NCBI GenBank assembly: GCA_949317995.1
Contig: OX439046.1
Location: forward strand, 37,670,002 to 37,734,001
DNA length: 64,000 bases
Reading direction: 5' to 3'
Origin: Acholoe squamosa
Taxonomy: Eukaryota > Annelida > Polychaeta > Phyllodocida > Polynoidae
Shown here: one piece after another, positions 1-64,000 of the stretch
Position numbering within the stretch: position 1 is the stretch's first letter
Layout of the letters: each line of letters begins with the position of its first letter
Notes under the pieces: model-generated
The model's input: only the letters and a program-made list of their open reading frames with translations
What the model was told of the DNA's origin: nothing
Database searches by the model: none
Program-made: the position numbers and the translations under genes

Positions 1-2
1 AT

Positions 3-182
3 TTAGTGGAGACCTTAGTCACTCGTTTGACTGAAGCCCTGAGGCACCCCCAAGTGGATAAATCCTAAAGGAGGTGTTTCAGATGCCAAACTCTGGGACA
101 TTATGCTGCCGAATGTACAGTCAATAAACCGGTGCCCAGCTCACCGGGCAGTTATTCTGTAAGTAATACAGAGGAAAACTAA
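3..182 (+). pseudogene. gag: Gag nucleocapsid end of a Ty3/Gypsy element (CCHC knuckle)
   Basis: The frame from base 3 reads as the tail of a Gag protein with one in-frame stop (TAA at 66-68). It then contains a CX2CX4HX4C zinc knuckle at 75-116 (C-F-R-C, then G-H-Y, then A-E-C). This knuckle is the RNA-binding motif of retroelement nucleocapsid. The rest of Gag and the 5' LTR lie upstream of the window. A short linker frame (194-424) separates it from the protease. The stop codon and the condition of the downstream pol show that the copy is dead. Confidence 0.75.
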
Positions 183-417
183 AAAGGGGTCTCTTGTTGG
201 GCAAGCAAGGGGATCCCAGTGACATAACTTGCCATAGTATCACCAATCGTGATGCAGGTTCCCATAAAGAAGCAAAGTCTCCCAACACTGGATCAGGTAA
301 TAGAATCCGGAAGGTTGGGGAACCCGATACACCAGGTGCGCAGGGAGCACAGGGGAAACCCAGTATCGGTAAAGAGGTAGCTGTAAAGAGATTCCTGTTG
401 TTACGGATACGCCTTCC

Positions 418-1194
418 TTGCTGAAAGGAAGACAGTGGTATGTTTGCCTTACTGTCAACGGAATGTCTGTGGAATTTCTAGTTGATATGGGAGCAAGTCA
501 CTCCTGTGTCTCCAAGAAATTCTATGATCTTATACTGGATGAGCATGAAACTCCTATATCAGGAGGAAGTGCTCAGACGGCCGACAGCAGTAGAATGCGG
601 ACGTATGGTAGAACATGTTTGAAGTTGCAGATGGATGGCATACATGACTTTGTCATGGGTGTAACCATTGCCGATATATCGGATGAGGGGATACTCGGGT
701 TGGATTTCGCCTCCCTGTATGGTGTGGTTCTGGAACCACAATCAGGAGTGTTGAGTGTGAAATACCCGCATCCTGTGAAAGTAAGATGTGTGTTACGACA
801 GGTAAGCAGTATGGCCTCAGTGGCACAAACTGTTCGGATTCCTGCGGGAGTAGCTTGTGATGTACTTCTACGAAGTGATCCCATGATGAGGAATCAGGCC
901 GCTGTAATAGAACCGGATGTAATAGCCCTATCTAGTACCGGATTAAGGTCTGTAGATACCATCATTGCTAACGCATCCTGGACAGTAGTACCAATTTCGA
1001 ATCAGGGGACTAGACCTATCTATTTAAAGAAGGGACATGTTTTTGGAAGTGTAACACTTTCTGAAACGGTCACAGGTAGTGACTTTAGATTACCGAATGA
1101 CAAGGACCCCAAGGATATGTCAGACGATTTAAAAAAATTGTATGACGATACCTTGAAGATCCGGAACATAAAAAGAGTTTATTCGAATTGTTAG
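418..1194 (+). pseudogene. pol: Gypsy aspartic protease region of pol
   Basis: An open stretch of 258 codons with a retropepsin-type fold. The active-site region reads FLVDMGASHS near residues 20-29, where the family has D-T/S-G-A, so the Thr/Ser is replaced by Met. The second conserved strand reads GILGLDF, the usual ILG motif after the flap. The C-terminal half is the spacer between protease and reverse transcriptase. The frame ends in a stop at 1192-1194 and coding similarity resumes in another frame, so this is part of a frameshifted polyprotein. The altered active site predicts no proteolysis. Confidence 0.75.
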
Positions 1195-2202
1195 AGCAAT
1201 ATCGGGATACCATTCAAAATCCCATATCAACTATTACCTCTGGCTAAGAAAGAGTCGCAGAAGAGGAAATCAATAAAATGTTAGAACAGGATGTGATAAT
1301 CCCGTCTAATAGTCCTTGGAGTAGTCCTGTGTGCATGGTAACAAAAAAAAAAGTACCATTCGATTCTGTATTGATTACAGGAAGTTGAATGGAGTAATGA
1401 AAAAGAATTCGTATCCATTACCCAAAATGGATGAACACATTGATTCTTTAGGTGGTAATAGCTAGTTTTGTACTTTAGATTTACAATCCGGATATTGGCA
1501 GGTAGGAATGAATCCTGCAGATATGGAGAAAACGGCGTTTTCCAGCCATATCAGGTTGTTTCAATACAACGTTATGCCTTTTGGTTTCTGCAATGCACCA
1601 GCCACCTTTGAGGCAATGATGGAAACCTTGCTGAGTGATCTACTATGGAAAAGGTGTCTAGTATACCTTGATGACGTGATAGTCTTTGGAAAATCATTCG
1701 AAGAATGTTCACATAATCTCAAGTTGGTGTTGGAACGAATTATTTCTAATGGGCTTAAATTAAAACCTAAGAAATGTCATTTGTTCAAACAGTCCATGAA
1801 TTATTTGGGGCGTATCATTTCAAATGAAGGAATAAAAGCTGATCCAGAGAAAATTGAATCAGTTACGAATTGAAGTAGACCCAGAAGCCCGAAAGAAGTA
1901 AGGTCATTCTTGGGATTCTGTTCCTATTACCGGGAATTCATACCAAATTATTCAAGGGTTAGCTACCCTTTGCAAATTCTGGCTAATTGGACCCCCGGGT
2001 ATACCAAGGAAAAATTCCCTTGGTGTTATGAACAAGATCAAGCCTTCAAAAAGCTAAATGATCTGTTCACGAGTACTCCAGTATTGCAGTATCCGAATGA
2101 AACAAATCACTTCATACTGGATACTGATGCTAGTAATGAAAGCATTGGTGCTGCTCTGTCACAGGTCCAAAATGGAGTAGAAGTACCAATAGCATTTGCT
2201 AA
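1195..2202 (+). pseudogene. pol: Gypsy reverse transcriptase, with start of RNase H
   Basis: Ty3/Gypsy reverse transcriptase in pieces. The fingers region (NSPWSSPV near 1305-1335) is followed by LDLQSGYWQVGM (motif A region, from about 1477), PFGFCNAPATF (about 1580-1610) and the catalytic YLDDVIVF (about 1666-1690). The longest clean segment is 1508-1873. Breaks: a stop near 1464, a run of A with a frameshift near 1350, and a frame change near 1873. The segment from 1910 continues through the connection domain (FCSYYREFIPNYS) into RNase H, where an LDTDASNESIGAALSQ stretch carries the first catalytic Asp. It is cut at 2202 by the inserted TRIM. Confidence 0.88.
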
Positions 2203-2451
2203 TGTAGAGGTCGGCGAAAACGTCTCTTGGAGAAACCGGGACTCGAACCCGGGTCCCTCCAACTTCGAAGCGGAAGCTCTACCTCTGAGCTACTTCCCCT
2301 GGCCTGACATACCCTGTCACCAACACGGCCCCACTGACATTTCCACCTTCCACCTACCTCTGGATCGGTTTGGTATACATAGGGGGAGTGACCACCAAGT
2401 GAGCTGGCCTCTGGAGGCTCAACGCACCCGAGGAGGGAACGAACCCCTACA
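2203..2451 (-). repeat. LTR copy of the TRIM-like element (3' LTR in minus orientation)
   Basis: 249 bp with TG/CA termini. It has the same length as the 2695-2943 copy and differs from it at three visible bases. It contains a tRNA-like domain at 2229-2298. Confidence 0.82.
2229..2298 (-). other. tRNA-like domain inside LTR (copy 1)
   Basis: On the minus strand it starts GGGAAGTAGCTCAGAGGTAG (box A, D-arm GCTC/GAGC pair). A loop with TTCGAA follows (Arg-TCG-like), then box B and T-arm GGGTTCGAGTCCC, ending CGGTTTCTCC. The acceptor and anticodon stems pair poorly, so it is tRNA-derived and not a convincing functional tRNA gene. Both internal Pol III boxes are intact. Confidence 0.78.
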
Positions 2452-2674
2452 CTTGTCCCAACCAGCTTCAACCGTATCCCGCCAGACCCGATCCTCCAGT
2501 TCAGGTCTGAACGGTACCAGTACTGAGTCACACACAGTTAGAGCTTCTCCTGTTCCCAGGACTTTCTGTGGGTGCCACCTGTTTCCAAGTCCCCCAGTAC
2601 TAGCAAGTTGAAGCGCTTGTCAATACCATACCGGCCCAGGTCCCGAGTATCTTAGTCCCCCTTGCAGGGCAGGA

Positions 2675-2694
2675 CCACTCGGTTTCTCCACCAG
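2675..2694 (-). promoter_or_regulatory. Primer-binding site of the TRIM-like element
   Basis: Minus strand TGGTGGAGAAACCG lies one base inside the internal domain, next to the end of the 5' LTR. Its complement ends CCACCA, as expected for the 3' end of a charged-type tRNA. The ten bases before ACCA match the 3' end of the tRNA-like domain in the LTR. Confidence 0.75.
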
Positions 2695-2943
2695 TGTAGA
2701 GGTCGGCGAAAACGTCTCTTGGAGAAACCGGGACTCGAACCCGGGACCCTCCAACTTCGAAGTGGAAGCTCTACCTCTGAGCTACTTCCCCTGGCCTGAC
2801 ATACCCTGTCACCAACACGGCCCCACTGACATTTCCACCTTCCACCTACCTCTGGATCGGTATGGTATACATAGGGGGAGTGACCACCAAGTGAGCTGGC
2901 CTCTGGAGGCTCAACGCACCCGAGGAGGGAACGAACCCCTACA
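2695..2943 (-). repeat. LTR copy of the TRIM-like element (5' LTR in minus orientation)
   Basis: Second 249-bp terminal repeat, collinear with 2203-2451 and almost identical to it. It carries the second tRNA-like domain and abuts the primer-binding site at 2694. Confidence 0.82.
2721..2790 (-). other. tRNA-like domain inside LTR (copy 2)
   Basis: Same box A and box B layout as copy 1. It differs by G to A in the anticodon arm (as read on minus) and one base in the T-arm flank. Confidence 0.78.
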
Positions 2944-3386
2944 CTAGTAATACCTTGAGTAGAACTCAACGTAACTACTGCACAACTAAACGCGAGCTGT
3001 TAGCAGTAGTAGTATACACAAAGAAGTTTAAACATTTCTTATGGGGAACTGATTTTACCTTACGGACAGATCACTCCTTGTTAAGATGGTTATTGAACTT
3101 CCGAGATGCTGAAGGAATGCTGGGCAGGTGGTTAGCTCATCTGTCTGAGTACGGCCTAGAACATGGCCAAATTCAGCATAGACCCGGAGTGAAGCATATC
3201 AATGCAGATGCCTTGTCTCAGATACCAATTCGGAAATGTGATAATCCGGATTGTACTGACTGTAGAGCACATAGAGCAGTATTAGCTGGGATTCGAATAC
3301 CTTTCAAAAACCTGGATAGACAGCATCTTGGATTGGTCAGGGGAAACCATAAAGCAATACCAAGGGGCTTACTCGATAATTGCTAA
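2944..3386 (+). pseudogene. pol: Gypsy RNase H, C-terminal part
   Basis: It resumes the RNase H domain directly after the TRIM insertion: SNTLSRTQRNYCTTKREL carries the conserved Glu region. Further on are FTLRTDHSLLRWL (third catalytic Asp region) and PGVKHINADALSQ, the end of RNase H. The clean join on both sides shows that the Gypsy copy was inserted first and the TRIM landed in it later. The frame closes at 3386. Confidence 0.88.
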
Positions 3387-4216
3387 GCTTTTGCAAGTAG
3401 TACCAGAGGGTATAAGTTCAGCCAGTCCAATAGTTTCGCTGGAAAACCGAGAAATGAGATTTCTTGCTCAATGGACCGAGTTAGAAGTCCGAAAGGGTAT
3501 TTTATACCAATGGAAACCATGTAGAAATGGTAAGAGAATCATGTAAGTGGTTATTCCACATGTAATGAGACGTGAAATAATGTATTCTTATAACGGGCAT
3601 AAGACCAGTGGTCATTTTGGAAAGAAACATTCATTAGCACGCCTATCCCAAAAGTATTACTGGTCTGGAATGTCACAAGACTTACCTGTCCTGATTGTTG
3701 TAAAAACAAACCGGGACCAGGAATAGGTAAATTACCTCTCTCTCAAGAACTGTTTGTGGTACGATTCGCTCGAGTTGGTGTAGACATCATTAGTGGGTTT
3801 AATAAAACTGCTAAAGAGAACACCTGTATGATGGTAGTGTGTGACTATTATACTAAGTATACGAAAGTCTTCCCACTACAGGATCACAAAGCCGTGACAT
3901 GTGCCGAAGCCTTTGTCAAAGGTTGGGTGCTGACTTTTGGTCTGGGAGGGAGACCTCCACAGAAATGTATGGTAAAGGACTCAATAAGGTTATGAATATG
4001 AATCGAATCCCTGACCAGGAACCTGACCCGAGACCCAAAAGGAAACGGGGCAGGCCTATGGGGAAGCCACCAATGTTACAGAAGAATAAGCATGGTGGTG
4101 TAAAAAAAAGTCTCGGCGGGTGTAGACAGCAAGAAGAGGAAAGGGGTTCTGAAGACTACAGGATCCCTAGAGCAGGCTCTTCAAACTGTCAGGTTCGGAA
4201 AGGAGTTACCCGATGA
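3387..4216 (+). pseudogene. pol: Gypsy integrase, truncated and frameshifted
   Basis: The N-terminal HHCC zinc-binding region is split between frames: H-x3-H in HKTSGHFGKK near 3600-3630, and CPDCC in another frame near 3690. The core begins at 3756 with GVDIISGF (first catalytic Asp) and VCDYYTKYTKVFPL (second Asp). The block with the catalytic Glu is missing, because the sequence jumps near 3935-3960 to a basic C-terminal tail (KRKRGRPMGK). The DDE triad is therefore incomplete and this integrase cannot be active. It closes the pol region at 4216. Confidence 0.82.
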
Positions 4217-4239
4217 GGGGGTAATCGTCCGTCGCAGTC

Positions 4240-4830
4240 CTAGATTAGCCCGGAGGACTGCAGTGACCTAACCCGTATACACAACGAGTGTGATGTCCTG
4301 TAATCCTGTTTAATGTTATGTGTTATGCGAGAGCCTAACAACTGACCTGAAAGGTGTATTTGTCGTCGCTGTATGATGTACCATTGGATAGTGGATGGAT
4401 AATCCGGTGGATTTGCATAAGCTTTCCATAAACTCCACACAAATCCCGAGACGAGTCGACAGCATGAGCGATAATAACATCAAAACATTCATTTGTTTAT
4501 ATTTTCGCGGTCCGCACGTATTGAACGTGTGACGTCATGGCGTCCAGTCTCGGCCGACCTCTCATGACCCCGCTTTCGAGTGTGGAAATGACGTCACGGA
4601 ACCTGGCGTAACGCCATATTGTTTTTGTAGTAGGAAGAGGCGGACGAGTTTTTCGTCCGCTCTCTGATATACTGCTGAAGGCGTTCACCCCAACAGAGTC
4701 AAGGCCCTAGGGAGGAGACTCCGTGTTGCACCGGCACCTGACGCAGTTAAGTCAGGGTAGGAGTGCTTATACTCCCGGATCAGATTCCTCCAAGCCTATG
4801 GCTGAGGAATCTGTGACTTCGGTGAAGCTA
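4240..4830 (+). repeat. LTR-like or leader non-coding region
   Basis: No coding similarity. It holds two perfect TGACGTCA sites (in GTGACGTCAT near 4527 and ATGACGTCAC near 4587), TATATT near 4498, and a perfect hairpin at 4640-4660 (GCGGACGA, five-base loop, TCGTCCGC). Its place just after pol fits a 3' untranslated region or LTR of the Gypsy element, but no partner LTR is in the window, so the boundaries are not set. Confidence 0.4.
4640..4660. other. Perfect 8-bp stem hairpin
   Basis: GCGGACGA, loop GTTTT, TCGTCCGC. A GC-rich stem in an LTR-like region. A role in transcript folding is possible but not shown. Confidence 0.5.
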
Positions 4831-4834
4831 TCAG

Positions 4835-7603
4835 TTGACGCCGGCTTCTAAATCCCTCACTTGTGAGGAATTGTCTCCTGTAACCCCGGAAGAGGATGAG
4901 CTGATGGAAGTGGATGCACCCCATGCGGATAGGGCTTCCCTAGCCCACTTAAAAGGGTCTATATCTCCTCTTTACTATCCCCTCAGGATGTGTGTGGTGC
5001 ACATATGCGCAGGCACTGACACATTACTCTGTGAAATTGTGTAATGTAGTTCTCGCCATGAATATGACCTTAGCTGTCGAAATGGCGTTAAACATCTATT
5101 ACTCACTCACTCACTCACCCCATGCGGATCAGTCATTCGAAAAGAGACTGGAGGAGTTAAATCTGAACAGTCCAGGAGCCGCTATTTACCCGCTGGCATC
5201 TCCAACAGGAACAGCCGAAAAGACCACAGAACAGCCGGACAGTTGTCCTTCAGATACTATCCCGTCTGAGTCAGCTGAACAAGTTGATGGTCAAACCAAT
5301 ACCCAAGGCGAGACCCGCGTCTCTGAAATCAAGGAGGACCCCATGGATATGGAGAACTCCAAACTACCCGCTATATATGATGGGAGGTATCTGTATATCC
5401 ATCCGGAATGACAGAACCAAGTAACCAGTGATGGGGAACCTATTTGCGTAGACCCCCTGATCCGGAAAGCTGTCGAGGATGTGATGACAGATCATCAACT
5501 CGAGAGGACCCCACTGGAGTGGCTTACAGATTGGACTTGGTACCAACGCGGACTGATGGTAGACCCAGAGTTCCGCAACGTGGTATACCAGGCCAATAGG
5601 GAGTCTATCAGAAGCCTGACAAGACCACATGGAATAAGGTACGAACAGATGTAGACTGGGTGGGCTGCATAGCCGACAAGGCTGGGCAAGTCTACCCACG
5701 TCCGGAAACCCTCCAGTACAATCTCCATACACTTAGGGAGTTTCATACCGCCGCTACTGAATTCGAGAAGTGGGATGACGGCTACTACATTGTAGAAGCC
5801 GAAATCGAACACACTCGAAACTCGTCTACAATTCCAATAGACAGATATGGTGCTCTGAAGATGATCATCACTAGCAGAGTGACTAAGGAAATCAGAGCCC
5901 AGAAAGAGTTGGACAGAATCGAGACGGAAAGGAAGCTGAGGGAAACCAAAGCTCCTCCCATCCCGACAAAGAAAATGGCTGGTAGAAGTCCGGATGTCCC
6001 CAAGGCTTCAACCAGTGGTGCTTCTGCTGCGAATCCCAGCCCCAAGCCAAAGGATAAGGGTTCCCCCAGGGATCCGAAGCTAAGGCAAAGGACACAGCAG
6101 ACGAGGACAAATGGGAATTGTCCAAGAACCGGAGATCTTCCAATCGGAAGAAGAAACATCTTCCCCAGGATTCTGTGAAAGCAGAGGAATACGCTGGTAA
6201 CTTAAATACTAGCAGGAACACCAAAGACTCCATGCAAGTGGTTTCTTCCGACGATGACTCATTAGGAGAAACTTCGTTTGGGTACGATGATGATGCAGCT
6301 CCATCGAACCAAACCGAAGCAGAGCGTTGGAGAAACGCAAAGGTGCTCCATTGTATGCCTGTCCCAGACCCATCAATAAAAATGGAGAGTCAGATGATGA
6401 GGATTGGATGTGGTTGTCCGATGAAGATCCGAATCCGAGCAAAGCCCGTTCTCCATTTGCCAAGATGCAAGCGACGAGACTGTCAAAACCTGGAGCACTT
6501 CCACTTGGTTCCAAAGTCATCTCCTCGAGACACACTTTCACCATCATCCAGTTTACATTTGTGACCCGAAGATCGGCAAGAAAGGGAAAAAGTGCACTAC
6601 GATGGTAACTTACTACCATCGTAGACACCAGAAATCAGCCCATGCGGATGGTCGTAAGAAGGTCATGGAACTTCATTGGGAGCTTATGTGAGAGGTAGAT
6701 AAGCTTGATACGGAAGCCTGGTCAAAAATCAAACCAGGTGACCACGTCCTCTGTGAAGTTAGCAAGGCGAAAGAATCGAAGCTTAGAGCTAGGATGGTTT
6801 TCAACACTGGCCAAGGTAAACTGGATATGCATGATAGCATCTGGAAATTGTGCGAGGAATCTGGCCGGGAGAGTAAACGTGCCAGAGATCAAAACCGGGG
6901 ACAACCCGGTAGTATCTTAGAAGGTCAGAGTCAAGCCAGAGAAGATCACTCCAGATCCCAGCTGGCACGCCACCCGCATGAACAGTCGCAGGCACCTGTT
7001 GTCTTCAAACAGCCTGTGCCTGTCGGATCTTATGCATCAGCCGCACAACATCCGGGTTAACTGGACAAGAAGGCATATCCTACTATGTCACAGAGACCCG
7101 GACCGGAGAGTCAATCTCTAACTATAGGCAGATGTGGGCGTTTGGTAACCAAAAAACCTGCCCCAGCCGATGCCATTACTATGAAAGCTAGTCCGGCAGA
7201 GGTCTGGTTTGATAAGTCTCGCCAGGGGGAAGCGGATGTCCAAAAGGCCATCTACACCCACTGGGAGAAATGTGTGAAACAGAGAGCCACAGATTACCAC
7301 CAGGGTCTTCTGAATGACACTCTGATGTGTTTCCAGGAGGTGAGCAATGCTGAAAAGCAACACCTGGAAACAAAGATTCGGGCTGATGTCAAATCACTCA
7401 ATGAGGAAGCCGTAGCTGCCAAAGAACAGTCAGCCATGGATGTTCATGTCCTCGAAAAGAGAGTTAATGAGGAGGTTCAAAGGAACACTCGACTGAATAC
7501 TAAATTCATGAGAGTGTTCGGAGTGGATTTGGATGAATGGGACGGCACACCCAAATCTGCTCTCGCACTTCTTAAAAAGAAGCATACCAAGCACTCTGCT
7601 TAG
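4835..7603 (+). pseudogene. Broken ORF series of unknown family after Gypsy pol
   Basis: Consecutive plus-strand coding-like segments (4835-5040, 5116-5411, 5412-6178, 6118-6608, 6705-7060, 7085-7603) give a sequence of roughly 800-900 codons broken by stops near 5409 and 5652, several frameshifts, and a SINE at 4931-5115. The product is hydrophilic, with acidic Pro/Ser-rich ends, Lys/Glu-rich coiled-coil stretches (about 5880-5960, 7340-7480) and no membrane segment or zinc knuckle. A conserved-looking tail ends in KKKHTKHSA. It lies where extra (env-position) ORFs occur in some LTR elements, but it has no envelope features. It could instead be Gag of a second element. Confidence 0.45.
4931..5115 (+). 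mobile_element. SINE-like retroposon, copy 1
   Basis: A 185-bp element starting near AGGGCTTCCCTAGCCCACTT and ending in a TCAC-repeat tail. It is flanked by a perfect 14-bp target duplication, CACCCCATGCGGAT (4917-4930 and 5116-5129). It interrupts the 4835-7603 ORF series and shifts its frame. Three more copies occur in this window. No tRNA-type A/B boxes are visible. Confidence 0.85.
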
Positions 7604-8950
7604 TATGCTTCCAGGTTCCATTCTATAACCAGCTCATTAACCCGGACTGTATACAGAGTATGCAGTTTATTATTTGAAACTTCCTACATTCTAGCGACCT
7701 AGCCTCGGATACTTTCTTACTATCCGAATAGTTATTGATGTTACGGACGGATGCTGTGTGATGTGGAATACCTGTTACTACTGCCTATACTACTATGATG
7801 TTCTATCTACACCCGGATGTATATGTTTCTTTTTACTATTTGAAACTTTACACTACTACAATAGACTCTGGATATACGTTCCGGAACCTTCTTATTTACC
7901 ACTACTACATGGAAATTACGAACACTTACTACAGGATTAGTTGGCCCGAGTGCCTTCACTTTAGGATTCACCCATCCGGAAATATTACTATTAATTTTAG
8001 CACCTCTAGAGGACTGGGGTACCTGCCCTATCAACTTCTGTGATATCTTAAAGACTTTAGCACTTCCATCCCATGGTTAGCTGACCACTTCCGGATTACT
8101 GCAAACCTTCCACATCCACTCCATCACCAAAAAGAACATCCGGATAGTTAATTATGTAACAAATTGTATGTATCACTGTTTTCTATGCTCGATATTAACT
8201 ATAGTTATATTAGTAAAAGGTTTATTATAAAACCGAATCTAAGCCATAATTATACATGTATTTTAATTGCATGCTTAATAATATACGGGTCCAGATCTAC
8301 TATCATTGTATAATATTATAAAAACACCGAATGTGTTCATCTACTAGATCTGTAAAACCCATATAGTTAATACACAAGAACATATTACATTTCATATTAT
8401 TATTTGAATGTGTCACCTGGTGATAGAACGTTAGATTGTAAATACAGTGATACATAGAGATGTGTATATTTTTCTAAAAAAAACTTTGTCTATACTAATG
8501 TATAAGACGATTCGGTAAATTTTTTTCCGAGTGTACTGTAATAACCTAATAACTTTGTAATAGTTCTTATCAGAACTAAGGTTTCATATGTATAAAAAAA
8601 AAGTAATAATGTTACGGTTAGAGTCTTTTTCAAGACTACTATGGTTCATATGTTGATAATCTAATTACGAGGTTTCATATTAATCCTTGTTCATAAGTTC
8701 AGATACACTACATAAATCTGATTAAGTACTTCCCTATTGTACTTACCTTAATATTATCTAACTATCCGTAACTCTACTATTACTTTCCAATTCATGTTAA
8801 CATGTAAACTTAAATACTTTCCTATGGTACGGATGTTTAACTATCATTTAACCTCTATTGTATGGATAGATATTTTGTATATGTTAATCCTATATAATAC
8901 TTTAATAGTTGTCTACCTATTGTCTGGGGGAGTAGTGTAGAGGTATATAA
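7604..8950. other. AT-rich non-coding stretch
   Basis: No credible gene. Its first part repeats short TCCGGA-containing words; the rest is AT-rich with A and T runs. An imperfect inverted repeat (CCAGATCTACTA near 8290 and CTACTAGATCTG near 8340) is visible. It may be the 3' non-coding end or LTR of the upstream retroelement, but no second copy is available to test that. Confidence 0.4.
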
Positions 8951-9065
8951 TAATAACTGGTGCCGTCTGGCATGGCAGTTGAGACCTGTCGCCTGGTGTT
9001 CCTCGGGGGGCTTCGCATATCCATTAGTTACTTGTTCACTATGCTACCCCAGGTAGCAAGGATAC

Positions 9066-9150
9066 ATTGGGCCATTGTCGGCTTTTATTGGGCCAATGTC
9101 GGCTTATATTGGGCCAAGCATGGGCACGTATGGCCCAATGTTCCATTGCT
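9066..9150 (+). repeat. Short degenerate repeat of about 26 bp
   Basis: Four imperfect units each contain TTGGGCCA(A/T)TGTCGGCTT or a variant. The block lies just 5' of a MITE. Confidence 0.55.
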
Positions 9151-9167
9151 GATTGGGACATGATGTT

Positions 9168-9470
9168 CAGTGGCATAGGAAGCAAATCTTCGTTGGGGGG
9201 GCAGAGGGGACCTCACCACAACCACCTTGAATTGTCGGCTCAAGCGCCTATGTACCTATATATAATTTGTACAGAAAGGTAAATTTAGGTGAATCTAATT
9301 TGAGGCTCATGCCCCCATTTTCCCTAACCACATTAATATAAATTGAGACGGAAAGTTTTAGCTTCTTGTCAGATCTATTGTGAATCTTTAGGGGGCCCAG
9401 ACATACTCAAGCCCCCTCCTTTATGATTCGGGGGGAGGCCCTCCTGCCCCCCCATTTTCCTACACCCCTG
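9168..9470. mobile_element. hAT-like MITE, family CAGGGGCGTAGGAA, copy 1
   Basis: The left end CAGTGGCATAGGAAGC and right end ATTTTCCTACACCCCTG are inverted repeats. A perfect 5-bp duplication ATGTT flanks the element (9163-9167 and 9471-9475). G-rich and C-rich arms lie inside the ends, as in the other copies. No transposase. Confidence 0.78.
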
Positions 9471-9639
9471 ATGTTGCAATGTTTAAGCCAACCTGATGAA
9501 CGAGGATCTTTAAATGAACTCATCTTTATTATAAGGAACAGTTAAAGAGACCAAGTAGCTGGAGAGCAATAGCATCATAAGATTTCTACTGACAATCATG
9601 GACTGATAGATTTCGATTGCCAGTGAGTTTTCCCACAGC

Positions 9640-9761
9640 CAGGGATGTAGGAAAAGGGGGGCAGCCCCCAATAATGGAGAAGTTCCCCATATAAAAGTAG
9701 CGCCCCTCCCAAACCGAGACCCCGGCCCCCCACCAATAAAAATTTACTTCCTGCACCTCTG
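9640..9761. mobile_element. hAT-like MITE, same family, copy 2 (short)
   Basis: The left end CAGGGATGTAGGAAA and right end TTCCTGCACCTCTG are inverted. It has the same G-run/C-run interior in 122 bp. No clear target duplication. Confidence 0.6.
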
Positions 9762-10483
9762 AAGGTTATGCAGGCGAAAACAGTAACTACCGGTTGTATG
9801 AAGAGTGTACTCGCCACGGGTATAAGGACGCTGAACAATGTAAGTAGTGTATGAAGATTTAAATCATTCTCGGATAATCTAGATAAGAAAGACCATCTCT
9901 CACCTAACAACCACCCCTCCATTTGATCCCCACTATGATCTGACTTTGGAAAGACTGAATAATCTTCCTGTTTATTTCAATATAATAAATTATATTCAAT
10001 ACGACCACCCCTCTATTACGCCCACCCCATCAGCTGACAAATATCCCCGGACCAAAATGCAGTAGAAAAGCAGCACTAAAGCAGCTGGGAAACAGTGTGG
10101 TGTGACAGTAGTGATTCAGTGTGAAAGCAGCATCAGAAACAGTATTGTATCAGCATCTACTGGCATTCTACTGCCCAGCACCACAAAACTTGCAGCAGTG
10201 GTACAGTAAGAGAACAGTAGTATTGGCAGCATGCAGGCAGTATTGAATCAGTTGTCCCAATTATGTAAATTAGATGGCAGCATTTGAACAGTATCTACTT
10301 ATCTAATGCTGCATGACCATATATGGGGTTGGGGCAGTGTCCAACCAGCACTACTGCATGACTGCTGCTATAGCAGTAGTTGAGCAGTAGTATAATGCCT
10401 TTCAGTTTACTGATGTTAAGGTGATGAGACAAGCACTTTGTAATTTTCAATGATACATGTATACTTTCTGGTATCTATTAACA
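9762..10483. other. Non-coding, CAGCAG/CAGTA-rich stretch
   Basis: From about 10040 the sequence is built from words such as GCAGTA, CAGCAT and ACAGTAG in no fixed register. No gene is supported. Confidence 0.45.
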
Positions 10484-10590
10484 TTCAGTTGGGAGTCAGT
10501 AGACTACTGATTCTAGCCTGAAATACAGTGCATATTCAGTTGATAGTCAGTACACTACTGAGTCTAGACTGAAAATGCAGTGTATAGTCA
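10484..10590. repeat. Imperfect 52-bp tandem duplication
   Basis: ATTCAGTTGGGAGTCAGTAG starts unit 1. ATTCAGTTGATAGTCAGTAC starts unit 2, 52-53 bp later. Both continue with ACTACTGA(T/G)TCTAG. Confidence 0.6.
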
Positions 10591-10782
10591 GCTGTTTTGG
10601 AAGTATTACAGCAGTACCTACTGCAATATACAGTTGTTGATCAGCATCTTCTCAGTAGCCGCTGATAGGAGAAGTAGATACTGCCTTCTGGTCCAGGTCT
10701 CAAGGTCACTTTGCTGGTGCAAACACAAAACGTCCAACATATACGCACAAAGACACATGCTCATAATAGGGATAATGATAAG

Positions 10783-10815
10783 AGAGAGACACAGAGAGAG
10801 AGAGAGAGAGAGAGA
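10783..10815. repeat. (GA)n microsatellite
   Basis: A run of GAGAGA units with few interruptions. The ORFs across it are repeat artefacts. Confidence 0.85.
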
Positions 10816-10956
10816 TGCCATCTCATCCGCTGGCCAGGTCGGAGATGAGAGGGAGAGAAGCCTGGGCCCACATGGTTAGCTAGTTGAGTGATGTTAGAGG
10901 TTATTGTATCAAGGATGTATGAGCGAAGGTGAAGGTGCCAGTTTGTAAAAACGTTG

Positions 10957-10990
10957 AATCCCACATGGCGAAAAATGCCATTTTGAATCT
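10957..10990. mobile_element. Fragment of the TAT-target MITE family
   Basis: GAATCCCACATGGCGAAAAA matches the terminal repeat of the 33665-33906 element. The other end is not recognisable nearby. Confidence 0.5.
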
Positions 10991-11246
10991 GTTGCTTTTG
11001 TAGGACCCACTCCAATTTCTCAAGGCATATACTGCAGTAGGGGGTATTGAACACAAGGGCACTGCTGCGTTTTATCATGTACACTTTGGGGTATTTTGCC
11101 TTTGTTGATGTTCATATCTCTGTGCATTATATATTTTCTGGGCTAACATTGCAAAGGAGTGCTTGTGTTCTATACCCCTCAGTAGTATAGTATGTATCGG
11201 AACGGGACTATAGCTAATCTAAGGAAACTACTCACTGGGGATGCAG

Positions 11247-11545
11247 CCAATCAGAGGCCTCCCTTTTGGCGGGAAATTCAAATGTGGGGTCACGTGACCT
11301 AGAACCCCCATAGAGTGATGCTAAAATGGACCAATCAGAACCCTTCCTTTTGGCGGGAAATTCAAAATGGTCACATGACCCAAACCCCCTGTGGTGTGCC
11401 GCCAAAATGGTGCCCTCTGATTGGCTGGCTGTTTAGGTCATGTGCCCTCTATTATGCAAATAAGGTCACATGACCCTAATTTGAATGGACCAATCAGAGG
11501 TCAGTTTGGTGGGAAATTTGAAAAATTTGGTGACGTGACGTGAAA
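11247..11545 (+). promoter_or_regulatory. Repeated CCAAT / E2F / E-box module with an octamer
   Basis: CCAATCAGA occurs at 11247, 11331 and 11490. Each is followed about 14-18 bases later by TTTTGGCGGGAAATTC or a close variant (E2F-type core) and then, in the first two copies, by TCACGTGACC (11290-11299) or TCACATGACC (11371-11380). The third ends with GTGACGTGAC. An inverted CCAAT (TGATTGGCTG) is near 11419 and ATGCAAAT near 11454. The binding-site names are established consensus sequences. Function here is inference: it may be a promoter/enhancer array or part of a mobile element. Confidence 0.55.
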
Positions 11546-11775
11546 ATATTTTGCCAAAAAATGGAGACTGGTTGGCTGTCCACACATCATACCGTCAGTC
11601 AGCTGTATGCAGCAAGCAAGTAGTTACATGACCTTATTAGCATTAAGAGGTGTGGTTTATTATGTAGATGAGGGTGTGACTATAGTGAGATATTTTTCAT
11701 ATAAATAAAAGAAGGCATGCTGAAAGCTTGCCAAAAAAACACAAAAAAGAAACAAAAAAAAAACTAGGAAATATT

Positions 11776-11850
11776 TGGGGAGGGGAGGGGGGCCCTTGGG
11801 GTGGGGGAGCCTTTGGGGGGAACCATTGGGTTGGGGGGGCCTTGGGTGGT
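11776..11850 (+). other. G-run tract with quadruplex potential
   Basis: At least six runs of four or more G within 75 bp (GGGGAGGGGAGGGGGG, then GGGGTGGGGG, then GGGGGG and GGGGGGG), separated by short loops. Confidence 0.6.
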
Positions 11851-11913
11851 ACTTAAATATTAAATAGAAATACAATAGAACCCACATATGGAGTAGTACA
11901 CATTCCACTTTTT

Positions 11914-11919
11914 ATTTGT
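11914..11919 (-). terminator. Polyadenylation signal for the minus-strand BIR gene
   Basis: Plus-strand TTTATT gives AATAAA on minus, about 110 bases after the stop codon of the BIR ORF. Confidence 0.45.
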
Positions 11920-12025
11920 CGTAATTTCATTTCATTTTTCACATACAAACTATCTTGGTGTCTTAACTATACATGAATCGTGATTCATTGTGGGTGGTCT
12001 TTGTCTGGTGTATATATGTTGTTTC

Positions 12026-12442
12026 TCATTTATCTACTGTGTCCTCTGACGTTACAGCGTTAGAAAACACAGAAGGTGTTTGTTCAAAAGGAAAAACTCC
12101 TCCACGCTTCATTCTGAAAAGCTGCAACTCATTGTCCAGAAAGTTCAATTTCTTCAACATTTCTGTCAGCAAAATTTTGGTTTGTGAACTTAGATTCATA
12201 CCTTCCGAGGCCAACGGACAGGTAGGAGAATGTTTGAAATGCTCCATGGTGATGTCGTCACTTTCTAACCATGTGTGTTTAGTGACTCCACATTGGTAGC
12301 ATTGAACAAGGTCCTTACCTCCGATGTAAAAGAATCCGTGGGCGGCGAGTTTCTCTGTGAAAGGACGGGGTTTATTCCACATAATTGTGTAGAAAGTGTT
12401 GAGTCTCCTTGATAAATCGACGAAACGTACATACTTGACCAT
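12026..12442 (-). CDS. BIR-domain (IAP-like) protein, RING-less
   Basis: 138 codons starting at ATG 12440-12442. Residues about 11-75 form one baculovirus IAP repeat: aromatic/Arg N-terminal helix (RRLNTFYTIMW), GFFYIGGKD, then zinc ligands Cys48, Cys51, His68 and Cys75 in the exact CX2CX16HX6C spacing. Such domains bind caspases or IAP-binding motifs and restrain cell death. There is no C-terminal RING and only one BIR, so it resembles small viral or lineage-specific IAPs more than animal XIAP. It lies about 280 bp downstream of a broken death-domain gene on the same strand, and the two share similar upstream sequences. The ORF is intact. A host IAP paralogue remains possible. Confidence 0.8.
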   Translation of the reverse strand: MVKYVRFVDLSRRLNTFYTIMWNKPRPFTEKLAAHGFFYIGGKDLVQCYQCGVTKHTWLESDDITMEHFKHSPTCPLASEGMNLSSQTKILLTEMLKKLNFLDNELQLFRMKRGGVFPFEQTPSVFSNAVTSEDTVDK

Positions 12443-12650
12443 TCTAGGTAGGTAGGTAGGTAGGTAGGTAGGTAGGTTGGTAATGTGGTGCGAGCAGTGA
12501 CGACAGTGGTAGTAGCTGTGTTGAGTGTGGCCGTATCAGTGGTAGGGGAGGTGGTAAATGAGACAGCAGAGAGTAAGTGGTTCATATAGATGTGCTAAAT
12601 CCCCTTTCCAGCTGTATACTCTCCGTTTCCACCACGTTCCTGTGTAGCAA
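12443..12650 (-). promoter_or_regulatory. Upstream region of the BIR gene, similar to 13402-13612
   Basis: On minus it contains GCTACACAGGAA, then AGTATACAGCTGGAAA, then CTATATGAA (TATA-like, near 12584), then a CCTA-repeat leader (12444-12475). The same order of words occurs upstream of the neighbouring death-domain gene. This suggests a duplicated promoter unit. Confidence 0.5.
12444..12475. repeat. (TAGG)n microsatellite
   Basis: About eight TAGG units directly upstream of the BIR start codon. Confidence 0.8.
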
Positions 12651-12717
12651 CTTAAGATGTGATTCCCGTGGTGCACACCTCCAACTCATTTACATAATTC
12701 ACCATGCCCTTCCACAA

Positions 12718-13400
12718 TTACTCTCCAAGTATCATCTCTTTTTCTTTGTTTTCAAAGTGAAACAATATATATCTGGCCACGTCAAACCTCCTCATGTCAT
12801 CCATCAGCACTCGAATGAGCTGATGATGTGTACTGTTGGGATTAGCTTGCCACATTTTCAACACTTTGAAGGCGTGGAGAGACATATCTTGTTCCGGTTG
12901 TTGAGCAATACTATTAAGCTTTTCAGACGTCAAGCCTAAATACGTCCCCATATTTTATCCCTCCCTGAATAGAGATTCAGACATGGTGACAAAGTACCTC
13001 TCCATTAAAAACTGGTCGGGGTTGTTGTAATCCAATTTGTACTTCTTGAAAAAGCTCTGCGACTGAAGCAACAGATCTTGTCGATGAACACTCATGTAGG
13101 CATGGTGGAGCTCTCCCCATCTGGAATGAGGTGTAGTTTTAGACCACCAAGTTTGGAACATCTCCATACACATATCCTGCACCGTCTTGATAATGACCAT
13201 CTCCTGCAGACGCTCATAGGCGATGTCCAATTAGATTCCCAATTTCTTCCAAGATCCAATTAACAGTCTTCCTATATCATGAAGCAAATTTCATTTCACA
13301 CATGATATCCTGTACAGTCACTTCACATACATCAGAGTCAGATAGGGAGGGATTATTTTAAAGACTCATCTCGTCTGCAAAAACTTTAGAAATCACTTGA
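12718..13400 (-). pseudogene. Tandem death-domain protein, broken
   Basis: Minus-strand coding similarity from about 13400 down to 12718 is broken by stops (near 13360, 13290, 12955-12957) and a frame change near 13215. The distal part (12718-13000) has death-domain character: MGTYLGLTSEKLNSIAQ, then HAFKVLKMW, then MRRFDVARYI, matching helices 2-6 with the conserved ML-x2-W and A-R. The proximal part repeats the pattern weakly (MCMEMFQTWW, WGELHHAYMSVHRQDLL), so there may be two domains. Death domains assemble apoptosis and immune signalling complexes. A TAA and an ATG-containing codon set (TAAAATATG) separate the two main segments in one frame, so a second start is also conceivable. Confidence 0.55.
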
Positions 13401-13401
13401 T

Positions 13402-13612
13402 GAAGGTCGGTAGGCAGGCAGGTATGCAGGCAGCCAGCGGGTAGGTGGTGCTGGTGATGGTAAAGGCAGTGGCGGTAGGCACAGTAGTCGTAGTGGTCGG
13501 CAGTGATATATCCTTCCAAGAGAAATTGGGGTGCTTTATATAGGGTGATCTAAGCCTATTTCCAGCTGGATACTTACCACCACCTTTTCCTTTCTGTGTA
13601 GCGCCTTATCAG
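13402..13612 (-). promoter_or_regulatory. Upstream region of the death-domain gene with TATA box
   Basis: On minus: CTACACAGAAAGG, AGTATCCAGCTGGAAA, then CCCTATATAAAGCACC (a good TATA box, near 13543), then a repeat-rich leader. It matches the layout upstream of the BIR gene. Confidence 0.55.
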
Positions 13613-13631
13613 CATGAGCCTTTTGAATTTG

Positions 13632-13770
13632 TTAACATCAAACAGGAGGAAAGGCACTGTGACAAGTGTATTTGGTGAAATTAGGGGTGATTGTTTTCAG
13701 ATCTGTTGACATGAAACATGTGGCAAGGTATTGTGATAACTGTATTTTGGTGGGATTAAAGGGAGTTAAA
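13632..13770. repeat. Imperfect 76-bp tandem duplication
   Basis: GTTAACATCAAACAGG...AAGGCACTGTGA...TTTGGTG is followed about 76 bases later by GTTGACATGAAACATG...AAGGTATTGTGA...TTTTGGTG. It lies between the divergent death-domain and poly-alanine genes. Confidence 0.5.
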
Positions 13771-13870
13771 CTGTGATAATTAGCTTAATCCACTTTACAG
13801 GTGTGAGGGAGGTTCACTCGTTAAGGTATTATGAGATTCCTTAATTTTTTACTTCTCCCCTTGTTAACAG

Positions 13871-13917
13871 GGGGTGTGTAATTGCGACCAACTACTCTTT
13901 GATGGTGCTGCTTCTGG

Positions 13918-13960
<43 letters not shown>

Positions 13961-14884
13961 TCTGCTGCTGATAATGACGGAGCTACTGTTGACGGTGGGT
14001 CTCATTCATCTCCTTACTGGACACCGATGTTTTATATCCCGGCTGCTGCTGCTTCTCCTGGTGCTTCTCTTGCTGCTGCTGCTGCTGCTGCTACTGCTGA
14101 TGCTGATGTTAATGCTGATGCTAATGCTGATCATTATCACCCTCACGCTGGAGAAGTCCATGCTGGTGCAACAACAGCTGACATAGACACACACAATTGC
14201 ACTCATACAGATTATTTGGAGACCCGCCACTTGGTAGAAACAGAGGAGGAGGAGGAGAAAAATTTGACTTCTCCAGCGGTTGCTCAAAGATCAACCGATC
14301 TACTCACCACCACTGTTATGAAGTCTCTAAGAACCTTCGGCTTCTGCTATCCACCAGGGGACGTTGAGCAGAGTCGGAGCGAGTTTTTTCTTACCTCTCC
14401 GATTTACTCACCCTCCACAACCACGACCGACGGTGTGTGGTTATCCTCTTTTCAAAAGTCCCGAGATACCGACGCGAGCTTTGCTCCTGTTGCTGGTTCT
14501 GCTGTTGATTCAGCTCACACTGATGGTGCTTCTCTTCTTACTTTGAAACCCTCTACGGGTATCAAGAGGAGTTTTCCCAAGAGTGGCGACCAGGCGTCCA
14601 AGAAGAGAAAAGCGGTAGTGAAATGTGAACCACCTACACCTTCCACTGTCCCCAGATTGGAGTTCTTCATCGACAGTTTGAAGCTGGAGATCTGGCTCGA
14701 CTGGGTTAGGATCTCCAAGGAACGCTACATGGCCGTAAAGTGCACCTCGACGCCCACCAGAAAAGTAAACTTCACCACTGATGCACTCCTCAAGCTAATA
14801 GCGAGCCTCACTGACGTCCAAGAGGAGGTACGGATACACGACAGAGCGGTTTCCCAAGGACTGCCCAATTACAACACATGGTAA
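13871..14884 (+). CDS. Poly-alanine protein with C-terminal PC4-like region, interrupted by LINE
   Basis: The open frame has no ATG at its start. It follows a good 3' splice site (pyrimidine tract ending TTGTTAACAG at 13870), so it is likely a downstream exon. About residues 12-85 are alanine tracts from GCT repeats, followed by Ala-Asp repeats. The middle is Ser/Thr-rich, with a basic cluster KKRKAVVKCEP (a possible nuclear signal). The last 80 residues (FFIDSLKLEIWLDWVRISK, then a KVNFTTDALLKLI helix) resemble a PC4-type single-stranded-DNA-binding fold. The natural end is missing: LINE sequence begins near 14850-14885 and a second PC4-like piece resumes at 24123. The PC4 assignment is by eye. 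Nuclear DNA binding is inference. Confidence 0.5.
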
Positions 14885-15820
14885 CCCTAATAGTCTAACT
14901 ACATTAGTAGAGAGTAAGGATATTGTAGACGAAATAGTCGCATCTGGTGGAAAGCAAGCTGAGGAAATTTTGGGAAATATGGACAAAATGGGCTCGGAAA
15001 ACATTGCAACTGTAATTCAAAAAGAAATGACTGACATGAAAGACCAAATTGTCACCTCACAAAAAAAAGAAATAAATGACCTCAAATCTGACATTCTATC
15101 TGAAATGACAAAACTACTGGAGGTTTACAATTTAAACCTGGTAGGCAGACTAGAGAATATTGAGCAGGCACATACTGACCTTGAAATGAAGGTGACTGGA
15201 CTGGAAGGTGACATGAATAGACATGTGACACTTCTAGAAGACAAACAGAAAGACATCCTTAGACTGGAAAATGAAATTGACGACAAGCATATTGACAATG
15301 CAAATAGCATAAAAAAAATGGAAGAGACTTTGCGTGAACTAATAAAGCAGGTTGACCTCAGGGTAGACAGTTTGGACTCTAAAATGGACAATGAAGTCAA
15401 GACACTGCAAAGCTCTATCTGTACTTCCAGTACCAACATTCATAACAGATTAACTCAAGAGGTAAAAAAATAGGTGACTCTATGGATAGTGTCCAGTGAG
15501 TGAGTGAGTGAGTAATAGAGGTTTAACGCCATTTCGACAGCTAAGGTCATATTCATGGCGAGAACTACATTACACAATTTCACAGAGGAATGTGTCAGTG
15601 CCCGCGCATATGTGCACCACACACATCCTGAGGGGATAGGAAAGAGGAGAAATAGACCCTTTTAAGTGGGCTAGGGAGGCCCGGATAGTGTCCAGTAATC
15701 TCTCACAGGTAAAATAGGTTTAAATGAAAAGAACCTAAATGAACTCACTAGACAGATCACTAATAAGCAATTAAGTGAAAACAAATATGAGAAAGCTTCT
15801 TACAGTCGAGTCTCGTCATG
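14885..15820 (+). pseudogene. LINE ORF1, coiled-coil region
   Basis: The open frame continues from about 14875 through the 14970-15473 segment. Heptad-like Leu/Ile/Lys/Glu patterns run through MTDMKDQIVTSQKKEINDLK and later LRELIKQVDLRVDSL, typical of the trimerising coiled coil of LINE ORF1 proteins. A stop at 15471-15473 and the SINE at 15498-15682 break it. Coding similarity resumes after the insertion toward 15818. Confidence 0.65.
15498..15682 (-). mobile_element. SINE-like retroposon, copy 2
   Basis: Reverse-oriented 185-bp copy of the TCAC-tailed family with a perfect 14-bp target duplication GGATAGTGTCCAGT (15484-15497 and 15683-15696). It is inserted in the LINE ORF1 coiled-coil region and is therefore younger than the LINE. 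Confidence 0.88.
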
Positions 15821-16348
15821 AGAACAGTCAGACATGCCAAGAGTTCACCTGCCAGAAATGTTGTCATCTACAGCCTAATGTCCAGGCAGGATGAAAAACT
15901 TCTCCAAATAGTGAAGAATCTGCTGAAAAAATTGGAGATCAGGTCTAATGATGGGGACTTTGTTGAGATAGTCAGAATGAAAAAGCCAATCCCAATCAAT
16001 CAGGGTGAACAACCTCCAAAAGAAAAGGTGCCATTGATGGTATGCTGCAGCAATGCTGCAATAAGATCTGCTATACTGTCCAAAAGATGGCAGCTAAACG
16101 AGGTAGGGAAACAGTTAGGAACCAAAATTGGTTTTGCCTTAGATGAATGTAAAGAAATGCGGGAGGCAAAGAAACATGGTAGAGCTCTAGTAGCTGCTGC
16201 TAAAAAAAAAGTCTTAATGCAGGCCTGGAAAAAGACGGCATCAAAATTGATGGGAAAGTATATAGTTACATGGCCCTATCATCTGTGCCAGAGGAACATA
16301 AAGTTGACCACCCCCCTTACGAGCCACCATTTACTGGGGGGTGACTAA
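15818..16348 (+). pseudogene. LINE ORF1, RRM-like (transposase_22-type) domain
   Basis: A strand-helix pattern starts ARNVVIYSLMSRQDEKLLQI and continues through a conserved-looking LMVCCSNAAIRSAIL block and a basic helix (KEMREAKKHGRALVAAAKKK). This is the RNA-recognition and C-terminal region found after the coiled coil in ORF1 proteins of L1/CR1-like LINEs, which bind element RNA. The frame ends at 16348 and the next domain begins in an overlapping frame, so there is a frameshift near 16260-16340 or a separate short ORF. Confidence 0.62.
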
Positions 16349-16397
16349 ACAGAAAACAAAAAGAAACAGTGAGGAAACTCGTATCCTCGAAACCAAA

Positions 16398-16871
16398 ATG
16401 GGAATTGTGTATCAGGGTAAAAATGCATATTTATCTAATTGGTACCCCTGCAAGATAGATTTTGTTTATAAGAACGTGTCCTACACATACAACAGTGTAG
16501 AGCAAGGGTACTTCCATGTGAGGCTACTAGAATTAGGTCACCCTGCTGCGGCACGAGAAATACTCTCAATGTCTAACCCTAGACGGATAAAATTTGCAGG
16601 AGATGTGAAAAAGATTCCCACCAATCACCCATCTTTGCAATATGAACCAGCCCTCTTGGAAGATCTAGTAAAAGCCAAATATGGCAAAAATGAAGCAGAA
16701 CGCAAGCTTCTATTGGCCACTGGTTTGAGGCCATTAGTGGAGGGAACTGGGTCAGAAAAGTGGGCTTCAGGTTGGCCATGGACGGTGGTGGGAAATGCGA
16801 AATATGACTCTGAAAATGCCTTCCCAGGCAAGAACCTGCATGGGAAAATAACCATGAAAGGATTTCTATAG
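16398..16871 (+). CDS. NADAR (YbiA-like) domain within the LINE
   Basis: 157 codons from ATG 16398 match the NADAR superfamily along their length: AYLSNWYPC near residue 10, SVEQGYFH (conserved Ser-x-Glu), a LEDLVKAKYGKNEAER helix, LLLATGLRPLVEGT, KWASGWPW and the terminal GKNLHGKITM. NADAR proteins act on ADP-ribose-linked or riboflavin-pathway N-glycosides. Here the domain lies between the RRM-like and SGNH parts of the ORF1 region, on the same strand and with intact reading. It could be a fourth ORF1 module or a captured gene. The role in the element is unknown. Confidence 0.75.
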   Translation: MGIVYQGKNAYLSNWYPCKIDFVYKNVSYTYNSVEQGYFHVRLLELGHPAAAREILSMSNPRRIKFAGDVKKIPTNHPSLQYEPALLEDLVKAKYGKNEAERKLLLATGLRPLVEGTGSEKWASGWPWTVVGNAKYDSENAFPGKNLHGKITMKGFL

Positions 16872-17036
16872 CAGTGGCTGATAAGTTTATCTGACTTTGA
16901 TGTTTTCCTTCCAGGAGTATTGTAGTCACAAAGTAGGTGAGATTGCTTATCTGATCTTAATGTTCTCTTTTCAGGAGTACCGTAGTTAGGAGGTGTGTGT
17001 TAACCCTGGTGTGATTGACACAGAATCGACACTATA

Positions 17037-17917
17037 GTGTCAACACTGTATAATACTGACTCACATAGAAAATCTAAATTTATGGCTGCACTTGTATCGG
17101 GAGATTCTCGAGCAGAAGGGATGGGAGAACTTATTGAAAGTGCTCTCAATGATGATGCTAATTATGAAGTTGGCAAATGTGCAAAAACATCTGGGTCCAT
17201 AGCTACCATTGAAAAAGAAGTCCTAAAAAGGCTGAAAACAGAAGCCTATGACTTGGTAATACTGATAGCTGGAGCCTGCGATGTCACTGCAAAAAGATAT
17301 ATCAATGGTAAGCATGACATCTATTTTCCTCATGCAGATGCTGCAAAGTGTCGCGCGGTGGTAGCTGTGCGTCTAAGCAAAATGCTATACAAAGTCAACA
17401 AACACCACGCGGAAACCAAATTTGTGGTCTGCACTATCTTTGGCATGAATCTTCAAAAGTTCAATCGTAAGGGTTACCCTGATCTCAACCAAGCAGCCTT
17501 GAATCGTAGCATTAAGTTGCTCAAGGGGGATATCCAATACCTTAATAAAATTCATGATCTGCCTACGCCCAAGTTACATACAGTTTTCCATAAAAATCGC
17601 TGGAACAGAGGCAAAAAGGGAAGAAAAGTGGGGTCTACACCAAAGTTCACCTGCCAATATGGACCGCAAAAATGTGTGATGACCTGTATGCTACTAACAA
17701 TGTCAAACAGATCTTGGCTGCTAGAATTACAAGTGTTATCAAACAAGTGTTACCGCCCCCCCCCTCAGCTGAGCATAAGCTGATTGAGATCCACGATCAA
17801 CTTGTTGATGAGAATGATGGCATTGGTGAGCCAGAAGATGATGACGAGTATGAGTGGGACAAGGTAACTTACCAGATAAATAAGATATGCCTGCATGACA
17901 AGAATGAGTTGTCCTAA
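17037..17917 (+). pseudogene. SGNH/GDSL-type hydrolase domain in LINE ORF1 region
   Basis: LVSGDSRAEG (from about 17092) is the block I nucleophile Ser region of an SGNH hydrolase. VILIAGACDVT holds the block III position usually GxND, here altered. The catalytic Asp/His block at the end reads CDDLYATNN in another frame (from 17672), with Tyr where the family has His. Esterase-like SGNH domains occur in ORF1 of CR1-like LINEs. A frameshift near 17640-17670 and the changed His/Asn positions argue against activity. The acidic C-terminal tail ends at 17917. Confidence 0.62.
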
Positions 17918-19230
17918 AAGAATTGACCTACCTGTCATCATACTATCATGATAGACTGCTCTTTGACATGCCTTGACATGACACGACATGTAGTGTGAGT
18001 AACAGATAACGCCTTGTTAGACTGACCTTGAGATATGCGCATATACTTGATATAGTCAATGAATTGATGCTGGCAACACTAGGAGTAATTCGATTGTTCG
18101 GATTAAGTCTGGTGCTAATACCTATATTGAAATGCGAGATAATAACACTGACATATTGGTAATTGTGTTACAATGTGAGCATGCTTCATATGTTGTGCAT
18201 GGGTTACAGTACTAGATGATTTTGTGTCTTGGAGTTTTTTCAGTTTTTAATAATGATAAAGGTATGCTCAGGACTACATTTTTCAACTTACAAACACTGT
18301 AACAGAATACCCCAGTCACTAATTAAATGATAGTAATGTGATATTAAATATGTTGTTTCATTGTAAAGTGTGACACTGGTTAAGGTTAGATATGACCTAT
18401 GGGCACTCTGATATATAACTGTTGAGAATCGCATAGTAACTATCATTATTATCATTATTATTATTATTATTATTATTGCATGAATAAGTATGATGTGATA
18501 AATGAGGGCAAGTGGGTAATAGTATTGTACATGTTATAGGGATACTGTACATACAAACTTTTAAGATCTCACGGGAGTGATTCACTTGGATCAAACCTGT
18601 GGAAGTTGTACCATGCTATGTTGAAGCGCGTGACAACATTTCTGATTGATTATTTTGCTTTTACCTAATTGTGATTGATTTGTATTGATAACCTGCTCTT
18701 GTGTTTCACCATCTCAATGCATATTTAAATAACAAAATAATATTCCTTTAATCTCAAAAATAATAAATGATTTTTGTCCCATCATTTATAGGTAATATAG
18801 CGGTGGCGGTCGATTGATGGAGATGATGATTTGGACCAATTTAACGATGGCCCTTAGTTGGTGGAATCCTTACGAAGTTAGAATAAGCGGTGGTGGGACT
18901 GGTTGACTGATTATTATTATTTGGTTGATTGACCTAATTATAATTTCAAGCTATAGGGTGAGTACCTACTTACTGGTGAATGGGATAGGGTACCCGGTTA
19001 TTTCAATTGATCTTATCTAGTTTGGTTTATAAAATCTCAACATCCTCTCTTCTCTCTATAACCACCCAATGAACATTAAGTTTGGGAAATCTGCTGGGGG
19101 TTTTCTCTAAACCATCAGCTATTTTATAGCTGGTGGTTTAACTGTAATTTGGATATATTTATATTTTTGTTTTGTATTGTCTATAATATATTGTTTTGAA
19201 CATGACCACACCCACAACTAGACTCCATGA
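17918..19230. other. LINE inter-ORF spacer, non-coding
   Basis: No gene seen. It contains an (ATT)n microsatellite (about 18446-18476) and AT-rich sequence. Its length (1.3 kb) is large for an ORF1-ORF2 spacer, so another decayed insertion may be hidden in it. Confidence 0.45.
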
Positions 19231-19235
19231 TTTTT

Positions 19236-19505
19236 TGGGAGTGAAGGGACTGAAGATAGTACACCTAAATACTAGAAGTATGTTTTATAAACGGCAGGAG
19301 ATATAGTATGTATGAGCGAAACCTGGCTGCATGAAGAGTATGATGATGATTTAATAAATTGGGAAGGTATGAACTTGTTCAGGCAAGATAGGCGTCTTAA
19401 GAAGGGTGGTGGTCTAGCAGTCTATGTGAGAAATGATATACAGGCTAATATAACATTACAACATGATTTGAGTTTTTCAAACAAGCATCTTGAATTCTTA
19501 GTGAA
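19236..19505 (+). pseudogene. LINE ORF2, AP endonuclease, N-terminal part
   Basis: GLKIVHLNTRSM (first conserved block of the APE-type endonuclease) is followed, after a stop and apparent deletion near 19305, by SETWLHEEYDDD (catalytic Glu block) and RRLKKGGGLAVYVRND. This domain nicks target DNA for target-primed reverse transcription. It is cut by a composite insertion starting near 19508. Confidence 0.75.
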
Positions 19506-19507
19506 CA

Positions 19508-19628
19508 AGTAATCAATGGATAATTCATGACGAGTGTGTGTTAGTGAATGATAATTACACAAGGCCGTAGGCCGAGTGTAATTAGCCTTTGCTAACACAC
19601 ATGAGTCATGAATTATCCATTGACTACT
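19508..19628. mobile_element. Fold-back MITE inside LINE endonuclease
   Basis: A 121-bp element with inverted ends AGTAATCAATGGATAATTCA and its near-exact complement, and a central GGCCGTAGGCC palindrome. Confidence 0.65.
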
Positions 19629-20400
19629 TATTTTATACCACGAAACCAATAAATAATCAATAGAATACCAATGAATTCAAGTTGAAAACAAAAATTATTC
19701 CCCCTCCCCGGGACTCGAAGCCAGCCATAGTGTGTGTACAGGTACATACACCTCGTCGCCCGGCAGTGGACAGCGACAGCCCCCGTCTCGGCTTGGCTTA
19801 CTTTGAATGCGTCTCGCGGTTATATTTGTGTATAATACACCGCATCGCCCGGCAGCGGACAGCTTAAGCTTTGAATGCGTCTCGCAGTTATGTTTGTGTA
19901 TAATACAGCGCACACAGTGAAAAAAAGATGCGCCCGGACCGTGTTAGACTAGATCTACACCTTGTCGCCCAGCAGCAGACAGCAACAGCGCACACAGTGA
20001 AAAAAAGATGCGCCCGGACCGCGTACCTCTTATGGCTGAGCACAATGCGCTAACCACTAGACCACCGCGTCTCCTCCCTCAGCGGTCGTCTCGGCTTGGC
20101 TATGTTTGAATGCATCCCGCGGTTATGGTAGCGGACAGCCCACAGTCATCGCCTTCCCGGGCTTTGTATCATATCGAGACGTGGTTCGAACCAAGCATTT
20201 CTCGTCAGTCCCTGTGGCGCAGTGCAAAGGGAGTTGGATTTGGGATGCGAGACTGTAGGTTCGAGCCCTGCCCTGGCCTTGAAAATTTCGTGGGTTTTAA
20301 CATGTAACATATGACATGGAAGGACATGAGAGGCATGCATGGATAACCACACGGCGTGTGGGTTATCCATGGATAACCACACGCCTTCCAATTCATGCTA
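19629..20400. mobile_element. Composite SINE-like insertion in LINE endonuclease
   Basis: It contains two copies of a CGCACACAGTGAAAAAAAGA word (from about 19909 and 19989), a box-A-like tRNA half on minus (TGGTCTAGTGGTTAGCG, about 20050-20068), a tRNA-like head on plus (20208-20275) and a palindrome GGATAACCACACG...TGTGGGTTATCC (about 20341-20368). The order suggests nested non-autonomous elements. The endonuclease frame resumes near 20450. Confidence 0.5.
20208..20275 (+). other. tRNA-derived SINE head
   Basis: Box A TGGCGCAGTGCAAAGG and box B GGTTCGAGCCC are about 35 bp apart, with an intervening GGATTTGGGATGCGAGA arm resembling tRNA-Pro(TGG). It lacks a paired acceptor stem, so it is a Pol III promoter relic and not a tRNA gene. 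Confidence 0.65.
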
Positions 20401-20449
20401 CAGCATTCATGCTCTGCAATATCGACAGGTATGTGCATGGGAATATCCA

Positions 20450-20845
20450 GCAAAAAGCACTGAGAAACCCAGAAATCGTGGTATAATGCTAGATATTAAA
20501 TTTGAGTCACATGTTATCCAAATTGTAACTCTTTATATACCACCTTCTGGTAAGCATGATAAATTCTTTGAACACTTGAACATATTAATGACTAGTGCTG
20601 ATAAAGAAAATGTTGAGCAATGGATCATGGGAGACATAAATATTAACACCCTGCGAGAAAGATTGAGTGGTACTACAAGGTTATCTGATGCTTGTAAATT
20701 TGAAGGTTATCACAAATTAATTCATCAATGTACAAGACCATATAAAAAAACTGTATCATGCCTAGACAATATTTTAACTAATTACAATGAAGAGACCACT
20801 CATGGGGTCTTGAACTTTTTAGTAAGCGATCATCTACCTGTTTAA
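20450..20845 (+). pseudogene. LINE ORF2, AP endonuclease, C-terminal part
   Basis: IVTLYIPPSGKHDKFF, WIMGDINI (catalytic GD-x-N block) and FLVSDHLPV (the SDH motif) close the APE-type endonuclease. The frame stops at 20843-20845 directly after the SDH block, and ORF2 resumes at 20855. Confidence 0.82.
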
Positions 20846-20854
20846 AAGAAAAAT

Positions 20855-22130
20855 ATGGATAAGGAAATACAAGGGGAGTTCTTTATTGACTGGCTTGCCA
20901 TGGCTGATTGGGACTATTTTTATACCCTATCTGACCCTGATAAGGCCTGGGAATTTATACAGAATCATATTGTGGATTTTCTGGATGAATATTGTCCTTG
21001 GAAGAAAATTGAGGTTGTTAACAAACGAAATAGATGGATGACTCAGGAAATCCTCAGCATGATTTATGAACGTGAAAATTATGTTAACAGTTTCCTTCGT
21101 ACCAGGGACGAATTTTATTTAAATCGAGCTGGGTCCCTCCGATGCAGAATAAATAAGGCCATTAATTATGCTAAGGCCAATCAAGTTAAGAATACTCTTG
21201 AGGAGAACAAACATGATCCGAAGAAATTCTGGCATGTGATTAATGGTATTCTAAATCCGGAACTTGAAATATCTCCACCTGAGTTATTAGGTGAAGATGG
21301 CTTTGTCAAATCAGAACAAGAATCTGTTGATTATTTGAATGTTTTTTTTTCCATTGTCAGTGCTAAGCTATCTCAGCATATCACGGATAGAGGATTCCCA
21401 GAGAGAATTCTGCTGGAGGGACCTGCTGATTCAGGTGAGGAAATGGTGAGAATAGATAAATGTTTAGTTGAGCTTTTGTTCAAGGAAATAAATGTTAATA
21501 AAACATCAGGTATTGAAGGTATAGATGTGACATAACAGCTCTCCTATTCTTACTGGAACCTATGACCTGGTTGTATCAGCTGACCTTTTCTAGTGGTATT
21601 TTTCCGGATTCATGGAAAATAGCACATGTAAATCCCATACCTCAAAGTGGTAACAGTAAGCATTCAACAAATTGGAGGCCAATCTCATTGCTCCCAGTTC
21701 CCTCTAAAATAGCTGAGCGATTAATGTACATACATCTGGAAGAAGTTCTAAAAAAAAAGAACTTTCTGTCAAAATCCCAATTTGGATATAGACCAGGTCT
21801 GGGTACTGGAGATGCTATCTTTGGATTGTTAAATGATATTTATGAGAATAGAGATAGGGGTCACCTCACTGGTGTGTGTTACCTAGATTTGCGGAAAGCG
21901 TTTGACTCTGTCCATCATAAGTATCTAATAGAGTTGCTTGGTCAATTGGGCTTACATGATACCAGCCTAAACTGGCTTATGAGCTATTTGACAGGGCGAA
22001 TGCAATACACTAAGATAGGTACATATATATCTGGTATAAATCCTGTATGATATGGTGTCCCTCAAGGTTCTGTACTCAGGCCGCTATTGTTCATATAAAT
22101 GATGGCAGCGATATGCTGGGGGATTGCCGG
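20855..22130 (+). pseudogene. LINE ORF2, linker and reverse transcriptase, fingers/palm
   Basis: The linker region (20855-21200) is followed by RT: NVNKTSGIEGIDV, a stop near 21533, then NWRPISLLPVPSKIAERL, FGYRPGLGT, YLDLRKAFDSVHHK (motif A, from about 21880) and YGVPQGSVL (motif B, near 22050). A stop (TGA 22048-22050) lies just before motif B. It belongs to the non-LTR RT group with no RNase H seen downstream. Confidence 0.88.
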
Positions 22131-23380
22131 CATTATTTGTATGCTGACGATCTAGTAATATATTGTTCCAATAATAAGATAGACCTAATAAGAGAGAGGC
22201 CACAAATGGCATTGAACCGATTAGAGTCTTGGTTTATTAACAAGCATCTGACAGTAAACTCTGATAAATCGAAGGTTGTGTGGTATGGCTCAAACAATGA
22301 GCTGAGTAAAACAAAAGGTATCAATCTACATTTATGTAACAAGGAGCTTGAGGTACTTGACAACTACTCTTACCTAGGTTTGAAGCTTGATGGTACTCTT
22401 AGTTTTGCCCCAGCCTTAAAGGACCTGTGTAGCAAAGTTCATCATAGGCTATTTAGGTTTAGTAAGTTCCGTAACAGTCTAACTGAAAATGTTGCAATAA
22501 CTGTGTATAAAGCGACTATCTTATCTGTCTTTGACGTCGGCATTATTTGTATGCTGACGATCTAGTAATATATTGTTCCAATAATAAGATAGACCTAATA
22601 AGAGAGAGGCCACAAATGGCATTGAACCGATTAGAGTCTTGGTTTATTAACAAGCATCTGACAGTAAACTCTGATAAATCGAGGGTTGTGTGGTATGGCT
22701 CGATCAATGAGCTGAGTAAAACAAAAGGTATCAATCTACATTTATGTAACAAGGAGCTTGAGGTACTTGACAACTACTCTTACCTAGGTTTGAAGCTTGA
22801 TGGTACTCTTAGTTTTGCCCCAGCCTTAAAGGACCTGTGTAGCAAAGTTCATCATAGGCTATTTAGGTTTAGTAAGTTCCGTAACAGTCTAACTGAAAAT
22901 GTTGCAATAACTGTGTATAAAGCGACTATCTTATCTGTCTTTGATTATGCTTGCTTTGCCTATGAGGGTGCAAATGATGGGCTCCTAAGAAAATTGGATA
23001 GACTCCAAAAAAGGGGTTTGAAAATATGTTATAGAGGTAAGCAGATGTCTGAAGATGAGATGTACGCAGCCTCTGACATTCCTAAGCTAAATAGACGTCA
23101 CCAGGAATTACTTCTAAATTACATGTATAAGTTGTTGAAGAGGCCGGAGTGGTTGGACCTTGAAGTACGGAGACCGGGACTACGCTCTGAGGCTAAAATA
23201 CAATTTAAGATATTTCGTGCACGAAACTTTGGTTATAATAATGCACCCCTGTATAGAGGAGTCACTCTCTGGAACAATCTCTCGGCCACCATCCAAACGT
23301 CTGAAAACGAACACAAGTTCAAGATGCATATTACAGGAGTGGAGGATTTGACCAAAGTTCCTGACGATGATAATAGTTGA
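22131..23380 (+). pseudogene. LINE ORF2, catalytic YADD and thumb, internally duplicated
   Basis: HYLYADDLVIYCS (motif C) starts the first copy near 22131. The same about 403 bp recur from 22541 (offset 410 bp), with only three substitutions seen. The second copy continues into the normal C-terminus ending KVPDDDNS at 23380. Since 410 is not a multiple of three, the duplication shifts the frame. The close similarity of the two halves shows a recent event. Confidence 0.88.
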
Positions 23381-23428
23381 TTAATAGATGATTAATATAA
23401 GTTTACAATAACTGAATATCTGTTGCTA

Positions 23429-23740
23429 GGGAGCTGTTCGATTGGACTGCACCTGTAGCAACTAGTATAATGCAATTGTTAACATTGTGCCCTTAGACCA
23501 CTTATGTTGGTTAAGTGTTATCCCTATGAATTATCCACAAGGGAGCAGTTCGCTAGGACTGCACCTATGGTGGCACATAATATTACAATGAGCCACATCT
23601 CTAGCAACTAGTAGCATGTAATTGTTGAGCCTTTAACACCACTTATGTTGGTTAATTGTTATCCCTTTGAGTTGGCCACTAGGGAGCTGTTCGCTTGGAC
23701 TGCACCTATGTTGGCTGACAATACTACAACTAGCTAATGT
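23429..23740 (+). repeat. Tandem repeats in LINE 3' UTR
   Basis: Three imperfect units beginning AGGGAGC(T/A)GTTCG, each with GGACTGCACCTATG and ACTTATGTTGGTTAA, spaced about 110-145 bp. Confidence 0.65.
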
Positions 23741-24075
23741 GTATTATACAAAGTCTCTTGTCTTGGTCTACTGTTATCTGGTACAAGAATTAGTGTGCCA
23801 TCAATCAATTTCAGTCCTTTTATTCCCTCTTTATGCAAATGCCAACTAGCGTGAGTAGTAATCACTCATGAGGTCAATTGTTCTATTTTTGTACATAGTA
23901 TATACTGTAATGTGTATATCTAATATTTATTATTTATTGATTGTATGCACTCATCTTTCATTCTAATTTGGTTTATCATCACACACATTATCTGTGCAAA
24001 CAAATTTGGTGTAACAAAAGAGCGAGGAATTCATCCTTTTGTCATGCTACCACTTTTGTATGATCGTGATTTGAC

Positions 24076-24107
24076 AATAAAACACTTTCAAACCTCAAAA
24101 AAAAAAA
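24076..24107 (+). terminator. LINE 3' end: AATAAA and A-run
   Basis: AATAAA at 24076-24081 and eleven A at 24097-24107. Coding-like sequence of a different gene starts within 20 bases. Confidence 0.75.
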
Positions 24108-24122
24108 GTCCTGGATCCGTAA

Positions 24123-24297
24123 AGCGCGCTGCATGTTGCTGTCAGCTACTACAAGGGTAAGAACGTCATCCACGTGCCCAGGTACGAAGGACCCGAGAAA
24201 ACTCTGACACAGGACGGTTTGACGCTTTTGACCATGGCACTGAAAGAACTGGGTGACAAAAGAGAGATTATTCTTGAATTTCAAGATAAAATTTGAT
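24123..24297 (+). pseudogene. PC4-like domain fragment displaced by the LINE
   Basis: ALHVAVSYYKGKNVIHVPRY followed by LTQDGLTLLTMALKEL resembles the strand-rich core of PC4 coactivator domains (strand, basic KGK, I-x-V, then a Gly-Leu-x-Leu helix start). It begins 15 bases after the LINE A-run. The poly-alanine ORF with a similar domain ends just before the LINE, so this is probably the separated end of that gene. It ends at TGA 24295-24297. Confidence 0.5.
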
Positions 24298-24408
24298 TGA
24301 GACGTGTGTGAGCTAGTGCTGACGTATGTTTTATATGACATGTATGTAGGTGTATATACTTTGTGTAGGTAGGTTGCATATATAGGTGTACAGGTAAATA
24401 GATAGAAT

Positions 24409-24624
24409 GTGTCTCTTTTACAACCCCTCCCCACCATAACTAATTCAGAAACTTTGGACGAGCTTCTCTCCCTCATGGAAAACACTGTCACTTCCGAAGA
24501 AGTACAGAAACTTTGCGACTCTGACACCAAGTGGAAAGTTCTTTTTCCCACCAATTTGAACATTTGCGTTTACATGGGACCCAGAGAATTTCCCATGGGG
24601 GGCAGAGTTACCCATTTGGGTTGA
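24409..24624 (+). CDS. Short ORF preceding the PolB relic
   Basis: An open frame whose first ATG is at about 24475. The product is acidic, with LDELLSLMENTVTSEEVQKL, and is unrecognised. It may be the N-terminus of the polymerase gene in another frame or a small separate protein. Confidence 0.3.
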   Translation: MSLLQPLPTITNSETLDELLSLMENTVTSEEVQKLCDSDTKWKVLFPTNLNICVYMGPREFPMGGRVTHLG

Positions 24625-24639
24625 CTTAAAAAGAGAGGA

Positions 24640-27600
24640 GGTGTGTTAGATTTTCCCAACAGGGACAAGTTATGCGTCTTTCGCTGCATATCCTTTCACT
24701 TATACAAGACCGGCAAACACGCTTCAAAATTGTTGCGTCAGTTCGATTCCACTACGAAACCTGAAACCTTTCCATGAGCGACTTACCCATGTTAGAGAAC
24801 TTGTTTGATATACAAATAGCAGTTTACACCACCCGAGGGGTCAGAACCTGAAAAACCGAGTTACCCTGATCAGTCCACCTTCCAAAACATCGGCCATCCA
24901 AGGTAAAGTCAACCTACACCTGTCCGCGACACACGGTTGCACGTGTCCCTCGTTACGGATTTCAATGAATACGCAGGCATCTATGAATGCCCCGAGTGTA
25001 AGTCCGCATTCACGACTAAGTTCTTACTGAAAAGACACAGGAACCAACTTTACCCTTGCAGACAAGTCGCCTTGAAATACATAGGTGGAATCTACCAAAA
25101 TTCGAAAAGCGGTTTTCGAAGCACTAGCAGATTTTTCCATTTTTCCTCCCGAGGGAAATTCAAAAATGTATCCTTACAAAATTACCTTTGATTTCGAAGC
25201 TTTCTTCAGACCGGCCAAAGAACCGTCGACCGAACACATGTCAGTCCTGTGGGAACACGTCCCTCTGTTGGCTAGCGTTGCATCCGACTTTCCAGGTCCC
25301 GCAGGTCCAGTCTGCTTCGTAAGACAATCCGACACAGATTCAGACCCCTTGTTGGATAAAGTTTTGAATTACATGAACAACACTGCCAAGATCATCGGGG
25401 AAGCAGTGCTAGAACTTTACTGGCCGACGTTAGCGAAGTTAGATGAGAGGATAGCTGAAGCTCTCCACCTAGGGGAGGCGTTCAGTCCTCCCAGCATCGA
25501 CTTCAATAAAACTCGGACAAGATACCCTTTAGTTGAACTGAAGAAGAGACTTTTGAGATATCTCTGCCAAGTTCTGGTCGTAGGTTTCAACTAGGGGCAT
25601 TATGACTTAAATCTGATCAAAGTACAGCTTCACTCGTTCTTCTCCTCCAAAGAGGGAAACTGGAAAACAGAACACTACCACCAAGGTCTGCATTTGACAG
25701 CAAACTGACTGGCACCAAGATGTCTGAATCTGACTACGCCGAATGGGAAAAAGTTTGGTCCGAACAGAACATGCAAACTTTCGGAGATTACTTGATCCAC
25801 TACAACAACAAAGACGTGAAACCCTTCATAGAGGCACTCAATAATCACGCTAAATTTTTCAGGGAGCGCAACATCGACATGTTCAAAGACGGCATCTCCA
25901 TTCCGGGTTTGACTTTATGGTTCCTTTTTCAAACCACAGAGACCCCGTTTGTGACCTTCCACCAGTTTGACTCCCACCTCCACTCTCTGATAAAAAAAAA
26001 TTGGGTCGGGGGTCCTTCCATAATCTTCCATAGATTTCATGAGAAGGGTGCCACGCTGATAAGGGAACACAAGTACGGCGAAGAAGCGAGAACGTGCAAA
26101 CACATCCTAGGTGTAGACGCTAACTCTCTGTACTTGCGCATGAGCGAAGCACACTGCACAGGTTATTACCTGGTGAGACGACCTGAGACCGTGTTCAAAC
26201 CGAAAATCAGGCAAAGACACTCTTAGAGTGCTTTAGAGTGGTTACGCTATGTGGAGCACACCCACAGCGTGAAACTTTGCCACGCTTTCAACGGAAGGGA
26301 GATTTCTCTAGGTTGCCAAAAAATTCGCGTAGACGGTTTACACCCGCCCTCTAACACTGTTTTCCAATTTCACGGGTGTTGGTTCCACGATCACGAGTGC
26401 ATACCACTGTGCAGATATCCGTGTGCTTCAGACAGGGATGAGAAACATGACAGAACAGCTAGAGTAAGCGCTTACTTAAAAGCTCTAGGTCACAAGTTGA
26501 TTGTCGTATGGGAATGTGAATGGAGAAAGATGAAACGTCAGGATCATCAGGCTATGGTGTCTGAACAATGCTGGAAGGGCGACGACTTGAAAGTGGCTCG
26601 AAATCCCTTGACAGAGAGTGACATGATATCCTCTGTGAAAGACGGGAAAATGTTCGGGTTGATTCAGCTGGACATTACTACTCCTCCTCACCTATGTGAA
26701 TACTTCAAAGAAATGACTCCTGTTTTCAAGAACGTGACCATTTCCAAATCCAACATAGGAACTCACATGACAGACTTTGCAAACCTTGATAGGTAGTTAC
26801 CACGGAAAAAAGATTCTCTTGGGAACACTTCTTCTTAAGTGGTATTTGGATCATGGTTTAATAGTCACCGAAGTGCAGCTGTTCATAGAATACTTTCCAA
26901 GACGTCCCTTCGCCGGTTTCACAGACGAAGTAACCGTGGCCCGAAGATGTGGTGATGTAAACGCGAACGAGAAAACTCTGTCAGACTGTTACAAGTTGAT
27001 GGGAAACACCACGTACAGTAAAACAATTTGCAACAAAGAAAAACACACCACTGCGAAATACACTAGAGGTCGAACCTTCGAATTATTGACCAATTCGTGG
27101 CGGTTCAAAAAGGGTACAGAGTTGAGCACAGATCTCTTTGAAGACGAACTGCAACTGAAAACAGTCAGGAACAATCTTCCTATTCAAATAGGATTCATGG
27201 TGTACCAGTACGCCAAGTTGAAAATGTTAGAGTTCACGTTCGACTTTTTGGATAAATTTATCAATCGACGCGATTACGCTCTTTGTCAAATGGACACTGA
27301 CAGTCTTTACATGGCTCTCAGCGGCGAATCGTTGGACCAACTCGTGAAACCCGACCTGAGAGAATCATACTTTAGAAAGAAACGAAACTGCATTCCCACA
27401 GCGGTGTGCGATGACCACTTAGAGCTTTTCGTAAAGATAAAAACCCAAGGCGTCAAAGAATGGATCCCCCTCGCTTGTTGTCAGAAATGATACATTCACG
27501 ATCAGAGAACTCTGGGTCTTTTCAAATCCGAGTGGCAGGGTGATGGAATTCTAAGTCTCAACTCCAAGACTTACATTTGCTACGATAAAGACTCAATAGG

Positions 27601-27792
27601 TGAAAGAAAATCAAAGAAATGGAGTGCGAAGGGTGTCATAAAAAAAAAACGTTCAAGAACCCAAAGACTTCTTGGATGTTCTTTTGAAACGAAAAACTAT
27701 CCGCGCTGTTAATACAAATTTTAAAGTAATAGAAAACGGAATGCACACTTACACGATAGAAAAAAAGGGACTGAGATGTAGATGTAGATAAG
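24640..27792 (+). pseudogene. polB: Family B DNA polymerase, protein-primed type (Polinton/adintovirus-like)
   Basis: About 1,000 codons broken by stops and frameshifts (near 24770, 24960, 25095, 25594, 25700, 26226, 26790, 27490, 27640). In order: KLCVFRCISFHL; a C2H2-like finger (YECPECKSAFTTKFLLKRH, 24990-25060); exonuclease motifs ITFDFEAFF (25180), GFN-stop-GHYDLN (25585) and DYLIHYNNKDV (25786); GPSIIFHRFHEKG; motif A GVDANSLYLRM (26110); a FHGCWFHDHEC insert and VVWECEW; motif B KLMGNTTYSK (26995, Ser where Gly is usual); motif C MDTDSLYMAL (27290); and KWSAKGV (27618). This order is that of protein-primed PolB in Polinton/Maverick elements and adintoviruses. It copies element DNA in intact relatives; this copy cannot. 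Confidence 0.85.
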
Positions 27793-27810
27793 CCAGTGAG
27801 ATAATATCCT

Positions 27811-28364
27811 TTGTTTCGTTCTTTGAGTGTGTGTTTCAAAGATGCATTTCAAAGAGTGGATGATACCACCACAGATAGAGCTATAGGAGTATATAAATTC
27901 CATAACGAGAACACATGTGCTTTCATCAAAAGGCGATATACAATAGAATCAATCAACATGTTCCTTTTCTTTTGGAAGAGAGGTCAGACTTCTTGAGAAA
28001 GATGTGTCATTGTTCAAAGGGAACATTCGACTCTTTTTGTCAAAAGTGTGTCGACCGAATGTTGTGTAGCAAAGTTCCTTACCCTGGTAAACCAGCTGCT
28101 CAACTGAGAAGTATCATGTCCAGACAAACTGAATAGAGTACTTGGTATAGCACTTCAGTGGATTTCACTTGTAATATGAATGAGATGTGGATGGGAAATA
28201 TGGCTTACACCTATCCTTCATTTCAAGAGGGTACTTGCTCCAAAGTTGTACACCAAGATTACACCATATACAGTCTGAAGTATGACAAAACAAAAGTTGA
28301 ATGTGTACATCTCAATGTGTGGGTTCTGCCATGTTCCTCTCCAATATTCGTCTATATTGTGTAG
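27811..28364 (+). pseudogene. Small ORFs downstream of PolB
   Basis: Three short frames (27811-27996, 27915-28136, 28158-28364). The second has a cysteine-rich stretch (MCHCSKGTFDSFCQKCVD), possibly metal binding. An AATAAA at about 28398 follows. No family recognised. They may be the end of the polymerase-bearing element. Confidence 0.3.
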
Positions 28365-28397
28365 AGAGTGTGAATTTGTATTTAGCAACTTGTAAAT

Positions 28398-28403
28398 AAT
28401 AAA
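28398..28403 (+). terminator. Polyadenylation signal after the PolB block
   Basis: AATAAA followed by A/T-rich sequence (28405-28440), about 35 bases after the last small ORF. Confidence 0.4.
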
Positions 28404-28440
28404 GTGTAGATATTATTTATTAAAATAAAAAAATAAAAAA

Positions 28441-29419
28441 ATTTGTTTCTTAAGTTTTTATTTCAAATGTGCCTTTCGGACGTACATGGGGCAAGGAGCT
28501 ACTGTGCTATTTTGGCTACAATGCGGTGTTGTTGTTTTTCTCATGATAGAATTCTGAGCCCGAATGGTGAGGCGTCATACACGATATAGTATTATCTGTT
28601 GCTTGTACTGTAGCAGCATGGAAAGTTGTTTTGATAACAGTAACGGCGCTACACGCAGCGCGGACGCGGCAGTGGTTTATGCAAGTGCCTAATATAGATG
28701 GTTCAATTATCCATTTGTGTGAAATGTAGATTGACTATGTTATTTCAGATTGTCTTACACAATTATGGCGTTTAAGTTCAGTGCGATTCTAAACGTTTTG
28801 TATTTCTATACCAGCTCACGGTGTAATTACATGGAATTCAATCTTAACTGACGTACGGCAGGTGGTGTGTGTGTGTGGTGGGGGGGGGGGGGGGGTGTAT
28901 GACAAGGTCAGTAATGGAGGTGAGACGCCGTGGGTGAGAAATGTGTATGACGTAAAGGCACCATGACCAAATGACACCGGAAACACCCACATATCAGGTA
29001 TGCATAGTCAGCACTGATACCCCTCAGAACATGAACTTAAATACCAAACCTCACACGGTCGACAACCGGCCCTCCTTTGCATTATTGGTGCAATACGTTT
29101 GTCTGAAAATTGTGTATGTATATTTTTGTGTGAAAGCGCGAAGGTTACCCTAGATGTACTTTAATTTTAATGCGTACCGATCATTTCTGGTGTGAGACCC
29201 TTTATTGTTTTTCCCCCTTAGATATTATTGCCATGAAAACCGTTATATGTTAGCTTCATTTAAGTGTATTGTTATTGCTTCCCATGCAGCTATCGAAAAT
29301 GCATTCTGTCCTATGTTGTTGCTCAGCAACGGTCAATAAGTCTGTTGACTTTTCTAGCAGCCACCCACAATGTGCATTGTAAAAAATCCCTGTTGCTTTT
29401 AGGAGTATTCTCCGTAAAG
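28441..29419. other. Non-coding stretch with a long G-run
   Basis: No gene. It has a CpG-rich spot near 28640-28675 and a pure G-run with flanking GT repeats (about 28862-28898). Confidence 0.5.
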
Positions 29420-29835
29420 TATGACAGTGAATCACTGTAATTTCGATAACAGTGAAACCCAGTACATTTAGCTCAATATACAGTGAATCACTGTAAACTC
29501 ATACAGTGAAACCCAGTACATTAAGCTCAATATACAGTGAATCACTGTAAACTCATACAGTGAAACCCAGTACATTAAGCTCAATATACAGTGAATCACT
29601 GTAAACTCATACAGTGAAACCCAGTACATTAAGCTCAATATACAGTGAATCACTGTAAACTCATACAGTGAAACCCAGTACATTAAGCTCAATATACAGT
29701 GAATCACTGTAAACTCATACAGTGAAACCCAGTACATTAAGCTCAATATACAGTGAATCACTGTAAACTCATACAGTGAAACCCAGTACATTAAGCTCAA
29801 TATACAGTGAATCACTGTAAACTCATACAGTGAAA
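29420..29835. repeat. 54-bp minisatellite, about 7 units
   Basis: Each unit contains the near-palindrome CAGTGAATCACTG, then AAACTCATACAGTGAAACCC and TACATTAAGCTC. The unit is divisible by three, which creates a false repetitive ORF on minus. A truncated MITE follows at 29884. Confidence 0.88.
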
Positions 29836-29883
29836 TAGCATCTTTCTGCTTTATGATGAAACCTCATAAATACTGTGTCAGGG

Positions 29884-29935
29884 GACAAAACCGCAGAGAT
29901 ATTTTAGCCATTTTTCGCCATGTGGGATTCGACCT
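29884..29935. mobile_element. Right end of the TAT-target MITE family
   Basis: GACAAAACCGCAGAGATATT through GGGATTCGACCT matches the right arm of the 33665-33906 element. The left arm is absent; the 54-bp minisatellite occupies that side. Confidence 0.7.
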
Positions 29936-31222
29936 TGTACAACAGAGCAGATTTTTTTAAAATTCTTAATCAAAGTTTTTAAAATGTTAATTGCTTGGTT
30001 GTTCATAGCTATATACAAAGAACTTTCATTATGATGTATGACGATCATATTGTTTCTATAATTATACAGGATACCGGTCATTTGTAACTGTAGTCATGGT
30101 GTGTAAGATTATTGGGGGAAAAATGAAAGACTTTGAAACGCAAATGGGTGCATTGGGGCATGGAAATAGACGTTAAGTGTTAAGATGATATGTAGCCATC
30201 AAATGTTCAAAAAGATTTCATGTACAATGTTATAGCCGAGATGAAAGGAGTTAGTTTTACAATGGTACTAAGCATGGACTCCAAGTTGGAGGCGGCTGAA
30301 CTGGGGCTGACCTTGTGGCTCTCCCTGGTGGCAGTGGTCCATCTGTGGGTGGTCGAACCGTGCTCGAACTGTATTTATAAATGTAACCTGAACATCAAAG
30401 GGCGGGAATAGCTGTATTATTGGATATATGGTCTTTGTGTAACCTATACGGTGACCTGCCATTCCACTCCTACAGGAGAATATACGTCATTTAAGGGCTG
30501 CGTCACAGGGAAGTCAATCTGCCCCCATCATGTTGGGTAGCACAAATATTTTCAATATTGGTCTATACATGTTTGCATTAAATAATTTGAATAGCAATAT
30601 TTATGGGAAACATTGGGAGTGGGAATTTGTAATGTTTCTCCAAATAGATAGATCTTTATCATAGCAGTCAGTGGGGCCGAGCAGCTGAAAAAGTGTGGGG
30701 GATGAGCGACTTGTGCTGGCTGGGTAAATGTTACAGACAATGCTAATTTTTAAATATCCTCTTCAATAGAACATTACCACCCAGAGATATATTGTGTAGC
30801 CAGGGTGAGGGTTGGTTAGGATGGGGGTTAGGGTTAGCATCTGATCACACAATACCATCGGTAAATAGTCTCTCAATACTACAGGGTAACTTCTATTGAG
30901 TAGTCAAGACCGATCGCGTGGACATTTTTTGTGCATGCAGTCAATGTCTACTGGGAAGCTGAGGCCAACAGACAGAAGCACACAGACGGCAATATAAAAC
31001 GTACAATGTACTAGGTGACATTATGTGACAGGTGGGTGGGTGTCACAAGGACCATTGCTGGCACCATGTCATAGACCAGCCTACAGCTGTGATTGTGTGT
31101 AGCTATTCTGAGGCCATTGCTCAATTTGATCAAGTTCATATGAGGCTTCTCTGTCTATTCATGGGATTCAATATCTGATTCAATTAGAGCCTTCTCTTGC
31201 CCACTCCATAGAAAGAAAGATG
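29936..31222. other. Non-coding stretch
   Basis: No supported gene. Short open frames lack motifs and splice context. Confidence 0.5.
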
Positions 31223-31235
31223 GCATTTCAGTAGA

Positions 31236-31416
31236 GTGAGTGAGTAATAGATGTTTAACGCCATTTCGACAGCTAAGGTCATATTCATGGCGAGAACTAC
31301 AATACACAATTTTACAGGGGAATGTGTCAGTGCCCGCACATATGTGCACCACACACATCCTGAAGGGATAGGAAAGGGGAGAAAGAGACCCTTTTAAGTG
31401 GGCTAGGAAAACCCGA
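31236..31416 (-). mobile_element. SINE-like retroposon, copy 3
   Basis: Reverse-oriented 181-bp copy with a perfect 13-bp target duplication GCATTTCAGTAGA (31223-31235 and 31417-31429). Confidence 0.88.
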
Positions 31417-31528
31417 GCATTTCAGTAGAATCTAATAGAAACATCTTGTGTCAAGGGTCTTGGATTAGCTTTTTTATGAATACTATAGTGATAACATCAC
31501 TGTAGGATATATCAGATTCTATCCATAT

Positions 31529-31688
31529 CATGGGCGTGGAAAGCTGGGGGGACAGGGGGACATGTCCCCCCACCACTTTTGGCCAACTCCTCAAAAGGTC
31601 AAAACTAAAAGGTCAAGCAAAGGGAGGACAAAAATTGCAGAAAAAAACCCTGGTCCCACCCACTCTGAAACAGCTTCCCACGCCCCTG
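31529..31688. mobile_element. hAT-like MITE, same family, copy 3
   Basis: The left end CATGGGCGTGGAAAGCTG and right end CAGCTTCCCACGCCCCTG are inverted. A perfect 5-bp duplication CATAT lies on both sides. There is a short internal GGACATGTCC palindrome. Confidence 0.75.
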
Positions 31689-32468
31689 CATATCTCCTCT
31701 AAATCCTTTGGCTTCGTAACAGTATTACCACTTAGTGAGAGATCTGTGATTAGGATTTCTCATTTTATAATGCACTACGCACTAGGTTGATTGAAGATTA
31801 CTTTCTTTCATTATCGATACGCCTCCAACTTGTTAAATCTAGTTCTAAGGTTATTGTCATTTTGCCTAACTAATGCATCTCTATTGTTTAATACCTGTTA
31901 TTGCATACCCTTAAAGGTCTTCGTGCGAAATAAGGGATCATGATTGTTTTCATGATTGTGTGCAAAGCGGTTTTATGAACTATTTTTTTTTTCTTCTTTT
32001 TTTTAAATTTTTTTTTAGATTAAACGTTAATTATATTTCAAATATAGAGATAAATAGACAAAGGTGCATGAGAATTGGTCTCCTCTGAGGGTTACCACAT
32101 GAGGCAAAGTCAAGTGTGATAACCCTGTCTGATAACTCACCAATGTGAAAGGCTGCAATATTTACATAACATCAACTTGATTTAATAAACAAAAACATCT
32201 TTTTGACAACACAAGCATGCCTGAGATCGCACACATTCACATCCCCAGATAAACAAATAGCTCCCCCAACATACAATTTCTACCTTGCAATGACAACAAA
32301 TACCATTCTTTAGTCTGTGTTTGAGTCTCATTTTGTGAGAATAGCTGCGATTCTCTGCAAAAATCGCGTAGTGGAGCCCCACCTTATGTTGGTTCTAGAC
32401 GAACAATAGCATTGCTTAAAAAGTCTATGTGTTCAGGCATCTGTTATCATGAGATTCCAAAGACAATT
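31689..32468. other. Non-coding stretch
   Basis: AT-rich, with a T-rich run near 31982-32015. No gene seen. Confidence 0.5.
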
Positions 32469-33424
32469 GTTGGATGTTTAAGATAATATACAGTGTGAGC
32501 TAGGGTGTAGGATGTTATGGTATAATATTGGATGTTTAAGATAATATACAGTGTGAGCTAGGGTGTAGGATGTTACGTTAATGTTGGATGTTTAAGATAA
32601 TATACAGTGTGAGCTAGGGTGTAGGATGTTACGGTAATGTTGGATGTTTAAGATAATATACAGTGTGAGCTAAGGTGTAAGATGTTACGGTAATGTTGGG
32701 TGTTTAAGATAATATACAGTGTGAGCTAGGGTGTAGGATGTTATGGTATAATATTGGATGTTTAAGATAATATACAGTGTGAGCTAGGGTGTAGGATGTT
32801 ACGTTAATGTTGGATGTTTAAGATAATATACAGTGTGAGCTAGGGTGTAGGATGTTACGGTAATGTTGGATGTTTAAGATAATATACAGTGTGAGCTATG
32901 GTGTAGGATGTTACGTTAATGTTGGATGTTTAAGATAATATACAGTGTGAGCTAGGGTGTAGGATGTTACGTTAATGTTAAATGTTTAAGATAATATACA
33001 GTGTGAGCTAGGGTGTAGGATGTTACAGTAATGTTGGATGTTTAAGATAATATACAGTGTGAGCTAGGGTGTAGGATGTTACGTTAATGTTGGATGTTTA
33101 AGATAATATACAGTGTGAGCTAGGGTGTAGGATGTTACGTTAATGTTGGATGTTTAAGATAATATACATTGTGAGCTAGGGTGTAGGATGTTACGGTAAT
33201 GTTGGATGTTTAAGATAATATACAGTGTGAGCTAGGGTGTAGGATGTTACGGTAATGTTGGATGTTTAAGATAATATACAGTGTGAGCTAGGGTGTAGGA
33301 TGCTACGTTAATGTTGGATGTTTAAGATAATATACAGTGTGAGCTAGGGTGTAGGATGTTACGGTAATGTTGGATGTTTAAGATAATATACAGTGTGAGC
33401 TAGGGTGTAGGATGTTACGGTAAT
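32469..33424. repeat. 56-bp minisatellite, about 17 units
   Basis: Units contain GGATGTTTAAGATAATATAC, AGTGTGAGCTAGGGTGTAGG and ATGTTACG(G/T)TAATGT. A 60-bp variant with ATGGTATAATATTGG appears twice, about 240 bp apart, hinting at higher-order duplication. Confidence 0.9.
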
Positions 33425-33664
33425 ATTTCTGCTTCTGTTAGTCAAACTCGGAAAAGAGCTAAATCATTAGCTCCTCTGTAAATTCTGCCATTTTCTTCTA
33501 CATCGGTCTATAGTAATTGATGGTGCTTTGTAAAGACTACTATGCCCTGATGGGTGATAACCTTGTAGTAGCCTGCAGTATCTACATGCCAGAAATACGT
33601 CACCGTGTTATTGTGCTGTATATTGACTTCACCTAATGAAGCACGGACAGATAAGGGGCTCTAT

Positions 33665-33906
33665 AGGTCGAATCCCACATGGCGAAAAATGGCTAAAATA
33701 TCTCTGTGATTTTGTCCCTTGCGTTGTATGGCCCTTGTTGAGGACATAAATCACAAGGACTACTGCAAACTTGACCCTAAACCACTGTGGGATTCGGAGT
33801 TAGTTGATCAATCCTTGCATTTTATGGCCCCCACAAGGGCTATACAACGCATGGGACAAAATCGCAGAGATGTTTTAGCCATTTTTCGCCATGTGGGATT
33901 CGACCT
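33665..33906. mobile_element. MITE with about 75-bp terminal inverted repeats, TAT target
   Basis: The left arm AGGTCGAATCCCACATGGCG and right arm CGCCATGTGGGATTCGACCT are exact complements. Pairing extends about 75 bp inward with few mismatches. Target duplication TAT at 33662-33664 and 33907-33909. Partial relatives lie at 10957 and 29884. No transposase. Confidence 0.82.
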
Positions 33907-34017
33907 TATCGGCGTCCTCCGCCAGCCAGGCTGTCTGTATATAAACATATGTATTGTTGGATTTCTTGGTTGAACATTTTTTTAATTCTCTGTGCATCTG
34001 TCCTTCATTTTCTATTA

Positions 34018-34043
34018 GGTCTCTCTCTCTCTTTCTCTTTCTC

Positions 34044-34095
<52 letters not shown>
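34018..34095. repeat. (CT)n microsatellite
   Basis: Almost pure CT repeat with a few TTT and CCC interruptions. Confidence 0.9.
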
Positions 34096-34097
<2 letters not shown>

Positions 34098-35169
34098 ACT
34101 AGCTACCATTGTTTCAATGTGTAGGGAAAGTAGCAGCGTAAGGCCGACAATAAATGTGCCTATTCGTTATTGCTTCCCCCGCACTCATTCCCCAATCTCC
34201 TGATGACCTCGAGCTGTGTCCTTATCTGGCAGTGACCGTGAACCCGGCGTCACAGGCGGGGGAGGGCCCCGTGTGCTGCAGCAACATCAGCTATCGCAGA
34301 TAGACATCCACATTCAACTGAGAAATTACTTTTAGCAGTAGCAGCAATGTTGACTTCAGTCTACTTCCTGACCTTCCTAAAGTAGTCCATGTCCAGAGAG
34401 TAGCTTATGCCGAGCGACGCCTGTGTAAGCCAAATGTTCAAACGCCCCTACCAAATCGTGTTTTTTTTTTCATTTGGGAAGCTCACGTTTCGACCTGTTA
34501 ATGGAGTTTACAGAACACTTAAATTAAGCGCAACTAGATAAGGATGGCAACAAGATGGGATTTGAACATTTCATTATATGCGACTAACAAAGGAATATTT
34601 CACAAAGAACATACATGCCAATTAACGAAACCTTGGTGTCAATTTTAAAAAGAAGCTTAAAGAACTAGAGTGTATTTCTCAATATGGTACGACCAGATAC
34701 AGCCACTATGATTTGAAACCCTGAAATGTAGAGTGGGTGATCGTAGGTAATAGTAACATAGGTAACTTAGGTTTTGGTAGGGCAGTCGTACCAGAGCAAT
34801 CCTTAGTGACCACTAGATGCAGGGCTGTAATTGCATTAGAATGAGGGATCCGACTACAATTTGAAGGAGTCTAGTCATACCATCTTGAGAAATGCCTTCC
34901 AGAGGTATGAAAAGACGAAACTCTGATATCGGGTATCAACGTTTGGCTTGTAGAAGCACTCATCATGAGTATTTAAAAGGAGACAAGATGGTGTTGGTGC
35001 AACCCCGAGCTTACACACCAGCTTTCAGACATGTTAAATAACAAGGTTCTACACTAAGCCGATGCTAATGTCGTCCGTAAATCCATCATATCAAAACGAG
35101 CTTTCCGGCATGGGGTATTTATAGAAGTACTTCATAGATGATGCACAATTGAAGTCTTTCCCCATGAGC
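34096..35169. other. Mostly non-coding; GC-rich exon-like island at about 34150-34310
   Basis: 34180-34310 is GC-rich with two frames open over 90-130 bases, but without matching splice sites on both sides. The rest shows nothing. Confidence 0.35.
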
Positions 35170-36650
35170 ACTCACAGTATAGTCGTAGTCTGTTAGAAGT
35201 GGACAGCAGTCACAGTATAGTCGTAGTCTGTTAGAAGTGGACAGCAGTCACAGTATAGTCGTAGTCTGTTAGAAGTGGACAGCAGTCACAGTATAGTCGT
35301 AGTCTGTTAGAAGTGGACAGCACTAACAGTATAGTCGTAGTCTGTTAGAAGTGGACAGCAGTCACAGTATAGTCGTAGTCTGTTAGAAGTGGACAGCAGT
35401 CACAGTATAGTCGTAGTCTGTTAGAAGTGGACAGCACTAACAGTATAGTCGTAGTCTGTTAGAAGTGGACAGCACTAACAGTATAGTCGTAGTCTGTTAG
35501 AAGTGGACAGCACTAACAGTATAGTCGTAGTCTGTTAGAAGTGGACAGCAGTCACAGTATAGTCGTAGTCTGTTAGAAGTGGACAGCAGTCACAGTATAG
35601 TCGTAGTCTGTTAGAAGTGGACAGCAGTCACAGTATAGTCGTAGTCTGTTAGAAGTGGACAGCAGTCACAGTATAGTCGTAGTCTGTTAGAAGTGGACAG
35701 CACTAACAGTATTGCCGTAGTCTGTTAGAAGTGGACAGCACTCACAGTATTGTCGTAGTCTGTTAGAAGTGGACAGCACTAACAGTATTGCCGTAGTCTG
35801 TTAGAAGTGGACAGCACTCACAGTATTGTCGTAGTCTGTTAGAAGTGGACAGCACTAACAGTATTGTCGTAGTCTGTTAGAAGTGGACAGCAGTCACAGT
35901 ATAGTCGTAGTCTGTTAGAAGTGGACAGCACTAACAGTATAGTCGTAGTCTGTTAGAAGTGGACAGCACTAACAGTATAGTCGTAGTCTGTTAGAAGTGG
36001 ACAGCACTAACAGTATTGCCGTAGTCTGTTAGAAGTGGACAGCACTCACAGTATTGTCGTAGTCTGTTAGAAGTGGACAGCACTAACAGTATTGTCGTAG
36101 TCTGTTAGAAGTGGACAGCACTAACAGTATAGTCGTAGTCTGTTAGAAGTGGACAGCACTAACAGTATAGTCGTAGTCTGTTAGAAGTGGACAGCACTAA
36201 CAGTATTGTCGTAGTCTGTTAGAAGTGGACAGCACTAACAGTATTGCCGTAGTCTGTTAGAAGTGGACAGCAGTCACAGTATAGTCGTAGTCTGTTAGAA
36301 GTGGACAGCACTAACAGTATTGCCGTAGTCTGTTAGAAGTGGACAGCAGTCACAGTATAGTCGTAGTCTGTTAGAAGTGGACAGCACTAACAGTATTGCC
36401 GTAGTCTGTTAGAAGTGGACAGCAGTCACAGTATTGCCGTAGTCTGTTAGAAGTGGACAGCAGTCACAGTATAGTCGTAGTCTGTTAGAAGTGGACAGCA
36501 CTAACAGTATTGTCGTAGTCTGTTAGAAGTGGACAGCAGTCACAGTATAGTCGTAGTCTGTTAGAAGTGGACAGCACTAACAGTATTGTCGTAGTCTGTT
36601 AGAAGTGGACAGCACTAACAGTATAGTCATAGTCTGTTAGAAGTGGGCAG
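35170..36650. repeat. 38-bp minisatellite, about 39 units
   Basis: Units share GTAGTCTGTTAGAAGTGGAC. The remaining bases come in two main forms, CAGTCACAGTATAGTC and CACTAACAGTATTGCC, mixed along the array with recombinant intermediates. Confidence 0.92.
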
Positions 36651-36832
36651 GAAAATCTTTTCATTTTCAAAATCGTACCTAAATGGTTTCCATTTGCTAC
36701 TATATCATACTCAATTGGTGGTTTACAATTATATATCAATTGCAGGACATCACCCACTCAGTTAAAGATATTTATGAAATGATTAACAAAACGCAACCAT
36801 AAAAAAATATTATAACTTATCTTTCAGATAAT

Positions 36833-36838
36833 TTTATT
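36833..36838 (-). terminator. Candidate polyadenylation signal of the secreted-peptide gene
   Basis: Plus TTTATT is AATAAA on minus, about 790 bases after the stop codon at 37625. 36839-37624 would then be 3' UTR; no other gene is seen there. Confidence 0.35.
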
Positions 36839-37624
36839 CATTGATATTGCAGAGAACATGTACAATCCATTGTCAGCTACATTTGCTAGCACTGAAATTT
36901 CGTTTCAATCAGTAAATACACAAAACATCACATTTCAACATTGAAGCTTGAACCTGAGACTAACAAAACATGTCCACGATGTGTCCAAACCCAGATTATG
37001 TATGTTAGCATGGTGGTGCCTTGGGAATCACTGGGTGACCAATTATAGCTGAGGTGTGTACCAAGGGGAGCTCCACCGTGTAACGTCAACGTATGGTAAT
37101 CAGGTTTGACATAGCGGCCACAGGCAGGTTGGAATGGTAGTTATATCTATGCCAAAACTATAGGAGACTTAGGTAGTCATCTCCGGTAGGCCATATATCT
37201 AAGGGGAAAACTTGGGACCAGGACTCGGGTCAGCCCCACTTTTGCACAGGCTGAGATTCCTGTCTACTTTTAGAGCGCTTCCGGTGGCATCCCCGAGTGC
37301 GGTCAGGGGCTTTTTGGGGTCTACTTCCGGTACGACGTCCCGGTGCGACGTACATGTCGTTGAGACTACTAGATGGTTTTCCAGGGTGGTACTCAGGGGG
37401 AGCATTTGTTTGACGACCACACACACAGACCTAAGTCTGATAGCATGGCGTCAGGAGCATGTTAAGCAGGCAGGAGTGGTTGAGGTCCGGAGTAGGTCAG
37501 AGATGAGCAGCTCAGAGAGAGGGGAGCAGCAGGGGGACACCTACTGCTGGGCAACAGTGCGGTGTCCATCGGGTGCAGCCTCTGCCGGTAGAGGACAGCG
37601 TGCCCGCTGCCCCTGCCACCCCAC

Positions 37625-37806
37625 TCAGTGCGAGTTGCACACCCGGAAAGGGTCGCACACATGCGAATACTTGACGCAGAACATGCACATCATCTTACGG
37701 TATGCCGCCGCATCAGGACCTGCTTGACGCTTTGTGGGACCAAAGATGTCCTGCAGGTCCGGCTCCTCTTCAACAGGAGTGTACTCAATAATGTGGTACG
37801 GGGCCG
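37625..37806 (-). CDS. Terminal exon of a secreted cysteine-peptide precursor
   Basis: The exon starts after a strong 3' splice site on minus (CTCTGTTTGTTTCAG, ending 37807). It enters in phase 1 (needs one base from the previous exon), then reads 59 codons to TGA (37627-37625). Features in order: an acidic spacer (YTPVEEEPDLQD), a dibasic site in GPTKRQAG, then a 33-residue C-terminal peptide beginning with Gln (possible pyroglutamate) and carrying four cysteines in CX2CX6CX5C spacing (MCMFCVKYSHVCDPFRVC). It joins the signal-peptide exon 51259-51178 in phase, giving 83 residues. The layout fits a neuropeptide or hormone precursor processed at Lys-Arg. I do not recognise the family. An extra exon in the 13-kb intron cannot be excluded. 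Confidence 0.7.
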
Positions 37807-38560
37807 CTGAAACAAACAGAGCAGTGAGTGAGTACTTGTGTGTGAGTTAGTCAATGAGTCAGGCTGAAACAAACAGCAGCAAATGAGTACTTGTGTGTGA
37901 GTTAGTCAATGAGTCAGGCTGAAACAAACAGCAGCAAATGAGTACTTGTGTGTGAGTTAGTCAATGAGTCAGGCTGAAACAAACAGAGCAACGAGTGACT
38001 GAGTACTTGTGTGTGAGTTAGTCAATGAGTCAGGCTGAAACAAACAGAGCAGCGAGTGACTGAGTACTTTTGTGTGAGTTAGTCAATGAGTCAGGCTGAA
38101 ACAAACAGCAGCAAATGAGTACTTGTGTGTGAGTTAGTCAATGAGTCAGGCTGAAACAAACAGAGCAGCGAGTGACTGAGTACTTTTGTGTGAGTTAGTC
38201 AATGAGTCAGGCTGAAACAAACAGCAGCAAATGAGTACTTGTGTGTGAGTTAGTCAATGAGTCAGGCTGAAACAAACAGCAGCAAATGAGTACTTGTGTG
38301 TGAGTTAGTCAATGAGTCAGGCTGAAACAAACAGAGCAGCGAGTGACTGAGTACTTTTGTGTGAGTTAGTCAATGAGTCAGGCTGAAACAAACAGCAGCA
38401 AATGAGTACTTGTGTGTGAGTTAGTCAATGAGTCAGGCTGAAACAAACAGCAGCAAATAAGTACTTGTGTGTGAATTAGTCAATGAGTCAGGCTGAAACA
38501 AACAGAACAGTGAGTGAGTACTTGTGTGTGGAATAGTCAATGAGTCAGTCAGTCAAACAG
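37796..38560. repeat. 55-61 bp minisatellite abutting the exon, about 13 units
   Basis: Units contain GGCTGAAACAAACAG, TGAGTACTTGTGTGTGAGTT and AGTCAATGAGTCAGG. On minus every unit carries CTGTTTGTTTCAGC, the same pyrimidine tract and AG used by the adjacent exon. Short and long variants (CAGCAAATGAG versus AGCGAGTGACTGAG) alternate. Confidence 0.88.
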
Positions 38561-39429
38561 GCAGGCAGACAGATACATGGTGCTCTACCCTTTTGGAGAA
38601 TATTTTATACATGTAATTTGAATGAATATTTATTCTGTACATACGTGTAACATTAGAGACTGGTAATGCACAATCGGGTTTATTCGCTATATAAGTTAAA
38701 AAAAAAATAAATGTCTCTATCTGTATTTGATTGCATCATGTAGAAATGGTATTCAGTACCTCAATACACTTTTACTGACTCCCTTGCAATAGAAATCTAT
38801 CATCTGATAGGATCTGATCTGAGAGAATAGGGCCTGAATATAAGTGAATGAGGCATACAATGTAGAAAGGCGTTTAGATTATAAACTCAATTCTGAGAAC
38901 AATCTTACAACATTTAGTGACCGATCATAAAACTTTCCCAAACATGTAAGATGTGCTTGATGCAAGTTATAGATTACCAGCTGTTTTTGTCGACCTTAAA
39001 CTTCTCCTGGAGTAGTGGACTGGCCAAAATGAATAAAATAAATGCATAACGTTCTAATGGATCTTGAAGATCTTGAAGATTTGGGTTGCTAGGGGCCCCC
39101 AGTCTCCCCTATAGACTGCGGGAGTTTAGGGTGAAGCAATTGCTGATTTTGAAGAGACCCCCTTTCTCACCTCTACCCCTCTGGGCCTGCCTCTTGTATA
39201 AACAGTAGCTTAGGAGTCAGTTACAATATTTCCTTTTTAATGATTTACTAGCCTCTATAAGTGGCTGTCTGTGGACAGCCATTAATCACTCAATAAGCAG
39301 TTATGGAGTGAACAAATCATTTGACATATTTGCTGGTTTAAAGCATGGCGAATGGGGCTCACACCAAATTAGAGGTGTGCACATTGCCATAGATTTGATG
39401 TCAGCAGTTTTGTATGACAGTTCACCTAT
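38561..39429. other. Intronic non-coding stretch
   Basis: No gene seen. Within the proposed intron 2 of the minus-strand peptide gene. Confidence 0.5.
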
Positions 39430-39432
39430 TAA

Positions 39433-39800
39433 GGCCAAGAAAAATAAAAGGTGTGTTTCCAGTAACAAAGCTCAAAGAGCTAGGGTCGGTAGTCGGATTT
39501 CTTTTCTTTTTTTTTTTTTACATTTATATAGGAAATGTTAGGGCACATATCTGCATATCAATGGATGTATCAAATTTTTTTGATTCCATTGTAAAAGAAT
39601 GATGGGAAAATGACAACTGTGAGCGAGGAGAAGAACACGAAATGGATACAGGAAAAATCCTCAAAAGGTAATGAAAAATTTCTTTAAAATATGAAAAAAT
39701 GAGACAAAATTCTTCAAAATCACAAAAAAAGTTGTTTTTTTTGCCCCTCTTTTGCTAGGGTCGGTCGGGTTATTGGAAACAAACCTTTTTTTATTTGGCC
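39433..39800. mobile_element. PIF/Harbinger-like MITE, copy 1
   Basis: Inverted ends GGCCAAGAAAAATAAAAGG and its counterpart ending TATTTGGCC. Just inside each end are GTTTCC and GCTAGGGTCGG in opposite orientation. 3-bp target duplication TAA (39430-39432, 39801-39803). Family assignment is by TSD type only. Confidence 0.65.
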
Positions 39801-39803
39801 TAA

Positions 39804-40893
39804 GCTCTAAGCAGTTTCTGTAATTGATGATCAAGGGGAAAATGAGTCATTAGGTACATGACATATGCTGTCATACTATGGAAAGCTAAGAGGAAAGCCA
39901 TTGACAAGGGATGGAATACAGTCTTCTTTTACTATGGTAACTCCATGTTTTACCATTGAGTGATCTTAGTCTTAATTTGCCTATATAGAGACGGTACTCA
40001 GCCAAATGATTAATGTGTGTTTAGATACAACTCCCTTCAATGGGAATTATAATGGTTATAGTTTGTAAAGATATTCTTGATCAGGAAGAGGATTTGATTC
40101 ACTGATTCATTGGTTACATGTATGTAACCTGGCCAGCGAGAAGCAGCAGCATTGTGTATTGTTATCAATCTCAAAGTTTTCCCATTAATTATAGACCATG
40201 TGTGGACTATGTGTGGACTATCGATGTTAGGCCCTATTCCATTTCAACCATAATTCCAATTTTCAAATCATATAATCCAAGTCATCATAGATCTGGTTGA
40301 ATACCCTATTGCTTTACCACTTAGGGTAGATCACCCCTGACTCGACCACTAGGCATGTTGATAGACCTTAAGTCAACCACCCGATAATTACAGGTTATTT
40401 TTAAAATGTATGAGTAATACTTGGGGCATATGCAAGGTTTATTCATTTTAGCCAATGTAGTACAGCCAATTAATAATTCTATGTTTTTTTAAAGAAGTAA
40501 GTTTGGGGTGGTTGACATAAGCTACCAACATGCCTAGTGGTCGAGTTAGGGGTAACTTACCCTACTATGGTCTTATGGTCACCGCTTGGCCCTGTCCACA
40601 CTGATCTCAAAATTCACTCAAACTATATTGGTATTAAGTATTGTGTCAGGAATGCACTTATCTGCGAGTAAAGTACATTCACAACAAATCAACTTGACTC
40701 TTGACTACCACTAAAACAGGACCATATCTCACGACATACCCAGATCAGCCTAGGGAGTTTTCAAAAAGTTTGTGTGCATTTATTTCGAGAAAGTGTGCGT
40801 ATATAAACCCTTCATCTTAATATGAACCTCATGGGTGGAAGGAGTCTATTTCTGAGGAAAATTTGCTTACATATAATTTACAAATTTGCTTAT
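39804..40893. other. Intronic non-coding stretch
   Basis: No gene. Two similar statements of a CATGCCTAGTGGTCGAG(T) word in opposite orientation (about 40340 and 40530) suggest a further decayed inverted-repeat element of roughly 200 bp. Confidence 0.4.
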
Positions 40894-42657
40894 ATATATG
40901 GGTGGGGCTCCAGAAAATGTCCAATTTTGAGAAAAAATTATCAAATTTTTTAATTACCCTTAGACTTCTATAGTTTTACATGTCTGTGGAGGAGGTGATA
41001 AGCCATGAGAATGGTAAATATTGTGAAGTTGGGATTTTTCCATCATTTTCTATTTTTTAGCTCAAAATGCATATATTTTAAGCATTAAGAGGGGTGTTAC
41101 GTTCATCAGATTTGATTAAATGAGATAAAATTGTGGAAAAATGATTTTCAAACAATATACCATGATATATATTCACTGGAACCTGGTAGAGATGTATCTC
41201 TTCTATGCAGAGAATATCATATATAAATTTTTCCTTCGTTTCCACATATCTTGTGTCATGCTTAAAATATCAGGTAAATTGAGAAAATGATGGATTTGCT
41301 CTAAGTTCATTTAAAAATTCTTGTAAACAACAAAAAAAATATAAAATTGAACAATGTTCCACTAACTGACAATTGGAAATGATTGTATTCACTTTTATTA
41401 ATACCTAAAGATATTTCTTTGATCTACTTATGCATTATAAAGGATTTTATCTTTGATAAGTCATTAGCCTGAATCCGATGAACGTAACATTTTTGGGGAA
41501 AATCATGAAATATCTCCTTAAAGAATATATCTATCTGGAAAATTCATATCCTATGCTGATTAGGTTGATTTTCTCAGGCTTACTGGTTGTTTAAAATTTT
41601 CTTCATGGATGATTTATGCCATACATATGCTATCATCAGTTTATCCGATGAACGTAACAGTCTGATGAACGTAACACCAAAAATCTGATGAACGTAACAT
41701 AAATCCGATGAACGTAACATAAATCTGATGAACGTAACATTTATAATTGCATTCCTATTACAGCAAAACAATTATCTACATTGAAAAAATTCTTACACTA
41801 GCTGGTGCAGTTCACTACTTGGGTACCCTATTGATATTTGTTTTAACTATTATTGAAGAATTAGGCAAATTAGAGGTAAATCATCCATGTGAATCCGATG
41901 AACGTAACATAAATCTGATGAACGAAACATTTTCAATTTTCTGTCTTTTATCATACTTTGAAGTGGAATTTCCGGAATCAAATGGCAAGATCCTTTCCAG
42001 GCCCCCACCACACACAGTGTCAACTGAATTTCATCTTTATATGCCTTATATTTATATAATAAATTATTCCCCAAAGAAAATAGCCTTAAAAGGGTCATTT
42101 TTCTACCCCTCTTTGGGCCTTATTTATGGAGAGAAAACAGTAAAATATTCAGATTTTTGCATATCTGCTCCAATATGTGGGTGTCAGACTTCTACATACT
42201 GTCAAAAAACTACCTCAAACGCATTCTATTCATATAGATAACACATTTTTTAAATAAAAACATGATTTTATGAGAAAAACTATTTTTAAAGATTTTCATC
42301 AGATAATGAAAAAATTTGAAAATTTTCTTGAAAATACACGGTGATGTACAGAAGGGTCTCTAAAATATGTTGTATTAATTGCAAAATGGGTTAATACAAT
42401 GTGAATAGAGAAAAAAATTGAATGAAAATCATTTTTTCTCAGGGGACATGGATTTTTTGGTATTTTTCAAGCAAAATATGGGTAAATTCAGGAAATAACA
42501 GGAAAAATATAATTTATTCCTTAGTTATTACATAAGTACTCATTGAGATCTTTGTAACCATGCTGTTCATATCACCTGAAATGATCTTATTACAGAGTTA
42601 TTAAAGAAAACATGACAAATTTGCTTAATGGACATTTTCTGGAGCCCCACCCATATA

Positions 42658-42667
<10 letters not shown>
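40894..42667. mobile_element. Unclassified TIR element with GATGAACGTAAC repeats
   Basis: ATATGGGTGGGGCTCCAGAA (about 40899) and its exact complement (about 42645) form about 30-bp terminal inverted repeats set in TATATA sequence. The interior is AT-rich and holds about nine copies of TC(C/T)GATGAACGTAAC, clustered at 41644-41740, with singles near 41475, 41892 and 41914 and one inverted near 41097. One frame (41747-42241, 164 codons) is open but unrecognised. Confidence 0.65.

Positions 42668-42735
<68 letters not shown>
42652..42735. repeat. (TA)n microsatellite
   Basis: About 80 bp of TA with one ACAT interruption, at the right end of the TIR element. Confidence 0.9.
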
Positions 42736-42736
<1 letters not shown>

Positions 42737-45225
42737 TTCATTGAGGTCTCCTACATAAAACCCTCCTGCTATCAAAAGAAACAAAAAAAAACACGAGTGG
42801 TCTAGGCATGTTATAATGTTCTTTTACCTAGAATCTGTGTTCTAGAGATTGCTTTCTTCATAGAGCCTACCCATATGCCTTTTTCTAATATTTCTTTTTT
42901 GTAAAGTCAGGTAGTGACGTCTGTCACAAATTCTATAGGATGATGACATATGTACGGATGTACAACAGTGAGTATTCTATAGCAATGGCACATTTAAGTC
43001 ATAATAGAAGTGAATTAAAGAAGGACTTTCTGAAACTTTGTGTTGTGATAAGTTCATAGTTTCATTCATTCATTCATCTATTAATTCACGGGCCTTGGGT
43101 AAACATTACCCATTCTGACTGAAAATGTTGAATAAACCATCTATCAAATAAGATAACCAAAGTATAAAAACGTGCACGTTTTTGTATTGCTAAATAATTT
43201 CTTTTAAACTCGTTTAGATAAAACGTGCATGTTTTGCTTACAACTTAAAAAGTTTTGTCCGTGCATTTTGCTGTAAAATTATTTGTCAATACTATGAAAA
43301 CGATTTAGGCCATGCAGGTTAGCCTCAGTGCTCGCTTAGAAAATTAACAGATTCTTTCTCGTCAACTTTTGGCAAGACCCTCCAGGTGGCTTTCTGAAGG
43401 AGTAAGCGTCTTCCACTTTGTAAGTGAGCACTTGTAGTACTGCTGAGGATCTGATTCTGCTATATGTTTGAGTACCTTCTGACCCACACACTAGTCTAAT
43501 TTCTGACAGTTCTTTACACCTGCATAATGTACAAAAAGCCGCCTGCCGGATGTAGGAGATAACTAACCGTGCCCCTATTTCCGGCAGTGGCTAGTCGGGG
43601 GCGGGGTGAGGGAGGGAGGTGCGTGGGAGTGACTTGTTACAGACTAGTCAATTTACATTGCCTGTACCTAGTGTGTATGGTACAGTCGATAACAGTGTCC
43701 CATACTATCAGTGAGGGCTGGGAAAGTCACTGAGTTTGAGGCATAAGCATCCTAGTCTTGACCAAAAAGGTGGGCTGATATGAAAAATAATGCCTTATTT
43801 TGTTTGTCTGTACCTCTCATAGATTCATATACTCAACTGTATAATTATTGTAGCCTCAAAGGTGTCCCAGTTATCAAAATCCTGGATCCAAGTTGGCCAT
43901 CTTTGGACTGTATGGTGTTCTGTGGTGCATATTTGTTTGCATTTCTGACTACTTTGGGCAGATGGAGACACCTCATTCACACCAATAGTGACCTCTATGT
44001 ATGGGGGTTGAACTTGTTTGCCCACTGCTAACCACCCAATCACATGGTCAGTGAAGTGTGAAGGCAGTACTAGACCAGTCTGAGGTAGTACTACCTCCCC
44101 CTGCAGGGAAAGGGATAAGGCTAGCTGGATCTCAGCTCCACAGAGTGAAACCCCGACAAAGTGACAGAGGGTAGATTGTGACCAGGGAACATTTTACAAA
44201 TGGATAGGTAGCAGAGTTTCATTCAACTGATGGGCAACAATGTAAGTGAATATACAAAGTAAAGTGTCTATACTTGAACATAGGACATTACTTAAACCTC
44301 CAAGCTCCCCATACTGCCTAAAACGATGACTTGGTTTTTGACCCTCTTGGTTTGAGTAGGATCTGTTACCAGCCAAGTCATACCAACTAGACTTGGCTGG
44401 GCTGCTAGCTAGTTACAGACCTGAGAATCTCAAAGAGGGTTACTTGTCACCAGGTAAATGTGCCATGGGACCCTTACCTCATCCCCTACATCTTCAGCTA
44501 AGTGTTCACTGCAGCCTTCACCGCTATAGACTGACGATAGGGGACCATGTATACATGACTTCTACAGTGAGTAGATCTAAATATAGACATCTGTAGTTGT
44601 AAACAATTATGTGTATTGTATCGTATAAACTGGGGGAGGGAATCCTTCCAAAAAGGGGAAAATGGAAATGTACACGGAAATCCAGGTGTCATTAAGGTAA
44701 CAATACTCATCTAAGATTTTACCAATTCGTTGAGACAAGAACATTTGGCAATGTAAACGAACATTTCATAAAGGTACAATGCAAGGCTCATGCATCATCT
44801 TTAAAATGCGCTACAATTTCCCCTGAAAAACCCCTCCAAGGGAAAAGCTATAAAACACACTATGCTTGCCTGCTTTGAAGACATTGCCACAGGCCTACCC
44901 TGGACCTGATGGGAATAGGTGTTTTAGCATAAGGACCAAAGGAGCCCTATGACTGCACAAAATCCAACTATCGAGAATTTGCCCTTAGAAATCAAATTAG
45001 ATAGAGTGGTACCTTTTGATAGTGGCTCCTCTAGCACTATGCCCTCACATTAGACGTCATTCACTGTCCCATTTGCTAAGACCTATTGGTCATTCAGAAA
45101 ATGAAAAATTTTCAACATTCCCAATCGAGGAATTAGAGGGGACATGGGGACCCGCGCACTGTTTCTTCCAGTAGTTAATGAAAAACACTATGGATCCTAT
45201 TTTCATAATAGCGTATTTTGATAGC
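42736..45225. other. Intronic non-coding stretch
   Basis: No supported gene. A GC-rich spot (about 43540-43640) contains GGGGGCGGGGTGAGGG, a possible GC-box, without an adjacent exon. Confidence 0.45.
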
Positions 45226-45228
45226 CTT

Positions 45229-45262
<34 letters not shown>

Positions 45263-45300
45263 TAGTAATAGTAGTAGTAATAATAATAATAGTAATAGTT

Positions 45301-45353
<53 letters not shown>
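45226..45353. repeat. (AAT)n microsatellite, left of the Ngaro element
   Basis: A nearly continuous AAT repeat with a few GAT/AGT units, ending exactly where the Ngaro A1 repeat begins. The matching trinucleotide repeat resumes at 50012. Confidence 0.88.
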
Positions 45354-45357
<4 letters not shown>

Positions 45358-45540
45358 GTATCGAACAGTAGTCATACTCACTGTTCGGGGGTATTGGTAC
45401 TGTAGAGCCTCCCACCTGTGTTCCTACCAGGGTGACCCAGTTCTACCTGTCACCTCACTCTCCACTCACCTGCACAGACAGGCCCACACAGTCATTCAGT
45501 CAGCTCACTGGTGCAGAGACAGTTTAGTTCAGTTTTTTTT
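45354..45540 (+). repeat. Ngaro A1 repeat
   Basis: It begins AATGGTATCGAACAGTAG and ends near a CAGTTTAGTTCAG stretch. It matches A2 with few substitutions. Confidence 0.88.
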
Positions 45541-45545
45541 CTATC

Positions 45546-47470
45546 ATGGTGGTGTGTGACTCGTGTAATCATGAGTACCACGGAAACAAGAAGGCGTGCC
45601 CAGAGTGCACTTGTCCCAACCCGCGGTGGAAGGCAGGTGATCAAATGGTGGGACAGTAGGCTCCGGAAGGCTCACAAGGCACCGGGGACACAGACTGGGC
45701 TGCCGGGACTACAGACCGGGTGGCTGGGGAGAGCAACCCGGAAGGCAATAACACTGGTTCTGATAGACAAGGTGACTTTTTGGGAAGCAACATTGACATT
45801 CAAGATGATTATTTGGGACCGGATAGTGATTTATTAAGGCAGATTCAGCTCGAGAAGGCCAGGAAGGCTAGTATTGAAAAGCTCTCTAAACGGAAGGAGT
45901 TACAATTGGAATTAGCCAGCCTACGGGCTGACAATAACAGGTCGATTCGCCAGTTGGATGATGGGGAACGGGCTTGGCATGGTGCCATGAGTGCGTTCGA
46001 CCCTCAACACATGTCTCTTACCGGTCTTCCTGCGGGCCTGGGGTTGCGTTCGATACCCTATACAAATCTGTTACTGCTGCTCCTGCGGGCTCAGACCTAC
46101 CTGACCCGAACACGATAATCTTCCAAGGCGGGGGCCCGAAGGCACTCAACAATGGCCGCGCAGACCTTCCGGGACCAGCCGCAGGGGCTTTGTTACACGG
46201 TAATTCTTCAACATACGATGAATCCAGCCCCTCCGCAGGCCATTCTGGCCTTAATCCCACTAAATATGATCCATCCCGATGAAACCTTGCTGTCGTCTAC
46301 CCTCCTGGGGTCAGTAAAGACCAAATAAACAAGTCGCTCTCCCACGCGGACAAGCCCCGTACCCGGTAGAATCAACCGCAACCCCAGGGAAATCAACCGG
46401 TCCCCCGACAGTACCTGAGGGAGGTAGCAGGGCCTACTAATCTATCTGGTAGTGTCAGTGCACCTTCAGGTTCTGTGCAGCAACCCCCTTTGGACATTTC
46501 TTACTCTGCTTACTTGAGGTGGGTTCAACAACAACAACAGTCCTACAAGACCCAGGGTGGACTTTCACCTAACCTGCCTCCTGTAGCAACCCAGTTACCT
46601 CCTCAACAGCAACAGCCAGTTCAGCCTACTTCAGGGGGGTCACATCCCTTGCAGCAGGTTATCACAGCTCAGCTGCAGTAACTTCAGGCTATGCAGCAAC
46701 AGCTGTAGCAACTACAGCTTCAGTTACAGACCCATCCGGCAGGCAATATCGGTGTTACCAGTCAGCACCCCCGGGGCAACCCTGCCCCTCTATTTTCTGC
46801 AGAAATAAGATCTCCATACTTACAAACCCTTCAATCAGGCCTGTCATCAGCAGGCCTGACAGCGTCATCACTGGGCCTTATCGACGGAAACTTGAACAGT
46901 TTCAGGTATTGATGACCCATTTCTCAAAAATATGAATTTATTGTCAGAAGCTAGTAAACGTAAGCGCTCTACAAACTGGCTGCGTCCAGATTTTCATATT
47001 GAATCAGATAAAAAGTATGAAGACATGTCTGTCACGGAATTGTTATGTGGCATGCAGGGGGTCTACAAAGTGCTTGTACAAAAGAATTTGCCTGAGCTTC
47101 CAGCAACAGCTTATCTCGAACACATGAGATTTGTGAAACTGGAGGCGCAGGGAGGCTCTTTTTCTGCCAAACAGTTGGCCAAATACGATTAAAAGGTAGT
47201 TAACAGGGTTCTCGAACAAAAAATCCCATTCTTTGCCGCGGGGGACAAAACATCCGTCCAAGCTTGTCTCAGTGCAGAACATATGTCCTGCGTTTATGAC
47301 CCAAAACCACTTCCTACAGCAAATCAGGATAAGAAATGGGAATAAACTGATGTATATATTAATTGGAATTTCACTACTTGTTCGAACGATAAATGCTCCT
47401 GCAAACACATTTGCAAACATTGCAGGGGCTCCCACAAGGGGAAAATTGTACTCTAGACCGCCACCATCAG
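45546..47470 (+). pseudogene. gag: Ngaro Gag-like ORF
   Basis: It starts ATG 45546 with a cysteine-rich N-terminus (VVCDSCNHEYHGNKKACPEC). A stop follows at 45657. A Lys/Glu coiled-coil segment (QIQLEKARKASIEKLSKRKE) and a Gln-rich region (46470-46740) follow. A C-terminal zinc motif, CSNDKCSCKHICKHC then H (47379-47435), is the Cys/His box typical of DIRS-group Gag. Several frameshifts and stops make it non-functional. Confidence 0.68.
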
Positions 47471-47695
47471 TCGGCTAATCAGGGTGGTAACCAAAGTCAA
47501 GCATGACAAATTGGTACTGTTCGGGAGTTCAACTGTAATAGCACTTATGATATGAAACTTAGAGGTTTGTTTCCTTCCACCTTTGATGACATTTGTTGTT
47601 GTGTTGATTTAAATGAACTCCTTCATATGTAATCAGACTATGCTCCTTTATGGGACATTAATTCACCTCATTTTCTATGTGGGGTCAGATCTCAA

Positions 47696-49240
47696 ATGAA
47701 CTTAGCAGGCTGGAGGATTATGCTGTCAGGGGGCCATAGTCAAGTGTACGGCAAGGGCAGCTGGAACCCTAACGCCCACTTCCTCCTAGATGGTATCTGT
47801 CATGGGTTTAAGCCAACGGACCCAGGCGTGCATATAGAAGGTTACTGGTGCAAAAACTATGACTCAGCCACAGTTACAGCCTACCAGGAAATTAGTGAGA
47901 TCATCTCAGAGGAGTTAGCATCGGGTAAGCTGACGGAAGTGAGTGTTCAGCCTCAGTGCATTCACGCTATGGGTATAGTTAAAAAACCCTCAGGTGGCAT
48001 CAGACCAATAACTGATGCGACATGAGTCAAACTTTCAAGTCATTTAGTTACAAATCGGTAGATACCGTATCAGACCATCTAAAGCCAGGCTCGTATATGG
48101 CAGTGACTGACTTTACAGCAGCTTACCGCTCAATCATGGTCCGGGAGTGCGACAGAGCTAGACAGGGTCTTTCTTGGGAGTCTAGGTTTATTCAGGACAA
48201 CTTCTTGTCATTCGGTACCCACATTGCACCCTACGTGTTCAACAGCATTACAGACTCTGTAGCGCGGTACCTTATGGCACACAGTATTTTCTGTGTCAAC
48301 TACCTAGATGACATGTTGGTTATGGCGGACAGCTTTGAAGCTTGTTGTGAAGCACAGCTCTTTCTCCACAAAACATTGCGCTCCTTAGGGTTCTACATTT
48401 CCTACAATAAAGTGCGCTCCCCCAGTCAGATTCAGACTTACCTGGGAGTGGAAATTGATTCAATAAAAATGCAGCTGAGACTACCTGCAGACAAATTGCG
48501 CAAACTTCAGATGGAGTTGGACTTTTTCCGTGGTCGTCGCAGGATAACGAAAAAGCAACTTCAAAAACTGTGCGGAGTTCTGGCAAACTGCACAACTTTG
48601 GTTCGGGGGGTCGCACTTTCTCCCATCGTGTGATCGCAATGTTGAGTTGTTTCACTCCAAGGAAAAGGTACATTACATTGTCAAAGTCATTTCACCTAGA
48701 TCTAGCCTGGTGGGGAGACTTCGCTGCCTGGTTCAACGGCACAGCGAAAATAATTCAGCCTCCTGTTAATACGTCTATGGTGTGCACGGATACATCTGGT
48801 ACTGGATTCGGGACGTACTCTGGCATGGATTGGTTGTGCAGTAGGTGGCAGGAGGATTTTGAGATGAAAGGAGACCACCACAACCACTGTGTCCCCCAAC
48901 CGGTCCAGGATGTACCCTGTAATATTAATGTTAGAGAACTGTACCCGATTCTTGAGGCCCTCACCAGATGCGGCCACATGTGGCTGGACCACTGGGTAGA
49001 ATGTGTTACGGACAATACGCAAGTGGTGGCGACTATAAACACCGGTAGGAGTGGAAACTCAGCTTCAATGCATCTCCTCCGCTCAATATTCTGGCTGACA
49101 GTGATGTTCCACTGCCACCTGGTGGGAGTGTATCTACCGGGCAAGGACAACCTTGTAGCGGATACTCCAGAGCTACCCTCATCAACGAGTTACCAGTATT
49201 TTTGTGTTGCAGAGGCCCATCAGCGGATTTGGGAATAGGA
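47696..49240 (+). pseudogene. pol: Ngaro reverse transcriptase and RNase H
   Basis: RT fingers (MGIVKKPSGGIRPITD), then after a stop at 48023, AVTDFTAAYRS (motif A) and the catalytic NYLDDMLVMAD (about 48300). Thumb to 48633. RNase H in another frame: VCTDTSGTGFG (Asp), NINVRELYPIL (Glu), CVTDNTQVV (Asp) and PGKDNLVAD. At least one stop and one frameshift. The RT type and the recombinase downstream agree with the DIRS group. Confidence 0.86.
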
Positions 49241-49622
49241 CTACATAGCAGCGGAGCTTCGCAGCCAGGCGTGGGCGCCAAGTACCTGGAAGACTAAAGC
49301 GTCTCAGTGGCGCAAATATATCAAGTTCTGTACATCGATTCGATGCTCAGCAGTACCCCTAGTGACCTACCCTATGCTCTTTGGGTACCTCAAAAAACTT
49401 ATGACCTCGGCAGGCATGAACCCACAAAGGACGGGCATGCACTCCCTGAGACGGGCAGGAGCACTCTATATGTATAGTCTTGGCCTCACCCTGGAGGACA
49501 TCCATCAAGCAGGAAACTGGAACAGCATGGCTGCCCTAATTTATCTGACAAAACCTTACCACCTCCAGGTGGACACGGACCTCATTGTGTCTAAGTGCCT
49601 CAGTACCAATCTACAAATATGA
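49241..49622 (+). pseudogene. Tyrosine recombinase, C-terminal half only
   Basis: The SAM-like N-terminus is short (WAPSTWKTKASQWRKYIKFC at about 49270). It then jumps to the C-terminal catalytic block: HSLRRAGALYMYS (H-x-x-R), then GNWNSMAALIYL (the W/H position and the catalytic Tyr). About 125 codons where the family has about 300, so the part with the first catalytic Arg is deleted. This enzyme class inserts DIRS-type elements without target duplication. Inactive. Confidence 0.8.
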
Positions 49623-49646
49623 ACAATTAATTCCTAGTTGGGAGTT

Positions 49647-49708
49647 GCCGGCGTATTCGCGCAGGCCCAAGTGGCTATCTTGTCCCTGTCTTCTCCCTCA
49701 CTAGGATC
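49647..49708 (+). repeat. Ngaro B1 repeat
   Basis: GCCGGCGTATTCGCGCAGGC to CTCACTAGGATCAA. Repeated as B2. Confidence 0.85.
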
Positions 49709-49905
49709 AATGGTATCAAACAGTAGTCATACTCACTGTTCGGGGGTATTAGTACTGTAGGACCTCCCACCTGTGTTCCTACCAGGGTGACCAAGTTCTA
49801 CCTGTCACCTCACTCTCCACTCACCTGCACAGGCAGGCCCACACAGTCATTCAGTCAGCGCACCGGTACAGAGACAGTTCAGTTCAGTTCAGTTCTTTTT
49901 TTTTT
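49709..49905 (+). repeat. Ngaro A2 repeat
   Basis: Collinear with A1 (starts AATGGTATCAAACAGTAG). Confidence 0.88.
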
Positions 49906-49948
49906 CCTTCTTTTTCTTTTTGTTTGTTTAAGTTGGTTTAATAAATAG

Positions 49949-50011
49949 GCCGGCGTATTCGCGCAGGCCCAAGTGGCTATCTTGTCCCGTCTTCTCCCTC
50001 ACTAGGATCAA
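49949..50011 (+). repeat. Ngaro B2 repeat
   Basis: Matches B1, with one missing CT dinucleotide in the TGTCCCTGTCTT stretch. Confidence 0.85.
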
Positions 50012-50051
50012 TAATAATGATAATAATAATAATAACAATAATAATAATAAC

Positions 50052-50093
<42 letters not shown>

Positions 50094-50163
50094 GATAATG
50101 ATGATAATGATGATAATGATGATAATGATGATGATAATAATAATAATGATAATAATGATGATG

Positions 50164-50242
<79 letters not shown>

Positions 50243-50323
50243 TAATAATGATAATGATGATAATGATGATAATGATGATAATGATGATAATGACGATAAT
50301 AACGATAATAATGATAATTAATA

Positions 50324-50412
<89 letters not shown>

Positions 50413-50416
50413 AATA
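50012..50416. repeat. (AAT)n/(GAT)n microsatellite, right of Ngaro
   Basis: About 400 bp of AAT, AATGAT and pure GAT blocks. The long Ile/Asp ORF across it is an artefact. Confidence 0.9.
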
Positions 50417-51177
50417 ACTATGCCAAGATCTTTTCATTTGATATAAAGGCTATTGAAATAAGCTATCATAAAAATAGGGTAGTGTTTCACTTTAAGGGTA
50501 TAATTGTATCTTTCAACCACAGAATTAAACTAGGGGAGTGCCCCTCCTTCTCAAAATCCTGGATCCGCCACGGTGAGAGATTTATTGACTTGTTAGGTAA
50601 ACTGAAAAAAGGGGGCAAGGTGGTATGTTTTTACTACATTACCCAGCATTGGGCCCTACTTGATTACCTAATCAGTCAGTGGTCAGTCGGGAGAAGTTTT
50701 CAGGAGATCAGGGATAAGAGATAAGATAAGGGTCCAATTGAGGCCTCCTACTTCTGACCCCTGGTTTACAAATCTCTCTATTTTTCATAAAGGAGTTATT
50801 TCTTTTCCTCAATTGGCTGCATTTCTTCTACATATCCTAAGGTTTAAAAATTCCTGATTTATTTTCGATTTTTCTGTTCATTTTCCATTTAATCTTTCAA
50901 TGATTTTGAGATTTTGAGAAATTTCTCTCTTATTTTCTATGACCCATATGTTTAGAGCCCCACTGCTCATGCCCACATCACCCTCCCAGCTGGGGAGGTT
51001 TCAGAAACGACGACTGACTGTAATGGTGAGTAAACCGGTGTAAGGATATCCAAAATATGTCCTTGCATATACACTTGTAGTTGCTAAAACAGGACATTTT
51101 GGACCAGTAATATAATACAACACTTGATAGTTCTTCTTTACTGTTCACCACAAAGTTGAATATGTGATTGCACCTAC
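50417..51177. other. Intronic non-coding stretch with a MITE end
   Basis: 50550-50577 carries AAAATCCTGGATCCGCCAC, the right end of a CAGTGGCGGATCC-type MITE (see 63409-63560), without a clear left end. No gene seen. Confidence 0.4.
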
Positions 51178-51259
51178 CCTTAGCTGCTGTCAGCATGGCG
51201 ATGGCTATGACTAGTAAGGTGAAGAGGATGAGTTTTGCGGATGTCATCTTCTGGGTAAC
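51178..51259 (-). CDS. Signal-peptide exon of the secreted cysteine-peptide gene
   Basis: An 82-bp exon on minus. The 3' splice site TCTCCTTATTGTTGCAG precedes base 51259. A 12-base 5' UTR (GTTACCCAGAAG) leads to ATG 51247-51245 with A at -3. Coding: 23 codons forming a classic signal peptide (MTSAKLILFTLLVIAIAMLT, then AAK), plus one base. The donor is AAGG|GTAGGT at 51177. It ends in phase 1, matching the terminal exon at 37806, which supplies the other two bases of an Ala codon. Predicted cleavage is just after the AAKA region. The hydrophobic core and both splice sites are clear. The only doubt is whether other exons lie in the 13.4-kb intron. Confidence 0.72.
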
Positions 51260-51890
51260 CTGCAACAATAAGGAGACCATTTCATAATAACTCTGTCTCA
51301 TTACAAGATAAAAAAAAACAATACCAATCGCTTGATATGAATTGCATACAGTTTTATCTAGGATAAAAAATAAAAAGAAGATCTTATAGAATAATGAAAT
51401 ACATAAAGTGGAGAGAGTTCAGGTTGTGTAGGCAGCCATCAAGCAGTTGCGGAACGCGCCTTGTTAAATCTGGTTTAGTGGAAGAATAGCAAGGTTTATT
51501 GATCGGTCATTGGAACCCCTTGAATTGCTTATAGGTGATGTGCTTCAAGCAGTCAGCAGAATGCCATGATTCAATACCTGAGTCTAGTGAATGAACGATG
51601 CTGTTGCAGCATATGGTGACTCAATGATCGTTAAAACATGTGTCTAAACATGAATATAAACTACGAGGTACGGAGGATGCTCTGGACAGAACGTCCTTCC
51701 TGTTGGACTGCTTAAACTTATTCATTTTATGATGGTCACCTGACGACCCCATATTATTTCTTAAAAGGGCTATCTCTAGTGCGTCGGTCAGGTGGTTTAT
51801 TTCTTTGGTAATCCGACCGATTCTTATATAGGAAATGTACAGAGAAATCGTCGGATTAACAAGAAATAAAAAAAACACCCGACCAACTCA
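51260..51890. other. Intron 1 non-coding stretch
   Basis: No gene or named repeat seen. Confidence 0.45.
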
Positions 51891-52196
51891 GTGGAACCAG
51901 CCCTTTAAAGTGTAGGTTGCACCTGAAAGTGGAACCAGCCCTTTAAAGTGTAGGTTAAACCTGAAAGTGGAACCAGCCCTTTAAAGTGTAGGTTAAACCT
52001 GAAAGTGGAACCAGCCCTTTAAAGTGTAGGTTAAACCTGAAAGTGGAACCAGCCCTTTAAAGTGTAGGTTAAACCTGAAAGTGGAACCAGCCCTTTAAAG
52101 TGTAGGTTGCACCTGAAAGTGGAACCAGCCCTTTAAAGTGTAGGTTGCACCTGAAAGTGGAACCATCCCTTTAAAGTGTAGGTTAAACCTGAAAGT
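51891..52196. repeat. 38-bp minisatellite, 8 units
   Basis: Units contain AGTGGAACCAGCCCTTTAAA and GTGTAGGTT(AA/GC)ACCTGA, with two interspersed variants. Confidence 0.9.
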
Positions 52197-52293
52197 TTTC
52201 TTTTGTTAAGATGCATGGATATTGTGTTACTATTCTTTTAATTTTTACTAATGGAGGGAGGTTATTTCGTCAAAATGAAGTATTGAATGCAGT

Positions 52294-53311
52294 ACCCATT
52301 CCAAAACATGGTACTCATCTTGAGAAACAAGAATATCACACTCGTTTTTCATTTTAAGTGCTTTAACCCCCTTCGTCACCCCCTCTGAAGATAAAAAGTT
52401 GGAAAATATTTTATTGATTCAATTTTAATTGATATTTCATTTCTCCAATCTTTTCCTGGCTTGAAACTTGCATAAACCCGTTTTGAGATGCAATACAAAA
52501 TTAAAATACAATAAATAGAGCTATTTTGACATTTGGCAAAAAAAAATGTGTTTCCAGTTACATGAATTGAAATGCTAGGGTCGGTAGGTCGGATTTTTTT
52601 TTGTGCTATTCAGGTACTGGGTGGGGAGAGGAGTCTTCTCCTATATAGGCATATCATATATCAAAAGAAACATAAATCAAAGGCGAATCTGAAAGGATAT
52701 ATGGCCATTATAGTCAGACAATATATAAGGGAGTGGTAATTATTTATCAACAGAGGGGAGGGCTGAGGGGGCATAAAAATTTTGGAGGGCAAAATAAAAA
52801 ATGTTCGCGCCTCTGCACGAAAACCCACACCTGATATAATAACATGGCCTAAGCCAAATAAATAGTGAAAAATATGTCTGTTTCCTGTCCAGACGTCCGG
52901 TGGATTTTTTTGTATGAATGGGAAATTGTTTCCCTGAGTTGTTTTTTTTTTTCGTCCAACAGCATATATGAATCTAGGTTTCCAATCACTAAATCTTAGA
53001 ACATAATGGCAAATTAATGTTGTCTCTGTTTACTATGTTCATGACAAAAACACTGGCATATTGGCTTAATCAGTGGATAGAGATCTTTCTGAAAAGTGTC
53101 TGCCGGGTAACTGGAAACAAACCTTTTTTTTTTTTGGCCTTTACGAAAAATCCAAGATGGCTGCCATCAGTCATAGATGTCCTCAATTATGCCTTTCCTT
53201 ACCTGAACATCACATAAACCATATTGGGATGCAAAATATGAATGAAGTACACTTTATAGACACATTTTTGACTGTCTGAAAAGTTCAAGATGGCTGCCAT
53301 AGGCCATAGAT
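52294..53311 (+). repeat. Interspersed repeat, plus copy, split by a MITE
   Basis: 52294-52534 and 53140-53311 together match the reverse complement of 56818-57212 (shared words such as GGTGACGAAGGGGGTTA in complement, ATGCAATACAAA, and CATATTGGGATGCAAAATA). The 605-bp interruption is a MITE with target duplication. Confidence 0.75.
52535..53139. mobile_element. PIF/Harbinger-like MITE, copy 2, with matching empty site
   Basis: The left end GGCAAAAAAAAATGTGTTTCC region and right end GGAAACAAACC...TTTTGGCC are inverted. TTT lies on both sides. The uninterrupted copy at 56818-57212 supplies the empty target. An internal GGCCTAAGCCAAATAAA (near 52845) suggests a nested end. Confidence 0.7.
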
Positions 53312-55138
53312 CTCCCCACAAAGGCCTTTTCCTTAGGTGAAACATACCGTAAATGCTTGTTCAAGCAGAGAAGAGAGGTCTCCAATGAGTATATATACTT
53401 CAGTGTAGTGCAGGGTCAGGACCCCCAATCTACTTCTTAACTCTCTTTAAGGGAGCTAGAATGACTGCAGGTCCTCTTTAAGTGCAGGGCAAAACAACTA
53501 GTAGGCCATCATAAGCCATAAATGTTGTCATAAAAAGGTATCTGTTTACATCATAGGAAACATGCAAGAAACCACTAAGAGACTAGAATGTTTTGAGTGG
53601 TAAGCTTTAAATCAAAGGCACCTGGCTATTCAGCACCCATTTTTTCTTGAAGTATTCCACTAATAGAACAGTTGTAGCAACCATGCTGTTTCTGAAATAT
53701 GTTTAACAAAGTACCCTATGGTAGGGCTTTTCAAACCAGTGGGGTTTGAAACATCAGGCTCACCTCAATTATAGTCAAATAAAAGGAATAATCAGATTTC
53801 AACTCATGCTTTTAGAGGGTGAAGGAGAATGTGCATAAAGCCATCCCATATGACCTGCAAGGGGACTGTATAGCACTCTGAAGGTTCAACATGTTAGAAA
53901 TTCATAAATCAATGATACTAGAACAATCAGAAACATCCTATCTTTTCCCCTATGTGCTATCCTACTAGCCACATCCCACACACACCTTTTCATTTTGTTG
54001 GGATTGATAGCTTTTTATTCCTCACATAAACCATGAAGCTATTGTGGGCAGAGAATAGACCTGTAACAAAAGTCCCAAGTGCACCTCAGCACACCAGGGA
54101 CTAGCTGGACGGTTGTTCACACATGTAAATTTTATGTATACTATATATATGCTTTTCCTTGGCTCAGCCAATTTACTATAGATTGAGCTGAGCAAATCAC
54201 TGATTACTCTTGCATGAACCCAAGGTTGGATGTCCTATACTTTGTGAATAGCCACCCTGGTAGATAACCCAAGAAAATGAGAGCCCCAGCTAAATGTTCC
54301 AGGAATGGTCAGCAGCCATAGGATATGGAGTAAATTCTGTTAATGTTCTGAATTCATCACAGAAAAGTGAAATTTGCTCATTTCCAGCCAGGTGCATTGT
54401 GTAATACACCTTCAGGCATTACCATTGGTGAATTTAACAATGTTCAATGTACATCATTCTCACTAAAGTCGGAACTGTATCAATGTCACTACTTTACAAT
54501 TGAGATTTTATTCCTCTCATAGCTCTGTGTGCTATGATAGCCAGTGTCATGATAGTCACTATGTAAAAATTTCTCCATTGTCAGCATAATACATACATTA
54601 AATTCATTAGAAATTTCACCATATAGTAATCTCTATATAATTATCGTCTCCACTTATTAACCATCCATATTTCACCTTTCTGTACAATTAGGCCCCCATT
54701 AAAACAACTATATGTGACATGTACTGGGAAAGGGGAGCTTATTGCACCCTGCTCTAAGACCCTTTTTTGCAGATCGTGTCACATATGCAGACCATACTAC
54801 TAATAGTCCAGAATACATAAAGAGTATATGAGGAATAACCATTAGGTATGATATCCATTATACAGGATAACTATTATGTATGATGACCATCATGCAGGGC
54901 TATCCCATAGTGAGGCCCATAGACCAGTTCATTCCAGACCTAGCAAGCCCATGGGACAGGATACTCATATCCCCATTAGTAAAACTAGTAGCAGCCCTGA
55001 CCGTCGTCCAGCCCAGACGTAGGTTATGCAGCGCCACCTTCTGGTATACAATATCATAGCCATGCAGCATTATGTGCTGTACTCAATACATTGACTACTA
55101 TACAGGCATGCCAAGCCTGGAACCATAGATTTCCTATG
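53312..55138. other. Intron 1 non-coding stretch
   Basis: No gene or clear repeat boundaries. Low-complexity content is modest. Confidence 0.45.
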
Positions 55139-55442
55139 CACTGAAAACCTGGAAGATCCAAAACTAGTCAGCGATGACCACTTTAGGTCCTCAAGTTGAC
55201 GATACCTAAAACTACAACTTTAGGTAGTCAAAATGACGACTTTAGGTCATCATCCTGACGACCCCAGTCATCAGTATGACAACTCTGTACTGTCAGTATT
55301 GTCATACTGGTGACTCAGGTCATCAGGATGACGACCTAAAGTCATCCTTTTGACTTACTTAAGCTGTAGTTTTAGGTATCGTCAACTGGAGGACCTAAAG
55401 TCGTCACCGCTGACTAGTTTCGGATCTTTCAGGTTTTCAGTG
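55139..55442. mobile_element. 304-bp near-perfect palindrome (fold-back element)
   Basis: It begins CACTGAAAACCTGGAAGATC and ends GATCTTTCAGGTTTTCAGTG. The arms pair through about 140 bp each, with a short centre (about 55284-55300). Within each arm the word GACGAC(T)TTAGGTCATC recurs in both orientations. Confidence 0.88.
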
Positions 55443-56817
55443 TGGTAATACAGGAGTGCATGATGGAGATCATCATCACAGGACGGAAGGACTTATTTAT
55501 TATATTGTAAATTGAGTATGGAATCTCTCACAATGGAAATGTGTATCATCTCATTAGCCAAACAAGAAGTATTGTTCATGATGAAACACCAATTGTCAAG
55601 TCTACGCAATAAAGATATATAAATTGTATCTTCGGGTTCTTGAGTTATCTCTTCATCAATGTCATCGAGAATCATAGATATTAAAATGAATCTCTCAACC
55701 CGACAGCATTCAGAAGTACAGAAATATTGATCTGCCAGTTTGCATTTCACCTTTGAGAAAACGCAAGTGAAGACCCAAATGTTCTTTTGAAAGTCACACT
55801 AAGGATACAAACAGAAATTGGCATTAATCCTATCTCTATGTTTCTATGCTCCCACATAATGGGTATATTGACATAGAGGTGCTGTATTCACCAAGCCCTT
55901 AAATTTTAAACAAGGTGAATGCTATAGTGGACACGTCATTCATAATCTGGCTGTCAGCACCAATCCGCCTTGCTCTCTCTGTCATTCATAATCTGATATG
56001 TTATCCCTACATCTGTAAATTGTGTGATTTTTACTAGAAAGTAAAATATACTGATGCTTGGCCTAAGGGAGGAATAGTTCAAGCAGAGAACTAGCTCAAT
56101 TAGCTTGGGATTATTCTTCCCTATAATGGTGGGGGGACATTCTGGCTGATGATGACAGTGTTGAATTTTCCAGGGAAATGAAGTTGTTTAAAATGGCTCG
56201 AAATATTGACAATATTTTGGCGACCAGTATGCCTCTGAACATATTCGGGACCTTCAATCATTTGGTGTCTTAGAGGTCGATTAGGGGTGTTGGCCATGCA
56301 CTTCAATAGAATCTATGCTCATTCATGTCCTTTGCACTTGAATAAACAATAATGGCAAGAAGCTTTGATAAGTATGCTTGTGTAGTGGTTTGGTTTCTTG
56401 TTATGAGGAATCAACACAAGAAGAGAAGCAGATTCCAGTAGGCAACTGAGTCTTTACAAAGAAAGCATACGGCCCTTAGGCTCACATGGTTACGGTTACA
56501 TGGGTATCTATCATTATTGAGCAGCGGTCTCTACTACTACTTGAGATTGGTTGGAACCTTTGTCCTTATATAGGGGAAAAGCCCGCAACACTCAGACCCA
56601 TCACGTGACGTGTGAGTGGGAGGCCCCCTGGTGTGATGCGCATGAACCCAAATGCAGGTGCTGCCACCTACATCCAAGAGCCTGCATCTCACCCAGAGAC
56701 CCATAGGTCTGAGCTCCATGGGCATACAAACCTAGAGTGTAATAACCGTATACTGATTTACCATACCTCTACACTTGATAAGGGTATGTTCCATATAAGG
56801 CAATACCTTTGTGAGGA
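55443..56817. other. Intron 1 non-coding stretch
   Basis: No gene. Short ORFs here lack motifs. Confidence 0.45.
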
Positions 56818-57212
56818 CATCTATGGCCAATGGCGGCCACCTTGAATTTTGCAGACAGTCAAAAATATGTCCATAGATCGAATGTATTTCATTCATATTT
56901 TGCATCCCAATATGGTTTATGTGAAGTTCAGGTAAGGAAAGGCATATTTATGGATATCTTATATTTTTCACAAATGTCAAAATAGCTCTATTTATTGTAT
57001 TTTATTTTTGTATTGCATCTCAAAGTGCTTTTATGCAAGTTTCAAGCCAGGAAAAGAATGGAGAAATGAAATATCAATTAAAATTGAATTAATTACATAT
57101 TTTCCAACTTTTTACCTTCAGAGGGGGTGACGAAGGGGGTTAGAGTGCTCAAAACCAAAAACAAGAGTGATATTCTTGTTTCCCATGATAAGTACCATGT
57201 TTTGGGATGGGT
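56818..57212 (-). repeat. Interspersed repeat, minus copy (empty-site copy)
   Basis: Reverse complement of 52294-53311 without the 605-bp MITE. Confidence 0.75.
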
Positions 57213-57891
57213 TCCCAAAAGGTTTGTGCTAACCCCCCCCCCCCCATTACTAAGCTGCATGATAATTCCATGACGGCGTGTACATGTAACATCTAACTTC
57301 ATAGATCTATTGCGATACCTAACTATCTCATACAGTCATATCTTGTATTGATTTCACATAACCATATATGTAATACTCCTACAACATGTAATATAATCCT
57401 GTTATTTGGACAATTACACTCACACAATCCTCTCATTACACTGGTAAATAGCTGATAGAAAGTAGGCTAATACCATGAGCTGATATTTTGTTCAGAGCTC
57501 ACTGATAGTCCCCTGCTGATTGCGAGCCATAGTGCACTTATCATAGTTTATATTATTCCCCGAATCGGCTGGAAATCTTTCTGAAAGCAATATTGTTATG
57601 AATTCATTATTTTTGAGTGGAGAGGTAAATTTCGGGGTAAATACGCGTATTACATATCGATGGTCAATGCATAGCCCTGTAGGCGCAGATTTCAATTATT
57701 ATAATACAATAGCTGTTTTTGAATTTTGATTTTATTAACCAGAACCAATGTCTTTCGGTGGTTTGATTTTTTTTCAGGAGGACTCAGTAGGGGTGTCTAT
57801 TTTACATCGTGTTATTTGTATACAGAGGTTGAACAACACTATGTTGTATGTTGTTATAAAACAAAGCAATATCCTATTATGTTATAGATCA
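57213..57891. other. Non-coding stretch
   Basis: It contains a C-run (about 57232-57245). No gene seen. Confidence 0.45.
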
Positions 57892-57975
57892 CAGATTAGG
57901 CAGCTGCAGAATCATGCACAGGAGCTGCAGCACTGTGGCCACCTCCAGCGCAACCTGAATCCATCATCGTGCTAA
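57892..57975 (+). CDS. Possible terminal exon, unknown gene
   Basis: An AG after TATAGATCACAG opens 27 codons with a GC-rich coding-like composition (RQLQNHAQELQHCGHLQRN) to a TAA at 57973-57975. The Gln/Leu pattern suggests a helix. The pyrimidine tract is weak and no upstream exon was identified, so it could be chance. Confidence 0.25.
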   Translation, partial: QIRQLQNHAQELQHCGHLQRNLNPSSC

Positions 57976-58535
57976 ATTGGCAAAATGTACCTTTGTTCAG
58001 CACGGTTCATAATGTGTTATTATGGTAGCCCTGAGGAAATTAGTGTCAAGACTATTATTGGTGTGTGATGCTTGTGTACAGTTGTTTTGTAATAGTATAT
58101 GAGAAAGGTGCACATACGCCTGGGACACACATTGTGCGTTATGTACATCGTGCATCATAATAATGGATGTTCCCATAGTATGTCATATGACATCACCCTA
58201 TCAGAGGCTTATTGTGATGTATCATTCAGTCGGCAGCTATTATTATCCCCATGGTTCAATAGGGTGGGAACAGGGCAGGGTATTTTAGGGAACTAAAGAG
58301 TCTCCAAGATGAGTGTTCATTACTTACCCAAGGCCAGTCTGATATTATATACGGCTAATGGATACGGGGTAGAGCCCTACTATGGAGCACCATGATGTCA
58401 AGGAGGTATCTGCACACTGACAGAGGTCATGGTCCCGGGGTGGAGGCGGGGCGATATACTAACTGTGACTGGGTGTGATGGAGTGTGGTGATAGGAAAAC
58501 CCCTGCTCTGTATGTTTTCTCTTCTATTAGCTCAT
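57976..58535. other. Non-coding stretch
   Basis: No gene seen. Confidence 0.45.
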
Positions 58536-58945
58536 GGGCTGAGACCAAGATGTCCATGTTAGTAGTCGGGCTTCCCTAGCCCACTTAAAAGGGTCTAATT
58601 CTCATCTTTCCTATCCCCTCAGGATGTGTGTGGTGCACATATGCGTGGGCACTGACACATTCCTTTGTGAAATTGTGTAATGTTCTCGCCATGAATATGA
58701 CCTTAGCTGTCGAAATGGCGTTAAACATCTATTACTCACTCACTCACTCACTCCATGTTAGTAGTACATGGAAATAGACCAGTGCCACAGGCTGAGACCA
58801 AGAAGACGGTGTAAGTAGTGCATGGAAATAGATCCGTGTCACAGGCTGTAAATAGTGCATGGAAATTGTCTTGTGTCACAGGCTGAGACCAAGATGACTG
58901 TGAAAGTAGTGCATGGAAATTGTATTGTGTTACATGCTGATATCC
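58536..58945. repeat. About 50-56 bp minisatellite, 4-5 units, split by a SINE
   Basis: Units contain CAGGCTGAGACCAAGATG and TAGTGCATGGAAAT. The first unit is cut by the SINE at about 58567. Confidence 0.7.
58567..58752 (+). mobile_element. SINE-like retroposon, copy 4
   Basis: Plus-oriented copy with a TCAC tail and a target duplication CCATGTTAGTAGT (right copy 58753-58765; left copy ending about 58566). Inserted in a minisatellite unit. Confidence 0.86.
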
Positions 58946-59143
58946 AATGATGTATTCCGAGGTAGCAGGTTGTCCCATGGGCGCGGCCATTGCTGGAGCT
59001 TGTTACCAGCAAGTTCTACTATCAGATGGGTACCAGTTGGCCCCCGAGAGGGCCGCAGTGAATAGTTGAGATCATCTCATTGGCTAATAATTTATCCTGC
59101 TAGGTCCGTATACATACCCATAAATTCTCTTGTATTAGCCACA

Positions 59144-59148
<5 letters not shown>

Positions 59149-59218
<70 letters not shown>

Positions 59219-59225
59219 TATACAC
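59149..59225. repeat. (TA)n microsatellite
   Basis: TA repeat with CACATATATA blocks at its right edge. Confidence 0.9.
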
Positions 59226-59237
59226 ATATATATGTAC

Positions 59238-59692
59238 ATAAGCCACATCACGATTTTTGGGACATTCTTTAAGTGACAAGAAGCCCCTGACTCACATATA
59301 AGGCGCCCAGAATAGAGACAGGTCCGTATCAGGGGCGTAGGAAAAGGGGGGGGGGCAGGGGGGCCTGAATATGTCTGGGCCCCCCAAAAAAAATTGTAAA
59401 GCCTCATCATAAAATTTACAAGATCACCACTCATGTCAGCATTGGATAAAGATAAGCCATCAAGGAATACTCTTTTATATAAATCCCATACAACCATGCA
59501 TCAACACTAGCCCATTCAAGCCGATAATTCACGGTGGCTGGGGTGGAGGCCCCTGCTGCCCTCCCCCCAATGATGATTTGCTTCCTACGCCTCTGCGTAT
59601 ACATACCATAAGCCACAACATGATTTTAGGGACATTCTTTAGGTGAGAAGAACCCCCTGACTCACGTATAAGGCACCCAGAGTAGTGACAGT
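59238..59692. repeat. Direct repeat pair around a MITE
   Basis: ATAAGCCACATCACGATTTT to GCGCCCAGAATAG (59238-59318) recurs at about 59609-59690 with scattered changes. The MITE lies between the two copies. Confidence 0.65.
59332..59597. mobile_element. hAT-like MITE, same family, copy 4
   Basis: The left end CAGGGGCGTAGGAAAAGG and right end CTTCCTACGCCTCTG are inverted. 5-bp duplication CGTAT on both sides. Confidence 0.82.
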
Positions 59693-59710
59693 TATTGGTT
59701 ACCTTTGCAG

Positions 59711-59782
59711 CCCGAACAAGGCGGACAGGGAGCAGATGCCCAAAGACACCAGGTCAGTGTTGCAGAATTTCATTCACGCTTA
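59711..59782 (+). CDS. Possible short exon, unknown gene
   Basis: A 3' splice site (GGTTACCTTTGCAG) precedes a coding-like stretch (frame 2: NKADREQMPKDTR). It either meets a GTCAGT donor at 59753 (42-bp exon) or reads on to TAA at about 59781. No flanking exon identified. Confidence 0.3.
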
Positions 59783-61499
59783 AACAAATTAGCTTTTAAG
59801 CTGAATAACGCCATGTTTCAGGTCAACTGACTAGCTACCTTTTATTTTCTAAAATCCTGAGAAATTTCTTTTTTTAAGGTGATTTATTCATCTGCAATTC
59901 GCGGTAGTGACTCATGAGCAACTATCAAAAAGGATTAGTAGGAAATTTTTCAGTACATTTGCAGAAAGAAAGGAACTAACTAGCCAACAGCACGAAAGAC
60001 TTCTTAAAATTTTTTTTTGGTTTTGCCTGAATGAGGACAGTGTACAATTTATAGATGTGTAAAATCTGATTACTATCTAACACAATAGGCGAGGAGTCAC
60101 ATGGGTTGCCGTATATTCTTGATAAGGTGTAGTGAAATCATCAAAGGGGATCAATATTTAATTTAAAGGGTTCTGATGGTGGAGCAAAGAGTGTGTTCAC
60201 CAACATTTAGAGGTGTGTAGCATAATGGGAGGTTTCCCTAACCTACTGAGAGTAGGATTTAATTGGTGTCATTTGGTTTTAGCCTCCCACGTGAAGTGGA
60301 AGTGGTGAGGTAAATATGCTATCCACGGTAACAAGATAGACCCTGGTGGTCCTAAGCTTAGGGCTGGTACCCAGCAAGATTTATCTTTAAACTTAGTCTA
60401 TACAACATTCCATCGTAGTTCAGTCATAAATAGCTCTGAACGGTTGTGCCTAGATTTAGTATGCTTCCGTGACATAAATGGTTTTAAGGAATAGTGTGGT
60501 ATACATGCACACCGTCTATGAGAATACTTGAACTATATTAAACTCGTAAATAGTGTGTGCATATTTTCCAAGCTTACAAAGCAAGTGGGTTAAATATTGT
60601 TCATTTTAGTATAGGGCTACTGCAACATCATCAAAATTGGTTGAAGTTAAGAGATTATTTCTGTATATAAACTTATTATGTTTGTAAACAGTGAAGCGGT
60701 GTCTTTCATGCTAATATGGTATATTTGAACTGCTCACCGAATACTTCTTATAGAGCAAAATATTGATGGCTTTATCTTAAAATCAATCTATCATCGCCGT
60801 CCGCAAACTATGTGAGTATGTTTGGATTTAGTTTTCTTTGAAAAATACCAAAGTACATGTACATATGAAGTCTCCACATGCGTGGGTTGGCAGGCATCCA
60901 GGAGGGAATGAATGAAGTACTGCCTCAACCTTTCCTCAATGACATCTCCACCCACCCGCCACCCACCTATAGAGGACATGTGAGTTCACACACCTTCAGC
61001 TGCTCCATTACTTATTGCAGTTTTTATAAAGCCCATAAGACCAGCCACGTGCACCTCGAGGGGTCATTTATTATCAGGAGGGGTCAAATTTTCTACGCTT
61101 CATCCCATATTGATAACAAATGACCATGCACTCCCTAAGATGGCCCTATAGATTTGCCATTAAAATCTCCAGATATATTTTTCAGCTTATCCAAAATGTC
61201 AGGGGTGGATCAGCTGAAAGGTGTGTATGTGCATGGGGAGCTGTGCAAGTTTTGGTTATTTTTCCATTGTAGTTTTTATATGCATTTGTAATCATAATTG
61301 TATATCCACGGCTCCTCCACCGCTGCGCAATCTCAGGATAAAGGTTATATGCGCCTCCTTTGCCTTTGGATAACTCCTGGTTGAGCACAAGGTATTCCAC
61401 TATCAATCAGGCAGAAACTGGTCGTGTTTGTTGTATTTCAGCCAATGTTGTCCCAATTGTAATTCATTGCAATTCTTTGATAGGGCATTTGAAATAGAC
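59783..61499. other. Mostly non-coding
   Basis: One minus-strand coding-like stretch (about 60965-60860, reading VIEERLRQYFIHSLLDAC) follows a CTCTATAG border. It is too short and isolated to call. Confidence 0.35.
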
Positions 61500-61892
61500 T
61501 TACCATAAAACTCTGCCCATAAGCCACAGCCCCAACTTTGGGAAAAGCTATAAGCCGCACCTAGGGCTTGAAAAATTCAATATTAGTACTGTTCTATAGG
61601 TTTGACCCGGATTGCATTATTAACCAATCAGATAATTCCCTGTATTCACTGCAGACAATTTTGGGTACATTATGTAACACCTAGTACATATCATGCTGGT
61701 TCTTATCAGTGCTTATCCCGCCAGGTGCCAGATCAAGCAATGGCCGTCCTACTAGGCCTCCATACTGAGCCCTATAATGTCAAACCCCCTGGAATAAGCC
61801 CCTCCTTGAGTTCAGGGCAATGTTATAAGCCGCTTCAAGGGTCTGCCAAGGTCTATAAACCTTGGCTTATATGCGGGGTTTTACGATATTTC
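61500..61892. mobile_element. Decayed MITE with CATAAAACTCTGCC/TATAAGCC ends
   Basis: The left CCATAAAACTCTGCCCATAA and right GGCTTATATGCGGGGTTTTA are imperfect inverted ends. Internal TATAAGCCGCACC words repeat. Related words occur near 59240, 62450 and 63810. Confidence 0.5.
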
Positions 61893-62600
61893 AATATATT
61901 CCACAGACGTTTATTTCAATTTGGATTTTGCCTGTAATAGATAAAATGAGGCCCTATTTCTTATTCCAATCGGGAAATAATCTTTAATCTCCACCTTTCG
62001 ATCTTTAGTTGTTTTTTCACTTAAATTCTCTAGCCGTACGTACCTGCCGACAGTAATGTGGGGCTATGAGTGAGTAACAGATAAAGCTGCCCCAAATAGT
62101 ACAAATAGGCCTAGTTGGAATCTGTTCGTTTGGTTAATCATTAAACCTATCAAGCTTAACCCGAATAAATATTTTCAGGTGACCCGGCTACACCTACAGT
62201 TTTTAGGCGTTGCATTTAGGAATACATGTTATATTCCCACCCATTGGAAATATGCCTGTGCCTATGTACAGTATGGCTGGTTCATTGGCATCCAATTTCT
62301 GGGATTATATGAACTACTAAAACCATAACATTCAATAGTCTACCAACAGATATATCAGTGTGTTGAACACGTTTGAGTAGCAGTAGGGGGAAAAAAGTAG
62401 AGGAGGAAAAAGAAATAGAACTGTGCCACTTTGATAAAGTATCACGATGCCCCGCTTATAAGGCCCACATCCTACACACCTCCAAATTAACTTTTCTTGC
62501 TTCTATGCGGGGGCTATGGAGGCACTCCAGGGGCCAATCTTTGGGATTAACCCGAAAGGTATTACGGTATATTTACTGTTAGAAACTACAAAAGAAGTGA
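61893..62600. other. Intron 1 non-coding stretch
   Basis: It contains a further fragment of the TATAAGCC repeat family near 62450. No gene. Confidence 0.45.
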
Positions 62601-62624
62601 TAAAAAGGTGGTTGTGACCCTTAC

Positions 62625-62815
62625 CTGTGGTGGCTACGTGCACGTGGGGTGGTGGTTCTGCTGTGGGTGTGAGTTAGGTCCCTGTACCAGAATCATAAGG
62701 TCCTGCTGCAGCACGCCGTACCACTCTCCTCGGCACCCTTGCTGCGCACGCCGCTTTATGGCGTTGTGCGCGTCCCTTCACGACTCCGGCAGCTACCTAC
62801 GGTCAGCGTCCGGAG
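62625..62815 (-). other. Probable first (5' UTR) exon of the secreted-peptide gene
   Basis: CpG-rich on both strands. It ends at an excellent donor on minus, CCACAG|GTAAGG (exon end 62625). No long ORF from an ATG. A 20-codon upstream ORF starting MILVQGPNSH ends before the donor, in CACGTAG. Position, strand and donor fit a non-coding first exon spliced to 51259. The 5' end is not determined. It could belong to a different minus-strand gene. Confidence 0.5.
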
Positions 62816-62839
62816 TAACATCTCATTAACATACACCCA

Positions 62840-62870
62840 CGCACCGTGACGTCACCATAACGTCACAGAC
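62840..62870 (-). promoter_or_regulatory. CRE-containing promoter
   Basis: Perfect palindromic TGACGTCA (62847-62854) and TAACGTCA (62858-62865) lie about 30-50 bp upstream of the CpG-rich exon. cAMP-response elements at this spacing are common in neuropeptide genes; assignment here is inference. Confidence 0.5.
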
Positions 62871-63408
62871 AGGGGACGCAGGAGGTGACAGGGTGAGTCT
62901 GCCGGTCACTGTGTGGATTTGTTCATTAGTTGGTGTATGTGTACACCCTTTGTGGGTGATTACCTTGGCTGCTTCTGAAGGCAGGGGAAGAGGACAGTCC
63001 CTTTGAATAAAGAGATTTTGTGCTTTGAGCAAAGAGGGAGAAAAAAATGTTAGGAAACGTTAAGTCAAAATGGGAGGAAATGTAAAATCAAAGTTGTTTT
63101 CGGGGTGTTGTCCTTACTAGATTATTTGTGTCTGTGCTAGGACGACAAAGGCCCCTAAATAGGGCCCTAGACAGGGGGTCCTATATCCCTTGTCGATTTT
63201 AGAGCAATGCTCTTGTCCCTTGTCGATTTTAAGAAGTGACTTGTATGTCCTTGTCCTCTTGTTGAATTTAAAAGGTGTTCTTTTCCCCATAATATGCAAG
63301 TAAGGCCAAATAAAAAAAAGTTTGTTTTATTAGAACAATAGCATGAGAGTATGAGCCTTATAGGGTCATCATGAACGGTTAAATAATTGAAGTAGTGCGC
63401 TAACTCCT
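62871..63408. other. Upstream non-coding stretch
   Basis: Three short imperfect repeats of CCCTTGTCGATTTTA (63185-63245). No gene. Confidence 0.45.
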
Positions 63409-63560
63409 CAGTGGCAGATTTAGACAGGGGCACGTGCCCCTTCCCTTTTCCTGTACTTTATAGAGTTTATTTACCTCTTTTTACCCTTGGATCTAGCCAA
63501 AATTAGGGACTAAATAAGGGGCGAGCCCCCTCCTTTACCAAAATCCTGGATCCGGTCCTG
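63409..63560. mobile_element. MITE with CAGTGGCGGATCC-type ends
   Basis: The left CAGTGGCAGATTTAGACAGG and right CAAAATCCTGGATCCGGTCCTG core are inverted. The flanks CTCCT and CTCTT may be a 5-bp duplication with one change. The same right end occurs at about 50550. Confidence 0.6.
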
Positions 63561-64000
63561 CTCTTGCTTTTCATTAATTCTTTCCTCACAATGATAATCT
63601 TGAAGTATCAGGTCATGCCAAAATTAATCCAGGCCTGTGGAACAATAAAATCTACAGGATCGAATGGCCTGCGAGGGGGGGGGGACTTTTTGTATTGACT
63701 GGGCCCAGGCTTAATTCACGGGCCAATGGCCATTCGGCCAGCCTTAGTCTCTACCTCTGTATATCTATTTGTGAACTTTGTTGACTATTGTAAGACCTGG
63801 CATACCCGTGTATAAGCCACACTCCTCCTTCAGTAGAATGTTATGAGCTGCAGCAAAGGTGTAAAATGGTCCCCGTTCCCCTTAAAACATGCCTAATATA
63901 GGCATGTTTTGATATATAACATGCCTTTATTTGACCGGAGGAAGATTCCTTTTAGGTAATGACTTCAAAGACAGAAAAAAATCAAAAGAAAATTCCAACC
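63561..64000. other. Non-coding stretch to the window end
   Basis: It includes a TATAAGCCACACTCC word (63812) of the decayed MITE family. No gene. Confidence 0.4.

Follow-up and report, generated by a model that had tools for sequence, protein, structure and literature searches.

Does the minus strand of the 64-kb stretch of Acholoe squamosa DNA analysed here (the window) carry a true gene for a small secreted peptide with four cysteines, and if so, is that peptide a hormone and does it belong to a family already described? The preliminary description had proposed a three-exon gene of this kind, and both of its coding exons, their splice sites, the phase, the stop codon and the 83-residue precursor were found as claimed. 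Exon 2 (51178..51259, minus strand) consists of a 12-nt leader, an ATG at 51247 and the sequence of a signal peptide, MTSAKLILFTLLVIAIAMLTAAK, assigned by hydropathy only (hydrophobic core 3.2 as a 12-residue mean), and its borders are the acceptor CAG/GTTACC at 51259 and the phase-1 donor AAGG/GTAGGT at 51178. Exon 3, the terminal coding exon (36833..37806, minus strand), is entered in phase 1 at the acceptor CAG/CGGCCC at 37806, is closed by the stop TGA at 37627-37625, and continues as a 3' UTR up to an AATAAA at 36838-36833. When the two exons are joined in phase 1 they give the precursor MTSAK...CNSH, with a coding GC content of 54, 42 and 64% at codon positions 1, 2 and 3. A poly(A) site usually sits a short distance past an AATAAA, so that the end of the transcript is expected slightly beyond the proposed gene end, 36833.

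Within the precursor, an acidic spacer is followed by a Lys-Arg convertase site (37727..37732, minus strand) and by the predicted mature peptide QAGPDAAAYRKMMCMFCVKYSHVCDPFRVCNSH (37628..37726, minus strand), which has 33 residues, the spacing CX2CX6CX5C, an N-terminal Gln and cysteines spanning residues 14-30. It ends CNSH-stop with no Gly ahead of the stop, and hence no amidation signal, and is slightly basic by inspection. A single-sequence AlphaFold2 model (mean pLDDT 84.9) has a helix at residues 5-19 and strands at 22-24 and 30-32. Among the features that mark a prohormone, a signal peptide (again by hydropathy) and a basic site before the peptide are both present.

The claimed non-coding exon 1 (62625..62870, minus strand), whose 5' end is uncertain, had been described as CpG-rich and CRE-bearing. 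Its composition agrees with this (GC 0.59, CpG o/e 0.94), and it ends at the donor CACAG/GTAAGG at 62625/62624; it is a plausible candidate for the first exon of the peptide gene. The full palindromic CRE consensus, TGACGTCA, is indeed present at 62847..62854 near the claimed 5' end, as one of three copies in the window (4530, 4589 and 62847), but its position inside the exon is less secure, as it could equally well be a promoter site.

Could such a gene be assembled by chance from unrelated ORFs lying beside splice-like sites? We ranked the splice sites on both strands of the window with an approximate PWM, and the two donors of the gene took ranks 8 (the donor of exon 1) and 111 of 7,729 GT sites, while its two acceptors took ranks 20 and 110 of 7,988 AG sites. 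Exon 2 was the sole signal exon in the window under the strictest thresholds; with looser ones there was a single candidate per strand, exon 2 on the minus strand and a poly-Leu stretch at 13871 on the plus strand, and 60 Markov-1 sequences, each 64 kb long, contained none. For terminal exons that combine a dibasic site with a four-Cys tail, the real sequence has one, exon 3, while the null sequences average 0.05 and never exceed 1. The exact CX2CX6CX5C spacing occurs once in the window. In favour of chance, when no splice site is required, a dibasic site with a stop-terminated tail of 4, 6 or 8 Cys is seen in seven window segments (4 Cys in every case), and the matches to the family members described below are weak by E-value. 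Against it stand the Markov-1 tests, the codon-position bias, and two independent loci at which the full plan is repeated, with phase and Cys spacing. We consider a chance assembly extremely improbable.

These two loci are sister genes on contig C12. The signal exon of the first, MGLKRFLAVFCLLAVVLSSTNNVVQ (15025292-15025217), is of phase 1 and is followed by a terminal exon at 15019973 containing RSVRDGEDFSTYMCVYCMKNPSICDPYTACTS; the signal exon of the second, MSAYFRLSLVLLFFVVMATLSTY (57336276-57336207), also of phase 1, precedes a terminal exon at about 57328921 containing RTLRSDDAESRAYCRYCISYPHLCDPVKACYP. In both, the exon for the signal peptide has a phase-1 donor and is followed by a phase-1 terminal exon with CX2CX6CX5C, while the cleavage motif is RxxR (RSVR and RTLR) and not the Lys-Arg of the window gene. 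On C12 the three genes are spaced at intervals of about 20 Mb and do not form a tandem cluster. They share the core C-x-[YF]-C-x6-C-D-P-x3-C, and in the mature part the four Cys and the Asp-Pro after the third Cys are invariant in all three members, which are all paralogues from one genome; across the full precursors, Met1 and one Arg are invariant as well. When signal exons were sought with thresholds set to the weakest member, and therefore chosen after the members had been seen, none was found on either strand of 15 control loci totalling 150 kb and one in the window, exon 2, while the 80 kb around the sister genes gave two, both on the correct strand and in phase 1. CX2CX6CX5C was likewise absent from 210 kb of control loci (one locus half N). 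The observed non-Cys score of the cores was reached by 2, 0 and 42 of 20,000 shuffles, but this test is biased because the members were picked by similarity, and we place no weight on it. Two other candidate paralogues were rejected: L020 (C5, E 5.25) has an internal stop, a CX2CX6C that is then broken, and no signal exon in 20 kb upstream, and L033 (C10, E 0.68) has a different Cys spacing. Since two further genes follow the same plan, the window peptide belongs to a divergent family, and the three genes probably form a small, fast-diverging family in this annelid, in which each gene has a signal exon of phase 1 followed by a terminal exon for the peptide. The plan proposed for the window gene (a signal exon and a peptide exon that match in phase 1, with a convertase site) is borne out by the sequence, and strengthened by the sister genes with the same plan and Cys spacing.

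The preliminary description knew of no family with this cysteine pattern, and the searches agree: the window precursor matched no Pfam family at E up to 10, the peptide had no match in the PDB sequence search or Foldseek, and none in VIA-align (one chain compared). In a protein database with sparse coverage of such animals, no candidate shared three words with the window precursor, and an alignment of the three precursors gave 18 candidates, all with E above 10; for comparison, the BIR ORF of the window matched no more than 6 proteins, which came from short ENA contigs, so that these blank results carry little weight. In searchable paper text, the listed matches to the peptide strings were unrelated by title; among the matches listed for the Cys pattern, most were plant LBD papers with CX2CX6C only, and the full CX2CX6CX5C came, judging by title and start of abstract, from fungal zinc-cluster papers only. 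In those Zn(II)2Cys6 clusters the first four cysteines have identical spacing, but they are DNA-binding domains with six Cys, whereas ours is a secreted peptide with four. The claim may hold only for the families covered by these searches; annelid families such as Platynereis MNC were compared by name. The crustacean neurohormone family PF01147 had no match in this genome, and neither it nor PF14830 (mollusc haemocyanin) had a match in any of 14 control genomes, so that their absence alone proves little. On the mitochondrial contig, C63, the genes, named by eye from translations, lie on one strand as COX1..COX3-ND6-CYTB-ATP6-ND5-ND4L-ND4-..-ND1-ND3-ND2, which we take to be the annelid order. 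The host is judged to be an annelid by this gene order, and a decapod host was set aside on it and on the blank for PF01147. A cone-snail-like reading was dropped together with a mollusc host, and Hyrg of decapods was rejected as being without convertase sites.

CNMamide has a two-Cys ring and an amidated CNM end, allatostatin-C has the ring C-x-F-[NK]-x-[IV]-x-C, and peptides of the calcitonin type carry a C-terminal amide. The tail CDPFRVCN of the window peptide resembles the CNMamide ring, C..F[KR][IV]CN, which is known from protostomes and lies, small and disulfide-closed, close to the C terminus, and exon 3 might be an alternative terminal exon of a CNMamide, calcitonin-B or allatostatin-C gene. 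However, the window peptide has four Cys and no amidation Gly before its CNSH-stop, the sister genes do not share the likeness (CDPYTACT, CDPVKACY), and a motif scan of the window revealed neither the allatostatin-C ring nor any other CNMamide-like or AST-C-like motif. Amidated decapod B-calcitonins have N-terminal cysteines, while here the first Cys is residue 14 of 33. PMC4888303 does describe poorly conserved alternative CNMamide exons and two-bridge decapod calcitonins, which share four Cys with our peptide, but we find this membership hardly credible. Another comparison is offered by the Platynereis dumerilii proneuropeptides, since PMC3890597 lists annelid-only families (MNC, LEQ, QERAS) and several Cys-bearing orphan precursors (SLL, SHM, RNT) that likewise have a signal peptide, a basic site, Cys peptides and in some cases an N-terminal Gln. 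The window peptide has MMC, and the name MNC suggests, as a guess, a similar motif. On the names alone, the letters MNC occur in none of our three members, and the CC-based names (CLCCY, CCWa, CCRFa, CCAa) do not fit because no member has adjacent Cys. Orthology to a named annelid or lophotrochozoan family (e.g., MNC, SLL, SHM, RNT or CLCCY) is a tenable but doubtful reading.

As for function, the reading that we favour, with moderate confidence, is a prohormone-type precursor, one of a family of three, giving a two-disulfide, non-amidated hormone or neuropeptide. After the predicted splicing, the signal peptide would take the precursor into the secretory pathway, a convertase would cleave after Lys-Arg (after RxxR in the sister genes), the freed N-terminal Gln could cyclise, and the four Cys would pair in two disulfides about a core made of a helix and a hairpin; if so expressed, the peptide would be released as a small hormone or neuropeptide with a presumed receptor. 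An exocrine, mucus or antimicrobial disulfide peptide from skin, gut or coelomocytes, released by furin-type cleavage, would fit the fast divergence down to Cys and Asp-Pro, the presence of RxxR rather than a dibasic site in the two sister members, the lack of amidation and the slightly basic window peptide. Yet in the window member a classical acidic spacer precedes Lys-Arg and an N-terminal Gln, and the genes are dispersed, while tandem clusters are common for effector peptides; we judge this origin rather unlikely.

The exon 3 acceptor was rightly placed in the preliminary description, which overlooked that intron 2 closes with a minisatellite (37806..38548, minus strand) of 55-bp units, the last of the 13 supplying this acceptor. 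Every unit ends in TTTCAG and so carries a copy of the 3' splice sequence, and the array reaches as far as exon 3, of which 37806 itself is the first base; within 347,697 bases, counted with mutually overlapping loci, the repeat was found at this locus only (the window, and L001, L018 and L032, which overlap it). Splicing to any upstream unit would bring a stop directly after the signal peptide, so that, if the three genes were a new annelid peptide-hormone family with a splice-gated window member, only the last of 13 competing copies would give the hormone, and repeat number or splice choice would set its output. We regard this extended proposal as very unlikely. The array is a natural test of spliceosome choice among 13 similar acceptors, 12 of them predicted to be non-productive.

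In terms of method, weak similarity combined with exon phase and signal-exon linkage can pick a divergent small-peptide family from one genome. If expressed as predicted, the three genes would represent a so far unmatched annelid family of two-disulfide secreted peptides, with exact peptides available to synthesise and test, whose exon plan stays constant although little more than the cysteines of the peptide is retained.

The two coding exons proposed in the preliminary description for a minus-strand gene of the window are present letter for letter in the sequence, and when exons 2 and 3 are read in phase 1 they encode the claimed 83-residue precursor, in which the expected Lys-Arg stands directly ahead of a 33-residue peptide, QAGPDAAAYRKMMCMFCVKYSHVCDPFRVCNSH. 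Exon 2 (51259-51178, minus strand) follows a CAG acceptor and has a 12-nt leader, a start at 51247 and a phase-1 donor at its end; exon 3 begins at 37806 on the same strand, with its stop at 37627-37625. Since an AATAAA lies 3' of this stop (36838-36833, minus strand), the true 3' end is probably slightly past the boundary first assigned. GC content by codon position is 54/42/64%, and by BLASTN the exons occur once within the window. Past the 3' end, a 38-bp minisatellite occupies 36000-36650 (at least 17 copies, the scan having begun at 36000), and a second one, of 8 copies, lies upstream of exon 2 at 51890-52196.

With approximate splice-site scores, the donors of the gene rank 8 and 111 among 7,729 GT sites of the window (both strands), and its acceptors 20 and 110 among 7,988 AG sites. 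A signal-exon scan with fixed thresholds gave one candidate per strand, namely exon 2 and, on the plus strand, a poly-Leu stretch at 13871, and there were none in 60 Markov-1 sequences of window length. When an acceptor, an open frame, a dibasic site and a four-Cys tail were required together, exon 3 was the sole match in the window, versus 0.05 per null sequence. Counting against the gene, loose dibasic-plus-Cys-rich tails are frequent, with 7 in the six frames of the window. The gene prediction is well supported by the available sequence tests.

The assembly (1.48 Gb in 63 contigs, the window being C12:37670002-37734001) was searched for relatives. At E ≤ 0.001 the whole precursor found nothing but its own two exons (6 candidates scored), and the exon 3 product at E ≤ 10 found the gene itself and two weak matches, one of them (E 1.0) at C12:15019876-15019962, on the contig that carries the window. 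There, the peptide of sister gene 1 reads C-VY-C-MKNPSI-C-DPYTA-C, with Cys spacing identical to that of the window peptide; an acceptor, TTTTTTCCAG, lies upstream in phase 1, and a stop and AATAAA lie downstream. Searching back with this peptide returned the window gene (E 0.13), a C10 locus (E 0.68) and C12:57328806-57328895 (E 2.7), the last of which is absent from the matches of the window peptide's own search at E ≤ 10. It is the terminal exon of sister gene 2, with the peptide C-RY-C-ISYPHL-C-DPVKA-C, a phase-1 acceptor upstream and AATAAA downstream of the stop. Each sister gene also has, upstream of its terminal exon and in the same orientation, a predicted signal-peptide exon bearing a phase-1 donor. 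These exons read MGLKRFLAVFCLLAVVLSSTNNVVQ in sister gene 1, at a distance of 5.2 kb, and MSAYFRLSLVLLFFVVMATLSTY in sister gene 2, at 7.3 kb. At loose thresholds, 70 kb scanned for sister gene 1 yielded five such candidates on the minus and one on the plus strand, and among these just the selected exon is in phase 1; sister gene 2 had four in 10 kb, all in phase 1, and the one with the best donor was chosen. Thresholds set at the weakest of the three members, and fixed after these had been seen, gave none on either strand in the 150 kb of 15 control loci, one in the window (the window gene) and two in 80 kb around the sister genes, both correctly placed. Two further loci were rejected: L020 on contig C5 is interrupted by a stop, its fourth Cys is broken and a 20-kb scan showed no signal exon, and L033 on C10 differs in Cys spacing. 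On sequence grounds, the window gene is thus a member of a three-member family observed in one genome, that of Acholoe squamosa.

By eye, the leader before the ATG appears to measure 12, 1 and 8 nt in the window gene, sister gene 1 and sister gene 2. Such short leaders hint that each of the three genes has its own UTR exon further upstream, and so indirectly favour the three-exon plan first put forward. The claimed CpG-rich region (62870-62625) has a GC content of 0.59 and a CpG o/e of 0.94, terminates in an excellent donor by the approximate score, and contains the announced CRE, TGACGTCA, at 62847-62854, one of three copies in the window. Taken together, these features fit a promoter and first exon, and the region, 11.4 kb from exon 2, is a plausible putative exon 1. 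The CRE is so close to the claimed 5' end that it possibly belongs to the promoter and not to the exon.

The last ~740 bases of intron 2 (37806-38548) are a minisatellite of 13 head-to-tail units, mostly of 55-61 bases. By eye, TTTCAG, a pyrimidine tract and a candidate branch point are present in every unit, the branch point reading CTAAC in 11 of the 13 and a variant of it in the first two. Because the array stops exactly at exon 3, the functional acceptor would be the last of the 13 copies; were one of the 12 others used, the predicted product would have 24 residues, with a stop directly after the signal peptide. Nothing resembling the unit was seen by eye in the 200 bases before each sister gene acceptor, nor did it occur beyond this locus in the 347,697 bases examined. 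The array probably arose as the 3' end of the intron itself expanded neutrally until it reached the constrained exon, which it did not enter.

Mobile-element-like sequences are also present in the window. A NADAR-domain ORF (16341-16871, E 4e-13) adjoins ORFs resembling a LINE's first frame (14970-16348, by eye) and an ORF (17037-17783) whose DUF459 match falls below the cut-off; endonuclease/reverse-transcriptase-like ORFs follow (20339-23380, by eye), and the set may be a retrotransposon that includes a NADAR domain. An ORF run at 25085-27490 resembles, by eye, a DNA polymerase of the protein-primed kind from a large DNA transposon, and the two ORFs of it that were tested had no Pfam match. 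A reverse-transcriptase ORF (48022-48633, E 2e-14, within 47696-49238) is followed by an RNase-H-like ORF, of DIRS type by eye. Within an apparent repeated stretch, the minus strand has two genes like tRNA-Ser(CGA), at 2228-2299 and 2720-2791, which are perhaps tRNA-derived short interspersed elements.

Contig C63 (15,641 bp) is the mitochondrial genome (translation table 5). Its genes, named by eye from translations, with COX2 and ATP8 outside the list, lie on one strand in the circular order COX1, COX3, ND6, CYTB, ATP6, ND5, ND4L, ND4, gap, ND1, ND3, ND2, the gap being where rRNA genes would lie; we take this order to be the annelid ground pattern. A long AT-type simple repeat, recognised from Tyr-Met translation in several frames, lies between ND4 and ND1 (L003, the C63 locus, 4437-4860). 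Crustacean neurohormone and mollusc haemocyanin had no match in the genome, in agreement with the annelid-type order, although no control genome gave a match to either.

The claim of an unrecognised family held in these searches: the precursor matched no Pfam family, no PDB sequence and no entry of the protein database. The last is poor in such animals, as judged from the window's BIR-domain protein (a single ORF of 138 residues, 12026-12442, minus strand, E 7e-17), which matched just six proteins there, 57-69% identical over 38-99% of the ORF and from short ENA contigs. The peptide strings were not found in the searched paper text, and the matches listed, those to shorter strings included, were unrelated by title. 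Families restricted to annelids have been named for Platynereis, MNC and several orphans with Cys residues among them (PMC3890597), and the peptide may belong to one of these.

As to function, the signal peptide read from the sequence would direct the precursor into secretion, where convertase or furin-type cleavage at the motif read there, possible pyroglutamate formation at the peptide start and the pairing of the cysteines in two disulfides would yield a mature peptide released without amidation. The main rival is an exocrine or antimicrobial peptide, a reading favoured by fast divergence among the family members and by the RxxR sites. The most likely product is a non-amidated two-disulfide peptide hormone or neuropeptide. 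The greater part of its interest hinges on RNA, peptide and cross-species evidence; its general kind, a prohormone-type disulfide peptide, is already known, and it is the identity of the family that is unmatched.
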